A DNA stretch of 64,000 bases from assembly GCA_030272155.1 (NCBI GenBank), contig CP126204.1, positions 496,001-560,000 of the forward strand, in the 5' to 3' direction. The notes beneath the pieces were generated by a model. The model did not search any database. It worked only from the letters and a program-made list of their open reading frames with translations, and was not told the DNA's origin. Made by a program: the position numbers and the translations under genes. The stretch is from Tetradesmus obliquus. Its lineage: Eukaryota > Chlorophyta > Chlorophyceae > Sphaeropleales > Scenedesmaceae. Position 1 is the first letter of the stretch. Every line of letters begins with the position of its first letter. This document shows, piece after piece, positions 1-64,000 of the stretch.

Positions 1-98
1 CACCTTGTACTGCCTCTCACAGAAACCATCGCTTGCCTCATAGTGTCACTAACATAACACAACATAGCAAAAACAATAACATAACATATCTGGCTCAC

Positions 99-1996
99 CT
101 GCCCCAGCAGTGGTACCCCCAGGTCTTCCGCTGCTGCTGCTACGCCGCCAGACCCGAAGATGTTGTCCTGGTGCCCGCAGTTGGGGCAGCAGTAGTACGC
201 CATGTTCTCAACCAGCCCCAGCAGCGGCACATGTACCTTGCGAAACATCTGCGCACCGCGCCTGCAGGGCAACACAAGACATGGGGTCACATGGGGCGCA
301 GTACTGCAGCAGAAGCAGGTCCTATTTGCTGTTTTTGACTAGTTCTAGCAGCGAAACATGCACCTTGTGGAAACTCTGCATGCCGCGCCTGCAGGGGGCA
401 AACAGGGGCGGGGAAGTGCGATGACATGCAGGCATGCACTGGTGCCAGGAGGATGGCACTTACGACAGAGGCATGAGGCCAAACTGCAAAGCCCCGAGCT
501 ATCCCAGTTGACGGATCAAGAGTTCTGGCAAGAATTTGGTTTTGATGGAGTCAAGCTGTGGGGTGTGTGTCTGAGGCAAATGTACATGTGCGCCATCAGC
601 AACTCTTCTGGATCATTTGATGCATTACTGATACATAATTTGAAACGCAAGGCCCCTACCGTGCGTCTAGCAGCGCCACGTCCTGCGGCGTTGACACGAT
701 GACTGCTCCAGCAAGCGGCAACCGCTGCCCCAAGCCAATCTGCGCGTCGCCAGTGCCTGCAGCAACAAATGCAACAGCAACAAAGCAGTGCATAAAGTAG
801 CTGAATGGCTTCGGCAGCATAACCACATGTATGTGACAAGAGAGATGCGGTCCGCTGCATGCTGACGCGTCACTGTAACAGCAAAGCCACGCCGCAGGGC
901 TTTGCAGGCTCCTCGCAAGCACTCATCACTAAGCCCACCACCCTTGCGGTGATGATGTAGTTGCCGTAAGCGGCAGCCAGACACTTGCAGTGGGAATGCA
1001 GTCCTCACCATGACACGCAATGAGCGCAAGCATGCAAAGGATGCAGGAAACATGCAGGCCATCACCTGGCGGCATGTCACCACCAGCAAGTCCAGGGCCC
1101 CAAGGCCGTGCGAAGGACCCAGTAGGCAGCAAGACAACAGAACAACCCAACAAAATGTGTATATGCACATTTGCAATATCCTTACCTGGCGGCATGTCCA
1201 CCACCAGCACATCCAGCGCCCCTGGCCGCGCCACCACTCAACAATAAGCAGCAAAACAGCCACAAAAGGTCACACATCCCCACCTGGCGGCATATCCACC
1301 ACCAACACGTCCAGGGTCCCCCAGGCAGTGCAAAGGTCCCAGTAGGTAGGCAGCAAGACAACATATCAACCCAACAAACCGCATATATAAAAATACGTAG
1401 TATCCTCACCTGGCGGCATGTCTACGACCAGCACGTCCAGATGGCCCCAGGCGGTGCCCATGAGGAAGCGGTCAATGGCACTGTTGACAATCGGACCACG
1501 CCACACCACTGGGGTGTCACCCTGCAGGCGTAAGAGGATTGCAGGCAAGCAGCCAATCAGCATGACAGATGAGGAAGCGACCGATGCGCTGTTGACAATC
1601 GGACCACGCCACACCACAGGGGTGTCACCCTGCAGGACAGAATGCGCAGGCACACAGTCATCAGCATACGACAGCAACTGCTTCATGTTGTATATGGATG
1701 CTGTCTCCAGTGGCGCCCAGCAGGCGGTATACTGTCAGTTACCCGGTGGTTCACCGTGTTATAATCCTTCTGTAACCACGTATAAACCTTAACATGCTGC
1801 AGCCCCACCTTCATGAAGCCGATGGACATGCACTTCACCCGGTGGTTCACCATGTTATAACCCTGTTGTCATTATGTTATCACCATGTCATAACCATCAA
1901 CATAACAAGCTGCAGCCCCACCTTCATAAAGAAGCCCATGGACATGCACTTCACGCGGTGGTTTTCAGGCGGCAGCAGCAGCCCCTCTGACGCGGC

Positions 1997-2062
<66 letters not shown>

Positions 2063-2754
2063 CAGTGATTGGCACACTGGCGCTGTGTCAACATAGGGGC
2101 CAGCAGTTGCAGGGGTCGCAGGGAGAGTGCAGCATCTGCTGCTGCTGCTGCTGCTGCTGCTGCACTGGCATTGAATTTGCACTTTCAGATGCACTTTGCT
2201 CCCTTACTGTGCCAGTCATGGTGGGCAGCCGCACCCAGCGCAAGCGCAGCAGCAGCAACAGCACAACTGCATCGCACCCCCACTTCTCTGATGCTGCCAC
2301 TGCACTTGCCATCAATTGCGCACCTTCAGAGGCCTCCTGGTCCCCGCTAAGCGCCATCATGGTGGGCAACAAGGGCTCGTGGATGTGCATCTGCATGAAT
2401 CAGATGCTGCTGCTTTTGCTGCTTTTGCTGCGTGCAAGTATATGTGCCTCACGCACCTTCAGAGGCCTCCGGCTCCCCGCTCAGGCCCATCATAATGGAC
2501 AGTGCGCAAGCACAGCAGCAGCAGCAACAGAACTGCATGACAACACCTGCTATATGTTTCTGTTACAGTGCACACCTTCAGAGGCCTCCGGCTCCCCGCT
2601 CAGGCCCGTCATGGTGGGCGGAGAAATGCCGTGCATGTGCAACTGCATCTATCCGCTGCTGCTACTGCTGCTGCTTTTGCTGCGTTCCACTGTATGTGCT
2701 TTGCACCTTCAGAGGCCTCCAGCTCCTGCTGAGCCCCATGCTGTCATTACTGCT

Positions 2755-2786
<32 letters not shown>

Positions 2787-2937
2787 GCTGCACTAGCGCT
2801 TAATGGACACACCTTCAGAGGCCTCCGGCTCGCCACTCAGGCCCATCATGGTGGGCAGGGATGGCCCGTGTATGTCAGCATCCAGCAGCCCCACCCTCAG
2901 GCCATGCTGCACTGCCAGCGACACAGCGAGGTTGACT

Positions 2938-2971
<34 letters not shown>

Positions 2972-3511
2972 ATGGAGGTGGCAGGAGTGGCAATCTGGTG
3001 TGTGTAGGGGCAGTCGTGCAGCGTGTTTGCTGCGTCGTGTGTTGGGACTGCAGCTGCAAACGCAGCTACAGCAGCAATCGGCAGCACTGCTTGAAGCTCG
3101 ACTGTCCTGTGGATGAGCAATGGAAGGTGTGGTCTGCAAATATACATTGAACTGCAGCAGCTTCTGCTGTGCAAGTATCCTAACAAACCATTCTGAGCGT
3201 GCAGCAAACCACGACAGCAGGTGGTGATGGTGCGCACCTGCTACTGTAGATTTGCCTACGCCGCCTTTGCCCGAAGCTACAGCTATCACATGCTGCACGT
3301 CAGCGAGGCCCAGCCGCTTTGCAGATAGTTTGCCTGGGCCAGGGCCGCCTGCTGCTGCTGCTGCTGCTGCTACTGTTGTATGGAGTTGCTGCAGTGCAGC
3401 TAGTGTCTGAGGTGGCTGCTGCTGCAGCCCTCCTCCTGTCGCTGCTGCGGTTGCTGCTGATCGTAGACATCGCACGGCCCCGCTACAAAGCTTCCATGCC
3501 TGTGATCGCAT
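99..3511 (-). CDS. Ind1/NUBPL-like mitochondrial Fe-S cluster carrier ATPase, 3' end beyond window
   Basis: Mrp/NBP35-family P-loop ATPase most like Ind1/NUBPL, which delivers Fe-S clusters to respiratory complex I in the mitochondrial matrix. Exons, in gene order: 3511-3238, 2935-2813, 1986-1922, 1521-1410, 756-660, 261-99; phases close to 278 codons. Seen directly: an Arg/Ala-rich N-terminus ([15 protein letters not shown]) suiting a mitochondrial presequence, the deviant Walker [10 protein letters not shown] near residue 85, [51 protein letters not shown] joined across a splice to [17 protein letters not shown], and the cluster-binding CPNC near residue 253. The ATG at 3509-3511 is the first in frame ahead of the presequence. 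About 60-80 C-terminal residues should lie left of base 1. A plastid HCF101-type protein is less likely, because the VKCMSMGF and VVWRGP spacing follows Ind1. Four of its introns carry copies of exon ends. Confidence 0.9.
262..2812 (-). repeat. Exon-end copies in introns of the Ind1-like gene
   Basis: Blocks resembling the ends of true exons recur in the introns. Donor end of exon 2 ([15 protein letters not shown]): copies near 2320-2368, 2454-2497, 2571-2615 and 2703-2740, plus a weak one near 2185-2225; the true site is at 2813. Donor end of exon 3 (VKCMSMGF): a copy near 1807-1853 and a fragment near 1735-1760. Acceptor end of exon 4 ([14 protein letters not shown]): a copy at 1570-1636. 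Donor end of exon 4 ([11 protein letters not shown]): copies near 1062-1108, 1191-1230 and 1281-1325. Acceptor end of exon 6: a degenerate copy near 335-390. Many copies keep a GT or AG at the expected place. Confidence 0.85.
1998..2060. repeat. CAG trinucleotide microsatellite in an intron
   Basis: About 21 uninterrupted CAG units, lying just upstream (in gene sense) of exon 3 of the Ind1-like gene. Read on the coding strand it is a CTG run ending about 10 bases before the acceptor. Confidence 0.95.
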
Positions 3512-4143
3512 GATGCCAGACGAGCACTGGGGTGTGCCAGCAGCACAGCAGTGACCCCTTGTGCAGATAGGTCACGCAGGGTATGACGCACAAGGCTTCA
3601 AGCAACCCGAAAGCGTTCAACTATCAATGTATGTGATCCTCGGCGTGTTGCACAGTAGCAGCAAGCACCTCTTTCGCGTAAACCAGCCCAGACATGACGC
3701 CCCTGTCTACGCAGGTACTCTACACAGTCACAGCCAGTTCGTAACCAAGCATTGTGTTCACGATCACCCTTTGGAAGCTGCTGCGATTGAAATGGTCACG
3801 GGAACAGTTGTAACTTCCACAACCCTAGTAACTTGCTAGTAGCAGACCACGGACCGCTGCTACGTTTTGCTTCCCCTTGCGCCGTTTTGTGTGATCATTT
3901 TCGTTTCAGGTTTTGCTTGGATGAGTGAAACCAGTCCTGACGCTGGAAATGTCAACCAACAGCAACTGAACAGCATGCCATGCAGGCCAGCATGCTGCTC
4001 GCGATCCTTGTAGCCAAACGATTGTTTGATTCGAATGTCTTCTTGATTCCTTTGAAATGAAGTAAGTCAGCAGCTGCTGCTCTGTACTCCTGCTTGTCAG
4101 CTCAGCAGCAGTGCTCCAACAGCAGTTCAAAGGTTGCCTGGTT
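3512..4143. promoter_or_regulatory. Divergent intergenic region between the Ind1-like and MFS genes
   Basis: The 632 bases separate two divergent start codons and must hold both 5' UTRs and promoters. Composition is less CAG-rich than the surrounding introns. No clear TATA box or other motif was recognised. Confidence 0.5.
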
Positions 4144-7100
4144 ATGACCTGGCCTCTGGAAGCAGCAGATGCTGTGGGCCCAGATGACGAAGAAGCATGG
4201 GACCTGGAGACGGCCCTAGAACACGTGAGCTTTCAGTGAATGTTAATGACAATAGCTGATCAGCATCAACTTGCAGATGCCATGATGAGCACTGCTGCTG
4301 TGTTCAGGAGCAGCACAGCTGTGGAAACCCTCAGCAGCGCAGCAACAGCAGCAGCTGCATGCACAGGCTGTGTCGCTTTGAAAAAGCAGCGCCAGCAGTC
4401 TGTTTGTGCCTAGTGTTATAATCTGCTGTATCATGCAAAGCTGCGGAAGCCAGTGGCGCTGCATGCCACTCACAGTATGGTTGCAGCAGCGCAGCAATTG
4501 CAGCAGCTGCGTGCACAGGCTGTGTCGCTCGAGTGCCAACAGGGTGCTTTTTCGTTGTGCGGCGTTGAGAGCTGCTGTATCATGCAACCGTGAGGAAGTC
4601 AGTGGTGCTGCATGACACCCCAGTATTCTTGCAGCACAGTCCGCTTGCAGCAGCACAGCAACAGCAGAGGCTGTGCCGTCTTGAGCACCAGGCTGCATCG
4701 GCTGTTTGGTGTTTATAAATGCTGTACACAAAATGCTGTACATACAAGTTTTTATGATGAAGAGCAGCGGCAGCCCACCAGTGGCACTGCATGCCACCAC
4801 AGTATGCTTGCGCAGTCTGGTTGCAGCAATGGCAAGTTACACCTGTTAAGCACAGGCGGTGTCGCCTTCAGCACCAGCAGGCTGTGCCAGCCTTTTGGGG
4901 TGCATTATTGTGGCACTTTGCGATTCTCGAACTGCTGTACACACGCATGAACAGCAGCGGCAGCCGACCAGTGGCGCTGCCTGCCACCACAGTATGCTTG
5001 CAGCGCATGTCTTGCAGCAGCAGCAAGCTGCACCTGCAGCGCACAACCCTGCAAAGCCTTCTCCAATCTCCTGCGCCTGAACATCCCACAAGCATCTCCG
5101 CACAGGTGGTCGCTCTTACACACTATAAAGACACCTTAACCAGTGGCAAAAGATCTTTGTGTGTAGCTTGCTATCGCTGCTAGTAATGCGTGTTGGCGTG
5201 GGCCTGCAGGTTGGCGTGGGTCGTTTCCAGTGGGCCGCCCTGCTGGTGTGTGGGCTGGCCAACGCTGCTGACGCAGTGGAGATCTTGGGGCTCAGCCTGG
5301 TGCTGCCGGCAGCAGAGGATGACCTGGTGCTGACAGCAGCAGGGAAGTCGGCACTCAGCAGCTGCATCTTTGCAGGTGAGCTGTCCTGGACGATCTATGG
5401 CAGATCTGAGCAGCTGCATATGTTTCCTGGAGGATGTATGGCAGGTCTGAGCATCTGAATGTTTGTGGGTGAGATGCTATGGAAATACTGTGCGGTGCTT
5501 TGTGCAGTAACGTGACTGGGGCTCAGCCTGGTGCTGGCGGCTGCCGGCCTTCTCTCTAATAGCAACTTGCTTTAAGTAGGTACAGATCTTCCATTGCCGG
5601 TCATTGTTGCAAGCTATGGGACTCTGTCTGCCTTGCTGCCTGCAGGCATGCTCATAGGCGGCTTGCTGTGGGGGCCCATGGGCGACGCGCTGGGTGCGCA
5701 GCATGGCGGCAGCAGCAGCAGCAGCTGCTGCATTGCAGCAGCATTGCGCAGCAGCAGTGTTACAGCAACAGCTGCAGCAGTCGCATGCGCAGCAGTTGAT
5801 GGTGCACCTACCCTGCACAGCAGCGCAGCTTGCAAGGTGTTGGCAGGTGCATTACACTTTGTGGGCTCAGCTGCTTGCTTACCCAGTGCTCGTGCTGTCA
5901 AGCTACAGCTTGCATGGCACAGTGAATGCCTGCCATAGCAAAACACTCAACATCAGCAGTAATCAACCATCTGCTCCCTGCACACTGCACCTACACATGC
6001 CTATGCCGCATCACCCTAACTCTGGTGCAGGCGGCCACAGCACGCTGGTGGCATCCCTGGCCATCACACATGCTGCCTTCAGTTGGCCCTGCACCTGCAA
6101 CTCCACCTGACCCTGCTTTCACAACTCTCCCCAACACCTTGCAGGCCGCCGCAGCACGCTGGTGGCATCCCTGGCCATCAACGGCGTGTTTGGTGCGCTG
6201 TCGGCAGCAGCAGCAAATGTGGGCCAGCTGGTGCTGCTGCGGCTGCTGGCGGGCATCGGCGTGGGCGGCAGCGTGCCCGTGGTGTTCTCTTACTTGGCCG
6301 AGCTGCTGCCGGCACACGCACGGTAAGGCAGCCATTGTGTTGCTTTCAAGTCATGTAAAAGTGTTGCAAAAGGCTATGTAGCGTGTGCGTGGGTGGCAGC
6401 GTGCCTGTGGTGTTCTCTTACTTGGCAGAGCTGCTGCCGGCACACGCGCGGTGAGGCAGGGGCGCAGGTAGTTGTTTGTGTGCGAACCGCTTTTATTTGT
6501 TGCTTGCAACGTTGCTGAGCAGAGCATGTAGTAAATCAGATTGCTGCCACTTCTTGGTTGGGCATGACTGCTGCGTGGGCGGCAACGTGCCTGTGGCATT
6601 CACTGCTGCTGCTGCTGCTGCTGCTGCAATTGAATCTGATGCCATACATTGTGCGTCACGCTACGTACTGCTACTGCAGGGCAAGTTCATGGTGGGCGCC
6701 GCATTCTACTGCTGCTGCCACTTGTTACTCTCGTGCTGCTATGCATGCTTATTGCAGGGGCAAGTTCATGGTGGGGCTGGCGGCCTTTTGGATGGTGGGC
6801 TCCCTCTACTCGGCGGGGGTGGGCTGGGCCATGATCAGCCGCTGCTGTGTCTGTTGATATACTGCCACCTGTGCTTTTAAGCAATGTACTGCTGCTCCAG
6901 GTACAAACTCATGGTGGGCTTGGCAGCCTGCTGCTGCTGCACCTGAATCTCTCCAAACGTTGCTGCTTATCCACACCTGCTTGGTGCAGGGGCAAGTTCA
7001 TGGTGGGCCTGGCCGCCTTCTGGATGGTGGGCTCCCTCTACTCAGCGGGGGTGGGCTGGGCCATGATCGGGCCGGTGGGCTGGCGGCCCTTCCTGGTGGT

Positions 7101-10100
7101 GGCGGCACTGCCTGCGTTTGCTGCTGCTGCCGGCTGCCTGCTGCTGCTGCCGGAGAGCCCGCGGCACCTGCTGGTGCATGGCAGGGTGGGGCCTGCTGAG
7201 AAGGTGGGGGCGGCTGGGCTATGTTTTGAGCTATGGCGTAGTCTATACTGCTGCTTGATGGCATGAAAGCCTTTAACTGCTGACCTGCATTCTTTGCTGA
7301 GCAATAAGCCAAGCCTAATGCATGTGTACTGCTTGTTTGCTGCGTGAATCAAAACAGACACAAGTGGATGCGCAGACTACAGAGCCCACAAACCGCATCC
7401 TGATCCTCCTGCTGCTGCTGCTGCTGCTACTGGTGCTGCAGGCCATCAAGCGCATGGCTGCCGTGAACAGGGTGAAGCTGCCTCCCAATGTGAGGCTGCG
7501 GCAGCATGAGAGCCACCTGCTGGCAGCAGCAGCAGCAGCAGCACATGACCACAACAGCCCAGGCATGACTCTGCCAGCAGCAGCGGCAGCGGCGGCGGCA
7601 TGTGGCAGCAGCAAAGATGTGGAGGCTATGGACGCTGCAGTGTGCAGCAGCAGCAGCAGCAGTACTGCCAGGGGTATGGGGCCGTGTGGTCAGCTGCGGC
7701 CGCTGGTGCAGCACGCGCGTGGTGCACTGCGCACATCAGGTGGGTGGCAGCCGCTGATTGTGACATGCGTGTTTGTTGCAGCTAGGGGTGCAGCAGGCGC
7801 AGGTGCAGGTGCGGGTGCGGCTGATAACTTATGCTTGCATGTGGCTTGGATGATGCATGTGCTGCGGCAAAGTTTGTTTTTGATTTGAGGAAAAAGCCTG
7901 AGCGTCATTACTTTGCTGAAATTTGTACGCAGGGGACACAGCGATGCAGCTGCTGAGGGCGCCGCTGCGGGCCCGCTTCCTGCCACTGCTGGTGGCCTGG
8001 ATAGGTGGGCCCTGGCGCACAGCAGCAGCAGCAGCAGCAGCGGCAGCTGGTGTCAGTTTTTGCATGACTTCAAGTGGATGCGTCACAGGATCACTGCATC
8101 ACACTGCTGTCTTGGCAGTTGAAGGCTCATGACACTGGACAGCTAGGTTGACTGTCTGCACCAAGCATGTGCTGTGATCCTTAACCTGTGCCTGCAGGCA
8201 AGTGTTTCGGCTATTTCAGCACCGTGCTGTGGATCCCCAAGTACTTGCAAACCCCTGCCTGCCCAGCCCATGTGTGACCTTGGTTTGCCCTAAACCCTAA
8301 CTGGCAAACACACCAACACCTGTGCCTGCAGGCATGTGTGGCGGCTGGTACAGCACGGTGTTGTGGATCCCGGAGTACTTGCAAACCCCTGCCTGCCCAC
8401 CCCATGTGTGACCATGGTTTGCCCTAAACCCTAACTGGCAAACCCACATACACCTTTGCCTGCAGGCATGTGTGGCGGCTGGTACAGCACTGTGCTGTGG
8501 ATCCCCGAGTACTTCAAGGCGAGGGGCGCGGGCGACTCCTCACTGTATGCACAGACCTTTGCGGTGGCAGCCGCCAACCTGCCAGGTGCGTCAGACACCG
8601 ATATATGGTTGTTGGGAGAGGGGGAGCAGGTGTAGTAACTGGTTCCACTTCTGAAAATAATTGAAGATTTAAGGCTGTTGTTTTTCAGAGTTTACGCAAA
8701 TGCCGCGGGCGACTCCTCACTGTATGCACAGACCTTGCGGTGGCGGCCGCCAACCTGCCAGGTGCGATAGGCGGGGTCTGGTGCGCACAGCATGTCGAGC
8801 CGTGCTGCGCTGCCTGCAGCGGACCCGTCGTTTCATCAGCGGAGCCACAGCTCAGTGACCTCTGAAGTGGCCTGCTGCGCCTCAAAAAGATTGAACCGGC
8901 AGTGTTCAATTCGTGATAGCTTTAAGTCAAAGTGTGAATTAGCTCACTGGTTCATGCGACAGCTGAGTGCTGCATTGTTCTGTCCTGCAGGCAACATCGC
9001 CAGCATTTTTATGGTAGACAGGCTAGGCCGCCGCTGGACCGCCTGCCTCTGCCTGGCTGGGGCTTGCCTGGCTGCGCTTGGTTTCGCTGCTGCGCCTGCT
9101 GACCCCGTGTGGTCGGTGGTGGCTGCGTGTGTGTTCAACGCCATCAGCGTGGGTGGCTGGAATGCACTAGACCTGCTGTCAGCAGAACTATTCCCTACTG
9201 AGGTGCGGAGAGGCGCTAAAGCCTTTGATATTATCAAGACTGCTACTGCTGCCACAATAGTGTGGTTTAAGCAACATGCAACAAGAATCATCTGGAATGC
9301 GCTGGACCTGCTGTCTGCGGAGCTGTTCCCTACCGAGGTGCGGGCAGGCGATTGAGAGACTGTTACTGCTTTTACACGATCATTGCTTGAGCAGCTTGTG
9401 ATCGTCTGGCGTGTGCGGAGCGGTTCCCCACCAAGGTTTATGCCTGTCAGGGACCGTAACATCTCTGGCGTTCTGCTGACGTCTCGTTTTCTGGTCTGCC
9501 GCTGCCAGGTGCGTACCACGGCGATGGGCCTGCTGACACCCAAGGTTATCCAGGAATGCATTAGGCAGTTTGTTGGTTTTTAAATTTCCTGCACTCTGCT
9601 GCCGCCAGGTGCGCTCCACGGCGACGGGCCTGCTAAGGACATCCAGGAATGCAGAAGGAAGTTGGTTTGTTTTCTAATTTCCTGCAATCTGCTGCCACCA
9701 GGTGCGCTCCACAGCGATGGGCCTGCTGATTTACACCACACACATGGCCCCTCAGTATTGACAACGATATGTGATCTGCACTCTGCCGCCAGGTGCGCTC
9801 CACGGCGATGGGCCTGCTGGGGGCCACGGGCCGCCTCGCGTCATTCGCCACCACCTTCCTGGCAGGTGAGGAGCGGCAACGCACGTGCAGCAGCAGCACT
9901 AGACTGCATGGAAGCAGCCTGGGTGGCGGCCCGCGTGTGGTACAGGCCGCATGACGGGAGGGGGAGGGGGTGGGGGAGCGGGGCTTGCGGAGCTGAGGTG
10001 CTGTGCTTTACTAGCTGTCTTGATGCAGCCGAGAGGTGGCGGCCGCGCCCGCAGATGTGCTTGAAACCTAAATTTCCCTGGCAAGACTCCTGCCAAGCTG

Positions 10101-10869
10101 GACCCTACAACACACCTCTGACTGCATGTGACAAATCCGCACGTTTAGATCGTGGTGTATCCCGCTGCTGATTTGCTGCGACATACTTGTGATGCTGCGC
10201 TGCTTGACTGCTGCTTTCGCAGGTGCGCTAATGCAGCTGCAGCTGTGGGCCCCACTAGTTGTGGCAGCCGGCCTGTTGGCTGCTGGCAGCCTCGCAATGA
10301 TGCTGCTGCCAGAGATGGCCCTAAAGCCCCTGGAGGATACAGTAGAAGATGCAGCCGCGCGATCTAGCCAGATCAGTGGCGGCAACAAGCTTGGACTGTC
10401 AGATCAGATCGGCTTAAGAGAGATCAGCTTGCAGGGGGTGGCGGCTTCCATAATGGAGGGGGTGAGGCGGCAGCGGAGCAGCAGTAGAAGCGGCGTGGAG
10501 TCGGGGGCAGGCTTAGCAGCAGCAGCAGTTGGATTTGATGAGTACCTTGATGAGTCACCCAGTGCAGCAAGGAGCAACGGCAGGAGGCGGTTTGGTTCGA
10601 ATTCGGATCATCTGGGCTCGAAAGCCGGACACAGCAAGCCACTGAGGCTGATAGGGTCAGATCCTTCGTCACTTGCCGCAGCTGGCAGCAGCAGCAGCAG
10701 CAGCAGCACCACCACCAGGAGTGAGATGGCGTTCAAGGGCTTTGAGATGGGTGTGAGGATGCACAGTGAAGCTGCTGAAGTGGCGGAGGAGGGGCGCAGC
10801 TTGCTGGTTACTCAGCAGCAGCAGGTAGCGGGCGAGGATGGCCGGCAGCTGTCCTCGCACTTGCTATGA
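4144..10869 (+). CDS. SVOP-like major facilitator superfamily transporter
   Basis: Membrane transporter of the sugar/organic-solute MFS group, closest by eye to SV2-related SVOP proteins; substrate unknown. Eleven exons: 4144-4224, 5210-5375, 5646-5693, 6145-6322, 6990-7203, 7442-7739, 7933-8004, 8466-8585, 8991-9202, 9793-9865, 10223-10869, giving 702 residues in continuous phase. Visible landmarks: the N-terminal acidic stretch and VGVGRFQWAALL, typical of SVOP; AADAVEILGLSLVLP in TM1; GLLWGPMGDALGRR, the MFS loop 2-3 motif; LLRLLAGIGVGGSVPVVFSY; PESPRHLL after TM6; DRLGRRW at loop 8-9; AELFPTEVRSTAMGLL. A hydrophilic Ser/Gln-rich cytosolic tail covers about residues 520-702. The start ATG precedes 27 codons that splice in phase to the conserved core. 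Exons 4, 5, 8, 9 and 10 have partial copies in flanking introns. A TGTAA at 11211 is a candidate poly(A) signal. Confidence 0.88.
4260..5070 (+). repeat. Degenerate tandem repeat, about 150-190 bp period, in MFS intron 1
   Basis: The landmark AGTGGCGCTGCATGCCAC and close variants recurs near 4451, 4599, 4779 and 4969. Each is followed by CAGTAT and a stretch of GCAGCAGC. An earlier, weaker unit starts near 4270. All lie in the 985-bp first intron. No continuous reading frame runs through the units, so I read it as intronic repeat rather than coding. Confidence 0.7.
6025..9732 (+). repeat. Exon-end copies in introns of the MFS gene
   Basis: Acceptor-end copies lie upstream of their exons. Exon 4: 6025-6075. 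Exon 5 (GKFMVGLAAFWMVGSLYSAG): near 6676-6703, 6756-6838 and 6896-6925. Exon 8 (MCGGWYSTVLWIP): 8196-8250 and 8331-8385. Exon 10 (VRSTAMGLL): near 9505-9545, 9602-9640 and 9697-9732, period 91-96 bp. Donor-end copies lie downstream of their exons. Exon 4: 6383-6452 and a fragment near 6573-6603. Exon 8: 8701-8766. Exon 9 (WNALDLLSAELFPTEV): 9292-9346. The 6756-6838 copy retains an AG acceptor and 25 codons of near-identical protein. Confidence 0.87.
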
Positions 10870-11676
10870 TTCAACTGGTTCAACAGACTGGCAGGACAGC
10901 TGTGTATGCGCGAATAAAAGGCTCATCCGCCGATGGCGCATTCTTTCTAATATTTCTGGCAGCTGACGAGCATGCAGCTGCTGGCACATAACCTGAGTAC
11001 ACAGCCAAACAATGGGAACCTGAGCTGCCAGCAGGCTGCCTGGCTGAGAACGTCCAAGGTTTACAATCCAGGTTCGCTGGCTAGTAAACCAGTCGTTTGT
11101 GAGTCCTCCTTGATGCATGCACGGATATTGTTACACAGACGATGTTGGTGGCAGTCAGCAGGGGTGCCTGGCAGGCCAACTGCACTACAGTGGTGAAATA
11201 CACAACCTGCTGTAATTGTGGGCGCGTGGACGCACAAGCTAGACCGCGACCCAATGCGCTCGACTGGGCAACACCCCGTGAACAAGCTGCTGTGCACATG
11301 AACATCGGGGCCGTGAACAGTCGTCAACAAGCTACTAGCAGTAATACTGCCAGCGCAAGCTGCTGCAGCAGCTGCTGATGCACTGTGTCAAACTCGTGCA
11401 CCAATATGTTTGTTGAGAGCCTGAAGGGTGATTTGATATCTTAAAATTCATGCAGCATGCAGCCGCTGCAACTGCTGACTGCCAGCAGTACTCGGTGGCA
11501 GTACTGCAACCAACCACACTCGATTGCAGCCACACCAACCCGTGCTACCATAGGGAATGCCTGCTGCTGCCGTCCCGCAGCCACTATCAGCACGCCAGCC
11601 AGCCGCTAGCGCCGCTGCTGCAGCAACAGCCGCTTCTGCTGCTTGTTCAATGCCACCACAGCCACCAGCCGCTAGG

Positions 11677-11710
<34 letters not shown>

Positions 11711-11740
11711 GTTCATCAGCTGGCGCGCCTGCATCTCCTC

Positions 11741-11770
<30 letters not shown>
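10870..11770. other. Convergent 3' intergenic region (MFS / ISY1)
   Basis: About 900 bases between two facing stop codons. TGTAA on the + strand at 11211 could serve the MFS gene, and TTACA (TGTAA on the - strand) near 11130 could serve ISY1. If both are used the two 3' UTRs overlap. Bases 11620-11770 are CTG-rich and carry copies of the ISY1 coding end. No further gene was recognised. Confidence 0.5.
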
Positions 11771-11772
<2 letters not shown>

Positions 11773-13292
11773 ACTGCTTGTTCAGCAGCTGCCGCGCCTC
11801 CTGCTGCTGCTTGGCCAGCGCCTCACTTGTGTATTTGCTCAGCAGCTCCGCCTTTTTCTTCTCAAGCACCATCTGCTCAATCGCCTTCTGGTCCGGCAGC
11901 GGCACGTAAGCAACAAACTGCGGCCCAGCTGCGTCCTCGCCGTCGCCGCCTTGCTGCTGCTTCTTGCGCGCGGCCTTGTCGGTGACGCCTGCCAGTGCTG
12001 CTTGCCGCTCGGCGTCCTTCTCCTGCCACTCTGCCAGAGCCTGCGGGCAGCGGCAGCAGCAGCAGCAGCAGCAGCAGCGGAGGGCGGCAGTGTCAAAACC
12101 AGTCACATACAAGCAAGTGCCAGGCCTTGTCAGTGACACCAGCCAGTGCTGCTTGCCGCTCCGCGTCCTTCTCCTGCCACTCTGCCAGAGCCTGCGGGCA
12201 ACAGCAGCAGCAGCAGCAGCAGCACAGTACAGAAGGACAGTAATAGCGTCAGTCAATGGCTTTTAGTGACGCCAGCCAGTGCTGCTTGCCGCTCCGCGTC
12301 CTTCTCCTGCCATTCGGCCAGAGCCTGAGGGGCAGCAGCAGCAGCAGCAGCAGCATGAGGATAGCTTTAGAGCGGCGGCCACTGCCTCACAGCAAACGCA
12401 AGCCGCAAGGTGCGCTGCGATGAGTAGCGCGATAGTTGCCCAGATATCTGTTAATAAGGCCCTGAACCCTGGTGCTGAAGCCCTGAACCCTCCTAGTTAG
12501 TACCCTAAACCCAATGATCTTCTTCAATACCCTACCTGTGCCTGTATGGTCGCCTCTGCCTCTGCTTCTACCGCCAGCAGCACGCCATCCTCCTCATCCC
12601 TGAACCCGTAGTAGTCTGGGGTGATGGACTTGTGCATCTGGAAGCGCGACCGCACAGTCTGCAAACAGGAAGTGCAAAAACAAGCAAAAGAGAGTATGTG
12701 AGCATGATCCAACACCACACAAACATGATGCATGTGGTGTGATGGCCTTGTGATCTGGAAGCGCGAGCGCACAGTCTGCGAAGATTGAAGCAGCGAGCAC
12801 GGCAGGTTGGGAACAGCCGGGCATGTGGTGGATGCCGCATGCGCAAGCAAGGTGTAACAGTCCAGGGTGGTGGCCTTGCGCAGCTGGAGGCGGCTCTGTA
12901 CACGCCGTGCAGAGAAGCACGCAGTGCATGAAGTGGTACAGCAAGTGAGATTGTGAGCACGTGCGGCGTGTACTCCGCTCCATCGTTCAAGCTGACGACG
13001 TGCAGCCGCAACCGTCCTGTGCGCAGCCGCAGGATTCACAGGTTGTAACACCTGCTGTCACAGCAATGCTCAGCGCCACTCACTTTTTTTCATTTGAGGC
13101 AACAAAGTGCGACACAACAGTGCGACACAAAACATATGCGAGCAGAAAAGTGATGCCAGGTCAGTGCCACTCACTGGCTTTGGCGCCTCCTTTTCAAACA
13201 GCTCCTTCACTCCCGGCAGCTGCTTGGCGGCACCAAAGTAGCGGTAGCCGGCGCCTCTGCTGTCCGTCACCTCGTTGCCTTCGCTGTCTGTT

Positions 13293-13333
<41 letters not shown>

Positions 13334-13854
13334 CAAACAGCTGCGTCACCGCAAGCACAGTAGTGTTGACGCGACAGCTGCCAGCTGCCAGCCCCACATG
13401 CCAGTGCGCTTGCTGTGAGCACGGTGCTGCCAGATGCTTATCAACATGCGGCACCGCTGCTGCTGCTGCGTCTGCCGCCGCTGTCCAATACGCGTCAACC
13501 AGCCCCTAAGCACACACCAACTTGTTCCATTTGGCGCCGTCTTTCCTTAGTCTAGCTCCACGATGCACTGCTGCTGCTGGCTGTGCCACACCTAGAAAGC
13601 CTGCCCAAACAATTCCCGCCACGCACCTGTGATCTTTGGCGCCGTTTTGGCATAGTCCGGCCCGCCTGGCTCACGCTGCGCTGCTGCTGCTGCTGGCTGT
13701 GCTGAAATTCTGCCTGCAAGCAACCCCTAAACATACACACCTGTTATTTTTGGCGCCGTCTTTGCGTAGTCTGGCCCCCCCAGCTCCACGATGCGCCGCT
13801 CCCAGTGGCCCTTCTCGCGGATGAGCTTGTTGATCTCGTCATTGAGGTCACGGA

Positions 13855-13888
<34 letters not shown>

Positions 13889-14440
13889 GGCGGCAGCGGT
13901 GGTGGCAGCAGCATAGTGTGCCACACATCAGTTATCAGTGCGCTGTTGCATTGCTGATGGCAACATGTGGGGTGTGAGAAGCAGTCCAGTGCGGCAGGGC
14001 TTTGCATACGCGCGGCTGCAGGAACACAACCAGCACTCACAGTCGTCATAAAACACAAAAAGCACGCGTGTTAATGCTGCATGCCATGAGATTCTTGAAA
14101 CGTGTATAAGTCGCTGTTTGAAAATGCGACAGGCGCGTGGCTTACTGTGCACTGGCCTGCAGCCACGCTGTGCTGTGACTCCTGCCGCCAAACAAGCTTT
14201 TCTTGATGCTTGTGATGGCTGACATACCTTGGCTTGTGATGGCTGACATACCTTGACATCTGCACTCGCCTTCCGGTTGCTGCTGTTGATGCTGACACAT
14301 ATCTCCATGCAGCACCCTGCTGCTCGCTCCAGTACCACACACACCTCCAGTTGCACCAGGCACCTACATGCTGTTGCACCTAGCCCTGGGCTCACCTGTG
14401 CTCCCCCAGACCTGCATGTTGGATATCCATGACTTTCTGC
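11630..14440 (-). repeat. Exon-end copies in ISY1 introns and 3' region
   Basis: Exon 1 donor end (QNAGLGEHR plus GTGAGG): copy at 14386-14440, about 118 bp downstream of the true donor. Exon 2 donor end ([14 protein letters not shown]): copies near 13630-13680 and 13528-13570. Exon 4 acceptor end (TVRSRFQM): copies near 12739-12790 and 12869-12905. Exon 5 acceptor end ([16 protein letters not shown]): copies near 12140-12200 and 12265-12335, about 130 bp apart. The coding end with its stop (QLLNKQ) recurs in fragments near 11706-11730 and 11636-11660. Small direct repeats of TGATGGCTGACATACCTT sit at about 14213 and 14238. Confidence 0.85.
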
Positions 14441-14721
14441 TTGTTACAGTACGCCACATACCTCCAGCCGCACCAGACACCTACATGCTGCTGCACCTGA
14501 CCCTGCCCTCACCTGTGCTCTCCCAGCCCAGCATTCTGGATCTCCATGACCTTCCGCCCGATCTCCCGCAGGATTTGCTGCCTCCATCTGTCAGCCTCGT
14601 TCAAATCTGTGCACTCTGTCGCCAGGTATGGCCGCCGTGCCTTTGGCCCTCGCTTCTCATCCTGCTTTGCCGCTAAAAAGCGGTTCAGCATGGACTGCGC
14701 CTTCTCCTCATTACGAGCCAT
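11771..14721 (-). CDS. ISY1: Pre-mRNA-splicing factor ISY1
   Basis: Component of the spliceosomal NineTeen/Prp19-associated complex, acting in the nucleus around the catalytic steps of splicing. Five exons: 14721-14513, 13856-13741, 13287-13175, 12658-12536, 12040-11771, giving 276 residues, against about 285 in the human protein. Collinear matches to the family run from end to end: MARNEEKAQ at the start, [20 protein letters not shown] across junction 1, [61 protein letters not shown], and the C-terminal [20 protein letters not shown] ending ARQLLNKQ and TAG. The ATG begins the family's invariant MARN. Four of its eight splice junctions, and its stop-codon end, have tandem partial copies nearby. 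Whether this affects its own splicing is unknown. Confidence 0.95.
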
Positions 14722-15926
14722 GGTGCTGTGTCCTGCAAGAGGCTGCTGCTGTGTGTTGCGCGCTGCAGCTGTGCTGGGCCGATGCTGAGGGCAGCGCCGC
14801 TGCTGCTGCAGCTACAGCAGGCAGCACTGAGTAGCTGCTACTGCTGTGCCTGCCTACACCTGCAGGAGCTCGGCTGACACTCTAGGGGCCCAGTAAGAGA
14901 GATGAAGAAACAGTTGACGCGGATGCAATCGAGCACAGGACACGAAGGGAGGCACAACAGCAGCACCAGCAGCAGGCCTCAGCTGTGTGCAGGTGGAAAG
15001 TCCGTGAAGCGATCGCTTTGCGCTCTTTACTTGTTGAATGATGATAACGATTTCTAGCAGTCGAAGTGAATGCAAAGACTTCAGCATCCGAGTTGCGGGG
15101 TGTTGGGCGTGTCAATGCCTGCTGGTGCTGCTGTGTTGCGTGTCGGGGTGTGGTGATGCATGCAGCCGTAACCAGTTGCTGTTGCACTGGGCACTGTTTG
15201 CACCAGCTCTGGCCTGGGTGGAGTTGACACATGCAGTGACATGACATGACAACTGACACTGGGCCAAAGACTAGGGCTGGCCCAGCTGCTGTGAAAGCCC
15301 CTGCCATTATTGCAACGATGTCTAGCTCTTATGAAGTAACAAAACATCTGCGGTCAGATTGCTAGAGGCTAAGCCGACAAGATCATGCTGCCGCCTGCCA
15401 GCTTCAAGGTTCTAGTCAGCAAGTGCATGTGGAAGTTCCTGGCACTGTACCTCCCGAAGCACTGAGCGGCGTTGGACTGCTTGAAGTGCTGACTGCCATA
15501 CACATACATATGTTTATGACTCTAGGCAAGTACAGCCAGTGAACCATGCACTATCGCCTCTGCTGTGCACCATAAATTCAGTTGCCTGCAACTTCAAGCT
15601 GCTGAAGTTCAGCTGGTGGGCGTGACAGGCAAGCAGGGACAATATAAATTTGTTGCTGTGGCGCTCAAGCAACGCACGAAGATGCAGTACAGTGCGCTCA
15701 ACCGCACAATCAGTGAAGCAAGGAGGCCCGCTGACATGAAGTAGACCCTGTAGACCCTAAAGGCCAGCACTCTATTGCAGAATGTACTGTCTTCCCTGCA
15801 ATTCTTTATACAGTACTCGCAAGCCGATCGTCATCTGGTACATCTGCTGTATCACCTGCTGTGGTGTGCTGCCAACCTGCTGCTTGGTGCCATTGCACAT
15901 ACACAAGACGCTTCCTGCAAGCAACA
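14722..15926. other. Intergenic region upstream of ISY1
   Basis: About 1.2 kb between the ISY1 start and the stop of the LRR gene, both on the - strand, so it should hold the ISY1 promoter and the LRR 3' UTR. Short open frames here lack family resemblance. GTCTTCCCTGCAATT at 15789 recurs at 28811; no function is apparent. Confidence 0.4.
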
Positions 15927-18009
15927 TCAACACAAACTGCCAGCACAACGCCCAGAGCCACCACTCTTGCGTGGAACAGGTGACTTGCCTGGCGCACCCA
16001 CCCCGTTCGCACGCGTCTTCTTTTTCTGTGCTAGGTAGAGAGCAACTACCCGCTCTCGATGCGGCGCAGACACGGGTGCCACTGTCGGCTGGCCGCTTGG
16101 CGCAGGCGGTGCTGCAACGGTCTCAATAGCTTCATCTTGGAAGCGGCATGACCTGCTGCAAGCCTGTACGGAGCACTGCCGGAAGTGCTGGTTTGACATC
16201 CTCACTGTTGACCCATCCTGCGCATCCTCCTTGGCACAGCAGGCAACCCTGCAGCGGGGCGGGCACGTAAAGCTGCTGACATCGTTGGCTCGCAGTGCTG
16301 AGCAGCGCTTGCTGCTCGGGCGCACGCTCTCATACAAGTTGAAGTCGTCGGACTCTGTCCCCGCACCGGGCGGCGGCACCAGGGCTTGACTTCCCGGGGG
16401 CTGCGCTGCAACATAACGTACGTGGTTGCCGACTTGGACCCGTGACTCGACCGCAGCCACAGCCAGTGACGCAGCATCAAACCCTGCTGATACCCACGTT
16501 CCGCAGCACTTGCCTGAGCAGTAGCGCATTGTTTGCCACTGCCAGGGCCCCAGGCGCTTCTCCATTTCAAGCTGTTCCCGCAGTGCGCTGTCGTCGTCTA
16601 CGAGCCTGGCAGCTCCAGCCAAGTAACCGTCGGACGTGAACATCACACACGCGTCCAGGGCATCACACGCAGCTGCTGCTTCTGCCAGCGTGGCCAGGAG
16701 ATATGGTGTTGCTGCTGCGGCGGAGTTGTTGGTTGGTGGTTGCAGGGTGTACAGAAGCACCCGCTGATCTGAGCCAGGCTGCTTCTCCAACTCTTTTGGC
16801 AGCTGGCGAGCCTTCAAAGTGTACCCAGCCACATCGCACGAGGCTGGTAACCAGCCAGTTTGTGAGGCAGGCTGCCGCTTGAGGCAGTCCAGCAGCGGTG
16901 TCCTGCTGGCATCAATGAAAGGCAGCGACTCCCAGGGCCGTCCTTTCGCATCAGCCAGGCACCCTTTCATGCCCACATTGCCAGATATATTGAGAAGTCT
17001 TAAAGATGAGCTGCTTGCGCTCCTAGCCCAGGCTCGTGAGATTGATCCAGATAGCTTGTTGCCAGAAAGGTTGATTTCCTGCAAGGTGGATGAAGTTGAC
17101 CAGGCGTCTGGAATGGTGCCAGCCAAAGCGTTGTTGCTGAGGTTTACGGTATACAGCTGAAGCGCAGTGCCCCAGCTTGCTGGCAATGTGTCAGACAGCT
17201 TTAGGTTGCCTGTTATCTGCACTGACTGAGCTGTAGCTGCAACAGCCCCGCTCTGCGCAGCTGCTGGTAGTGATGGCAGCGGGCCCATGATGGATGTGTT
17301 TGTCACTTCCACTGTATACGCCACTTGCAGCACCCACGCCGGCAGCTTGCCAGTGATTCCAGGGCCAGATATCTGTAGCTTTAGTAGGTCAAGTGGGCTT
17401 GGCAGCAGCGGCAGCTGCTGCGGCAGTGTCCCTTTCAGTGGCCCTGCTGCCCTCAGCCCTGCCTGACTGATGTCCAGCGCATACAGCCTGCCATCTGTGG
17501 GGTTGCATCCGTTGTCTGCCAGCCAATCCCTGCACCAGGTTTTGGTGTTGTTTGCCCGCCACTTTGGCAGTGCTTTGCCTGTCGGGTCCAGCGCCTTGGC
17601 AAGCGCCAGCAGCACTTGCACATCTCCAACAGGCGCGCCTGCAGCTGCTGCTGCAGCAGAATACCACATTACATTTTTTATTTGAGGAAGACATGGTTGC
17701 CGCACAGTATGCACAGTGAGATTGGTCAAGTGCATGCCACTTTAGTGTTGTCCGCAGCGGTGCTGGCCAGTTGCACAGCCTGTGTGACTGAGCTGCACAG
17801 AGGACATTACAGGCTACCTTGCTCCTTGTCACGTGCATGCTGAGACTGTGTGGGCTGTTAAGACATGGCTGAACACGCTGTGCTACAAGTCGCCCACTGG
17901 CGTTTGGTCTGTTCTTCATAAACTCACCAGCTAGTGCGTGTGCCTTTACAGCAGCAGCAGCAGCTGCTGTCACCAGCAGAACCCCACCCCAGGCTGAGAT
18001 ACGGACCAT
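15927..18009 (-). CDS. Secreted leucine-rich-repeat protein with PAN-like Cys module
   Basis: Two exons, 18009-17928 and 17638-15927, give 597 residues. Exon 1 is almost exactly a signal peptide (MVRISAWGGVLLVTA, Ala-rich core, ending near HALAG), so the protein probably enters the secretory pathway. Residues about 30-75 resemble the plant LRR N-terminal cap: LLALAKALDPTGKALPKW, then TWCRDWLADNGCNP. Several LRRs follow to about residue 290 (LQLYTVNLSNNALAGTIPDA, LQEINLSGNKLSGSI). A Cys module with ACDALDACVMF follows, and the same core (ACDALDTCVMY) occurs in the PAN-like domain of the array proteins at 30074 onward. The tail is Cys-rich, then basic and Pro/Ser-rich, with no membrane segment or kinase domain. 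It resembles plant receptor ectodomains without the receptor. Ligand and role are unknown. Confidence 0.85.
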
Positions 18010-20425
18010 ACGATTACACTATACGATGGTGTCTAGAAGGATGTGAGACGTACAGATGAGCCTGGAGTGCACCAAAGATCGTTGGCAGTGGTAGGCTCGC
18101 AGCACTTCGACACTGTGAGTTGGTCCGACACATTATCCGGTGTCTCCTAACCCGAAAGCTCGATGATCACTCATACTTATAATCCTTGATATCGGTTTCT
18201 TTGGCTGAGTTTCACAGCAAGGTGCGTTGTTATGGTACGACAATGTGGCGTGTGTCACCACCGCGCCATGATGCCACATTGTCTGCCGAACGTTCCCCAA
18301 ATCAACAGCCGTAGTCAGCGTGAAGGTTCAAATCGATGCCAGCCTTGCGCTCAGGCTGGGCCACAGCACAGCAGATGCATTGTATTTTGGATCAGCTTGC
18401 TCAGCACTGCACTTGTACAGCAGTGCTGCACTATTGCACAACAGCTGCCAGTGTTATACAAAATTGCAGGAAAGACTATACATTCTGCAATAGCTGGCTC
18501 AGGCTGCAGCAAGCGAGCCTCAGCTGGTGAGCACAGACTTGCAATCAGGCCATACACGCACATCGCATGTTCAGGTTTTGGGGTGTTACACTACTGCTGC
18601 CCTGAAACGGGAAGCACTGCAAGCTGGATCAACGCTGGGTCCAAACCTAGGCGGACAATCAGCACGCAGAATGCAGCAAAGTGCTGCATCTGCGCCTCGT
18701 CAGCGATCCAGCATGCTGTATTCGCTGTGCCGCTGCATTCAGCAACAGACAGCACACAAACAACAGGCACCGTGCAACAGCCGCGGCGGCAGTCAAAGCC
18801 CTAAGCACGAGCACTCGACTTGGAGCTGCACCAAAACACAGCAATTGCTGCTGCGTTGCACAGCCATCTACAGGCATGCAGCAGTGCCGCTGGCACAGTA
18901 CTAGTGTCGGCTTGCCAGGCAGACTCCACGGTTGCTGATACCATCCTGTTGTGACAGCACAGCACAGCGCACGCACAAAGTCACTGTTATCCCTGTTAGA
19001 TGTGCATGCAGCACACCAGATGCTCCAGCACATGCAATCTGCCGCACACTGCAGACGGCGCAACAGCCTGCCGCATCCCAGAATCAGCGCAGCACAAAGG
19101 CCAAGCGTTCTTCCTTACAATAGGCAATGCAATTGCACCTGACCTACAGTATGTGGCATCCACGCTAGACTACAGCCCCATAAAAAACAATTGACAAGCA
19201 GCAGAGAGTATGGTGTAACTCCTGGTGCACACCTAGTGACCTCCAAGTGACATGTAAGCCAGTTGCTGCAGCACCGGCTGATGCAGGTTTGTATGGCCAG
19301 CAATGCTGCGGGCCTGCTGACTCCCTAATGCTTTAGTCAGGAAATTCAAGAGACTGTACCTGTAAGGATGCAGCTGCCCAGTTGTCTAGTTTAACTGCTT
19401 GTTGCTGCTGCGTGCCGGTCGCTGCTGCGGTCAGCAGCTAACTTTGGTGGCAAGCACAGCATGCCAAGCGCAACAAGCGACACATGCAACACTACAGTGC
19501 ATTACAGATGCACGTCTGTGCTGTCAACGCACGTCATTCCAACACCAGAGCCACACACGCTCAGAGCCGTGGCGCCCAGGCGGTGACACACCAACTGACA
19601 AGCACATGACAGGCCATAGCACTGAAACCAACGTGGCATTACTTGCAGCTCGCACAGCGGCTGCTGGTTGTGTCTGCTGCAGCGCGTTGATGCTACCAAG
19701 AAGCCGCCACATGTCTACTGCTGCTGCGCACTACACTACACACAGCGAGGTTGCAGTGCAGCAACTCTGGGCTGAATCATCATGCTGCAGCTAAATGCTA
19801 CAAGGTAGCCGCCAAGTGTGCCATGCTGCACATCCAGCGGCACGAGCCAGCTGCAGCGCACCCAACCAGCCCTCCTGCACAAAAACCTCTGTTGCTATCT
19901 GCCTAGAAGGGCCCCGCCTGTGGCGGTGCACCTGCTGCTGCCACACATCAGCTACTGCTGCTGCTGCACTCAGCGAGGTTGCCGCGCAGCAACTGACTCA
20001 CTCTTCGGCGCTGCATGTCCAGTACACGCAGCCTGACGGGTGGTGCGGCTCGAACGCCAGCAGCACGCACCGGGTGCAGCGCAACAAACCAACCACGCTG
20101 CCTATCTGCCTAGCTAGGCCGCGCCTCCAGCAGCGCAGCCACTGCTGCTGCACACAGAAGCTTGCGCGCAGCAGCTCCATGGGAGTCCCCAACTGCTGCT
20201 GCTGCCTGCCAGCAGCCGCCTGACTGCTGCTCCTGCTGCTGCACATCCAGCCGCAGGCAGCAGCTCCAGTACCGCACGCCTCAGCTGCTTCCTTCAAAGC
20301 TGATCCACCAACTCGCCCTCAGCTAGGGCCTGTCTCCATGACAGCTGCTGCAGCTGCTGCTGCACGCAGCAGCTCCTCAAAAAGAGCTGAACCCTCGCTA
20401 ATCAGCTATGACTGACAGCTGTCCC
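18010..20425. other. Intergenic region with degenerate CAG-rich repeats
   Basis: About 2.4 kb between the LRR start and the IQM stop. The left half shows nothing I can name. From about 19680 to 20345, segments around the phrase AGCGAGGTTGC recur (near 19745 and 19973, and degenerately near 20155), with GCTGCTGC stretches between them. A copy of the IQM coding end (METGPS plus stop on the - strand) lies at 20314-20345, about 115 bp beyond the true one. Confidence 0.5.
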
Positions 20426-20756
20426 TCAGCTGGGGCCTGTCTCTGGCAGCGGCGGGCACTTGATGTGCTTTGCCGAGAGCTTTGTGGCAGTTAGATCCGC
20501 ACCCATGTCCTTCAGCAGCTGCACAGTGAACATGAAGCTCTCAAAGTTGGGCCGGTAGTGCCCGCTGTCTGCTGTCAGCTTCAGGATGCGGCCGCGCTCC
20601 ACCACAATTCCGCCGGCGGCTAACACCGCGCCGCCTTGCAGGAAACTGCTGTGATGGAACTTGCCGCGGTACTTTGCGTGCACAAACAGCCGCCGCGCCG
20701 TGTCCAGCACGTAGATCCACTTGCAGGGCTTCTCCTTGATCGCCAGCAGCTTCTCC

Positions 20757-20804
<48 letters not shown>

Positions 20805-22159
20805 GGCACGCCATTGGCCTTCGGCTGCAGGGCAGGCTGCTGCTGCTGCTGCAAAAGCGGCTGCTGCAAGATGTTTGGCTGGTCAGGCTGCTGCTGCTGC
20901 TGCGGAAGCGGCTGCTGCTGCTGCAGAAAGTTTGGCTGGTCAAGCTGCTGCTGCTCTGCTGAGTGCTGCGGCGCTCTGCGCCGCTGGCTGACGCCAGTCG
21001 TGCCTGGCGTGGCGTGGCCAGCCACAGAGCCATATGCAGCAGCACTAGGGGTAGCAAGCGAGCCAGCAGGGGCCGCTGCTCCTGCACTGCTTGCTGCTGT
21101 TGCTGGCTTGCTTGGCGTGCAGAACAGTGGGTGCTGCGGCTCTGCAGCAGCTGCTGCTGCTGCTGCTGCTTCAGCATCCTCCATCACAACATCAGCACCA
21201 GCCTGTATTTGCAAGCCCAGCTGCTGCTGCTGCTGCTGCTGCTGCGGCTGCCGTATCGTCTGCTGCATCTGCTGCAGCTGCTGCCGCTGCAACTGCCGCT
21301 GCTGCTTCTGCTGTGAGCCTGGCTCCTCCTCCTCATCCTGCTGCTCTTCCTCTTCCTCTTCTTCCTCCTCTTCCTCCTCAACAGGAACCTCCTCTGGTAT
21401 CCGCTGCAGGCTGCGGCCCTGCACCAGCGGCTCCACGCAGCAAGCAGCAGCACACGGGCCGCTAATACCACCACCAGCAGCAGCAGCAGCATCGGCAGCA
21501 GCAGCTATTGCCACACCCTGCTGCTGCTGCTCTGGCTGCCGCAGCTGCACCAGCGATAGCTCGGAGCCAGTGTGCACGGTCTGCCCAGACACTACATACA
21601 CCAGCCTCCCGCTGCTGCGGTCAACTGTCACTTCCAGCTGGTCCCGCTCAGACTCTGTGAGGTATTGCACCCGCTCAGATTCCAGCTTGCTGCGTGGCAC
21701 GCCTCTATCTGCCAGGTCAACATGGCGGCCAGAACCCTCATCCAGCCAGTAAAAGAACCTGTCATCTGTGTGGATGCCAGGCAAGCTGCTGCTTGCAGGA
21801 CCACGCCCAACGAATGATAAGAATGCTGACACAGCCGGCTGCAGCTGCGAGTGGAACTTGCTGCTGCTGCTGCTGCCGGCAGCAGCGCCGCCCGCGCGGG
21901 GCGCGACTGCACCCACCACGCTGCTGCTGCTGCACTGCTCCTGCACGTCTGCTGCTGCGTCTGCTTCCGCGTCTGCTGCATCTTCGTGCAGCTCCTCATC
22001 CTGCTGCTCCTCATCCTCTTCAAAGCTGTGGAGGTCTGCCAAGTTGGGAGCAGAGCGAGAGCGGCGGGGTGTCGCAGGCAGCGCCTCAAGCCGCTGCTGC
22101 TGCTGCTGCTGCTCGCCGCTGCTGGTGCCGTCACTGGCATCGCTGCTGGTGCCGTTGCT

Positions 22160-22192
<33 letters not shown>

Positions 22193-23541
22193 TGCAGGCA
22201 GCAGCGCACCGGGCTCTGCATTGTTGTTGTTGGCTGCCTGGCTGTTGGCTGCCTCTGCTTCTGCTGCAGCTTGTGCAGCTATCTCGGGGATAGCCGAGTA
22301 GGGGATGTATGACTGTTGGGAGGTGGCTGCATCTCTGCCATGTGCTTGCTGGTTGAGCCTGCACACATCACATGCAGCAGGGTTTGGGATACACAGGCAG
22401 GCAAACATAGGGTGAAGGATACAGGACACAGGTGTAATGAAAGGCAGGGAAACAAGGGGCTGTGGCGACACCATCAGTACAAGAAAACAGCAGAGATATG
22501 CGCCTGCACGAAAGCGTTGCACGCTGCGTCCAGAGGCAGGCGCATGCAGGTTGTGTCCACCACTGCCGGTTCCTGCAAAATGCCTCATCAAAAGGTTTGC
22601 CACACGTGCAATAGCTTCCACGCCATAGCTCAATAAGCTGGTAGCATGGTTGCCATCTCTTGCACTTGAGCTGGCACCAACTGACACAAGCAGCGCACGC
22701 ACCAGACGTCAAAGTACGGCCGCAAGTTTGTGCCGTATCTATGCTTGGCATCTGCTGCCTCCAGCCAGTGTTCGCACTGCAGGATGAGTGCTGTGCTATT
22801 GTGGCTAATGCCCTGCAGGACAAATGACAAAATGAGTGCAGTGCAACATGTTGTTGTGTGAGCTGCAGAGCAAGCAGGGAGCTGCGCAACGACAGATGGC
22901 AAGGGTGCTGCTGGTCAAACATATGTGCTGACACACAAGCTAAGCATTGTGCTACAGTTGACCGCGCTACAGTTGACCTGAACAGAAGGTGTGAAGGTTG
23001 CTTGCAGGACTGCTGCAGCAATGCAGCTAACAAATGCACGTCGGCACAGCTGCAGGCATGGACACTACGCTGAGCACTGCGCACGCAAGCACTGACAGCT
23101 TAACTGTTGCAGCACAAGGGCATAACCGTGTGCTAGGCCTGCTCTGGCTGCTGCACCAGCTGCTGAGGTGTCCAACCTTCAGTGGCTGACATATGTTCAG
23201 GTGGGTGACAGCAGAAAGCTGCGCCATAGCTAAGCTAAGCTCAGCTGCTCTTTGATCAAGATGCCCTAGTACGTTGGTGGCATCGAAATCGAGGCATCAA
23301 GCTGCAAGGGAAGCACGGAAGGCATCTAGCTGCCGAAAGAGGCACACAGCCCTCCCCCGCCTACCTTCCCAACACGTGCGGCGGCTTTCTGTCCTCGCAC
23401 CCAGTTCCAATACAGGCTGATTGAGCGTGTAAAGCCCTCTGTCTCCTCCTGGCCACCGTTCTGCTGCTGCTCTACATCCTGTGCTGCCTCTTGCTCCCCC
23501 ATCGCCACATCTATATCGTTCGGAGGTTGGCAAGCAATCAT
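20426..23541 (-). CDS. IQM-family-like protein with long acidic/poly-Gln insertion
   Basis: Three exons, 23541-23365, 22812-22703 and 22358-20426, give 739 residues. The pieces match the plant/fungal IQM (IQ-motif) family in order: SISLYWNWVRGQKAA, then CEHWLEAADAKHRYGTNLRP and YFDVW (family HWLEAIDPRHRYG), FFYWLDEGSGRHVDLADR near residue 298, PRSKLESERVQYLTESERD, LVYVVSGQTVHTGS, and KWIYVLDTARRLFVHAKYRG, FHHSSFLQGGAVLAAGGIVV, DSGHYRP near the C-terminus. In plants these are calmodulin-associated proteins of nucleus or cytosol. Two oddities: no N-terminal IQ motif is evident, and about 280 low-complexity residues (poly-Gln, a run of Glu, Ala) interrupt the conserved core between about 360 and 640. 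The insert is open in frame, but part of it could be an unrecognised intron. Confidence 0.82.
20758..20803. repeat. CTG/CAG microsatellite coding poly-Gln
   Basis: Fifteen uninterrupted trinucleotides within the IQM-like coding exon, read as poly-Gln just before EKLLAIKEKPCKWIYVLD. Further shorter Gln-coding runs follow to 21300. Confidence 0.95.
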
Positions 23542-24259
23542 GAACTGCTGTCTGCTGACGAGCAGACACCGAGAATTTGCGGAACTAAATGGAATCTGCT
23601 GTGTTGGTGCCCTGGCCGTTTACTGCGACAAGATGCTGTGTTGTGACCTTCAAAACACATGTATAAGTATCAGATCGAGCTATGCAACGGCGCTATTCTA
23701 GACCGGGGGACACCTTCCTTGCAGGTCTGGACACGGAATTGAGCTGTGGCGCAAGCTGCCGAAAGCAAACCTTGCAAATGATGAATCACAACAGATACAG
23801 TAAACTGCTAGACTCAGAACCAGTTTTCCACGTCTATAACATCAGACCTGACAGTAACATTCGGGCACAAATTTCAGGGCTTCGCCGACTTTATGCACTG
23901 CCAACTGCATGGCACTCTGGGTGTTCACCGATGCAAATACTGTTGTGCACAACCTCCAGTGGCGGTCTATGTATACCTGTGCTGAAACACCTGCACTAAG
24001 GAGAGTGGGTTGGAACAGCAGCTGATCAACAGCAGGTCCTTACAGCACCCTGTCTTGCAGGACTGAGTTGCAAAAGCCTGAAAAGTTCAGTGTATTGATC
24101 CACCTACAAGGAGTGCAGCTGCACATAGCCTTCTGCTAGCAGTCAAGGTGGCAGCAGCGGGTACAGCGGGGCAGCTGGCCCCGGCAGTTGCTGCCTGCTG
24201 CTTGAGTTTGCTAGTGTAGCATCATAGCAGCAGCAGCAGCCGCAGCAGCAGCAGCAGCC

Positions 24260-24306
<47 letters not shown>
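23542..24306. promoter_or_regulatory. Divergent intergenic region between the IQM-like and BCL7-like genes
   Basis: 765 bases between two divergent starts, expected to hold both promoters. Its right end (24227-24306) is a long, slightly interrupted AGC/CAG repeat running up to the BCL7-like ATG, so that gene would have a CAG-repeat 5' leader. No TATA box was recognised. Confidence 0.5.
24227..24306. repeat. AGC microsatellite immediately before a start codon
   Basis: About 26 trinucleotides with two CCG interruptions, ending directly at the ATG at 24307. Confidence 0.95.
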
Positions 24307-24308
<2 letters not shown>

Positions 24309-25346
24309 GACGTCAAGGCGCAACGTCAACCTCAACAAGGAGCTGTCAAATGACTGGGTGGGGCGTGTGCGGAAGTGGAAGCGGCAGTGGGTGCCTGTCG
24401 ACGACAAGCCCCCGCCAGGCAAGAAGCCCTGCATGCTGCTGAAGTGGGTGCAGACAGGTGAGCAGCAGCAGCAGCAACAGCAGTGCAGCTGATTTTGAAG
24501 CAGATGGCTGGCTTGGCGAGCAGCAGAGCAGCGTCCACTGGCATCCTTGCTGATGTGGCGGTGCTGCTGCCAGCCTGCTTGAGGGGTGTGTGTCGTTGCT
24601 GCTGGCAGCAGTTGATTGCTGCCACGTAGCCGCAGCATGCAACATGCTTGAACAGTGCGGCTGTGCAGGTTTCTATGTATGTATGTAGGTAGGCATGCCA
24701 CGTTACAACCCGCTGCAGTCCAGGCGGCATGCAAGGGTTGCCAATCAGAGACCTAGTTTTGCATGAAGCGAACACTGGCCGTCGACAATCATGCCTGCAC
24801 TGCTGCTGCTGCTGCAGAGGAGCGTGCACACCCAGGCCCCTCAAGGCACCCACATATCGTTCCAGTAAGTGCCTGATCATCTCAGTTTATGCTGGCTGCT
24901 GATATGCGTGTGTTACGAGTGTTATGTGACAGCCCTGCTTGCCTCACACAGCAGCGGCCACTTAACACCGCAACAAAGCAAACATGTAGCATGCAACCTG
25001 TGTTAGCTGCAGGTTGCAGTTGGAAGCAGCATTGTGTCACTCAGCGACTCTCTGCTGTGGAACCACTTTCTTGCCTGACCCAAAAGCGGCCACAAGACAC
25101 AGCAGCAAAGTCTTCACGTAGCATGCGGCCTGTGTCAGTTGCAGGTTGCTGTTGGGAAGCAGCTGTGTGTCACTCAGTGACTCTGCTGTGGAGCCACACT
25201 GCAACCACACTCGACCACCACCAAGACAGAAAAAACACAGACAGAAAGAAACACCGCCAACAAAAGAAGAAACACTGCCAGGGCAGGGGCCATGCCAGCT
25301 TGGGGCAACCCTCTCTGTGTGTTGATGTTGCTGATGCCATCTTTTG

Positions 25347-25380
<34 letters not shown>

Positions 25381-28300
25381 TGAAGGACTTGAGCCTGGTG
25401 CCAGGTGCCAGGGTGGGGCCAGCACATGATGCAGCGGAAACAGGCGGCATGCTGGTGCGTTTTGTTCCTTCTGTAAGATGCATGCATTGGGCAGATCCTG
25501 CTGTGCTTCCTGATCTTGACTTCCAGCATGCGCTCTTGTTCCGTTTTCATTCAGTAACCATTCAAGTCCTTGGCGCCTGGTTGTGCAAGAACAACTTGTG
25601 TATATGTGTTGCATGGCTGCCTGCTGCTGCTGCTGCAGATGGCCGACCCTACAGCAGCACCCCCCCTGATAGACCTAAGCATGCAGCAAGCAGCCACACC
25701 AGCAGCAGCAGCAGCAGCAGATGCGGCTCTGCAGCCATCTGCATTTGCTGGCGCAGCTGCAGCAGCACCCCTCGCACCCGACGGCCAAGCAGCAGCAGCA
25801 GCAGGTGCAGGTGCAGCCTCAGCTGGCGAGCTGGCAGCAGCAGTGGCAGCAGCTGGACTGGGGCCTCCCACACTGTCACTAGATGCAGCAACAGCAGCAG
25901 CAGCAGGTGGCTTGGCAGCACCGTCTCCGCTGGCTGCTACAGCCAGTGGGCTGAGCTTAGGCATAGGCGCCCTGAGCCAGCCCAGCAGCAGCCAGCAGCT
26001 GATGATGGGAGGGCTGGGCGGAGCGCCGTCCATGCCCGCTGCTTCAGACTACACTGCAGGTACGCGTTTTTCGACTTGAGCTGTTGATTGTTGCTGTAAT
26101 TGTTCAAGCTGTTGTCTTGATGTTATTGTCTGACGCTGGCGGTTCGTGGAGTTGGTTGAGGTGGTCAGGGTTATGTTTGCAGTGCCATTGTTTAGCTGTC
26201 GACCCTAGGCATTGGAGCCTGTGCATTGGTGGCCTGAGCCAGCCCAGCAGCAGCCAGCAGCTGATGATGGGTGGGCTGGGCGGAGCGCCGTTGATGCCCG
26301 CTGCTTCAGACTACACTGCAGGTACGTGTTTGTTGACTTGAGATAATGATTGTTGCTGTCGTTGTTCAGGCTGTAGGGTCGAATCGTTGTTGTTTGACGC
26401 TGGCGGTTGGTCGAGCCAGCAGCTGATGATGGGTGGGGTCCATGCCTGCTGCTTCAGACTATATACTGCAGGTGCGCGTTTGTTGACTTGAAAGGTATTG
26501 AAGGTTTGTGTTGTTGTGATAACTGTCATCCATGTGTCGTTGTTTGACGCTGCACATTTGCAGCTGATGATGGGTGGGCTGGGCTGGGCTGCCTCGCTGC
26601 CTGCAGCTTCAGACTATACTGCAGGTGCGTGTGTGCTATCTTTCGTTACCGGTTTTTTTATTTGTGTACGCTAGGCTGTTTGTTTGAGAGCTGTAGCAGT
26701 CAGGGCCGTGCCGGCAGTTGCACAGTGCAGCCGCCAGCCTGAAACTGCAAAGCAGCCTGCAGCGTTCAAGCGCCGCTGGGAAGCACCAAGGGTTGCTGCT
26801 CCAACTGTTGCTGCTGCTGCTGTTGCTGCTGCAGGCACGGACAGCGAGGCGCTTGGGCGGCTGCCGCACGGCGGCGCTGCTGCCTCTGACTACACGGGTG
26901 GCACTGACAGCATGGATGTGGATGGTGGGCTGATGATGGGTGGAGGCACGGCTAGCCAGGGAGGAGGCGTGGCTTCTGCGCGGCGGCCAGCAGTTGGTCA
27001 CGAAGATGACTTGGATGATGAAGGTGAGGAACTTGGGTGGGCAGGCAATGAGACAGATGGTTGCGCCTGCTGTGGCCAGTGCTGTGGTTGATGCGGCGGC
27101 CGCATGCTGGTGATGATGGTCACATGGGTGAAGGAGGTGAGGCAGTTTTGATACAGCCCGCAGGGCTGGGCTTGTTTCTAGAGAGGGCCTGTGTTTGCTG
27201 CAAAGGCTTGATGATGGGAGGCACAGCCAGCCAGGGCGGAGGCGTGGCTTCTGCGCGGCGGCCTGCTGTTGGTCACGATAACGACATGGACGATGAAGGT
27301 GAGGCCGCAGGGCTGGGCCTGTTGTGCTGCATGAGCCTGTTGTGCATGGGGTGAAGCGCCAGCAGGGGTGGCCAGTGCAGGGTGGCCGGCAGTTGGTCAC
27401 GCGGATGACATGGACGATGAAGGTGAGGACGTTGGGCGGGCAGGCAATGAGGCAGATGGTTGCGCCTGCTGTGGCCAGTTCTGTGGTTGATGCGGCGGCC
27501 GCATGCTGGTGATGATGGTCACATGGGTGATGGAGGTGAGGCAGTTTTGATACAGCCCGCAGGGCTGGGCTTGTATCTCAAGAGGGCATGTGTTTGCTGC
27601 ATAGGCCTGATGATGGGCGGCACGGCCAGCCAGGGTGGAGGCGTGGCCTCTGCGCGGCGGCCAGCAGTTGGTCACGATGATGACATGGACGATGACGGTG
27701 AGGTGCAACCGTTATATGGTGGCTTTGGCCTGGGCCTGCATGGTGGCCTGATGATGGGTGGAGGCACGGCCAGCCAGGGCGGAGGCGTGGCTTCTGCGCG
27801 GCGGCCAGCAGTTGGTCACAATGATGACATGGATGATGAAGGTGAGGCCACTTCACATGAGGCGGCAGGGCTGGGTGTGTTGTGCTGCGTGATCCTGCTG
27901 TGCTGTGTCAGCCAGGGTAGTGGCGTGGCCAGTGCGGGGCGGTCAGTGGTTGTTCATATGATGCCATGGGCGATGAAGGTGCGGCCGCTTCACCTGAGGC
28001 TGCAGAGCTGCTGTTAGTGTTAACAGTCAGCTTCACCCAGCTGCTTCTCCAGCTGCTGCAGTATATTGTTTGGCGCGTTGCGGGTCTGTGCCAGGTTGAC
28101 AGTAGTAAGCTGCAGCTTTACAGTGCAGGATCTGTAACTGCCTTTGTGCGTGTGAGTGAAGGGGTGCATGCAATCTGACCAAAGCGCGCTTCTTCTTCTG
28201 CACCTGCAGCACTCGTGCTGTCTTGCTCATCCTGCTGCTCATATGCCACTGCTGCCACTTCATTTGCTCTGTGTGCTGCAGACGAGCTTGATGGAGCTCT

Positions 28301-28538
28301 CAGGGAAGAGGAAGAAGAAGATGAGGACCAGGAAGAAGAAGAAGAGGATGATATTGATGATGAGGAAGATGACGATGATGAGCAGCAGCAGCAGGATGAC
28401 GGCGGCTTCCATGAAGATGACGGCCTAGAGCGAGGGGTAATCGCTGGTGGCGATGACGACGAGGTTGACGAGGAAGATGACGATGACGAGGGTGATGACG
28501 GGGATGACGAGGATGTTGAAGATGACATGCCAGGCTGA
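24307..28538 (+). CDS. BCL7-domain protein, putative SWI/SNF-associated
   Basis: Six exons, 24307-24457, 24818-24864, 25380-25454, 25639-26059, 26835-27023, 28282-28538, give 379 residues in closed phase. Residues about 16-50 (ELSNDWVGRVRKWKRQWVPV, then LLKWVQTG) resemble the BCL7 N-terminal domain, whose animal form reads KVRKWEKKWV...KWVPV. BCL7 proteins, and plant BCL-domain homologs, are accessory subunits of SWI/SNF chromatin remodellers, so a nuclear role is inferred. The middle is Ala-rich with LMMGGLGG and AASDYTAG motifs. Exon 5 carries MDVDGGLMMGGGTASQGGG and RRPAVGHEDDLDDEG. Exon 6 is an almost pure Asp/Glu tail. The Trp/Lys signature is short, so the family call is good rather than certain. 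Introns 4 and 5 hold multiple copies of exon ends, some usable as cassette exons. Confidence 0.75.
26060..27979 (+). repeat. Exon-end copies in BCL7-like introns 4 and 5
   Basis: Exon 4 donor end (SSSQQLMMGGLGG, AASDYTAG): copies at 26232-26322, 26414-26474 (degenerate) and 26561-26624, most ending GCAG followed by GTRCG. Exon 5 donor end (MMGG.TASQGGGVASARRPA, then VGHDDDMDDEG): copies at 27206-27298, near 27355-27423, 27605-27697, 27748-27840 and 27909-27979, ending in GATGAAG or GATGACG followed by GTGAGG (the last GTGCGG). The segment after 27060 (27061-27140) is itself duplicated near 27459-27540. Confidence 0.9.
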
Positions 28539-29364
28539 CTCAGCTTGGAGCTGCTTGAGGAGTAGCCGCAGTGGCGGCCATGTCAATCAATGGACGGCTG
28601 CACAATGAATTGGTGATTGCATTATGCTTCACTGCAATGTCTTGATGCAACTCATAATGTTGGTGATGTCTTTGCTGTTGGGCGTTGCCTGCTGTACTGT
28701 CCGCAGCTGCCGCAGCTGCTGTGTTGCAGCTGGGCGGCTCCTGCTGCACAAACTGGGTGAGCTGTTAGATATGTGAGTGAGCAATATGTTGCATGCAGCT
28801 ATCGCAGAAGGTATTGTCTTCCCTGCAATTATTTAAACTGCAGCGCAGCGCTGCCGCAGCGGCATCAAGCGTCTGCACAGCAGAGGCGCTGCTGTTCATG
28901 TACAATTCAACTAATCACTGGCATGTGAGGTCCATGCTTGATGGGCTGCGGGTCAGTGTGCTTGTTGCGTTGCGGAATGGGCGTGTGTTCGGTCATTTGT
29001 TCTGTGAAAGGCATGCACACAGCATGAGAATGATGTGAGGAACGGCGGCGCCATGCAGTGTTTGCCAGCCTTGAGCAGCACAAGCATGCTGGGTGTTGTG
29101 CCAGTCGAGTTCTGTCCTGGCAACCCCCTCCCTTGGTCAGTCGGCATTAGGTGCCAGGACCCACATGTAACTATCCTCTCTGATTATGTTGCATTCAATT
29201 GTTGCAAAGTGTCTTCCTGCAACTTGGTACAGTAATTGTGCTGGTAATCAAGGTTCGACCTCAGCAATGCATGCAGAACACGCATCACAGCAGCTCGCAG
29301 CGTGTGGTGCTCGTATTTAGAAGCATCATCGCAGCAGCTGCCTCTGATATGGTGACATGAGGCT
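28539..29364. other. Intergenic region left of the tandem array
   Basis: Holds the BCL7-like 3' UTR (TGTAA at 29166 is a candidate poly(A) signal) and single-copy sequence up to the left edge of the array near 29365. No gene recognised. Confidence 0.4.
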
Positions 29365-29753
29365 ACAAGTCCTGGCACCTGTACCCCTGGTGCTTGGCAA
29401 ATCCGGCTCAACATCACAGCACGCATGCGCCAGAGCAGCAAGTTGTGGTGCTTAGATGTGCCAGAGATCAGCGCTGCTTCTGCTGTGGTGAAACGAAGCA
29501 GCAGCACTGTTTAGATCAAGCTTCTGCTGCAGCTGCAGCATCGCCTGTTGCTTGTACTCCACGCCTGAGCAACACTTCACAGAACAATAATTATTTTGAT
29601 GGTACGATGTTTCCCTTCGAAGCTGAGCAGGCCGCCCCCCAAACGTGGGCTCATCCCTGCTCATGTGCCGACTCGCACGAGTCAGCTGTTGACTGCTGGC
29701 AGTGCAGCAGCTGTCGAGTTCACAGGATCGGCATCGGGAAGACTGCAGTTCAC

Positions 29754-29808
29754 GGACGTGACGTGACAGGACGTGATGCGAGCAGCAAAGGACGTGATGC
29801 GAAGTTCC
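29754..29808 (+). promoter_or_regulatory. Repeated GGACGTGA elements in array promoters
   Basis: GGACGTGACGTGACAGG is followed by two copies of GGACGTGATGCGA 14 bases apart, giving four ACGTGA cores within 55 bases, about 270-320 bases upstream of the first start codon. It is conserved in every unit (near 34614, 39509, 44353 and 49213). ACGT cores are typical binding sites of plant bZIP factors; that this is one here is inference. TACTTAAGG about 190 bases before the ATG may lie in the core promoter. Confidence 0.45.
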
Positions 29809-30073
29809 GCCGCACTTCACACCCCTCACTCCTTTGGCCAGTCGTGTCACACTTGCACCTGACTGCAGTCATCGCACACACGCCTACTTAAGGCTGTTTG
29901 GCACCCTCAAGCAGCAATCGAGCTCCTCATCAGCTATCCTGCTTGTGATTGATAAGCTTTCCTGCGACCACCTAGCACGCATAACAGAAGCATCGGAACG
30001 TCAATTGACTGCCACCACAGCAAGAGCAACGCTTGACAAAACGACAAGTTTCTTGTTGCGAACAAACGCACTC

Positions 30074-32996
30074 ATGGCTCGCAAGCTTCTGGCCGCAGCG
30101 GCCCTTGTGCTGCTGTGTGCTGCCTCAGCACAGGCTGCCAGGTGGAGCCTCGAGACAGATGAGCAGGGTCGCCAGCTGCTGCAGGCTGCCAAGTCCCCCA
30201 ACTGTACCAGGATCGACGCCCACTGCTCCCAGTGCCGCAACCAGAGGATCCCAGGCACCCGCCGCAGTGAGCTGGTGTGCTCCAGCTGCGAGAGTGGTTA
30301 CAGGCTGCGCCGCGATGGCGTCTCAAAGACATGCGGTGAGTTGCTGGCCACAGCTGCAGCTGGGATGCACAAATACATGCACCAGTTAGTATAGCAATGC
30401 GGTTCTGCCACAGCAACGCCAGCAAGCAGCGTGCCCTCAGCAGGCAGCAAGTGTGACAGCTTGAGTCCCCCCTGCAGATGCATGTTGCGCACAACAGCAA
30501 CACTTGATGCGGGCGTATGATCCTCCACTGCAACCCGTCCCTCACACACTGCTGCCGTGCACTGCTGTGCCTTGCAGACTGTGCTCCTGGCCTGGCCATG
30601 GACGCCAACAAGAACTGCCAGCCATGCACCCTGGGCAAGTACTGCCTGGGTGGTGACGCCACTGTAAACCCCACCAACGCAGAGGGTGGCTGCCCTGATG
30701 GCCTGGCCACCACCTTTGCCGGTGCCAAGAGCCAGGCTCAGTGCTTCACCAAGGCTGGTTACGGCCGCACATCCAGCAAGGGCAGCGACGGCAAGGTGTC
30801 CCTGGCCGGTGTGCTGTGCGACGTTGCCACCTACAACGTGGGCTCCAACACTGCCGGCTGCCAGAAGTGCGGTGCAGGCCTGACCACTGCCACCAACGGC
30901 TCAACCTCCGCCTCTGCATGCCGTGAGTGCCTGCGGTGCCTGTGCGTGTGCTGTTGCTTTGCCCAGTGCTGCACTTCAGTTGTGAGGGACAGCAGCATTG
31001 CTGAAGAGGGAGGCAGCGGCAGCAGCAGCAGCAGCAGCAGCCGCCATGTGCACTGTGGCCCTTGCTGAGGGATGCTGCTGTGTTTGAGCTGATCTCAACC
31101 TGTCTTGCTCAAAAGCTCACCTGCTGCTGTTGCTGCACCTGCTGCATGTTGCCGCTGCAGTGGCTCCTGCTGGCTCCTACCTGGACAAGGGCATCGGCAA
31201 GCTGTGCCAGAAGGGCACATACTCCACCAACCTGAACGCCAACGCCAACTGCGTCCCCTGCCCTGATGGCATCACCACCGCCGCTGAGGGCAGCACCACC
31301 GCTGCTGCATGCTCCCTGGCGCTCAAGGGCTACTACATTGACTCCACCAACTCCACAGTTGCCATCAAGTGCCCCCTGGACACCTACCAGGACCAGGAGG
31401 CAAATGTGACGTCCTGCACTGCCTGCCCCAACGGCTGGAAGACCAAGGAGACTGGTGCCACTGGTGTTGCCGTGTGCCTGGCCCCACCCGGCTTTGAGCT
31501 GGTTGACGGTGCCACCAACATCACTGCTTGCGCTGCTGGCTCCTACAAGGCTGACTGGAACAGGAACCCATGTGTGGCGGTGAGTTGCCTGGTTGTGGCG
31601 CTTGCAGCAGTGCACTCATGATGCCCCAGTGTGGTGCTGCCATGTGCTGCAGGCAGCAGCCATGTTACAGCAGCAGCACTCGACCTCAGCTGGTAGCTCA
31701 TGCATGTTGTGATGTCTTCCTGTTGTATCAATTTGCCAACGCCACATTGCTGACCCCCCTTTGCTGCCACCTGCTGCTGTCTGCTCCTGTTTGCAGTGCG
31801 GTACTGGCCTCATCACCAAGGAGGCTGGCTCCGTGTCCAAGGATGCCTGCCTGGTGCCTGCCGGCTACGGCCTGACCTCCCTGTCCCCTATGGTGGCTGC
31901 GCCTTGTGAGAAGAACACCTACGGCGACAGCGTGGACCGTGCTGCTGTGGCCAACGCCCGTTGCACTGCTTGCCCTGCTGATATGTTCACCATGGACACC
32001 CTGGAGACCAGGACCCGCAACAGCAGCGAGTTCTACACCGCTGAGTCTGCCTGCCTGGTGAAGCCTGGATGGGGCACAACCTCCACCACCCCCCAGGAGT
32101 GCCCAGTTGGCACCTTCAACGAGGGCAAGAACCGCTCACCCTGCCACCACTGCGGCACTGGCTGGACCACTGTCGCTGCCGGCAAGACCGCTGAGAGCCA
32201 GTGCGTTGTCCAGGCTGGCTGGAAGTTGGCTGCTGATAACATCCCCGCTCCCTGCGACAAGGGCAGCTACTCCACTGGTGGAACCGAGGTTGCACCCAAC
32301 GCCACCTGCACGCCCTGCGCTACTGGCTACTCAACCCAGGAGGACGAGTCTGTCAGCAATGATGAGTGTGCCGTCTGCGCACCTGGCTACGGTGGTGCTC
32401 TCTGCGCACAGTGCGACTATGGCACCTTTGCTTCTGGTGGCGCCAAGGTTGGCGATGCCTGCGCAGCTTGCGCCAGTGGCTCCACCTCCAAGAAGGGTGC
32501 CACCCAGTCCCAGCAGTGCTACTCCACCCTGATTGATGCCCGCAATGACGTGTTCAACCTGGCTGACGAGGGTGCCTGGGCCGACAACGCCGCCACCACC
32601 GGCATCGCTTGCGGTGCTGCCTGCGATGCCCTGGACACATGCGTGATGTACAAGTTTGTGGTGAACGAGGCTGGTCAGGGCACTGGCAAGTGCAGCCTGC
32701 TGTCTGAGGCAAGCAGCCCCAGCCACACTGTTGGCTTCAAGATCGGCAATGGTGATGACTACTCTGTGTGGGGCCTGACCCAGTCTGTGGGTGCTGCGCT
32801 TACCAGCCAGCCTTCCAGTGTTGCTGACGAGGCTGCCTGCAAGGATGCATGCACTGCTGCATCTGAGTGTGAGGTGTATGTGTGGAATGCTAGCGGCACC
32901 CCCAAGTGCACCCTGACCAAGTCAGAGCTGGAGGAGGCATCCATCAGCATGTTCCAGGTTGTGGGTGCCAAGCTATACTCCGACCTGCACCCTTGA
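30074..32996 (+). CDS. Secreted Cys-rich GCC2/GCC3-like protein with PAN-like C-terminus, copy 1
   Basis: Four exons, 30074-30335, 30578-30922, 31161-31579 and 31797-32996, give 741 residues. A clear signal peptide (MARKLLAAAALVLLCAASAQA) leads into repeated Cys-rich units of the ephrin-receptor-like/GCC2_GCC3 kind from about 44 to 580: a Cys pair, C..CP.G..T, then C..PPG/PAGYG at about 40-60-residue spacing. From residue 583 to the end are two PAN/apple-like modules (ACGAACDALDTCVMYKFV; ACKDACTAASECEVYVW). No membrane segment is seen, so an extracellular or wall/vesicle location is inferred. The ATG is preceded by no other in-frame methionine close by and begins the signal peptide directly. 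In such proteins the Cys-rich units are usually structural or adhesive; the function here is unknown. The translated exons match copy 2 exactly. Confidence 0.88.
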
Positions 32997-33711
32997 ACGG
33001 TGTAGCTTGGGTTGCGTGGTGTAGATGCTGTATGGTGTAGCTGCACATATCTTGATGATGAGCAGGCTGCTGTGTTGTGTTTGCTGGGGTGTGCTGGGCC
33101 CTTTGCTGCAGCCCCTGTCAGGCAAACTGCCACCACTGATTGGTGTGATGCCTGTGGCTTTGCTGTTGCTGCTCAGCACGGTCTGCACTCTGTACATTTA
33201 TTGTAGGTGTTGGTTGCAGCTGCTGAATTGATGTAGATAGATGGTTCAATCTCTGATTCACCCTGCGGTGCCTTCCTGCACTGGTGGTGTTCATTTCTTG
33301 TCATTCATTCTGGTTGCATACTGGCTTATCATGAAGAAACCCACTTTGTTTCTCTTTCCTTGTGTCTTAAGCATAGCAGAAGCTCATGGTGTTCATGTGT
33401 CCACATGATTGTGTTGTCGCTGCACATCGACCTGTGCTCCTTTCTCTGCTTCTCTGTTGTGTCACTGGCGCAGCACCAGTGACACTCGCTTCCAAAGCTT
33501 GCACGCCACATATTGTGCGGCTGTGCATGCAGTTGTATGCATGCCCAGGAGTCTCTATCACATGGCCTGCACTGCCCTGCTGAGAATGCAGCGGCGGCCA
33601 TGGTCAACAGCCGCTGCCAGCCTGGCCACGTGCTGTGCCAACCACAGTGGTGGTGGCACCACTGGTGATGTGCTGATGAGGCGCGTCGTCGTCAACACCA
33701 ACGATTCACTG

Positions 33712-33716
33712 TGTAA
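33712..33716 (+). promoter_or_regulatory. Candidate TGTAA poly(A) signal of array unit 1
   Basis: TGTAA about 716 bases after the stop, in CACTGTGTAACTGC, and repeated in all units. TGTAA is the usual chlorophycean signal. The shared part of the unit ends about 60 bases beyond this site in unit 5, so the duplicated block roughly equals one transcription unit. Confidence 0.4.
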
Positions 33717-33769
33717 CTGCTCTCCGTGTGCTCAAACACTCTGCTTGTATGTTTGTATGTGGAAGAGTC

Positions 33770-33831
33770 GACGCTCTGGTCCCCTGGTTAACTCACAATA
33801 GCCTGCAGCAGTGTCGATGAGCAGCACTGAC

Positions 33832-33863
<32 letters not shown>

Positions 33864-34221
33864 AGTGAGTACGAGTACTGCACAACAAAGCTGACACAAA
33901 CACCATATATTTCACATAGCAACGGTGCCCAGGCACACCATCACTGCATATACGAAAACGACAATCTCACTGTTACCACCAGTATAACCGCCAACGGATA
34001 CAGCCATCCATGCGCACAGGCAGCAGTATGGCAACACAGGTGACAGCACAGCACTGTGACAGCTCCATGCCGGCAGGTGGGCACAGGCAGTAGCCCCGGC
34101 ATACAGCTCAGCACAGCAGCCAAATCAGAGTGTTCTTGCTCACTGCACTGCAGTGGCATGATTGTGCAGAGCCGACAATCAACAATCAGTCTGCTGCAAC
34201 GGAAATGCAACGATGATGTGG
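33770..34221. repeat. Inter-unit spacer with variable CTG tract
   Basis: About 450 bases found only between units (also near 38640-39120, 43530-43965 and 48390-48825). Each holds a CTG run of about 10, 24, 9 and 11 units respectively, next to GACCCTG. The flanks of the array do not contain it. Confidence 0.85.
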
Positions 34222-34936
34222 ACTCCGAGTCCTGGCAGCTGTACCGCTGGTGCTTGGCAATTTCGGCTCAACAATGCAGCAAGCATGCGCCAGAGCAGCA
34301 AGTTGTGGTGCTTAGATGTGCCAGAGATCAGCGCTGCTTCTGCTGTGGTTATATGAAGCAGCAGCACTGTTTAGTTGAAGCTTCTGCTGCAGCTGCAGCA
34401 TCGCCTGTTGCTTGTACTCCACGCCTGGGCAGCACTTTGCAGAACTACAAACGTTTTGACACGATGTTTCCCTTCGAAGCTGAGCAGGCCGCCCCCAAAC
34501 GTGGGCTGTGGCTCATCCCTGCTGTGCCGACTTGCACGAGTCAGCTGGTTGCTGCTGGCAGTGCAGCAGCTGTCAAGTTCACAGGATCGGCATCGGGAAG
34601 ACTGCAGTTCACGGACGTGACGTGACAGGACGTGATGCGAGCAGCAAAGGACGTGATGCGAAGTTCGGGCGCACTTCACACCCCTCACTCCTTTGGCCAG
34701 TCGTGTCACACTTGCACCTGACTGCAGTCATCGCACACACGCCTACTTAAGGCTGTTTTGTTGGCACCCTCAAGCAGCCATATAGCTCCTCATCAGCTAT
34801 CCTGCTTGTGATTGATAAGCTTTCCTGCGACCACCTAGCACGCATAACAGAAGCATCGGAACGTCAATTGACTGCCACCACAGCAAGAGCAACGCTTGAC
34901 AAAACGACAAGTTTCTTGTTGCGAACAAACGCACTC

Positions 34937-37859
34937 ATGGCTCGCAAGCTTCTGGCCGCAGCGGCCCTTGTGCTGCTGTGTGCTGCCTCAGCACAGGCTG
35001 CCAGGTGGAGCCTCGAGACAGATGAGCAGGGTCGCCAGCTGCTGCAGGCTGCCAAGTCCCCCAACTGTACCAGGATCGACGCCCACTGCTCCCAGTGCCG
35101 CAACCAGAGGATCCCAGGCACCCGCCGCAGTGAGCTGGTGTGCTCCAGCTGCGAGAGTGGTTACAGGCTGCGCCGCGATGGCGTCTCAAAGACATGCGGT
35201 GAGTTGCTGGCCACAGCTGCAGCTGGGATGCACAAATACATGCACCAGTTAGTATAGCAATGCGGTTCTGCCACAGCAACGCCAGCAAGCAGCGTGCCCT
35301 CAGCAGGCAGCAAGTGTGACAGCTTGAGTCCCCCCTGCAGATGCATGTTGCGCACAACAGCAACACTTGATGCGGGCGTATGATCCTCCACTGCAACCCG
35401 TCCCTCACACACTGCTGCCGTGCACTGCTGTGCCTTGCAGACTGTGCTCCTGGCCTGGCCATGGACGCCAACAAGAACTGCCAGCCATGCACCCTGGGCA
35501 AGTACTGCCTGGGTGGTGACGCCACTGTAAACCCCACCAACGCAGAGGGTGGCTGCCCTGATGGCCTGGCCACCACCTTTGCCGGTGCCAAGAGCCAGGC
35601 TCAGTGCTTCACCAAGGCTGGTTACGGCCGCACATCCAGCAAGGGCAGCGACGGCAAGGTGTCCCTGGCCGGTGTGCTGTGCGACGTTGCCACCTACAAC
35701 GTGGGCTCCAACACTGCCGGCTGCCAGAAGTGCGGTGCAGGCCTGACCACTGCCACCAACGGCTCAACCTCCGCCTCTGCATGCCGTGAGTGCCTGCGGT
35801 GCCTGTGCGTGTGCTGTTGCTTTGCCCAGTGCTGCACTTCAGTTGTGAGGGACAGCAGCATTGCTGAAGAGGGAGGCAGCGGCAGCAGCAGCAGCAGCAG
35901 CAGCCGCCATGTGCACTGTGGCCCTTGCTGAGGGATGCTGCTGTGTTTGAGCTGATCTCAACCTGTCTTGCTCAAAAGCTCACCTGCTGCTGTTGCTGCA
36001 CCTGCTGCATGTTGCCGCTGCAGTGGCTCCTGCTGGCTCCTACCTGGACAAGGGCATCGGCAAGCTGTGCCAGAAGGGCACATACTCCACCAACCTGAAC
36101 GCCAACGCCAACTGCGTCCCCTGCCCTGATGGCATCACCACCGCCGCTGAGGGCAGCACCACCGCTGCTGCATGCTCCCTGGCGCTCAAGGGCTACTACA
36201 TTGACTCCACCAACTCCACAGTTGCCATCAAGTGCCCCCTGGACACCTACCAGGACCAGGAGGCAAATGTGACGTCCTGCACTGCCTGCCCCAACGGCTG
36301 GAAGACCAAGGAGACTGGTGCCACTGGTGTTGCCGTGTGCCTGGCCCCACCCGGCTTTGAGCTGGTTGACGGTGCCACCAACATCACTGCTTGCGCTGCT
36401 GGCTCCTACAAGGCTGACTGGAACAGGAACCCATGTGTGGCGGTGAGTTGCCTGGTTGTGGCGCTTGCAGCAGTGCACTCATGATGCCCCAGTGTGGTGC
36501 TGCCATGTGCTGCAGGCAGCAGCCATGTTACAGCAGCAGCACTCGACCTCAGCTGGTAGCTCATGCATGTTGTGATGTCTTCCTGTTGTATCAATTTGCC
36601 AACGCCACATTGCTGACCCCCCTTTGCTGCCACCTGCTGCTGTCTGCTCCTGTTTGCAGTGCGGTACTGGCCTCATCACCAAGGAGGCTGGCTCCGTGTC
36701 CAAGGATGCCTGCCTGGTGCCTGCCGGCTACGGCCTGACCTCCCTGTCCCCTATGGTGGCTGCGCCTTGTGAGAAGAACACCTACGGCGACAGCGTGGAC
36801 CGTGCTGCTGTGGCCAACGCCCGTTGCACTGCTTGCCCTGCTGATATGTTCACCATGGACACCCTGGAGACCAGGACCCGCAACAGCAGCGAGTTCTACA
36901 CCGCTGAGTCTGCCTGCCTGGTGAAGCCTGGATGGGGCACAACCTCCACCACCCCCCAGGAGTGCCCAGTTGGCACCTTCAACGAGGGCAAGAACCGCTC
37001 ACCCTGCCACCACTGCGGCACTGGCTGGACCACTGTCGCTGCCGGCAAGACCGCTGAGAGCCAGTGCGTTGTCCAGGCTGGCTGGAAGTTGGCTGCTGAT
37101 AACATCCCCGCTCCCTGCGACAAGGGCAGCTACTCCACTGGTGGAACCGAGGTTGCACCCAACGCCACCTGCACGCCCTGCGCTACTGGCTACTCAACCC
37201 AGGAGGACGAGTCTGTCAGCAATGATGAGTGTGCCGTCTGCGCACCTGGCTACGGTGGTGCTCTCTGCGCACAGTGCGACTATGGCACCTTTGCTTCTGG
37301 TGGCGCCAAGGTTGGCGATGCCTGCGCAGCTTGCGCCAGTGGCTCCACCTCCAAGAAGGGTGCCACCCAGTCCCAGCAGTGCTACTCCACCCTGATTGAT
37401 GCCCGCAATGACGTGTTCAACCTGGCTGACGAGGGTGCCTGGGCCGACAACGCCGCCACCACCGGCATCGCTTGCGGTGCTGCCTGCGATGCCCTGGACA
37501 CATGCGTGATGTACAAGTTTGTGGTGAACGAGGCTGGTCAGGGCACTGGCAAGTGCAGCCTGCTGTCTGAGGCAAGCAGCCCCAGCCACACTGTTGGCTT
37601 CAAGATCGGCAATGGTGATGACTACTCTGTGTGGGGCCTGACCCAGTCTGTGGGTGCTGCGCTTACCAGCCAGCCTTCCAGTGTTGCTGACGAGGCTGCC
37701 TGCAAGGATGCATGCACTGCTGCATCTGAGTGTGAGGTGTATGTGTGGAATGCTAGCGGCACCCCCAAGTGCACCCTGACCAAGTCAGAGCTGGAGGAGG
37801 CATCCATCAGCATGTTCCAGGTTGTGGGTGCCAAGCTATACTCCGACCTGCACCCTTGA
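34937..37859 (+). CDS. Secreted Cys-rich/PAN-like protein, copy 2
   Basis: Exons 34937-35198, 35441-35785, 36024-36442 and 36660-37859. The 741-residue product is identical to copy 1 by translation, including N226, T242, T265, D531 and T678, which separate copies 1-2 from the others. Its introns are the same length as in copy 1. The spacer that follows carries the longest CTG tract of the array. Unlike copy 1, its promoter matches copies 3-5 closely. Confidence 0.88.
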
Positions 37860-38686
37860 ACGGTGTAGCTTGGGTTACGTGGTGTAGATGCTGTATGGTG
37901 TAGCTGCACATATCTTGATGATGAGCAGGCTGCTGTGTTGTGTTTGCTGGGGTGTGCTGGGCCCTTTGCTGCAGCCCCTGTCAGGCAAACTGCCACCACT
38001 AATTGGTGTGATGCCTGTGGCTTTGCTGTTGCTGCTCAGCACGGTCTGCACTCTGTACATTTATTGTAGGTGTTGGTTGCAGCTGCTGAATTGATGTAGA
38101 TAGATGGTTCAGTCTCTGATTCACCCTGCGGTGCCTTCCTGCACTGGTGGTGTTCATTTCTTGTCATTCATTCTGGTTGCATACTGGCTTATCATGAAGA
38201 AACCCACTTTGTTTCTCTTTCCTTGTGTCTTAAGCATAGCAGAAGCTCATGGTGTTCATGTGTCCACATGATTGTGTTGTCGCTGCACATCGACCTGTGC
38301 TCCTTTCTCTGCTTCTCTGTTGTGTCACTGGCGCAGCACCAGTGACACTCGCTTCCAAAGCTTGCACGCCACATATTGTGCGGCTGTGCATGCAGTTGTA
38401 TGCATGCCCAGGAGTCTCTATCACATGGCCTGCACTGCCCTGCTGAGAATGCAGCGGCGGCCATGGTCAACAGCCGCTGCCAGCCTGGCCACGTGCTGTG
38501 CCAACCACAGTGGTGGTGGCACCACTGGTGATGTGCTGATGAGGCGCGGTGTCGTCAACACCAACGATTCACTGTGTAACTGCTCTCCGTGTGCTCAAAC
38601 ACTCTGCTTGTATGTTTGTATGTGGAAGAGTCGACGCTCTGGTTAACTCACAATAGCCTGCAGCAGTGTCGATGAGCAGCACTGAC

Positions 38687-38689
<3 letters not shown>

Positions 38690-38760
<71 letters not shown>

Positions 38761-38762
38761 AG
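38690..38762. repeat. Expanded CTG microsatellite in spacer 2
   Basis: 24 CTG units against 9-11 in the other three spacers; a recent expansion, or contractions elsewhere. Confidence 0.95.
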
Positions 38763-39834
38763 TGAGTACCGAGTACTGCACAACAAAGCTGACACAAACA
38801 CCATATATTTCACATAGCAACGGTGCCCAGGCACACCATCACTGCATATACGAAAACGACAATCTCACTGTTACCACCAGTATAACCGCCAACGGATACA
38901 GCCATCCATGCGCACAGGCAGCAATATGGCAACACAGGTGACAGCACAGCACTGTGACAGCTCCATGCCGGCAGGTGGGCACAGGCAGTAGCCCCGGCAT
39001 ACAGCTCAGCACAGCAGCCAAATCAGAGTGTTCTTGCTCACTGCCCTGCAGTGGCATGATTGTGCAGAGCCGACAATCAACAATCAGTCTGCTGCAACGG
39101 AAATGCAACGATGATGTGGACTCCGAGTCCTGGCAGCTGTACCCCTGGTGCTTGGCAATTTCGGCTCAACAATGCAGCAAGCATGCGCCAGAGCAGCAAG
39201 TTGTGGTGCTTAGATGTGCCAGAGATCAGCGCTGCTTCTGCTGTGGTTATATGAAGCAGCAGCACTGTTTAGTTGAAGCTTCTGCTGCAGCTGCAGCATC
39301 GCCTGTTGCTTGTACTCCACGCCTGGGCAGCACTTTGCAGAACTACAAACGTTTTGACACGATGTTTCCCTTCGAAGCTGAGCAGGCCGCCCCCAAAGGT
39401 GGGCTGTGGCTCATCCCTGCTGTGCCGACTTGCACGAGTCAGCTGGTTGCTGCTGGCAGTGCAGCAGCTGTCAAGTTCACAGGATCGGCATCGGGAAGAC
39501 TGCAGTTCACGGACGTGACGTGACAGGACGTGATGCGAGCAGCAAAGGACGTGATGCGAAGTTCCGCCGCACTTCACACCCCTCACTCCTTTGGCCAGTC
39601 GTGTCACACTTGCACCTGACTGCAGTCATCGCACACACGCCTACTTAAGGCTGTTTTGTTGGCACCCTCAAGCAGCCATATAGCTCCTCATCAGCTATCC
39701 TGCTTGTGATTGATAAGCTTTCCTGCGACCACCTAGCACGCATAACAGAAGCATCGGAACGTCAATTGACTGCCACCACAGCAAGAGCAACGCTTGACAA
39801 AACGACAAGTTTCTTGTTGCGAACAAACGCACTC

Positions 39835-40772
39835 ATGGCTCGCAAGCTTCTGGCCGCAGCGGCCCTTGTGCTGCTGTGTGCTGCCTCAGCACAGGCTGCC
39901 AGGTGGAGCCTCGAGACAGATGAGCAGGGTCGCCAGCTGCTGCAGGCTGCCAAGTCCCCCAACTGTACCAGGATCGACGCCCACTGCTCCCAGTGCCGCA
40001 ACCAGAGGATCCCAGGCACCCGCCGCAGTGAGCTGGTGTGCTCCAGCTGCGAGAGTGGTTACAGGCTGCGCCGCGATGGCGTCTCAAAGACATGCGGTGA
40101 GTTGCTGGCCACAGCTGCAGCTGGGATGCACAAATACATGCACCAGTTAGTATAGCAATGCGGTTCTGCCACAGCAACGCCAGCAAGCAGCGTGCCCTCA
40201 GCAGGCAGCAAGTGTGACAGCTTGAGTCCCCCCTGCAGATGCATGTTGCGCACAACAGCAACACTTGATGCGGGCGTATGATCCTCCACTGCAACCCGTC
40301 CCTCACACACTGCTGCCGTGCACTGCTGTGCCTTGCAGACTGTGCTCCTGGCCTGGCCATGGACGCCAACAAGAACTGCCAGCCATGCACCCTGGGCAAG
40401 TACTGCCTGGGTGGTGACGCCACTGTAAACCCCACCAACGCAGAGGGTGGCTGCCCTGATGGCCTGGCCACCACCTTTGCCGGTGCCAAGAGCCAGGCTC
40501 AGTGCTTCACCAAGGCTGGTTACGGCCGCACATCCAGCAAGGGCAGCGACGGCAAGGTGTCCCTGGCCGGTGTGCTGTGCGACGTTGCCACCTACAACGT
40601 GGGCTCCAACACTGCCGGCTGCCAGAAGTGCGGTGCAGGCCTGACCACTGCCACCAACGGCTCAACCTCCGCCTCTGCATGCCGTGAGTGCCTGCGGTGC
40701 CTGTGTGTGTGCTGTTGCTTTGCCCAGTGCTGCACTTCAGTTGTGAGGGACAGCAGCATTGCTGAAGAGGGA

Positions 40773-40809
<37 letters not shown>

Positions 40810-42760
40810 ATGTGCACTGTGGCCCTTGCTGACGGATGCTGCTGTGTTTGAGCTGATCTCAACCTGTCTTGCTCAAAAGCTCACCTGCTGCTGTTGCTGC
40901 ACCTGCTGCATGTTGCCGCTGCAGTGGCCCCTGCTGGCTCCTACCTGGACAAGGGCATCGGCAAGCTGTGCCAGAAGGGCACATACTCCACCGACCTGAA
41001 CGCCAACGCCAACTGCGTCCCCTGCCCTGATGGCATCACCAGCGCCGCTGAGGGCAGCACCACCGCTGCTGCATGCTCCCTGGCGCTCAAGGGCTACTAC
41101 ATTGACTCCGCCAACTCCACAGTTGCCATCAAGTGCCCCCTGGACACCTACCAGGACCAGGAGGCAAATGTGACGTCCTGCACTGCCTGCCCCAACGGCT
41201 GGAAGACCAAGGAGACTGGTGCCACTGGTGTTGCCGTGTGCCTGGCCCCACCCGGCTTTGAGCTGGTTGACGGTGCCACCAACATCACTGCTTGCGCTGC
41301 TGGCTCCTACAAGGCTGACTGGAACAGGAACCCATGTGTGGCGGTGAGTTGCCTGGTTGTGGCGCTTGCAGCAGTGCACTCATGATGCCCCAGTGTGGTG
41401 CTGCCATGTGCTGCAGGCAGCAGCCATGTTACAGCAGCAGCGCTCGACCTCAGCTGGTAGCTCATGCATGTTGTGATGTCTTCCTGTTGTATCGATTTGC
41501 CAACGCCACATTGCTGACCCCCCTTTGCTGCCACCTGCTGCTGTCTGCTCCTGTTTGCAGTGCGGTACTGGCCTCATCACCAAGGAGGCTGGCTCCGTGT
41601 CCAAGGATGCCTGCCTGGTGCCTGCCGGCTACGGCCTGACCTCCCTGTCCCCTATGGTGGCTGCGCCTTGTGAGAAGAACACCTACGGCGACAGCGTGGA
41701 CCGTGCTGCTGTGGCCAACGCCCGTTGCACTGCTTGCCCTGCTGATATGTTCACCATGGACACCCTGGAGACCAGGACCCGCAACAGCAGCGAGTTCTAC
41801 ACCGCTGAGTCTGCCTGCCTGGTGAAGCCTGGATGGGGCACAACCTCCACCACCCCCCAGGAGTGCCCAGTTGGCACCTTCAACGAGGGCAAGAACCGCT
41901 CACCCTGCCACCACTGCGGCACTGGCTGGACCACTGTCGCTGCCGGCAAGACCGCTGAGAGCCAGTGCGTTGTCCAGGCTGGCTGGAAGTTGGCTGCTGA
42001 TAACATCCCCGCTCCCTGCGACAAGGGCAGCTACTCCACTGGTGGAACCGAGGTTGCACCCAACGCCACCTGCACGCCCTGCGCTACTGGCTACTCAACC
42101 CAGGAGGACGAGTCTGTCAGCAATGAAGAGTGTGCCGTCTGCGCACCTGGCTACGGTGGTGCTCTCTGCGCACAGTGCGACTATGGCACCTTTGCTTCTG
42201 GTGGCGCCAAGGTTGGCGATGCCTGCGCAGCTTGCGCCAGTGGCTCCACCTCCAAGAAGGGTGCCACCCAGTCCCAGCAGTGCTACTCCACCCTGATTGA
42301 TGCCCGCAATGACGTGTTCAACCTGGCTGACGAGGGTGCCTGGGCCGACAACGCCGCCACCACCGGCATCGCTTGCGGTGCTGCCTGCGATGCCCTGGAC
42401 ACATGCGTGATGTACAAGTTTGTGGTGAACGAGGCTGGTCAGGGCACTGGCAAGTGCAGCCTGCTGTCTGAGGCAAGCAGCCCCAGCCACACTGTTGGCT
42501 TCAAGATCGGCAATGGTGATGACTACTCTGTGTGGGGCCTGACCCAGTCTGTGGGTGCTGCGCTTGCCAGCCAGCCTTCCAGTGTTGCTGACGAGGCTGC
42601 CTGCAAGGATGCATGCACTGCTGCTTCTGAGTGTGAGGTGTATGTGTGGAATGCTAGCGGCACCCCCAAGTGCACCCTGACCAAGTCAGAGCTGGAGGAG
42701 GCATCCATCAGCATGTTCCAGGTTGTGGGTGCCAAGCTATACTCCGACCTGCACCCTTGA
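39835..42760 (+). CDS. Secreted Cys-rich/PAN-like protein, copy 3
   Basis: Exons 39835-40096, 40339-40683, 40925-41343 and 41561-42760. Intact, 741 residues. Differs from copies 1-2 at N226D, T242S, T265A, D531E and T678A. The product is identical to copy 5. Intron 2 is 3 bases longer than in copy 1 through an AGC-tract change. Confidence 0.88.
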
Positions 42761-44683
42761 ACGGTGTAGCTTGGGTTGCGTGGTGTAGATGCTGTATGGT
42801 GTAGCTGCACATATCTTGATGATGAGCAGGCTGCTGTGTTGTGTTTGCTGGGGTGTGCTGGGCCCTTTGCTGCAGCCCCTGTCAGGCAAACTGCCACCAC
42901 TGATTGGCGTGATGCCTGTGGCTTTGCTGTTGCTGCTCAGCACGGTCTGCACTCTGTACATTTATTGTAGGTGTTGGTTGCAGCTGCTGAATTGATGTAG
43001 ATAGATGGTTCAGTTTCTCATTCACCCTGCGGTGCCCTCCTGCACTGGTGGTGTTCATTTCTTGTCATTCATTCTGGTTGCATACTGGCTTATCATGAAG
43101 AAACCCACTTTGTTTCTCTTTCCTTGTGTCTTAAGCATAGCAGAAGCTCATGGTGTTCATGTGTCCACATGATTGTGTTGTCGCTGCACATCGACCTGTG
43201 CTCCTTTCTCTGCTTCTCTGTTGTGTCACTGGCGCAGCACCAGTGACACTCGCTTCCAAAGCTTGCACGCCACATATTGTGCGGCTGTATGCATGCCCAG
43301 GAGTCTCTATCACATGGCCTGCACTGCCCTGCTGAGAATGCAGCGGCGGCCATGGTCAACAGCCGCTGCCAGCCTGGCCACGTGCTGTGCCAACCACAGT
43401 GGTGGTGGCACCACTGGTGATGTGCTGATGAGGCGCGGTGTCGTCAACACCAACGATTCACTGTGTAACTGCTCTCCGTGTGCTCAAACACTCTGCTTTA
43501 TGTTTGTATGTGGAAGAGTCGACGCTCTGGTTAACTCACAATAGCCTGCAGCAGTGTCGATGAGCAGCACTGACCCTGCTGCTGCTGCTGCTGCTGCTGC
43601 TGCAGTGAGTACCGAGTACTGCACAACAAAGCTGACACAAACACCATATATTTCACATAGCAACGGTGCCCAGGCACACCATCACTGCATATACGAAAAC
43701 GACAATCTCACTGTTACCACCAGTATAACCGCCAACGGATACAGCCATCCATGCGCACAGGCAGCAATATGGCAACACAGGTGACAGCACAGCACTGTGA
43801 CAGCTCCATGCCGGCAGGTGGGCACAGGCAGTAGCCCCGGCATACAGCTCAGCACAGCAGCCAAATCAGAGTGTTCTTGCTCATTGCCCTGCAGTGGCAT
43901 GATTGTGCAGAGCCGACAATAAACAATCAGTCTGCTGCAACGGAAATGCAACGATGATGTGGACTCCGAGTCCTGGCAGCTGTACCCCTGGTGCTTGGCA
44001 ATTTCGGCTCAACAATGCAGCAAGCATGCGCCAGAGCAGCAAGTTGTGGTGCTTAGATGTGCCAGAGATCAGCGCTGCTTCTGCTGTGGTTATATGAAGC
44101 AGCAGCACTGTTTAGTTGAAGCTTCTGCTGCAGCTGCAGCATCGCCTGTTGCTTGTACTCCACGCCTGGGCAGCACTTTGCAGAACTACAAACGTTTTGA
44201 CACGATGTTTCCCTTCGAAGCTGAGCAGGCCGCCCCCAAACGTGGGCTGTGGCTCATCCCTGCTGTGCCGACTTGCACGAGTCAGCTGGTTGCTGCTGGC
44301 AGTGCAGCAGCTGTCAAGTTCACAGGAAAGGCATCGGGAAGACTGCAGTTCACGGACGTGACGTGACAGGACGTGATGCGAGCAGCAAAGGACGTGATGC
44401 GAAGTTCCGCCGCACTTCACACCCCTCACTCCTTTGGCCAGTCGTGTCACACTTGCACCTGACTGCAGTCATCGCACACACGCCTACTTAAGGCTGTTTT
44501 GTTGGCACCCTCAAGCAGCCATATAGCTCCTCATCAGCTATCCTGCTTGTGATTGATAAGCTTTCCTGCGACCACGTCAACCTAGCACGCATAACAGAAG
44601 CATCGGAACGTCAATTGACTGCCACCACAGCAAGAGCAACGCTTGACAAAACGACAAGTTTCTTGTTGCGAACAAACGCACTC

Positions 44684-45621
44684 ATGGCTCGCAAGCTTCT
44701 GGCCGCAGCGGCCCTTGTGCTGCTGTGTGCTGCCTCAGCACAGGCTGCCAGGTGGAGCCTCGAGACAGATGAGCAGGGTCGCCAGCTGCTGCAGGCTGCC
44801 AAGTCCCCCAACTGTACCAGGATCGACGCCCACTGCTCCCAGTGCCGCAACCAGAGGATCCCAGGCACCCGCCGCAGTGAGCTGGTGTGCTCCAGCTGCG
44901 AGAGTGGTTACAGGCTGCGCCGCGATGGCGTCTCAAAGACATGCGGTGAGTTGCTGGCCACAGCTGCAGCTGGGATGCACAAATACATGCACCAGTTAGT
45001 ATAGCAATGCTGTTCTGCCACAGCAACGCCAGCAAGCAGCGTGCCCTCAGCAGGCAGCAAGTGTGACAGCTTGAGTCCCCCCTGCAGATGCATGTTGCGC
45101 ACAACAGCAACACTTGATGCGGGCGTATGATCCTCCACTGCAACCCGTCCCTCACACACTGCTGCCGTGCACTGCTGTGCCTTGCAGACTGTGCTCCTGG
45201 CCTGGCCATGGACGCCAACAAGAACTGCCAGCCATGCACCCTGGGCAAGTACTGCCTGGGTGGTGACGCCACTGTAAACCCCACCAACGCAGAGGGTGGC
45301 TGCCCTGATGGCCTGGCCACCACCTTTGCCGGTGCCAAGAGCCAGGCTCAGTGCTTCACCAAGGCTGGTTACGGCCGCACATCCAGCAAGGGCAGCGACG
45401 GCAAGGTGTCCCTGGCCGGTGTGCTGTGCGACGTTGCCACCTACAACGTGGGCTCCAACACTGCCGGCTGCCAGAAGTGCGGTGCAGGCCTGACCACTGC
45501 CACCAACGGCTCAACCTCCGCCTCTGCATGCCGTGAGTGCCTGCGGTGCCTGTGTGTGTGCTGTTGCTTTGCCCAGTGCTGCACTTCAGTTGTGAGGGAC
45601 AGCAGCATTGCTGAAGAGGGA

Positions 45622-45664
<43 letters not shown>

Positions 45665-47615
45665 ATGTGCACTGTGGCCCTTGCTGACGCATGCTGCTGT
45701 GTTTGAGCTGATCTCAACCTGTCTTGCTCAAAAGCTCACCTGCTGCTGTTGCTGCACCTGCTGCATGTTGCCGCTGCAGTGGCCCCTGCTGGCTCCTACC
45801 TGGACAAGGGCATCGGCAAGCTGTGCCAGAAGGGCACATACTCCACCGACCTGAACGCCAACGCCAACTGCGTCCCCTGCCCTGATGGCATCACCAGCGC
45901 CGCTGAGGGCAGCACCACCGCTGCTGCATGCTCCCTGGCGCTCAAGGGCTACTACATTGACTCCGCCAACTCCACAGTTGCCATCAAGTGCCCCCTGGAC
46001 ACCTACCAGGACCAGGAGGCAAATGTGACGTCCTGCACTGCCTGCCCCAACGGCTGGAAGACCAAGGAGACTGGTGCCACTGGTGTTGCCGTGTGCCTGG
46101 CCCCACCCGGCTTTGAGCTGGTTGACGGTGCCACCAACATCACTGCTTGCGCTGCTGGCTCCTACAAGGCTGACTGGAACAGGAACCCATGTGTGGCGGT
46201 GAGTTGCCTGGTTGTGGCGCTTGCAGCAGTGCACTCATGATGCCCCAGTGTGGTGCTGCCATGTGCTGCAGGCAGCAGCCATGTTACAGCAGCAGCGCTC
46301 GACCTCAGCTGGTAGCTCATGCGTGCTGTGATGTCTTCCTGTTGTATCAATTTGCCAACGCCACATTGCTGACCCCCCTTTGCTGCCACCTGCTGCTGTC
46401 TGCTCCTGTTTGCAGTGCGGTACTGGCCTCATCACCAAGGAGGCTGGCTCCGTGTCCAAGGATGCCTGCCTGGTGCCTGCCGGCTACGGCCTGACCTCCC
46501 TGTCCCCTATGGTGGCTGCGCCTTGTGAGAAGAACACCTACGGCGACAGCGTGGACCGTGCTGCTGTGGCCAACGCCCGTTGCACTGCTTGCCCTGCTGA
46601 TATGTTCACCATGGACACCCTGGAGACCAGGACCCGCAACAGCAGCGAGTTCTACACCGCTGAGTCTGCCTGCCTGGTGAAGCCTGGATGGGGCACAACC
46701 TCCACCACCCCCCAGGAGTGCCCAGTTGGCACCTTCAACGAGGGCAAGAACCGCTCACCCTGCCACCACTGCGGCACTGGCTGGACCACTGTCGCTGCCG
46801 GCAAGACCGCTGAGAGCCAGTGCGTTGTCCAGGCTGGCTGGAAGTTGGCTGCTGATAACATCCCCGCTCCCTGCGACAAGGGCAGCTACTCCACTGGTGG
46901 AACCGAGGTTGCACCCAACGCCACCTGCACGCCCTGCGCTACTGGCTACTCAACCCAGGAGGACGAGTCTGTCAGCAATGATGAGTGTGCCGTCTGCGCA
47001 CCTGGCTACGGTGGTGCTCTCTGCGCACAGTGCGACTATGGCACCTTTGCTTCTGGTGGCGCCAAGGTTGGCGATGCCTGCGCAGCTTGCGCCAGTGGCT
47101 CCACCTCCAAGAAGGGTGCCACCCAGTCCCAGCAGTGCTACTCCACCCTGATTGATGCCCGCAATGACGTGTTCAACCTGGCTGACGAGGGTGCCTGGGC
47201 CGACAACGCCGCCACCACCGGCATCGCTTGCGGTGCTGCCTGCGATGCCCTGGACACATGCGTGATGTACAAGTTTGTGGTGAACGAGGCTGGTCAGGGC
47301 ACTGGCAAGTGCAGCCTGCTGTCTGAGGCAAGCAGCCCCAGCCACACTGTTGGCTTCAAGATCGGCAATGGTGATGACTACTCTGTGTGGGGCCTGACCC
47401 AGTCTGTGGGTGCTGCGCTTGCCAGCCAGCCTTCCAGTGTTGCTGACGAGGCTGCCTGCAAGGATGCATGCACTGCTGCATCTGAGTGTGAGGTGTATGT
47501 GTGGAATGCTAGCGGCACCCCCAAGTGCACCCTGACCAAGTCAGAGCTGGAGGAGGCATCCATCAGCATGTTCCAGGTTGTGGGTGCCAAGCTATACTCC
47601 GACCTGCACCCTTGA
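44684..47615 (+). CDS. Secreted Cys-rich/PAN-like protein, copy 4
   Basis: Exons 44684-44945, 45188-45532, 45780-46198 and 46416-47615. Intact, 741 residues. Shares D226, S242, A265 and A678 with copies 3 and 5 but keeps D531 like copies 1-2. Intron 2 is 9 bases longer than in copy 1 (longest AGC tract). The promoter has a GTCAA insertion near 44576 shared only with copy 5. Confidence 0.88.
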
Positions 47616-48429
47616 ACGGTGTAGCTTGGGTTGCGTGGTGTAGATGCTGTATGGTGTAGCTGCACATATCTTGATGATGAGCAGGCTGCTGTGTTGTGTT
47701 TGCTGGGGTGTGCTGGGCCCTTTGCTGCAGCCCCTGTCAGGCAAACTGCCACCACTGATTGGCGTGACGCCTGTGGCTTTGCTGTTGCTGCTCAGCACGG
47801 TCTGCACTCTGTACATTCTTTGTAGGTGTTGGTTGCAGCTGCTGAATTGCTGTAGATAGATGGTTCAGTCTCTCATTCACCCTGCGGTGCCCTCCTGCAC
47901 TGGTGGTGTTCATTTCTTGTCATTCATTCTGGTTGCATACTGGCTTATCATGAAGAAACCCACTTTGTTTCTCTTTCCTTGTGTCTTAAGCATAGCAGAA
48001 GCTCATGGTGTTCATGTGTCCACATGATTGTGTTGTCGCTGCACATCGACCTGTGCTCCTTTCTCTGCTTCTCTGTTGTGTCACTGGCGCAGCACCAGTG
48101 ACACTCGCTTCCAAAGCTTGCACGCCACATATTGTGCGGCTGTATGCATGCCCAGGAGTCTCTATCACATGGCCTGCACTGCCCTGCTGAGAATGCAGCG
48201 GCGGCCATGGTCAACAGCCGCTGCCAGCCTGGCCACGTGCTGTGCCAACCACAGTGGTGGTGGCACCACTGGTGATGTGCTGATGAGGCGCGGTGTCGTC
48301 AACACCAACGATTCACTGTGTAACTGCTCTCCGTGTGCTCAAACACTCTGCTTTATGTTTGTATGTGGAAGAGTCGACGCTCTGGTTAACTCACAATAGC
48401 CTGCAGCAGTGTCGATGAGCAGCACTGAC

Positions 48430-48464
<35 letters not shown>

Positions 48465-49544
48465 AGTGAGTACCGAGTACTGCACAACAAAGCTGACACA
48501 AACACCATATATTTCACATAGCAACGGTGCCCAGGCACACCATCACTGCATATACGAAAACGACAATCTCACTGTTACCACCAGTATAACCGCCAACGGA
48601 TACAGCCATCCATGCGCACAGGCAGCAATATGGCAACACAGGTGACAGCACAGCACTGTGACAGCTCCATGCCGGCAGGTGGGCACAGGCAGTAGCCCCG
48701 GCATACAGCTCAGCACAGCAGCCAAATCAGAGTGTTCTTGCTCACTGCCCTGCAGTGGCATGATTGTGCAGAGCCGACAATCAACAATCAGTCTGCTGCA
48801 ACGGAAATGCAACGATGATGTGGACTCCGAGTCCTGGCAGCTGTACCCCTGGTGCTTGGCAATTTCGGCTCAACAATGCAGCAAGCATGCGCCAGAGCAG
48901 CAAGTTGTGGTGCTTAGATGTGCCAGAGATCAGCGCTGCTTCTGCTGTGGTTATATGAAGCAGCAGCACTGTTTAGTTGAAGCTTCTGCTGCAGCTGCAG
49001 CATCGCCTGTTGCTTGTACTCCACGCCTGGGCAGCACTTTGCAGAGCTACAAACGTTTTGACACGATGTTTCCCTTCGAAGCTGAGCAGGCCGCCCCCAA
49101 ACGTGGGCTGTGGCTCATCCCTGCTGTGCCGACTTGCACGAGTCAGCTGGTTGCTGCTGGCAGTGCAGCAGCTGTCAAGTTCACAGGAAAGGCATCGGGA
49201 AGACTGCAGTTCACGGACGTGACGTGACAGGACGTGATGCGAGCAGCAAAGGACGTGATGCGAAGTTCCGCTGCACTTCACACCCCTCACTCCTTTGGCC
49301 AGTCGTGTCACACTTGCACCTGACTGCAGTCATCGCACACACGCCTACTTAAGGCTGTTTTGTTGGCACCCTCAAGCAGCCATATAGCTCCTCATCAGCT
49401 ATCCTGCTTGTGATTGATAAGCTTTCCTGCGACCACGTCAACCTAGCACGCATAACAGAAGCATCGGAACGTCAATTGACTGCCACCACAGCAAGAGCAA
49501 CGCTTGACAAAACGACAAGTTTCTTGTTGCGAACAAACGCACTC

Positions 49545-50482
49545 ATGGCTCGCAAGCTTCTGGCCGCAGCGGCCCTTGTGCTGCTGTGTGCTGCCTCAGC
49601 ACAGGCTGCCAGGTGGAGCCTCGAGACAGATGAGCAGGGTCGCCAGCTGCTGCAGGCTGCCAAGTCCCCCAACTGTACCAGGATCGACGCCCACTGCTCC
49701 CAGTGCCGCAACCAGAGGATCCCAGGCACCCGCCGCAGTGAGCTGGTGTGCTCCAGCTGCGAGAGTGGTTACAGGCTGCGCCGCGATGGCGTCTCAAAGA
49801 CATGCGGTGAGTTGCTGGCCACAGCTGCAGCTGGGATGCACAAATACATGCACCAGTTAGTATAGCAATGCGGTTCTGCCACAGCAACGCCAGCAAGCAG
49901 CGTGCCCTCAGCAGGCAGCAAGTGTGACAGCTTGAGTCCCCCCTGCAGATGCATGTTGCGCACAACAGCAACACTTGATGCGGGCGTATGATCCTCCACT
50001 GCAACCCGTCCCTCACACACTGCTGCCGTGCACTGCTGTGCCTTGCAGACTGTGCTCCTGGCCTGGCCATGGACGCCAACAAGAACTGCCAGCCATGCAC
50101 CCTGGGCAAGTACTGCCTGGGTGGTGACGCCACTGTAAACCCCACCAACGCAGAGGGTGGCTGCCCTGATGGCCTGGCCACCACCTTTGCCGGTGCCAAG
50201 AGCCAGGCTCAGTGCTTCACCAAGGCTGGTTACGGCCGCACATCCAGCAAGGGCAGCGACGGCAAGGTGTCCCTGGCCGGTGTGCTGTGCGACGTTGCCA
50301 CCTACAACGTGGGCTCCAACACTGCCGGCTGCCAGAAGTGCGGTGCAGGCCTGACCACTGCCACCAACGGCTCAACCTCCGCCTCTGCATGCCGTGAGTG
50401 CCTGCGGTGCCTGTGTGTGTGCTGTTGCTTTGCCCAGTGCTGCACTTCAGTTGTGAGGGACAGCAGCATTGCTGAAGAGGGA

Positions 50483-50516
<34 letters not shown>

Positions 50517-52467
50517 ATGTGCACTGTGGCCCTTGCTGACGGATGCTGCTGTGTTTGAGCTGATCTCAACCTGTCTTGCTCAAAAGCTCACCTGCTGCTG
50601 TTGCTGCACCTGCTGCATGTTGCCGCTGCAGTGGCCCCTGCTGGCTCCTACCTGGACAAGGGCATCGGCAAGCTGTGCCAGAAGGGCACATACTCCACCG
50701 ACCTGAACGCCAACGCCAACTGCGTCCCCTGCCCTGATGGCATCACCAGCGCCGCTGAGGGCAGCACCACCGCTGCTGCATGCTCCCTGGCGCTCAAGGG
50801 CTACTACATTGACTCCGCCAACTCCACAGTTGCCATCAAGTGCCCCCTGGACACCTACCAGGACCAGGAGGCAAATGTGACGTCCTGCACTGCCTGCCCC
50901 AACGGCTGGAAGACCAAGGAGACTGGTGCCACTGGTGTTGCCGTGTGCCTGGCCCCACCCGGCTTTGAGCTGGTTGACGGTGCCACCAACATCACTGCTT
51001 GCGCTGCTGGCTCCTACAAGGCTGACTGGAACAGGAACCCATGTGTGGCGGTGAGTTGCCTGGTTGTGGCGCTTGCAGCAGTGCACTCATGATGCCCCAG
51101 TGTGGTGCTGCCATGTGCTGCAGGCAGCAGCCATGTTACAGCAGCAGCGCTCGACCTCAGCTGGTAGCTCATGCATGTTGTGATGTCTTCCTGTTGTATC
51201 GATTTGCCAACGCCACATTGCTGACCCCCCTTTGCTGCCACCTGCTGCTGTCTGCTCCTGTTTGCAGTGCGGTACTGGCCTCATCACCAAGGAGGCTGGC
51301 TCCGTGTCCAAGGATGCCTGCCTGGTGCCTGCCGGCTACGGCCTGACCTCCCTGTCCCCTATGGTGGCTGCGCCTTGTGAGAAGAACACCTACGGCGACA
51401 GCGTGGACCGTGCTGCTGTGGCCAACGCCCGTTGCACTGCTTGCCCTGCTGATATGTTCACCATGGACACCCTGGAGACCAGGACCCGCAACAGCAGCGA
51501 GTTCTACACCGCTGAGTCTGCCTGCCTGGTGAAGCCTGGATGGGGCACAACCTCCACCACCCCCCAGGAGTGCCCAGTTGGCACCTTCAACGAGGGCAAG
51601 AACCGCTCACCCTGCCACCACTGCGGCACTGGCTGGACCACTGTCGCTGCCGGCAAGACCGCTGAGAGCCAGTGCGTTGTCCAGGCTGGCTGGAAGTTGG
51701 CTGCTGATAACATCCCCGCTCCCTGCGACAAGGGCAGCTACTCCACTGGTGGAACCGAGGTTGCACCCAACGCCACCTGCACGCCCTGCGCTACTGGCTA
51801 CTCAACCCAGGAGGACGAGTCTGTCAGCAATGAAGAGTGTGCCGTCTGCGCACCTGGCTACGGTGGTGCTCTCTGCGCACAGTGCGACTATGGCACCTTT
51901 GCTTCTGGTGGCGCCAAGGTTGGCGATGCCTGCGCAGCTTGCGCCAGTGGCTCCACCTCCAAGAAGGGTGCCACCCAGTCCCAGCAGTGCTACTCCACCC
52001 TGATTGATGCCCGCAATGACGTGTTCAACCTGGCTGACGAGGGTGCCTGGGCCGACAACGCCGCCACCACCGGCATCGCTTGCGGTGCTGCCTGCGATGC
52101 CCTGGACACATGCGTGATGTACAAGTTTGTGGTGAACGAGGCTGGTCAGGGCACTGGCAAGTGCAGCCTGCTGTCTGAGGCAAGCAGCCCCAGCCACACT
52201 GTTGGCTTCAAGATCGGCAATGGTGATGACTACTCTGTGTGGGGCCTGACCCAGTCTGTGGGTGCTGCGCTTGCCAGCCAGCCTTCCAGTGTTGCTGACG
52301 AGGCTGCCTGCAAGGATGCATGCACTGCTGCTTCTGAGTGTGAGGTGTATGTGTGGAATGCTAGCGGCACCCCCAAGTGCACCCTGACCAAGTCAGAGCT
52401 GGAGGAGGCATCCATCAGCATGTTCCAGGTTGTGGGTGCCAAGCTATACTCCGACCTGCACCCTTGA
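49545..52467 (+). CDS. Secreted Cys-rich/PAN-like protein, copy 5
   Basis: Exons 49545-49806, 50049-50393, 50632-51050 and 51268-52467. Intact, 741 residues, identical in protein to copy 3. Its DNA is mosaic: promoter like copy 4, gene body like copy 3, early 3' region like copy 4, later 3' region like copies 1-2. It is the last unit; homology stops about 780 bases after the stop codon. Confidence 0.88.
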
Positions 52468-53245
52468 ACGGTGTAGCTTGGGTTGCGTGGTGTAGATGCT
52501 GTATGGTGTAGCTGCACATATCTTGATGATGAGCAGGCTGCTGTGTTGTGTTTGCTGGGGTGTGCTGGGCCCTTTGCTGCAGCCCCTGTCAGGCAAACTG
52601 CCACCACTGATTGGCGTGATGCCTGTGGCTTTGCTGTTGCTGCTCAGCACGGTCTGCACTCTGTACATTCTTTGTAGGTGTTGGTTGCAGCTGCTGAATT
52701 GCTGTAGATAGATGGTTCAGTCTCTCATTCACCCTGCGGTGCCCTCCTGCACTGGTGGTGTTCATTTCTTGTCATTCATTCTGGTTGCATACTGGCTTAT
52801 CATGAAGAAACCCACTTTGTTTCTCTTTCCTTGTGTCTTAAGCATAGCAGAAGCTCATGGTGTTCATGTGTCCACATGATTGTGTTGTCGCTGCACATCG
52901 ACCTGTGCTCCTTTCTCTGCTTCTCTGTTGTGTCACTGGCGCAGCACCAGTGACACTCGCTCCAAAGCTTGCACGCCACATATTGTGCGGCTGTGCATGC
53001 AGCTGTATGCATGCCCAGGAGTCTCTATCACATGGCCTGCACTGCCCTGCTGAGAATGCAGCGGCGGCCATGGTCAACAGCCGCTGCCAGCCTGGCCACG
53101 TGCTGTGCCAACCACAGTGGTGGTGGCACCACTGGTGATGTGCTGATGAGGCACGGTGTCGTCAACACCAACAATTCACTGTGTAACTGCTCTCCGTGTG
53201 CTCAAACACTCTGCTTGTATGTTTGCATGTGGAAGAGTCGACGCT

Positions 53246-53793
53246 GCAGTTACATCGCCAGAAAATTACCAGGTTAAACGCGCTGCTACTCTCTACGCAT
53301 ACGCTACCACATCAAGGTCGCCTGTACGTGCACGAGTCGCTGTTCCCTTGTTGACAACAGCTTGCAAGCTTACAGTTGTGGTGCGGTCACATAGCAGCAC
53401 CTTGCTGCTGCTGATGCTGCTGATGCTGCTGCACTAATGACAACTGCTGCTAGCAACAGTACAACAGCATGAGCCAGCTGACAAAATTGCAACAGTACCA
53501 CACTGCTGTGGCACTGCCCAGCCACACAGCTGCAACACGTGGCCTGTTCAATGAGTGACAGGCCCATTATTCCCGTATGGATGCATCTGATGGCCATTGA
53601 GAGCGCAGCACGGGCATGCTGTCCGTCACCATATAACAGGAAACAGCAGCGCATGTGCTGCCGCAGCTGCTGCAAGCTGTCTGCCCGCCTTGCGCCTGCA
53701 CACCGCCCGCCCTGCATATGCCTGAAAGCACAGCCTCGCAAATGTGTGCGGGTGCGTGCAAAGCATTGGACGCGGCCCACTGCTGCAGCAACC
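53246..53793. other. Intergenic region right of the array
   Basis: Single-copy sequence between the array and the converging F-box/LRR locus. Contains a short CTG/ATG run near 53404-53435. No gene recognised. Confidence 0.4.
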
Positions 53794-54565
53794 TCAAGGC
53801 TGCGCCTGTGCAGCACAAGCCTCAAGCTGTGCACGCAACAATGCCAGCTCTGCCTGTGCTGCTGCTAGCTGCTGCTGCAAGCCATTTGCACACGCCTCTG
53901 CAGACTCCAGCTGCTGCTGCAGCTGGTCTGCACACTCGTCGGATGCTACCGACTGCGTGTGTGCTGCTGCGAGCTGCTGCTGCAGCTCAACTGCATGCGC
54001 CTGCTGCTGCTGAGCTTCTGCATTTGCACGCTGCCAAATGCAAGCAAAGTGCAGACGCATCAGCACCCACCTCCTGCTCAAGCTCCAGGCACCCTGCCCA
54101 TTCCTCCATCGCCACGTGCGTGCTGATGTCGCACCGCCCCACCAGCAGCTGCGTCAGCTGCCTGAACGCTGTCAGGGCAAACAAGCCCTCGTCAGTTACC
54201 CATGCACAGAACAGCTCTAGCCGCCGTAGCTGCGTCAGCTGCACAAACACGCTGCATGCTGCAGCATCGTCCACAGCTTTGCCGCCAATGCACAGGTCGC
54301 TCAGCGCTGTCAGCTGCAGCAGCGGGCTCAGCTCCAGCCCTGGCAGCAGCAGGCCAGCAATGCTGAGCCGCTCCAGGCCAGGGCAGCAGCTGACCAGCCT
54401 GTCAAGATCGCTGCTGGTGACAACCTCGGGATCACCCATGCCGCCTTCTCCCACTGCACCACCACCACCAAAGCACTCGCAGCCATCCAGCGCTTGAACA
54501 TACCCGGCATAGTTGTCAACAGCATGGCCCGTCTGCCAAATAACTTCAGGCACACCCAGCACCAG
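53794..54565 (-). pseudogene. 3' part of the F-box/LRR gene beyond an in-frame TAG
   Basis: The frame continues past TAG (54568-54566) with no shift and still codes LRRs: LVLGVPEVIWQTG, LVSCCPGLERLSIAGL, LTALSDLCIGG, LTQLRRLELFCAWVTDEG, FRQLTQLLVGRCDIS, to LELEQE at 54071. A possible 40-base GT-AG intron (54070-54031) joins it in phase to a Gln/Ala/Glu-rich coiled-coil stretch (53794-54030: ELQQQLAAAH, LQQQLESAEA, LQQQLAAAQAELALLRAQL) ending in a stop. Such a short intron is unusual. The segment would be untranslated unless the TAG is read through or is an error. Confidence 0.6.
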
Positions 54566-55421
54566 CTACTTCAGCTGCGGCAGCTGCCGCCCAGAAGCAA
54601 ACATGTGCCGGCCACAGCTGGGCTGCAGCAGCGGCACAGTAGCATTGATCCCCCAAGAAAACTCAAGGAAAGTCAGCTGCGGCGACGGCGGCAGCAGCGT
54701 GCTGTACATCGCCGTATCATCCACAGGCAGCAGCTCCATCACGTTAACCTGTGTGCTGCTCACACACAGGTGCTCCAGGCAAGACAGCCTAGAAAATGCA
54801 CTCAACAGGCCTGGCAAGGCGTACTCATAGAGTGCCCCACTCAGGCACAGCACACGCAGCTGCTGCAGGTTGCTGCAGATGTCAGCGCACAGGCCCCCAC
54901 CATCCCCTACCGCATGAATCTCCAAGTGCTGCAGCGCTGTCAGCGCAGCCAGGGCTGGGCAGTTCCTGCTGCTGAGCTCCAGCCCTCCACCCCAGCCAAA
55001 GCTCAGCCGGGTGAGGATCTGGGGCAGCCCTTGCAGCGTACCTGCTGCCACCCACACGTAAGTGCTTGTGAGGGTGAGGTCGCGCAGCTGCTGCAAGGCT
55101 GCAAAGGGGTGATTGTGCGCTGCTTCCAGGGGCAGCAGGTCGATGCAGATGTGCAGCTGCGTCAGCTGCGTGGCAGCTGACAGGCAGCGCTGTACGCAGC
55201 GCTGTGCCTCTGTTGCGCTGCCTTCCGGCTGCTGCCAGTCGGGGTCCTGGCCCGCAAAATGTAGGTCAGTGATGTACTCCAAGTGCAGCTGGCGCAGCTG
55301 TGTCAGGCATGACAAGCTGGCAAACCCGACGCCCGCTGCACACTTCAGGCCCCTGAGCTTCAGTGCGGTGAGGCTGGTTAGGCAGGACAGTGACGGCTGA
55401 ATGATGCCGCCAGTAGTGCCA

Positions 55422-55454
<33 letters not shown>

Positions 55455-55951
55455 GGCAGCTGCTCACACAGCATGATCCTGCTGCCGCCGCTGCTGCTGC
55501 TGTCTCCTACCTGTGCCTGCACAGTGCACCCTGCAAGCGGCAGTAGCTGCAGCTGGCGCAGCTGTGTAAGAGGCAGCTTGAGCAGCGGAGCCCCGGTTGT
55601 GAAACAAGCAGTGTTGGCGATCTGAACTGTGAGCTGGTCTACTGCTGCTGCATGCGAACACAGCCACTGCCCTACGCTGTCCACCCTCTGCAGGATGCTG
55701 GCGGGTCCATAAGCGCCGCAGCCAGTCACAGCAACCTCAGTTGTGACAGCAGCTGCTGCTGCGCGCCAGGCTCTGCACACCAGGCTGCAGCTGCCTAGGC
55801 GCTGCTGTAGGTCCACATGGCGCAGCACATGGAGCAGCAGCTCCCCTGGCAACATGGGCACAGAAGTGTCTGACATCACAGCCACCTGCAGCGTCTGCAT
55901 ACAGGCAGCAGGCAAGGTCGCAGGTTGTTGGGTGGGCATAGCAAGCAGCAT
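54566..55951 (-). CDS. F-box/leucine-rich-repeat protein, truncated by in-frame TAG
   Basis: 461 residues from the ATG at 55951 to TAG. A single F-box lies near residues 34-66 (LPGELLLHVLRHVDLQQRLG, then SLVCRAWRAAA), followed by many degenerate LRRs (LTQLRQLQLLPLAGC, LTSLTALKLRGLKC, LTQLRQLHLEYITDL, LRDLTLTSTYV, LQQLRVLCLSGAL). F-box proteins of this kind serve as substrate receptors of SCF ubiquitin ligases; the target is unknown. The stop interrupts a repeat (QLPQLK then LVLG), where AAG CAG CTG (K Q L) would fit, so a C-to-T change is the simplest explanation. The frame is open from 55984, but codons before 55951 contain no ATG. A 461-residue product could still work, so it is left as CDS. 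Confidence 0.75.
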
Positions 55952-58792
55952 GGTGTCCAGTGCAGTAGCAGCAGGAGCATGCACCTCGCTGAGTTCAAGA
56001 GTCTATGGGTAGCAGCTTGGCGCCTGTCTGGTCATTCACGCGCTCACCGTACTGTGCATAGAATGGAAATCAAGATCAAAAGGCTGGTGCTGGCCGCACA
56101 ACTCAGGTGCCGACGCCAGAGGCGAGTTCAGGCAGAGACGAACAACCACCTCCCTACGACAGTAGCTGAGCTTGCTGACGGTGCCAACAACGGTGACACA
56201 GCAAGCGAATCATTTACATTGTATCCTATGGAACGGGCAGGTCTGTACCTGACTCCCAGACACCATCTACTACTAGAAAAAAATACGGTCCGTCAGTCAG
56301 TCAGTCAGTCAGTCAGTCAGTCAGTCAGAAGCCTGGCTTAGGACCTGGCCCTTGAACCCCAGGGCGATTCGAAAACGTGCAGAGGACGCAAACGAGGGCT
56401 CGATAGCAACAGATAAAAGTCAGTGTAGACATGTGAAGTCGTTTCGAAGCCGTGGGCTGGGTGCAGCGGTGTTCTGTTGCGGGGTGCTACTGCAAAACAT
56501 CACGGGCTACAGCAGGAACAGCAGGCAGTGAAGCAACGATATTTGGGAAGCGATTGCGTGAGAATATTACTTTCAGCGAAAGGCGAACGGGATAGGGATG
56601 ATCATGGGTGGCTGCTAAGATTGCAGGTGTTGCAGTTGCTGCCTTGAGGACAGCACCAGCAAGCACGGGTGCCTCCCATCATTACTAGATAGGAGTGACG
56701 TAGTCACGGGAGACTGCTAGTGTTTGCAAATATGACTGTTCTGTCCGGGTACATGCACCCCGACAGAACCCTGCAGGGCTTGAGGTTCATCTAGATTGCA
56801 GGCCGCGGCCAGCCAATGCGTTTGGCAGCTTCAACTTGTGGTGTTGTACATTTTGAAGGACTTTTAGAGATTGCCAATCCACAGCGAGCACTGAAGCGGC
56901 GCTGCAGGAATCAGGCCAGTCTGACTGGCAGACTGGAAGTACCTACCAAACAGAGTAAGGAATTGCGGGGAAGACACTGCATTCTGCAACAGCTGCATGC
57001 AACATTTTCCCATTTTCTACCACACAGCAAACGTGCACGAGGTCGGTCCTACGAGCTTAACCAAATAGAGTTAGGGCCCGTAACCGGGTTCACATTGCAA
57101 TCAGATGCGCGCCATCACGCCAAGAGCAAACTAGCTCTGCAATGCCTGCGCAGTTGTTTTACAGGCTCTTAAGCCAGCACTGCTGGCAGTGATACGTGCT
57201 GGTGTTTGCAACCTTCTCAGAAGTTCTGGCACTGACATGTTGACGTGATGGTGATGGTGATGATGGCACTAACATGTTACTTCCTGAGATGCACAGCACT
57301 TCAGTTGCCAGTCAAACTGTGTCCCCGCTCGAGGTAAACAAAAGTCCAGGCACGTTCCACGGCGCAGGCGCAAACTCATCACAAGCACCAGGATGGCGCT
57401 GGCGCAAGCCGCGCACCGACATTGAGCCATCTGTCCATCTATGTGATACACCTGGTGATGGGCCAACACACACATAGCATTAAGCTGCGCTGCCAGCAGC
57501 AACACAAGCAGAAAGCGCCCGGTCAAGCCCCAGGTTGTCAAGCAGTTGGCTGTTAGCTGCTGCACCATCACATCGCAGCAGTGGCAAACATCGCAGCACG
57601 CCAAAGCAAGCAAGAGGTAGCATCCTGTCTGCCTCAGGCATCAAAATTGCATGCAACGTAACCACACGCCACCCACACAGGTTTACTCAGAGTACACGCA
57701 TGAAAGCACACATCCGGTACAAGGCTAGGGTGCACATGCGCACAGTTGCCCAATCACATACAGGCAGCAGTGGAACTGCCGCCAAAGCTCTTGCTGTCCA
57801 CAACCACAGCCGTGCCAAGTGCACGGTCAGTGCAAGGCTTGCATAGTTAGCTGCAGTCTTGCATCCTCAAAACCGCAGATGCCGGCGGCAGCAACGGCGC
57901 TGTCCACCTGATGCGCAGGTGCATGCCATGCCAGTCAACTGCCACAGTTCAAGTATTCAGTTATTCGCCAGTCTGTTCTCGTCTAAATCTGCACAGCAGG
58001 CATTGTGCAGATAGAATCAAGACCCCAAAAACTCCCAGCCACTCCCACCACCTACTCTGCCCTGCCTTAGAAGGCACTGCTGTACAGCAACAGGCATGCA
58101 CAGGTGATTGCGGTGGGCAGTGACGGGGAAACCACCACTCCTTGTGTACATTTGCTCAGCTCAGGCTGCTGATGCAAGCGCTTCAACTACCACTCCACTT
58201 GCAGGACTTCCGCCTCTGCCCACTCATTAGCCCTGAAAGCACCGCCGTGCGTCCTCGCTCAACCAGCAACTGATGTGCTGCATCCACTGCTACACGAAAG
58301 GGTCCAGCCATAGTTTCAGCCGGTGCCTACATACCCTAGCCCTGGAGCCAGGAGCAGCAGCACCAGCAGCAGCAGCCCCATAGACAACACCAAACCGACC
58401 ACCCTCAATCGCCTTGACATCATCTCAAGTGCATGAGTTTTCACTGTGTCATGGACATGCAGGAGCTCAGAGCTTAAAGGTATGCAGCTGAAATTAAGCA
58501 CAACTCCACTCGCCTCTGACTGCTCAGGCAGCCACCTGCTCTGCTCTGGTAATCTGCTCTGGCCAACTCCACTCATGGCTGCTCAGCTACATACAGTTCT
58601 GCTGCACACACAGAGTGGAATGGTACAGCACACCGCTCCACCCCTTAGCACTGGCTCTCCTCACGTCTGCTGCATTCTTCCCACTTTGAACCAACTTTGC
58701 TGCCAGCAGAGCTCGCGCACACGCCAGCAATAAGTGTCAAGCCCACCCAGCTCTGTTCTGCTGCTCGCCCCAGCTGGCACAGCTCCAAGCGC
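55952..58792. other. Intergenic region, no gene recognised
   Basis: About 2.8 kb between the F-box/LRR start and the thioredoxin stop, both on the - strand. Open frames such as + 56816-57172 and - 57269-57613 have no recognisable motifs. Base composition is less CAG-rich than elsewhere. A small unrecognised gene or noncoding RNA cannot be excluded. Confidence 0.4.
56292..56329. repeat. GTCA tetranucleotide microsatellite
   Basis: About nine perfect GTCA units, the only clear non-trinucleotide microsatellite noticed in the window. Confidence 0.95.
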
Positions 58793-60359
58793 TCAGTTCT
58801 GCTGGCCGTCATCGCTGGCGGTGTGCTTTATGATGAGCTCGCGCAGCTTGTCCACCTTGGCACCTGTCATGTCTGCCACCTTCTGCCCACCCTTGTACAG
58901 GTGGAAGGTGGGCGCAACCTGCAGCAGCAGCAGCAGCAGTTGGAAGGACGTCAGGAGCAGCGTCGACAGCACTAACAGAAGCAGCAGTAGTTGAAGCTGC
59001 GCTGTAGCAGAGGCATATGTGCGTTGCTGCTGCCATCTGCAGGCTGCCATTACGCCGACATGCCGCGACAGCCCCTAGTCACAAATTCACTAGCAGCCGC
59101 CAGCTTGCAGGAAACGCGCTTCGTGCTTGCAGGAAACCGCCTGGCCGCCTCAACCGCACCTTGATGCCCAGCGCCTTGGCCAGCTCCTTGTTGTTCTGGT
59201 TGCAGTTGAACTTCACGATGACTGCTGCAGGGGCAAGCTCCGCAGACAGCGTCACCAGCTGGGGGTAGATCAGCTTGCAGGGGCCACACCACTGCAATGA
59301 AGAAAAGAGCACGTAGCATCCATGTTGCAGATCAGTCGGGTTCAATGCATGCCAAGACAGGAACGGCTAGTGCTTCACAAGTGTGCCGGACTCTGAGAGA
59401 AAACAGCCGTGCCAACAGCGAAGGCAGCTGCGCACTGCGGCACACAGGAGGTGCAGTTTACCTGGTGTTTCAAGCAGCGCTGTAAAGCATACTGTGGACT
59501 CTGCACTGCACCAGCTGCAGGCCAGCTGCCGTCAAGGGAAGCCACTGATGTCAGTGAAGAAGTCCACCACCACCAGCTTGTCACCACCCCGCTCCACCCA
59601 ACCACCCACACATGCTGCATGCGACATGTATGCACATCAAAACCTGCCCAGCAGCTATGCGGCATGTAGCTCACGTCGGTAAAGAAGTCCACCACCACCA
59701 GCTTGTCACCCGCGGCATCAATGAAGGGCTGGAAGCTGTCCTTGTCCAGCTCCTGCAGCCCTGCAGCATCACTGCTGGCCACAGGGCTGGACACGGCAGC
59801 AGCGGCGCCAGCAGAGGCGCCATCTGCAGCAGCGGCAGCAGGGGCGAGCCGCAGGCATAGTTTGCGTAAGTTAGCGCCAGAATTGGGATTGGGGCGTATG
59901 TTTGAAGAGTAAGACTAATGGGGGCAAGTTGAGGGCGTGGTTGCATGCTGGCGGTTTCCTTGCAGAGTGGGGTACTGCCCCTGATGTTGGTACATGTGAA
60001 AGACCATCTGCAGTGTGCAGCAACTGAACGCATGTACTCGGATGCTGCGCCTGTGCGTTGTGTGAGGGTTGCTGCATACAATGCAACTGCCACATGCCTG
60101 CTTTTGCCAGTTACAGACAGCAGAGACAGCACAGCAGGTGGCCACACCAGCACCGCTACAGTGCCCGCGTACCTGCGACTGCTGCAGCCCTCACACGCTG
60201 ACCGATCGCCTGTGCATGGCTCAGCCTAGGCACCAGCAGCGTCTGGGCCTGCTGCTGCACATTGCTTAGGGGAAGAGGCCTGATAGGGGCCCTCACGAGA
60301 GGGGTAGCCTGGCCCGCGGCGCAAGCAGCGTTGGCAGTGATTCTCTTTGAGGACAACAT
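58793..60359 (-). CDS. Chloroplast thioredoxin f
   Basis: Four exons, 60359-60173, 59823-59675, 59291-59160 and 58918-58793, give 197 residues. Residues 1 to about 75 are a Ser/Ala/Arg-rich transit peptide (MLSSKRITANAACAAGQATP). The mature domain follows f-type thioredoxins: LQELDKDSFQPFIDAAGDKL, VVVDFFTD spliced to WCGPCK (redox-active Cys pair), VKFNCNQNNKELAKALGIK with the extra Cys typical of type f, VAPTFHLYKGGQKVADMTGA (cis-Pro in APT) and KVDKLRELI. Thioredoxin f, reduced by ferredoxin-thioredoxin reductase, activates Calvin-Benson enzymes in the stroma in the light. The ATG at 60359 gives a phase-consistent first exon; it is less certain than the core. A copy of the exon 2 donor end lies in intron 2. 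Confidence 0.92.
59545..59590 (-). repeat. Copy of the thioredoxin exon 2 donor end
   Basis: Reads GDKLVVVDFFTD on the - strand, about 130 bases downstream of the true exon end at 59675. The base after GAC is A instead of G, so the donor is ATCAG rather than GTGAG and the copy is probably dead as a splice site. Confidence 0.85.
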
Positions 60360-61084
60360 CGCTGCACGCTCGTAAGGCAAACGTGATGGTAGCGAGTTTG
60401 ATGCCTATGAATCGGCAATTCGCGCTCAACACACTCGGCGAGGCAGAGCAACCGGTGGAAACAGAATTTGTGTTGTCTTGCTGAATCTGTGCACTACGCG
60501 TCATCACCAGCTGAAGCTAACGTAGCTGGGATCTTTGTAACAAAGTTGTTAAGCGACCCAGTAAGCAGCTGTTCACCAGCTATGCGAATTGAGAAATTTT
60601 TTTTTGTTGAAAAAGAGGATTCAAGACTCCACCTGCGTAAGAGCTCGTAACCAGGGTGCCCTCAGGGCACTGCTCTGTCAAGCCCCCCAGTATACTACAC
60701 GCAAGCAATTGAACAGAGCATGACCCCGGCGGAACAGGAATCTGACTTTGTAATTTCACAAATTTCGCCGACATGATTTTGGCAGTGGTCAGGCAACACC
60801 ACCTCCAAAGCACCATGCCCATTATGCAATCAGCACACACCTGCCAAGGGTGACACGCAGACCACTACGTGACGCGTTGCCCTGACTCAATCTGCAATTC
60901 CTCCTGGTTCAAACCACATAACAGAACAGGTCCAAAACGCCGGCGACCCGCCCAGCACACCGTACCATTCAAAGCATACTGCTCATGCATTGTTGATCCT
61001 TGTAATCGTATTGCCAGCATGATGTACATCTGCCACAGATGGCAGTCAAACATGGTCGAACACCGTCACCACCATCAGCAGCGT
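60360..61084. other. Intergenic region upstream of thioredoxin f
   Basis: About 725 bases between the thioredoxin start and the BAG6-like stop, both on the - strand. Includes a T/A-rich stretch at 60594-60612. No motif assigned. Confidence 0.4.
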
Positions 61085-63875
61085 CTAACTACTGCCAGGC
61101 AGAATGCCCTGCCGCTTCACAGGCGCCCCTGAAAGGTACACCTCACTCAGCGGCCCCCTGCCCCTCGCTGCTGCTGCTGCCTGAGCCCTTGCATCCTCTT
61201 CAAGCACCCGCCTCCACTTAGCAGCCTCGTCAGCAGACAGCTCATGCTCCAAGTCATCCAAGCTGCTGATCACTGTCGCGCCAGCCGCACCCCCGCCCCT
61301 ACTGCGGTTGCCGCCAGCCGCCAGCCCACCACCCAGCCCACCAGGCGGCGCGCCCAGCAGCCCACCAAGCAACTGGCCCAGCCCACCGCCGCCGCCAGCG
61401 CCGCCGCCACCCAACATCGACGATGCAATGCTGTTCATAATCGGCTGCATTGCTGGGTCACTCGCCATCTGCCCAGCCATCTGCAGCAGCCCACCCATGC
61501 CGCCACCAGCACCGCCAGCACCGCCGCCACCACCCAACATCCCACCCACCATCTGCATTAGGCCGCTCAAATCTCCTGCACCGCCAGCACCACCACCAGC
61601 TGGCCCTCCCGCTGCTGCTGCAGCGCGCTGCCCCATGCTGGCAGTGCTGGCTGCTGTAGGGGCTCCACCGCCAGGCGCGGCCCCGCCAAACATGCCACCC
61701 ATCATCTGCATCAGTGCAGCCATGTCTGGCTGCTGCTGCTGCTGCTGCTGCTGCGCTGTGCTGCCAGGGCTGCCCATCTCCCCTGAACTCAACTCAGACA
61801 GCGCTGATAGGTCCGCCAGGGGCTGTGCGCTTGCCCTGCCTGCCTCGGACGGCCTGCAGGAAACAACACACATGGAGCAGAACAGCGACGGCGGTTGCTG
61901 AAAGTCAGTTGCTTTGCAGCGATTGCACGCACCACCGACAGAGCAGCACGTACGCATGCTGGTGTCAAGCAGATCACACGACAAGCTCGGCTGCGATTGG
62001 CTGTAGCACGGGTTCTGCACTTGGCCGTGGCAAGGGTGTGCGCACCAAAAACGCGCCAGCACTGTCGTAAGCTCCAACATGAAACAAACCACTTAGCACA
62101 AACAAAGCTGCGGGGCGCCGCTGTCTCACCTGAGGGGAGCAGGCGTGGGTTTGCGTGAAAGGTTGCGGGCAGCGCCGCTGCTGCTACCGTCACCATCACC
62201 ACCCTCAGCCTGCGCTGCACCACTGCCAGCAAACGGCGACGATGCGCCACCTGCTGCTGCTGCAGCAGCAGAGGAAGATGCTCCGGCACCAGCAGCAGCA
62301 GGCGCTTTGCGCTTAGCTGGCAGGGCACCTGCCTTCAGTCCCATGCCTAGGCCCCTGGGCTGGCTGCTGCTGCCACCAGCAGCAGGAGGAATGCCACCAC
62401 CACTGCTGCTGGGTGCTGCTGCTGCTGGTGCTGCTGCCGGAGGGCTGGCAGCAGCAGCAGGAGCAGCAGCAGCTGCTGCCGCAGCCGCGTGTGCGTCTGC
62501 TGCGGCAGCTGCTGCTTGCGCGGCTTGTGCTGCCTGTGCTGCAGCAGCAGCTGCTGCAGTGCCGCTCGCTGCTGCGCGTGCAGCCGCTCCGATCACATCC
62601 CCAATTGGCTGCAGGTCCAGGTTGAGGTTTGGCAGCAGCACCTGCTGCACTGCATTTGCAATATCAAGCGCATTGGCCTCCCTGCCGGCCTGCTGCTCCA
62701 CCTGCCGCAGCCTCTGCTCAATGCTTCTCACACTGCCATTGATAGCTCCCTGCACAGCCTCGAGCACGCGCCCTACTGTTGCTGACACATGACCGCCTGC
62801 TGCTGCTGTTGCTGCTGCTGTCGCTGCCTCAAATTGCCCGCTGGCCACATGCTGGCGGCCGCCACGCACAGCAGCAGCTACCTCTGAGGACACTTGCTGG
62901 ATGACAGGAGCCAAGGATGAGCTGAGTGCAGCAGCAACCATCTCTGCAACTTGCTGGCCGCTGGGGCCCCGCTGCTGCTGCTCGCTGCCGGCTGCACCAG
63001 TGCTACCTGCAGCATCAGAACAGGCAAGTTATCACGGCTTGGTGAGCAGTAACAGCAGGACCAGGCATGTTGTTCACGTCAAGTGCACCTCATAATACAA
63101 CCCAGCGTTATGCAGCACATGCGCGAACTGTACTTGAACGACTGATGTGGGACACAAGAAGATGAGCAGTGCTGACACAGCGCACAACACAATCAACTGC
63201 ATAACGTGCACAGTGCACAACCTCAGCCCAAAACCTCCAGCCAGTGGTATTTACAACGAAAACACAATGTGCGAATAGCAGCACAGCGCACAGCTGTGTT
63301 GTCTGCCAAGCATGTTCCACAGTTTTCAGGATACCCGCCCACCTGCCGCAGCGCTTGTTGAAGTTTGTGGGTACAGCGTAGGAAAGGCAGGCTCCAAGCG
63401 GCCTACAAGAAAGAGAAAAGAATAAGCATAGTGTCAGCTGAGCAGCGTGCACAAACGTACAAACAACAGCAACATAGACCAGTTGATCGTCCGGCACGAA
63501 AGACGACCGAACCAAAAGCCTCTGCTTTCCTCTCATGCGTGCATTGTCCCGCTACCTGCTAGCCTGCATGCACCACTCATACACAGCTCCCTTCGTATGT
63601 GCAGATACTGCCGAAAAGGGGCTGTCACTACAGCCGTGCTCTGGACAGCAACACCTCGCATGAAATGCCATACTCAAACTGTGGGTTATGAATACAATAA
63701 AAGTACAGCCCAACTGACCTGCGCCTTCGCGACGCAGCACCGCTGCCGTGTTGGCTGTCAGTGCTGCTGGGTTGCCCTGCGCAGCCAGGCTAGCAGCAGA
63801 AGCAGCCCGAGCCAGCTCCACCAGCAGGGCTGCTGCTGCCTGCAGCTGGCCACTGGCGCCAGACAGCAGCTGCTG
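61085..63875 (-). CDS. BAG6/Scythe-like protein, 5' end beyond window
   Basis: Four exons seen: 63875-63719, 63402-63343, 63006-62130 and 61853-61085, ending in TAG; phases close, giving about 620 residues. Visible order: an Ala/Leu helix (LLVELARAASAASLAAQGNP), VAEMVAAALSSSLAPVIQQV, a Gln/Glu helix (SIEQRLRQVEQQAGREANAL), LPNLNLDLQPIGDVIG, a long Ala-rich stretch, DMAALMQMMGGMFGG and other Gly/Met-rich repeats, then the C-terminal LSADEAAKWRRVLEEDARAQ and PLSEVYLSGAPVKRQ. The last motif recalls the plant BAG6-like (ubiquitin-like domain) C-terminus, PFSDAYxxGMPAKR. These proteins chaperone tail-anchored or misfolded proteins. The ubiquitin-like domain should lie right of base 64000. The family call rests on the tail motif and general layout, so it is moderate. 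Confidence 0.62.
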
Positions 63876-64000
63876 CTGCATGCGTGAACAAGTAAGAGCA
63901 GCGGGGAGTCAGGTGCAAGGCAGCAGGTCAGAGAGAGGCGGCACATTTGTGCATTGGAAGCAGCAGCACTGACGGCAAGCATGCTGTGTTCGATGTACTG

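Follow-up and report, generated by a model that had tools for sequence, protein, structure and literature searches.

Exon-end copies in neighbouring introns of Tetradesmus obliquus: polarised tandem repeats whose likeness often ends at the splice site

Introduction

How do the ends of exons, splice sites included, come to be repeated inside the introns beside them, and why does the likeness so often stop where the exon stops? A stretch of the Tetradesmus obliquus genome raises both questions. The window analysed here (C14:496001-560000, 64,000 nucleotides of a 104.66-Mb genome in 17 contigs) carries such copies in several genes of unrelated function. We examine their orientation, placement, boundaries, splice sites and reading frames, first in the genes of the window and then in a sample of 264 kb, which consists of the window and 200 kb more, drawn as five blocks on five contigs and amounting to 0.25% of the genome.

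Samples and searches

Three genes of the window (MFS, ISY1 and thioredoxin), with 30 internal junctions, were checked individually; a copy was called at a match of at least 21/30, without repeat masking. Exon labels elsewhere came from a purpose-built HMM gene finder that reads both strands, requires introns of at least 50 and was trained on the very 264 kb in which it labelled 349 exons. At times it labels a copy as an exon (window 8198-8271 and 12111-12191), and such copies are thereby hidden. The polarity test on 264 kb used exons of at least 100 nt and a threshold of 21 of 30; the junction count used exons of at least 40 nt and copies matching at least 22/30. The telomere repeat TTTAGGG lies, among the matches listed, at both ends of C1, the right end of C2 and the left end of C3.

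Genes and copies in the window

The genes that bear copies, and the copies themselves, are as follows (window coordinates).

99..3511, - strand: Ind1/NUBPL-like gene; Pfam ParA (NUBPL) for the first 132 aa; gene model incomplete, the joined exons containing 3 stops
347-388, 1284-1331, 1568-1629, 1806-1847, 2457-2502, 2576-2638: copies in the Ind1-like gene
5186..10869, + strand: MFS/sugar transporter gene; 10 exons, Pfam Sugar_tr/MFS_1, frame open through all exons
5186-5375, 5646-5693, 6145-6322, 6990-7203, 7442-7739, + strand: MFS exons 1-5
7933-8004, 8466-8585, 8991-9202, 9793-9865, 10223-10869, + strand: MFS exons 6-10
6031..6066, + strand: copy of the start of MFS exon 6145-6322, with acceptor; offset 114, 94% identity
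6387..6450, + strand: copy of the end of MFS exon 6145-6322, with donor GTGAGG; offset 128, 94% identity; 4/4 exon mismatches at third codon positions
6679..6933 (at 6679, 6758, 6901), + strand: three copies of the start of MFS exon 6990-7203; offsets 311, 232, 89
8198..8405 (at 8198, 8332), + strand: two copies of the start of MFS exon 8466-8585, in a 134-bp tandem array that includes intron
8703..8761, + strand: copy of the end of MFS exon 8466-8585; 1 mismatch and 1 frameshifting deletion; likeness ends 5 nt into the intron
9292..9337, + strand: copy of the end of MFS exon 8991-9202; 7/7 exon mismatches at third positions
9509..9728 (at 9509, 9609, 9702), + strand: three copies of the start of MFS exon 9793-9865; offsets 284, 184, 91
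11771..14721, - strand: ISY1 splicing-factor gene; 5 exons, frame open, Pfam Isy1 E 1.4e-96
14513-14721, 13741-13856, 13175-13287, 12536-12658, 11771-12040, - strand: ISY1 exons
12111..12324, - strand: two copies of the start of ISY1 exon 11771-12040, the first labelled an exon by the HMM
12734..12775, - strand: copy of the start of ISY1 exon 12536-12658
24307..28538, + strand: BCL7-like gene, so named in the first-pass annotation; no Pfam match for the first 50 aa
within 26002-28010, + strand: BCL7-like exon-end copies, of exons near 26059 and 27023
59550..59585, - strand: copy of the end of thioredoxin exon 59675-59823; donor GT lost (AT)

Copies stand at 7/18 internal junctions of the MFS gene, at 4/8 of the ISY1 gene and at five edges of the Ind1-like gene (261, 1410, 1521, 1922, 2813). 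The thioredoxin gene has 3 exons, a Pfam Thioredoxin match and one stop near a guessed 3' edge; the f type is its label in the first-pass annotation.

Copies are polarised and belong to exon ends

In the three checked genes, 12/30 junctions have copies, and these are strictly polarised. The first 30 nt of an exon recur in the upstream intron in 6/15 cases and in the downstream intron in 0/15; the last 30 nt recur downstream in 6/15 and upstream in 0/15. Exon middles gave 2/14 downstream matches, each scoring just the 21 required, and 0/14 upstream. Inverted controls were positive in 3/88 tests, as thresholded counts without scores.

The same holds for the HMM exons of the 264 kb. Exon starts were found upstream in 15/191 cases and downstream in 1/190, and exon ends downstream in 22/192 and upstream in 1/194. 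The next stretch inwards is copied less often (nt 31-60 upstream in 6/190, nt -60 to -31 downstream in 9/192), and exon middles hardly at all (0/186 and 2/187). Four tests for inverted copies in this sample returned 0, and random introns of other genes, taken as a control, returned 0-1 matches per test. At the stricter threshold, 49/620 junctions bear copies, 65 copies in total, with AG or GT present at the copied edge in 55/65. Because a 30-nt edge window might itself favour edges, the search was repeated with exon nt 26-55 only: it found 20 copies, 19/20 of which extend to the junction at 80% identity or more. Outside the window the pattern recurs clearly on C14, C1 and C4; the signal is weak on C2 (2 junctions, low-complexity) and C3 (1 junction).

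The first-pass annotation had counted by eye about 19 junctions in five genes, and that number stands: 12 in the checked genes, five in the Ind1-like gene and two in the BCL7-like gene. Its polarity rule, acceptor-end copies upstream and donor-end copies downstream, held too (6/15 and 0/15 each way). Two outcomes that it had named as fatal to the pattern, exon middles copied as often as exon ends or a breakdown of polarity, did not occur in the 264 kb. The exon-end pattern is real and polarised. Polarity is, all the same, close to a matter of definition, the intact exon being the one contiguous with the rest of the gene. Any tandem duplication that crosses a junction yields polarity once purifying selection has acted.

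Tandem arrangement and an excess at junctions

Self-comparison of the window gave 44 direct repeat pairs less than 3 kb apart. The only inverted pair (28783-28830 and 56961-57008, 85% over 48 bp) is about 28 kb apart; a similar string near 15780, seen by eye, perhaps makes this a dispersed element. Across the 264 kb, 141 direct and 2 inverted repeat pairs lie within 1500 bp, so that nearby direct copies of gene parts, by which internal (partial) tandem gene duplication is recognised, are abundant. Periods of the junction clusters fall at 84-165 bp in 36/41 and at 177-240 in the other five; an earlier estimate of mostly 90-130 bp overlaps the main range and is slightly narrow. Spacing within arrays is even, with offsets such as 109/224/332, 91/184/284 and 107/212. 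A further direct repeat lies in the C3 sample at 16095-16372 (C3 about 1016096-1016372): two 71-bp copies, 100% identical, flank some 135 bp that look tRNA-like by eye and are possibly a tRNA-derived insertion.

Direct orientation, polarity and arrays are all that one would ask of plain tandem duplication across junctions, followed by neutral decay and filtered by purifying selection. The placement of the clusters stands against it. Among clusters of period below 400 in the 264 kb, 41 cross a junction, 4 are intron-interior, 6 intergenic and 4 exonic; the exonic periods are multiples of three in three cases (114, 240, 240) and not in the fourth (218). We simulated artificial duplications of about 117 bp at random positions, leaving out those wholly exonic. 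These fell on junctions 417 times, within introns 639 times and between genes 444 times, a junction to intron-interior ratio of about 0.4:0.6, as against the 41:4 observed.

Might junction duplications simply be easier to see? At 10% divergence per lineage the search recovered 49/56 simulated junction duplications and 87/97 intronic ones; at 13% it recovered 49/62 and 61/88. Since recovery is similar up to 10%, detection does not account for the excess at that age, and detection bias is not supported up to that divergence. Clusters can also be dated by their non-exonic part, with the caveat that part of this sequence derives from exons and that some genes contain more than one of the clusters. 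On this basis, 9 junction and 2 intron-interior clusters are at least 90% alike (binomial p 0.005), and 3 and 1 are at least 95% alike (p 0.17). The 9:2 ratio is a hint that junctions are favoured as early as formation or the first stage of retention.

Likeness often ends at the splice site

Alignments of exon and intron copy mostly stop at or soon after the junction: 41/56 contain 17 nt of intron or less, and 15/56 contain 24-352. On the exon side, identity is about 0.9 over some 30 nt. For 20 donor copies the intron-side values are 0.85 at +3, 0.60 at both +4 and +6, 0.95 at +5 and 0.40-0.50 from +9 to +12; unrelated junctions give 0.75 (+3), 0.33 (+4), 0.67 (+5), 0.29 (+6) and about 0.26 (+9 to +12). 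The intron-side identity of 25 acceptor copies drops in like manner. (Copies lacking GT/AG were dropped from the intron side of this comparison, and a recent 118-bp array on C1 from both sides.)

Simulated neutral duplications of the observed lengths behave otherwise. Identity over 25 nt of exon is 0.916 observed, and the simulated duplications compared are those that reach 0.911; over 25 nt of intron it is 0.684 observed against 0.849 simulated. Put as whole percentages, exon parts are 92% alike and the adjoining intron 68%, where neutral duplication leads one to expect 85%. Detectable intron likeness remains in 17/37 high-scoring copies that keep their site, against 141/146 simulated, and intron of 24 nt or more, as two young copies alike over their whole unit would have, is included in the 15/56 alignments above and missing from 41/56, where the simulation expects nearly all to have it. 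The gap implies that the exon part was kept alike afterwards, or that the event copied little else. The 17 copies with intron likeness favour plain duplication with decay; the abrupt fall of identity at the splice site is unexplained by it, and together with the junction excess this makes plain duplication alone an unlikely account.

The other arm of that alternative is a forming event bounded by the exon, for example a staggered pair of breaks or nicks in exonic DNA, with new spacer filled in between the exon-end copies. The sharpness of the drop and the preponderance of alignments with little intron both suit it, as do the spacers. The spacer to the nearest copy is at least 46 nt long (median 78) in donor and acceptor types both, and the nearest copies lie a median of 123.5 from the true junction. 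Some very similar pairs, with 96-100% exon identity, have unlike spacers (window 8527-8590/8704-8766; C1 19101/19246; C4 25409/25604). Three of four spacers searched in the genome, with simple repeats and very common words skipped, matched only themselves; one of these is window 8586-8700. Yet likeness already fails inside the donor, where +4 and +6 differ in 40% of copies and +5 agrees in 95%, and the near-constant unit length within arrays is unlike random fillers. We consider such an event rather unlikely. Correlations that treated unit length or spacer length as the fixed quantity were 0.32 (p 0.053) and -0.28 (p 0.083).

Mobile elements as the origin of the spacers, and CAG/CTG tracts as the cause of the pattern, were considered and set aside. 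Mobile elements do not account for the three spacers that matched only themselves; the fourth (C4 sample 25409-25568, C4:1025410-1025568) contains a piece of a short dispersed repeat, about 60 nt long and found genome-wide on both strands, with at least 31 matches listed, the spacer itself included, and 30 candidates scored. CAG/CTG tracts, frequent in introns and coding sequence throughout the window, occur in 11/44 spacers against 43/318 intron ends of the same length, a modest excess. A GTCA tract lies at window 56288-56328.

Splice sites, reading frame and constraint

Most copies carry a credible splice site. GT/AG is kept in 38/44 nearest copies, with median scores of 5.6-5.7 against 6.3 at real sites, and in 22/44 the copy's site scores at least as high as the true one. 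These retained sites would suit a role under selection, with copies used as alternative splice sites or alternative coding exon ends, and a donor-like site at the far edge of 4/22 acceptor-type copies (control 6%; rank test p 0.84) leans the same way. Donor-type copies have an opposite far-edge site in 2/22, not above the 21% at control spacer positions, and 38/44 nearest copies are not bounded by both an acceptor and a donor. The offset modulo three is 0, 1 or 2 in 21, 19 and 22 of 62 copies, no more in frame than chance gives, so that use of the copy would shift the frame in 41/62. Reading through to the copy's site meets an in-frame stop in 44/62 and is open and in frame in 9/62, a pattern unlike that of tandem, mutually exclusive or cassette exons.

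The suggestion that the copies are raw cassette exons thus finds little backing; the far-edge and frame tests speak against cassette or alternative exons for most copies, and we conclude that most copies are not exons. An exception may be the BCL7-like array (window 26919-28010), with about five copies, several of them by eye in frame, with mostly silent changes and their own acceptors; some of these may be true duplicated exons.

Mismatches between exon and copy fall 66/57/168 on the three codon positions, at rates of 6.7, 5.8 and 17.3%. The third-position excess is 2.8-fold (bootstrap 2.1-3.4, 28 clusters); for neutral copies we would expect at most about 2, by our own reckoning. Taken alone, this excess favours used copies, and the pairs 6259/6387 and 9157/9292, with their third-position mismatches, had suggested coding constraint. 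Between copies, the mismatches are 21/25/35 (9.3, 11.2 and 15.9%). These rates are nearer even, which places most of the excess in the lineage of the exon itself. Indels occur in 7/65 copies, and 18/20 indels in BLAST alignments of exon against copy break the frame. The copies thus show little sign of coding constraint, and their use under selection is very unlikely; near-neutral change among copies is, for its part, in keeping with plain duplication and decay.

Unequal recombination between diverged haplotypes whose exons are similar and whose introns are unlike, or in a past hybrid of that kind, would account together for independently working splice sites, unlike spacers and the third-position excess. 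It requires introns too different to align beside nearly equal exons, and third-position divergence between exon and copy ranges from 0/14 to 7/16 instead of holding one level. We judge this origin quite unlikely.

A tentative explanation

The reading we prefer, at somewhat short of an even chance, is that ordinary small tandem duplications occur and that their exon-matching parts are later kept alike, probably through recombination with the selected exon. Head-to-tail duplications of small size, for the most part 84-165 bp, would often arise in the genome. Those wholly within an exon would break the protein and mostly be lost. Those crossing an exon edge would be tolerated, leaving a full exon and, inside the intron, a spare exon end with its splice site and some intron. 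In the spare copy, likeness to the exon would then outlast likeness to the intron by far, most likely because the copy goes through unequal exchange or gene conversion, again and again, with an exon close by that selection holds still. Intron parts would diverge until only the exon end and the splice-site consensus match, and wholly intronic duplications, with no exon to anchor them, would fade from view. On this account the copies would most likely be by-products with splice sites that have to be skipped, rather than used exons.

The duplication step is supported by orientation, by the even spacing of arrays and by the intron common to part of the pairs. The first-pass annotation had proposed tandem duplication across the junction; direct orientation, polarity and even arrays sustain that proposal, and it is insufficient for the drop at the splice site and the 41:4 excess. 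Gene conversion or unequal exchange would fit the near-neutral copies, the retained splice consensus and the farther copies that are more exon-like. The farthest copy resembles the exon more than the nearest does in 6/12 families (for example, 98% at offset 212 and 90% at 107), which patchy exchange would allow. A paralog array points the same way: window 29300-53000 is occupied by a fivefold tandem repeat with a unit of about 4.86 kb, every unit containing a cysteine-rich gene with some five labelled exons. In the four units compared, variable columns number 7/2157 in exons and 21/1316 in introns, about five times less in exons. The exon variants fall 3, 1 and 3 on the codon positions, without a third-position excess. 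Few sites are involved, and they hint that the exons have been homogenised.

The third-position excess, higher than we expect of neutral copies, and the 9:2 ratio of clusters dated by their non-exonic part count against this reading. Pairs with unlike spacers are hard for any model in which a duplicate forms and then drifts. Gene conversion does not explain them, so that exon-bounded copying and exchange between diverged haplotypes remain candidates beside later upkeep by recombination. A more far-reaching claim, which we hold to be possible though doubtful, is that recombination bounded by splice sites copies exon ends into neighbouring introns, or keeps them alike there. Exon edges would then go on supplying spare splice sites and lengthening introns in much of the gene set, and the spliceosome would routinely pass over near-perfect copies.

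Relation to known systems

Short tandem duplications inside genes, splice sites included, were reportedly described by Gao & Lynch in 2009. Such duplications are shared with the present case; here they affect 49/620 junctions in one genome, mostly cross exon edges, reach up to five copies, and often lose likeness at the splice site.

A paper on potato RdRp describes an existing intron-exon structure that was duplicated, and mentions an 83-bp intronic duplication as well (PMC4974935); another gives cases of Drosophila intron gain from tandem duplication (PMC2891723). The shared element is a duplicated exon/intron stretch that supplies spare splice signals. The present copies sit within existing introns, with more intron after or before them, and no new intron is shown. 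Intron gain of the Rogers type, by AGGT duplication, would make the copy the 3' end of the intron, abutting the next exon; instead, the nearest copies of both types lie at that same median of 123.5 from the true junction, and 18/22 of the donor type are followed by a donor-like GT, that is, by more intron.

Intron gain in double-strand break repair leaves insertions with flanking direct repeats (PMC3443670), and direct repeats parted by unrelated spacer are common to both. The repeats here, of about 24 to at least 75 nt, are not short as in that process, and one end lies at a splice site. Introner elements likewise change introns genome-wide (PMC9860276). They place the same element at many introns, in contrast to spacers of which three of the four searched matched only themselves and the fourth carries the dispersed repeat.

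In the open-licence literature searched, no title or abstract opening listed describes exon-end copies at such density or a boundary at the splice site, and none reports this pattern in an alga. Intragenic tandem duplication, and intron gain from it, look already known; what we describe looks like an unusually frequent form.

Implications

Gene prediction would be disturbed by these copies, some of which our own gene finder called exons. If the sample represents the genome, a spare exon-end copy would stand at about one junction in thirteen. The alga would then offer many natural pairs of look-alike sites for the study of spliceosome choice, a source of intron growth whose course can be traced over time, and a way to test whether recombination or mutation differs between exons and introns.
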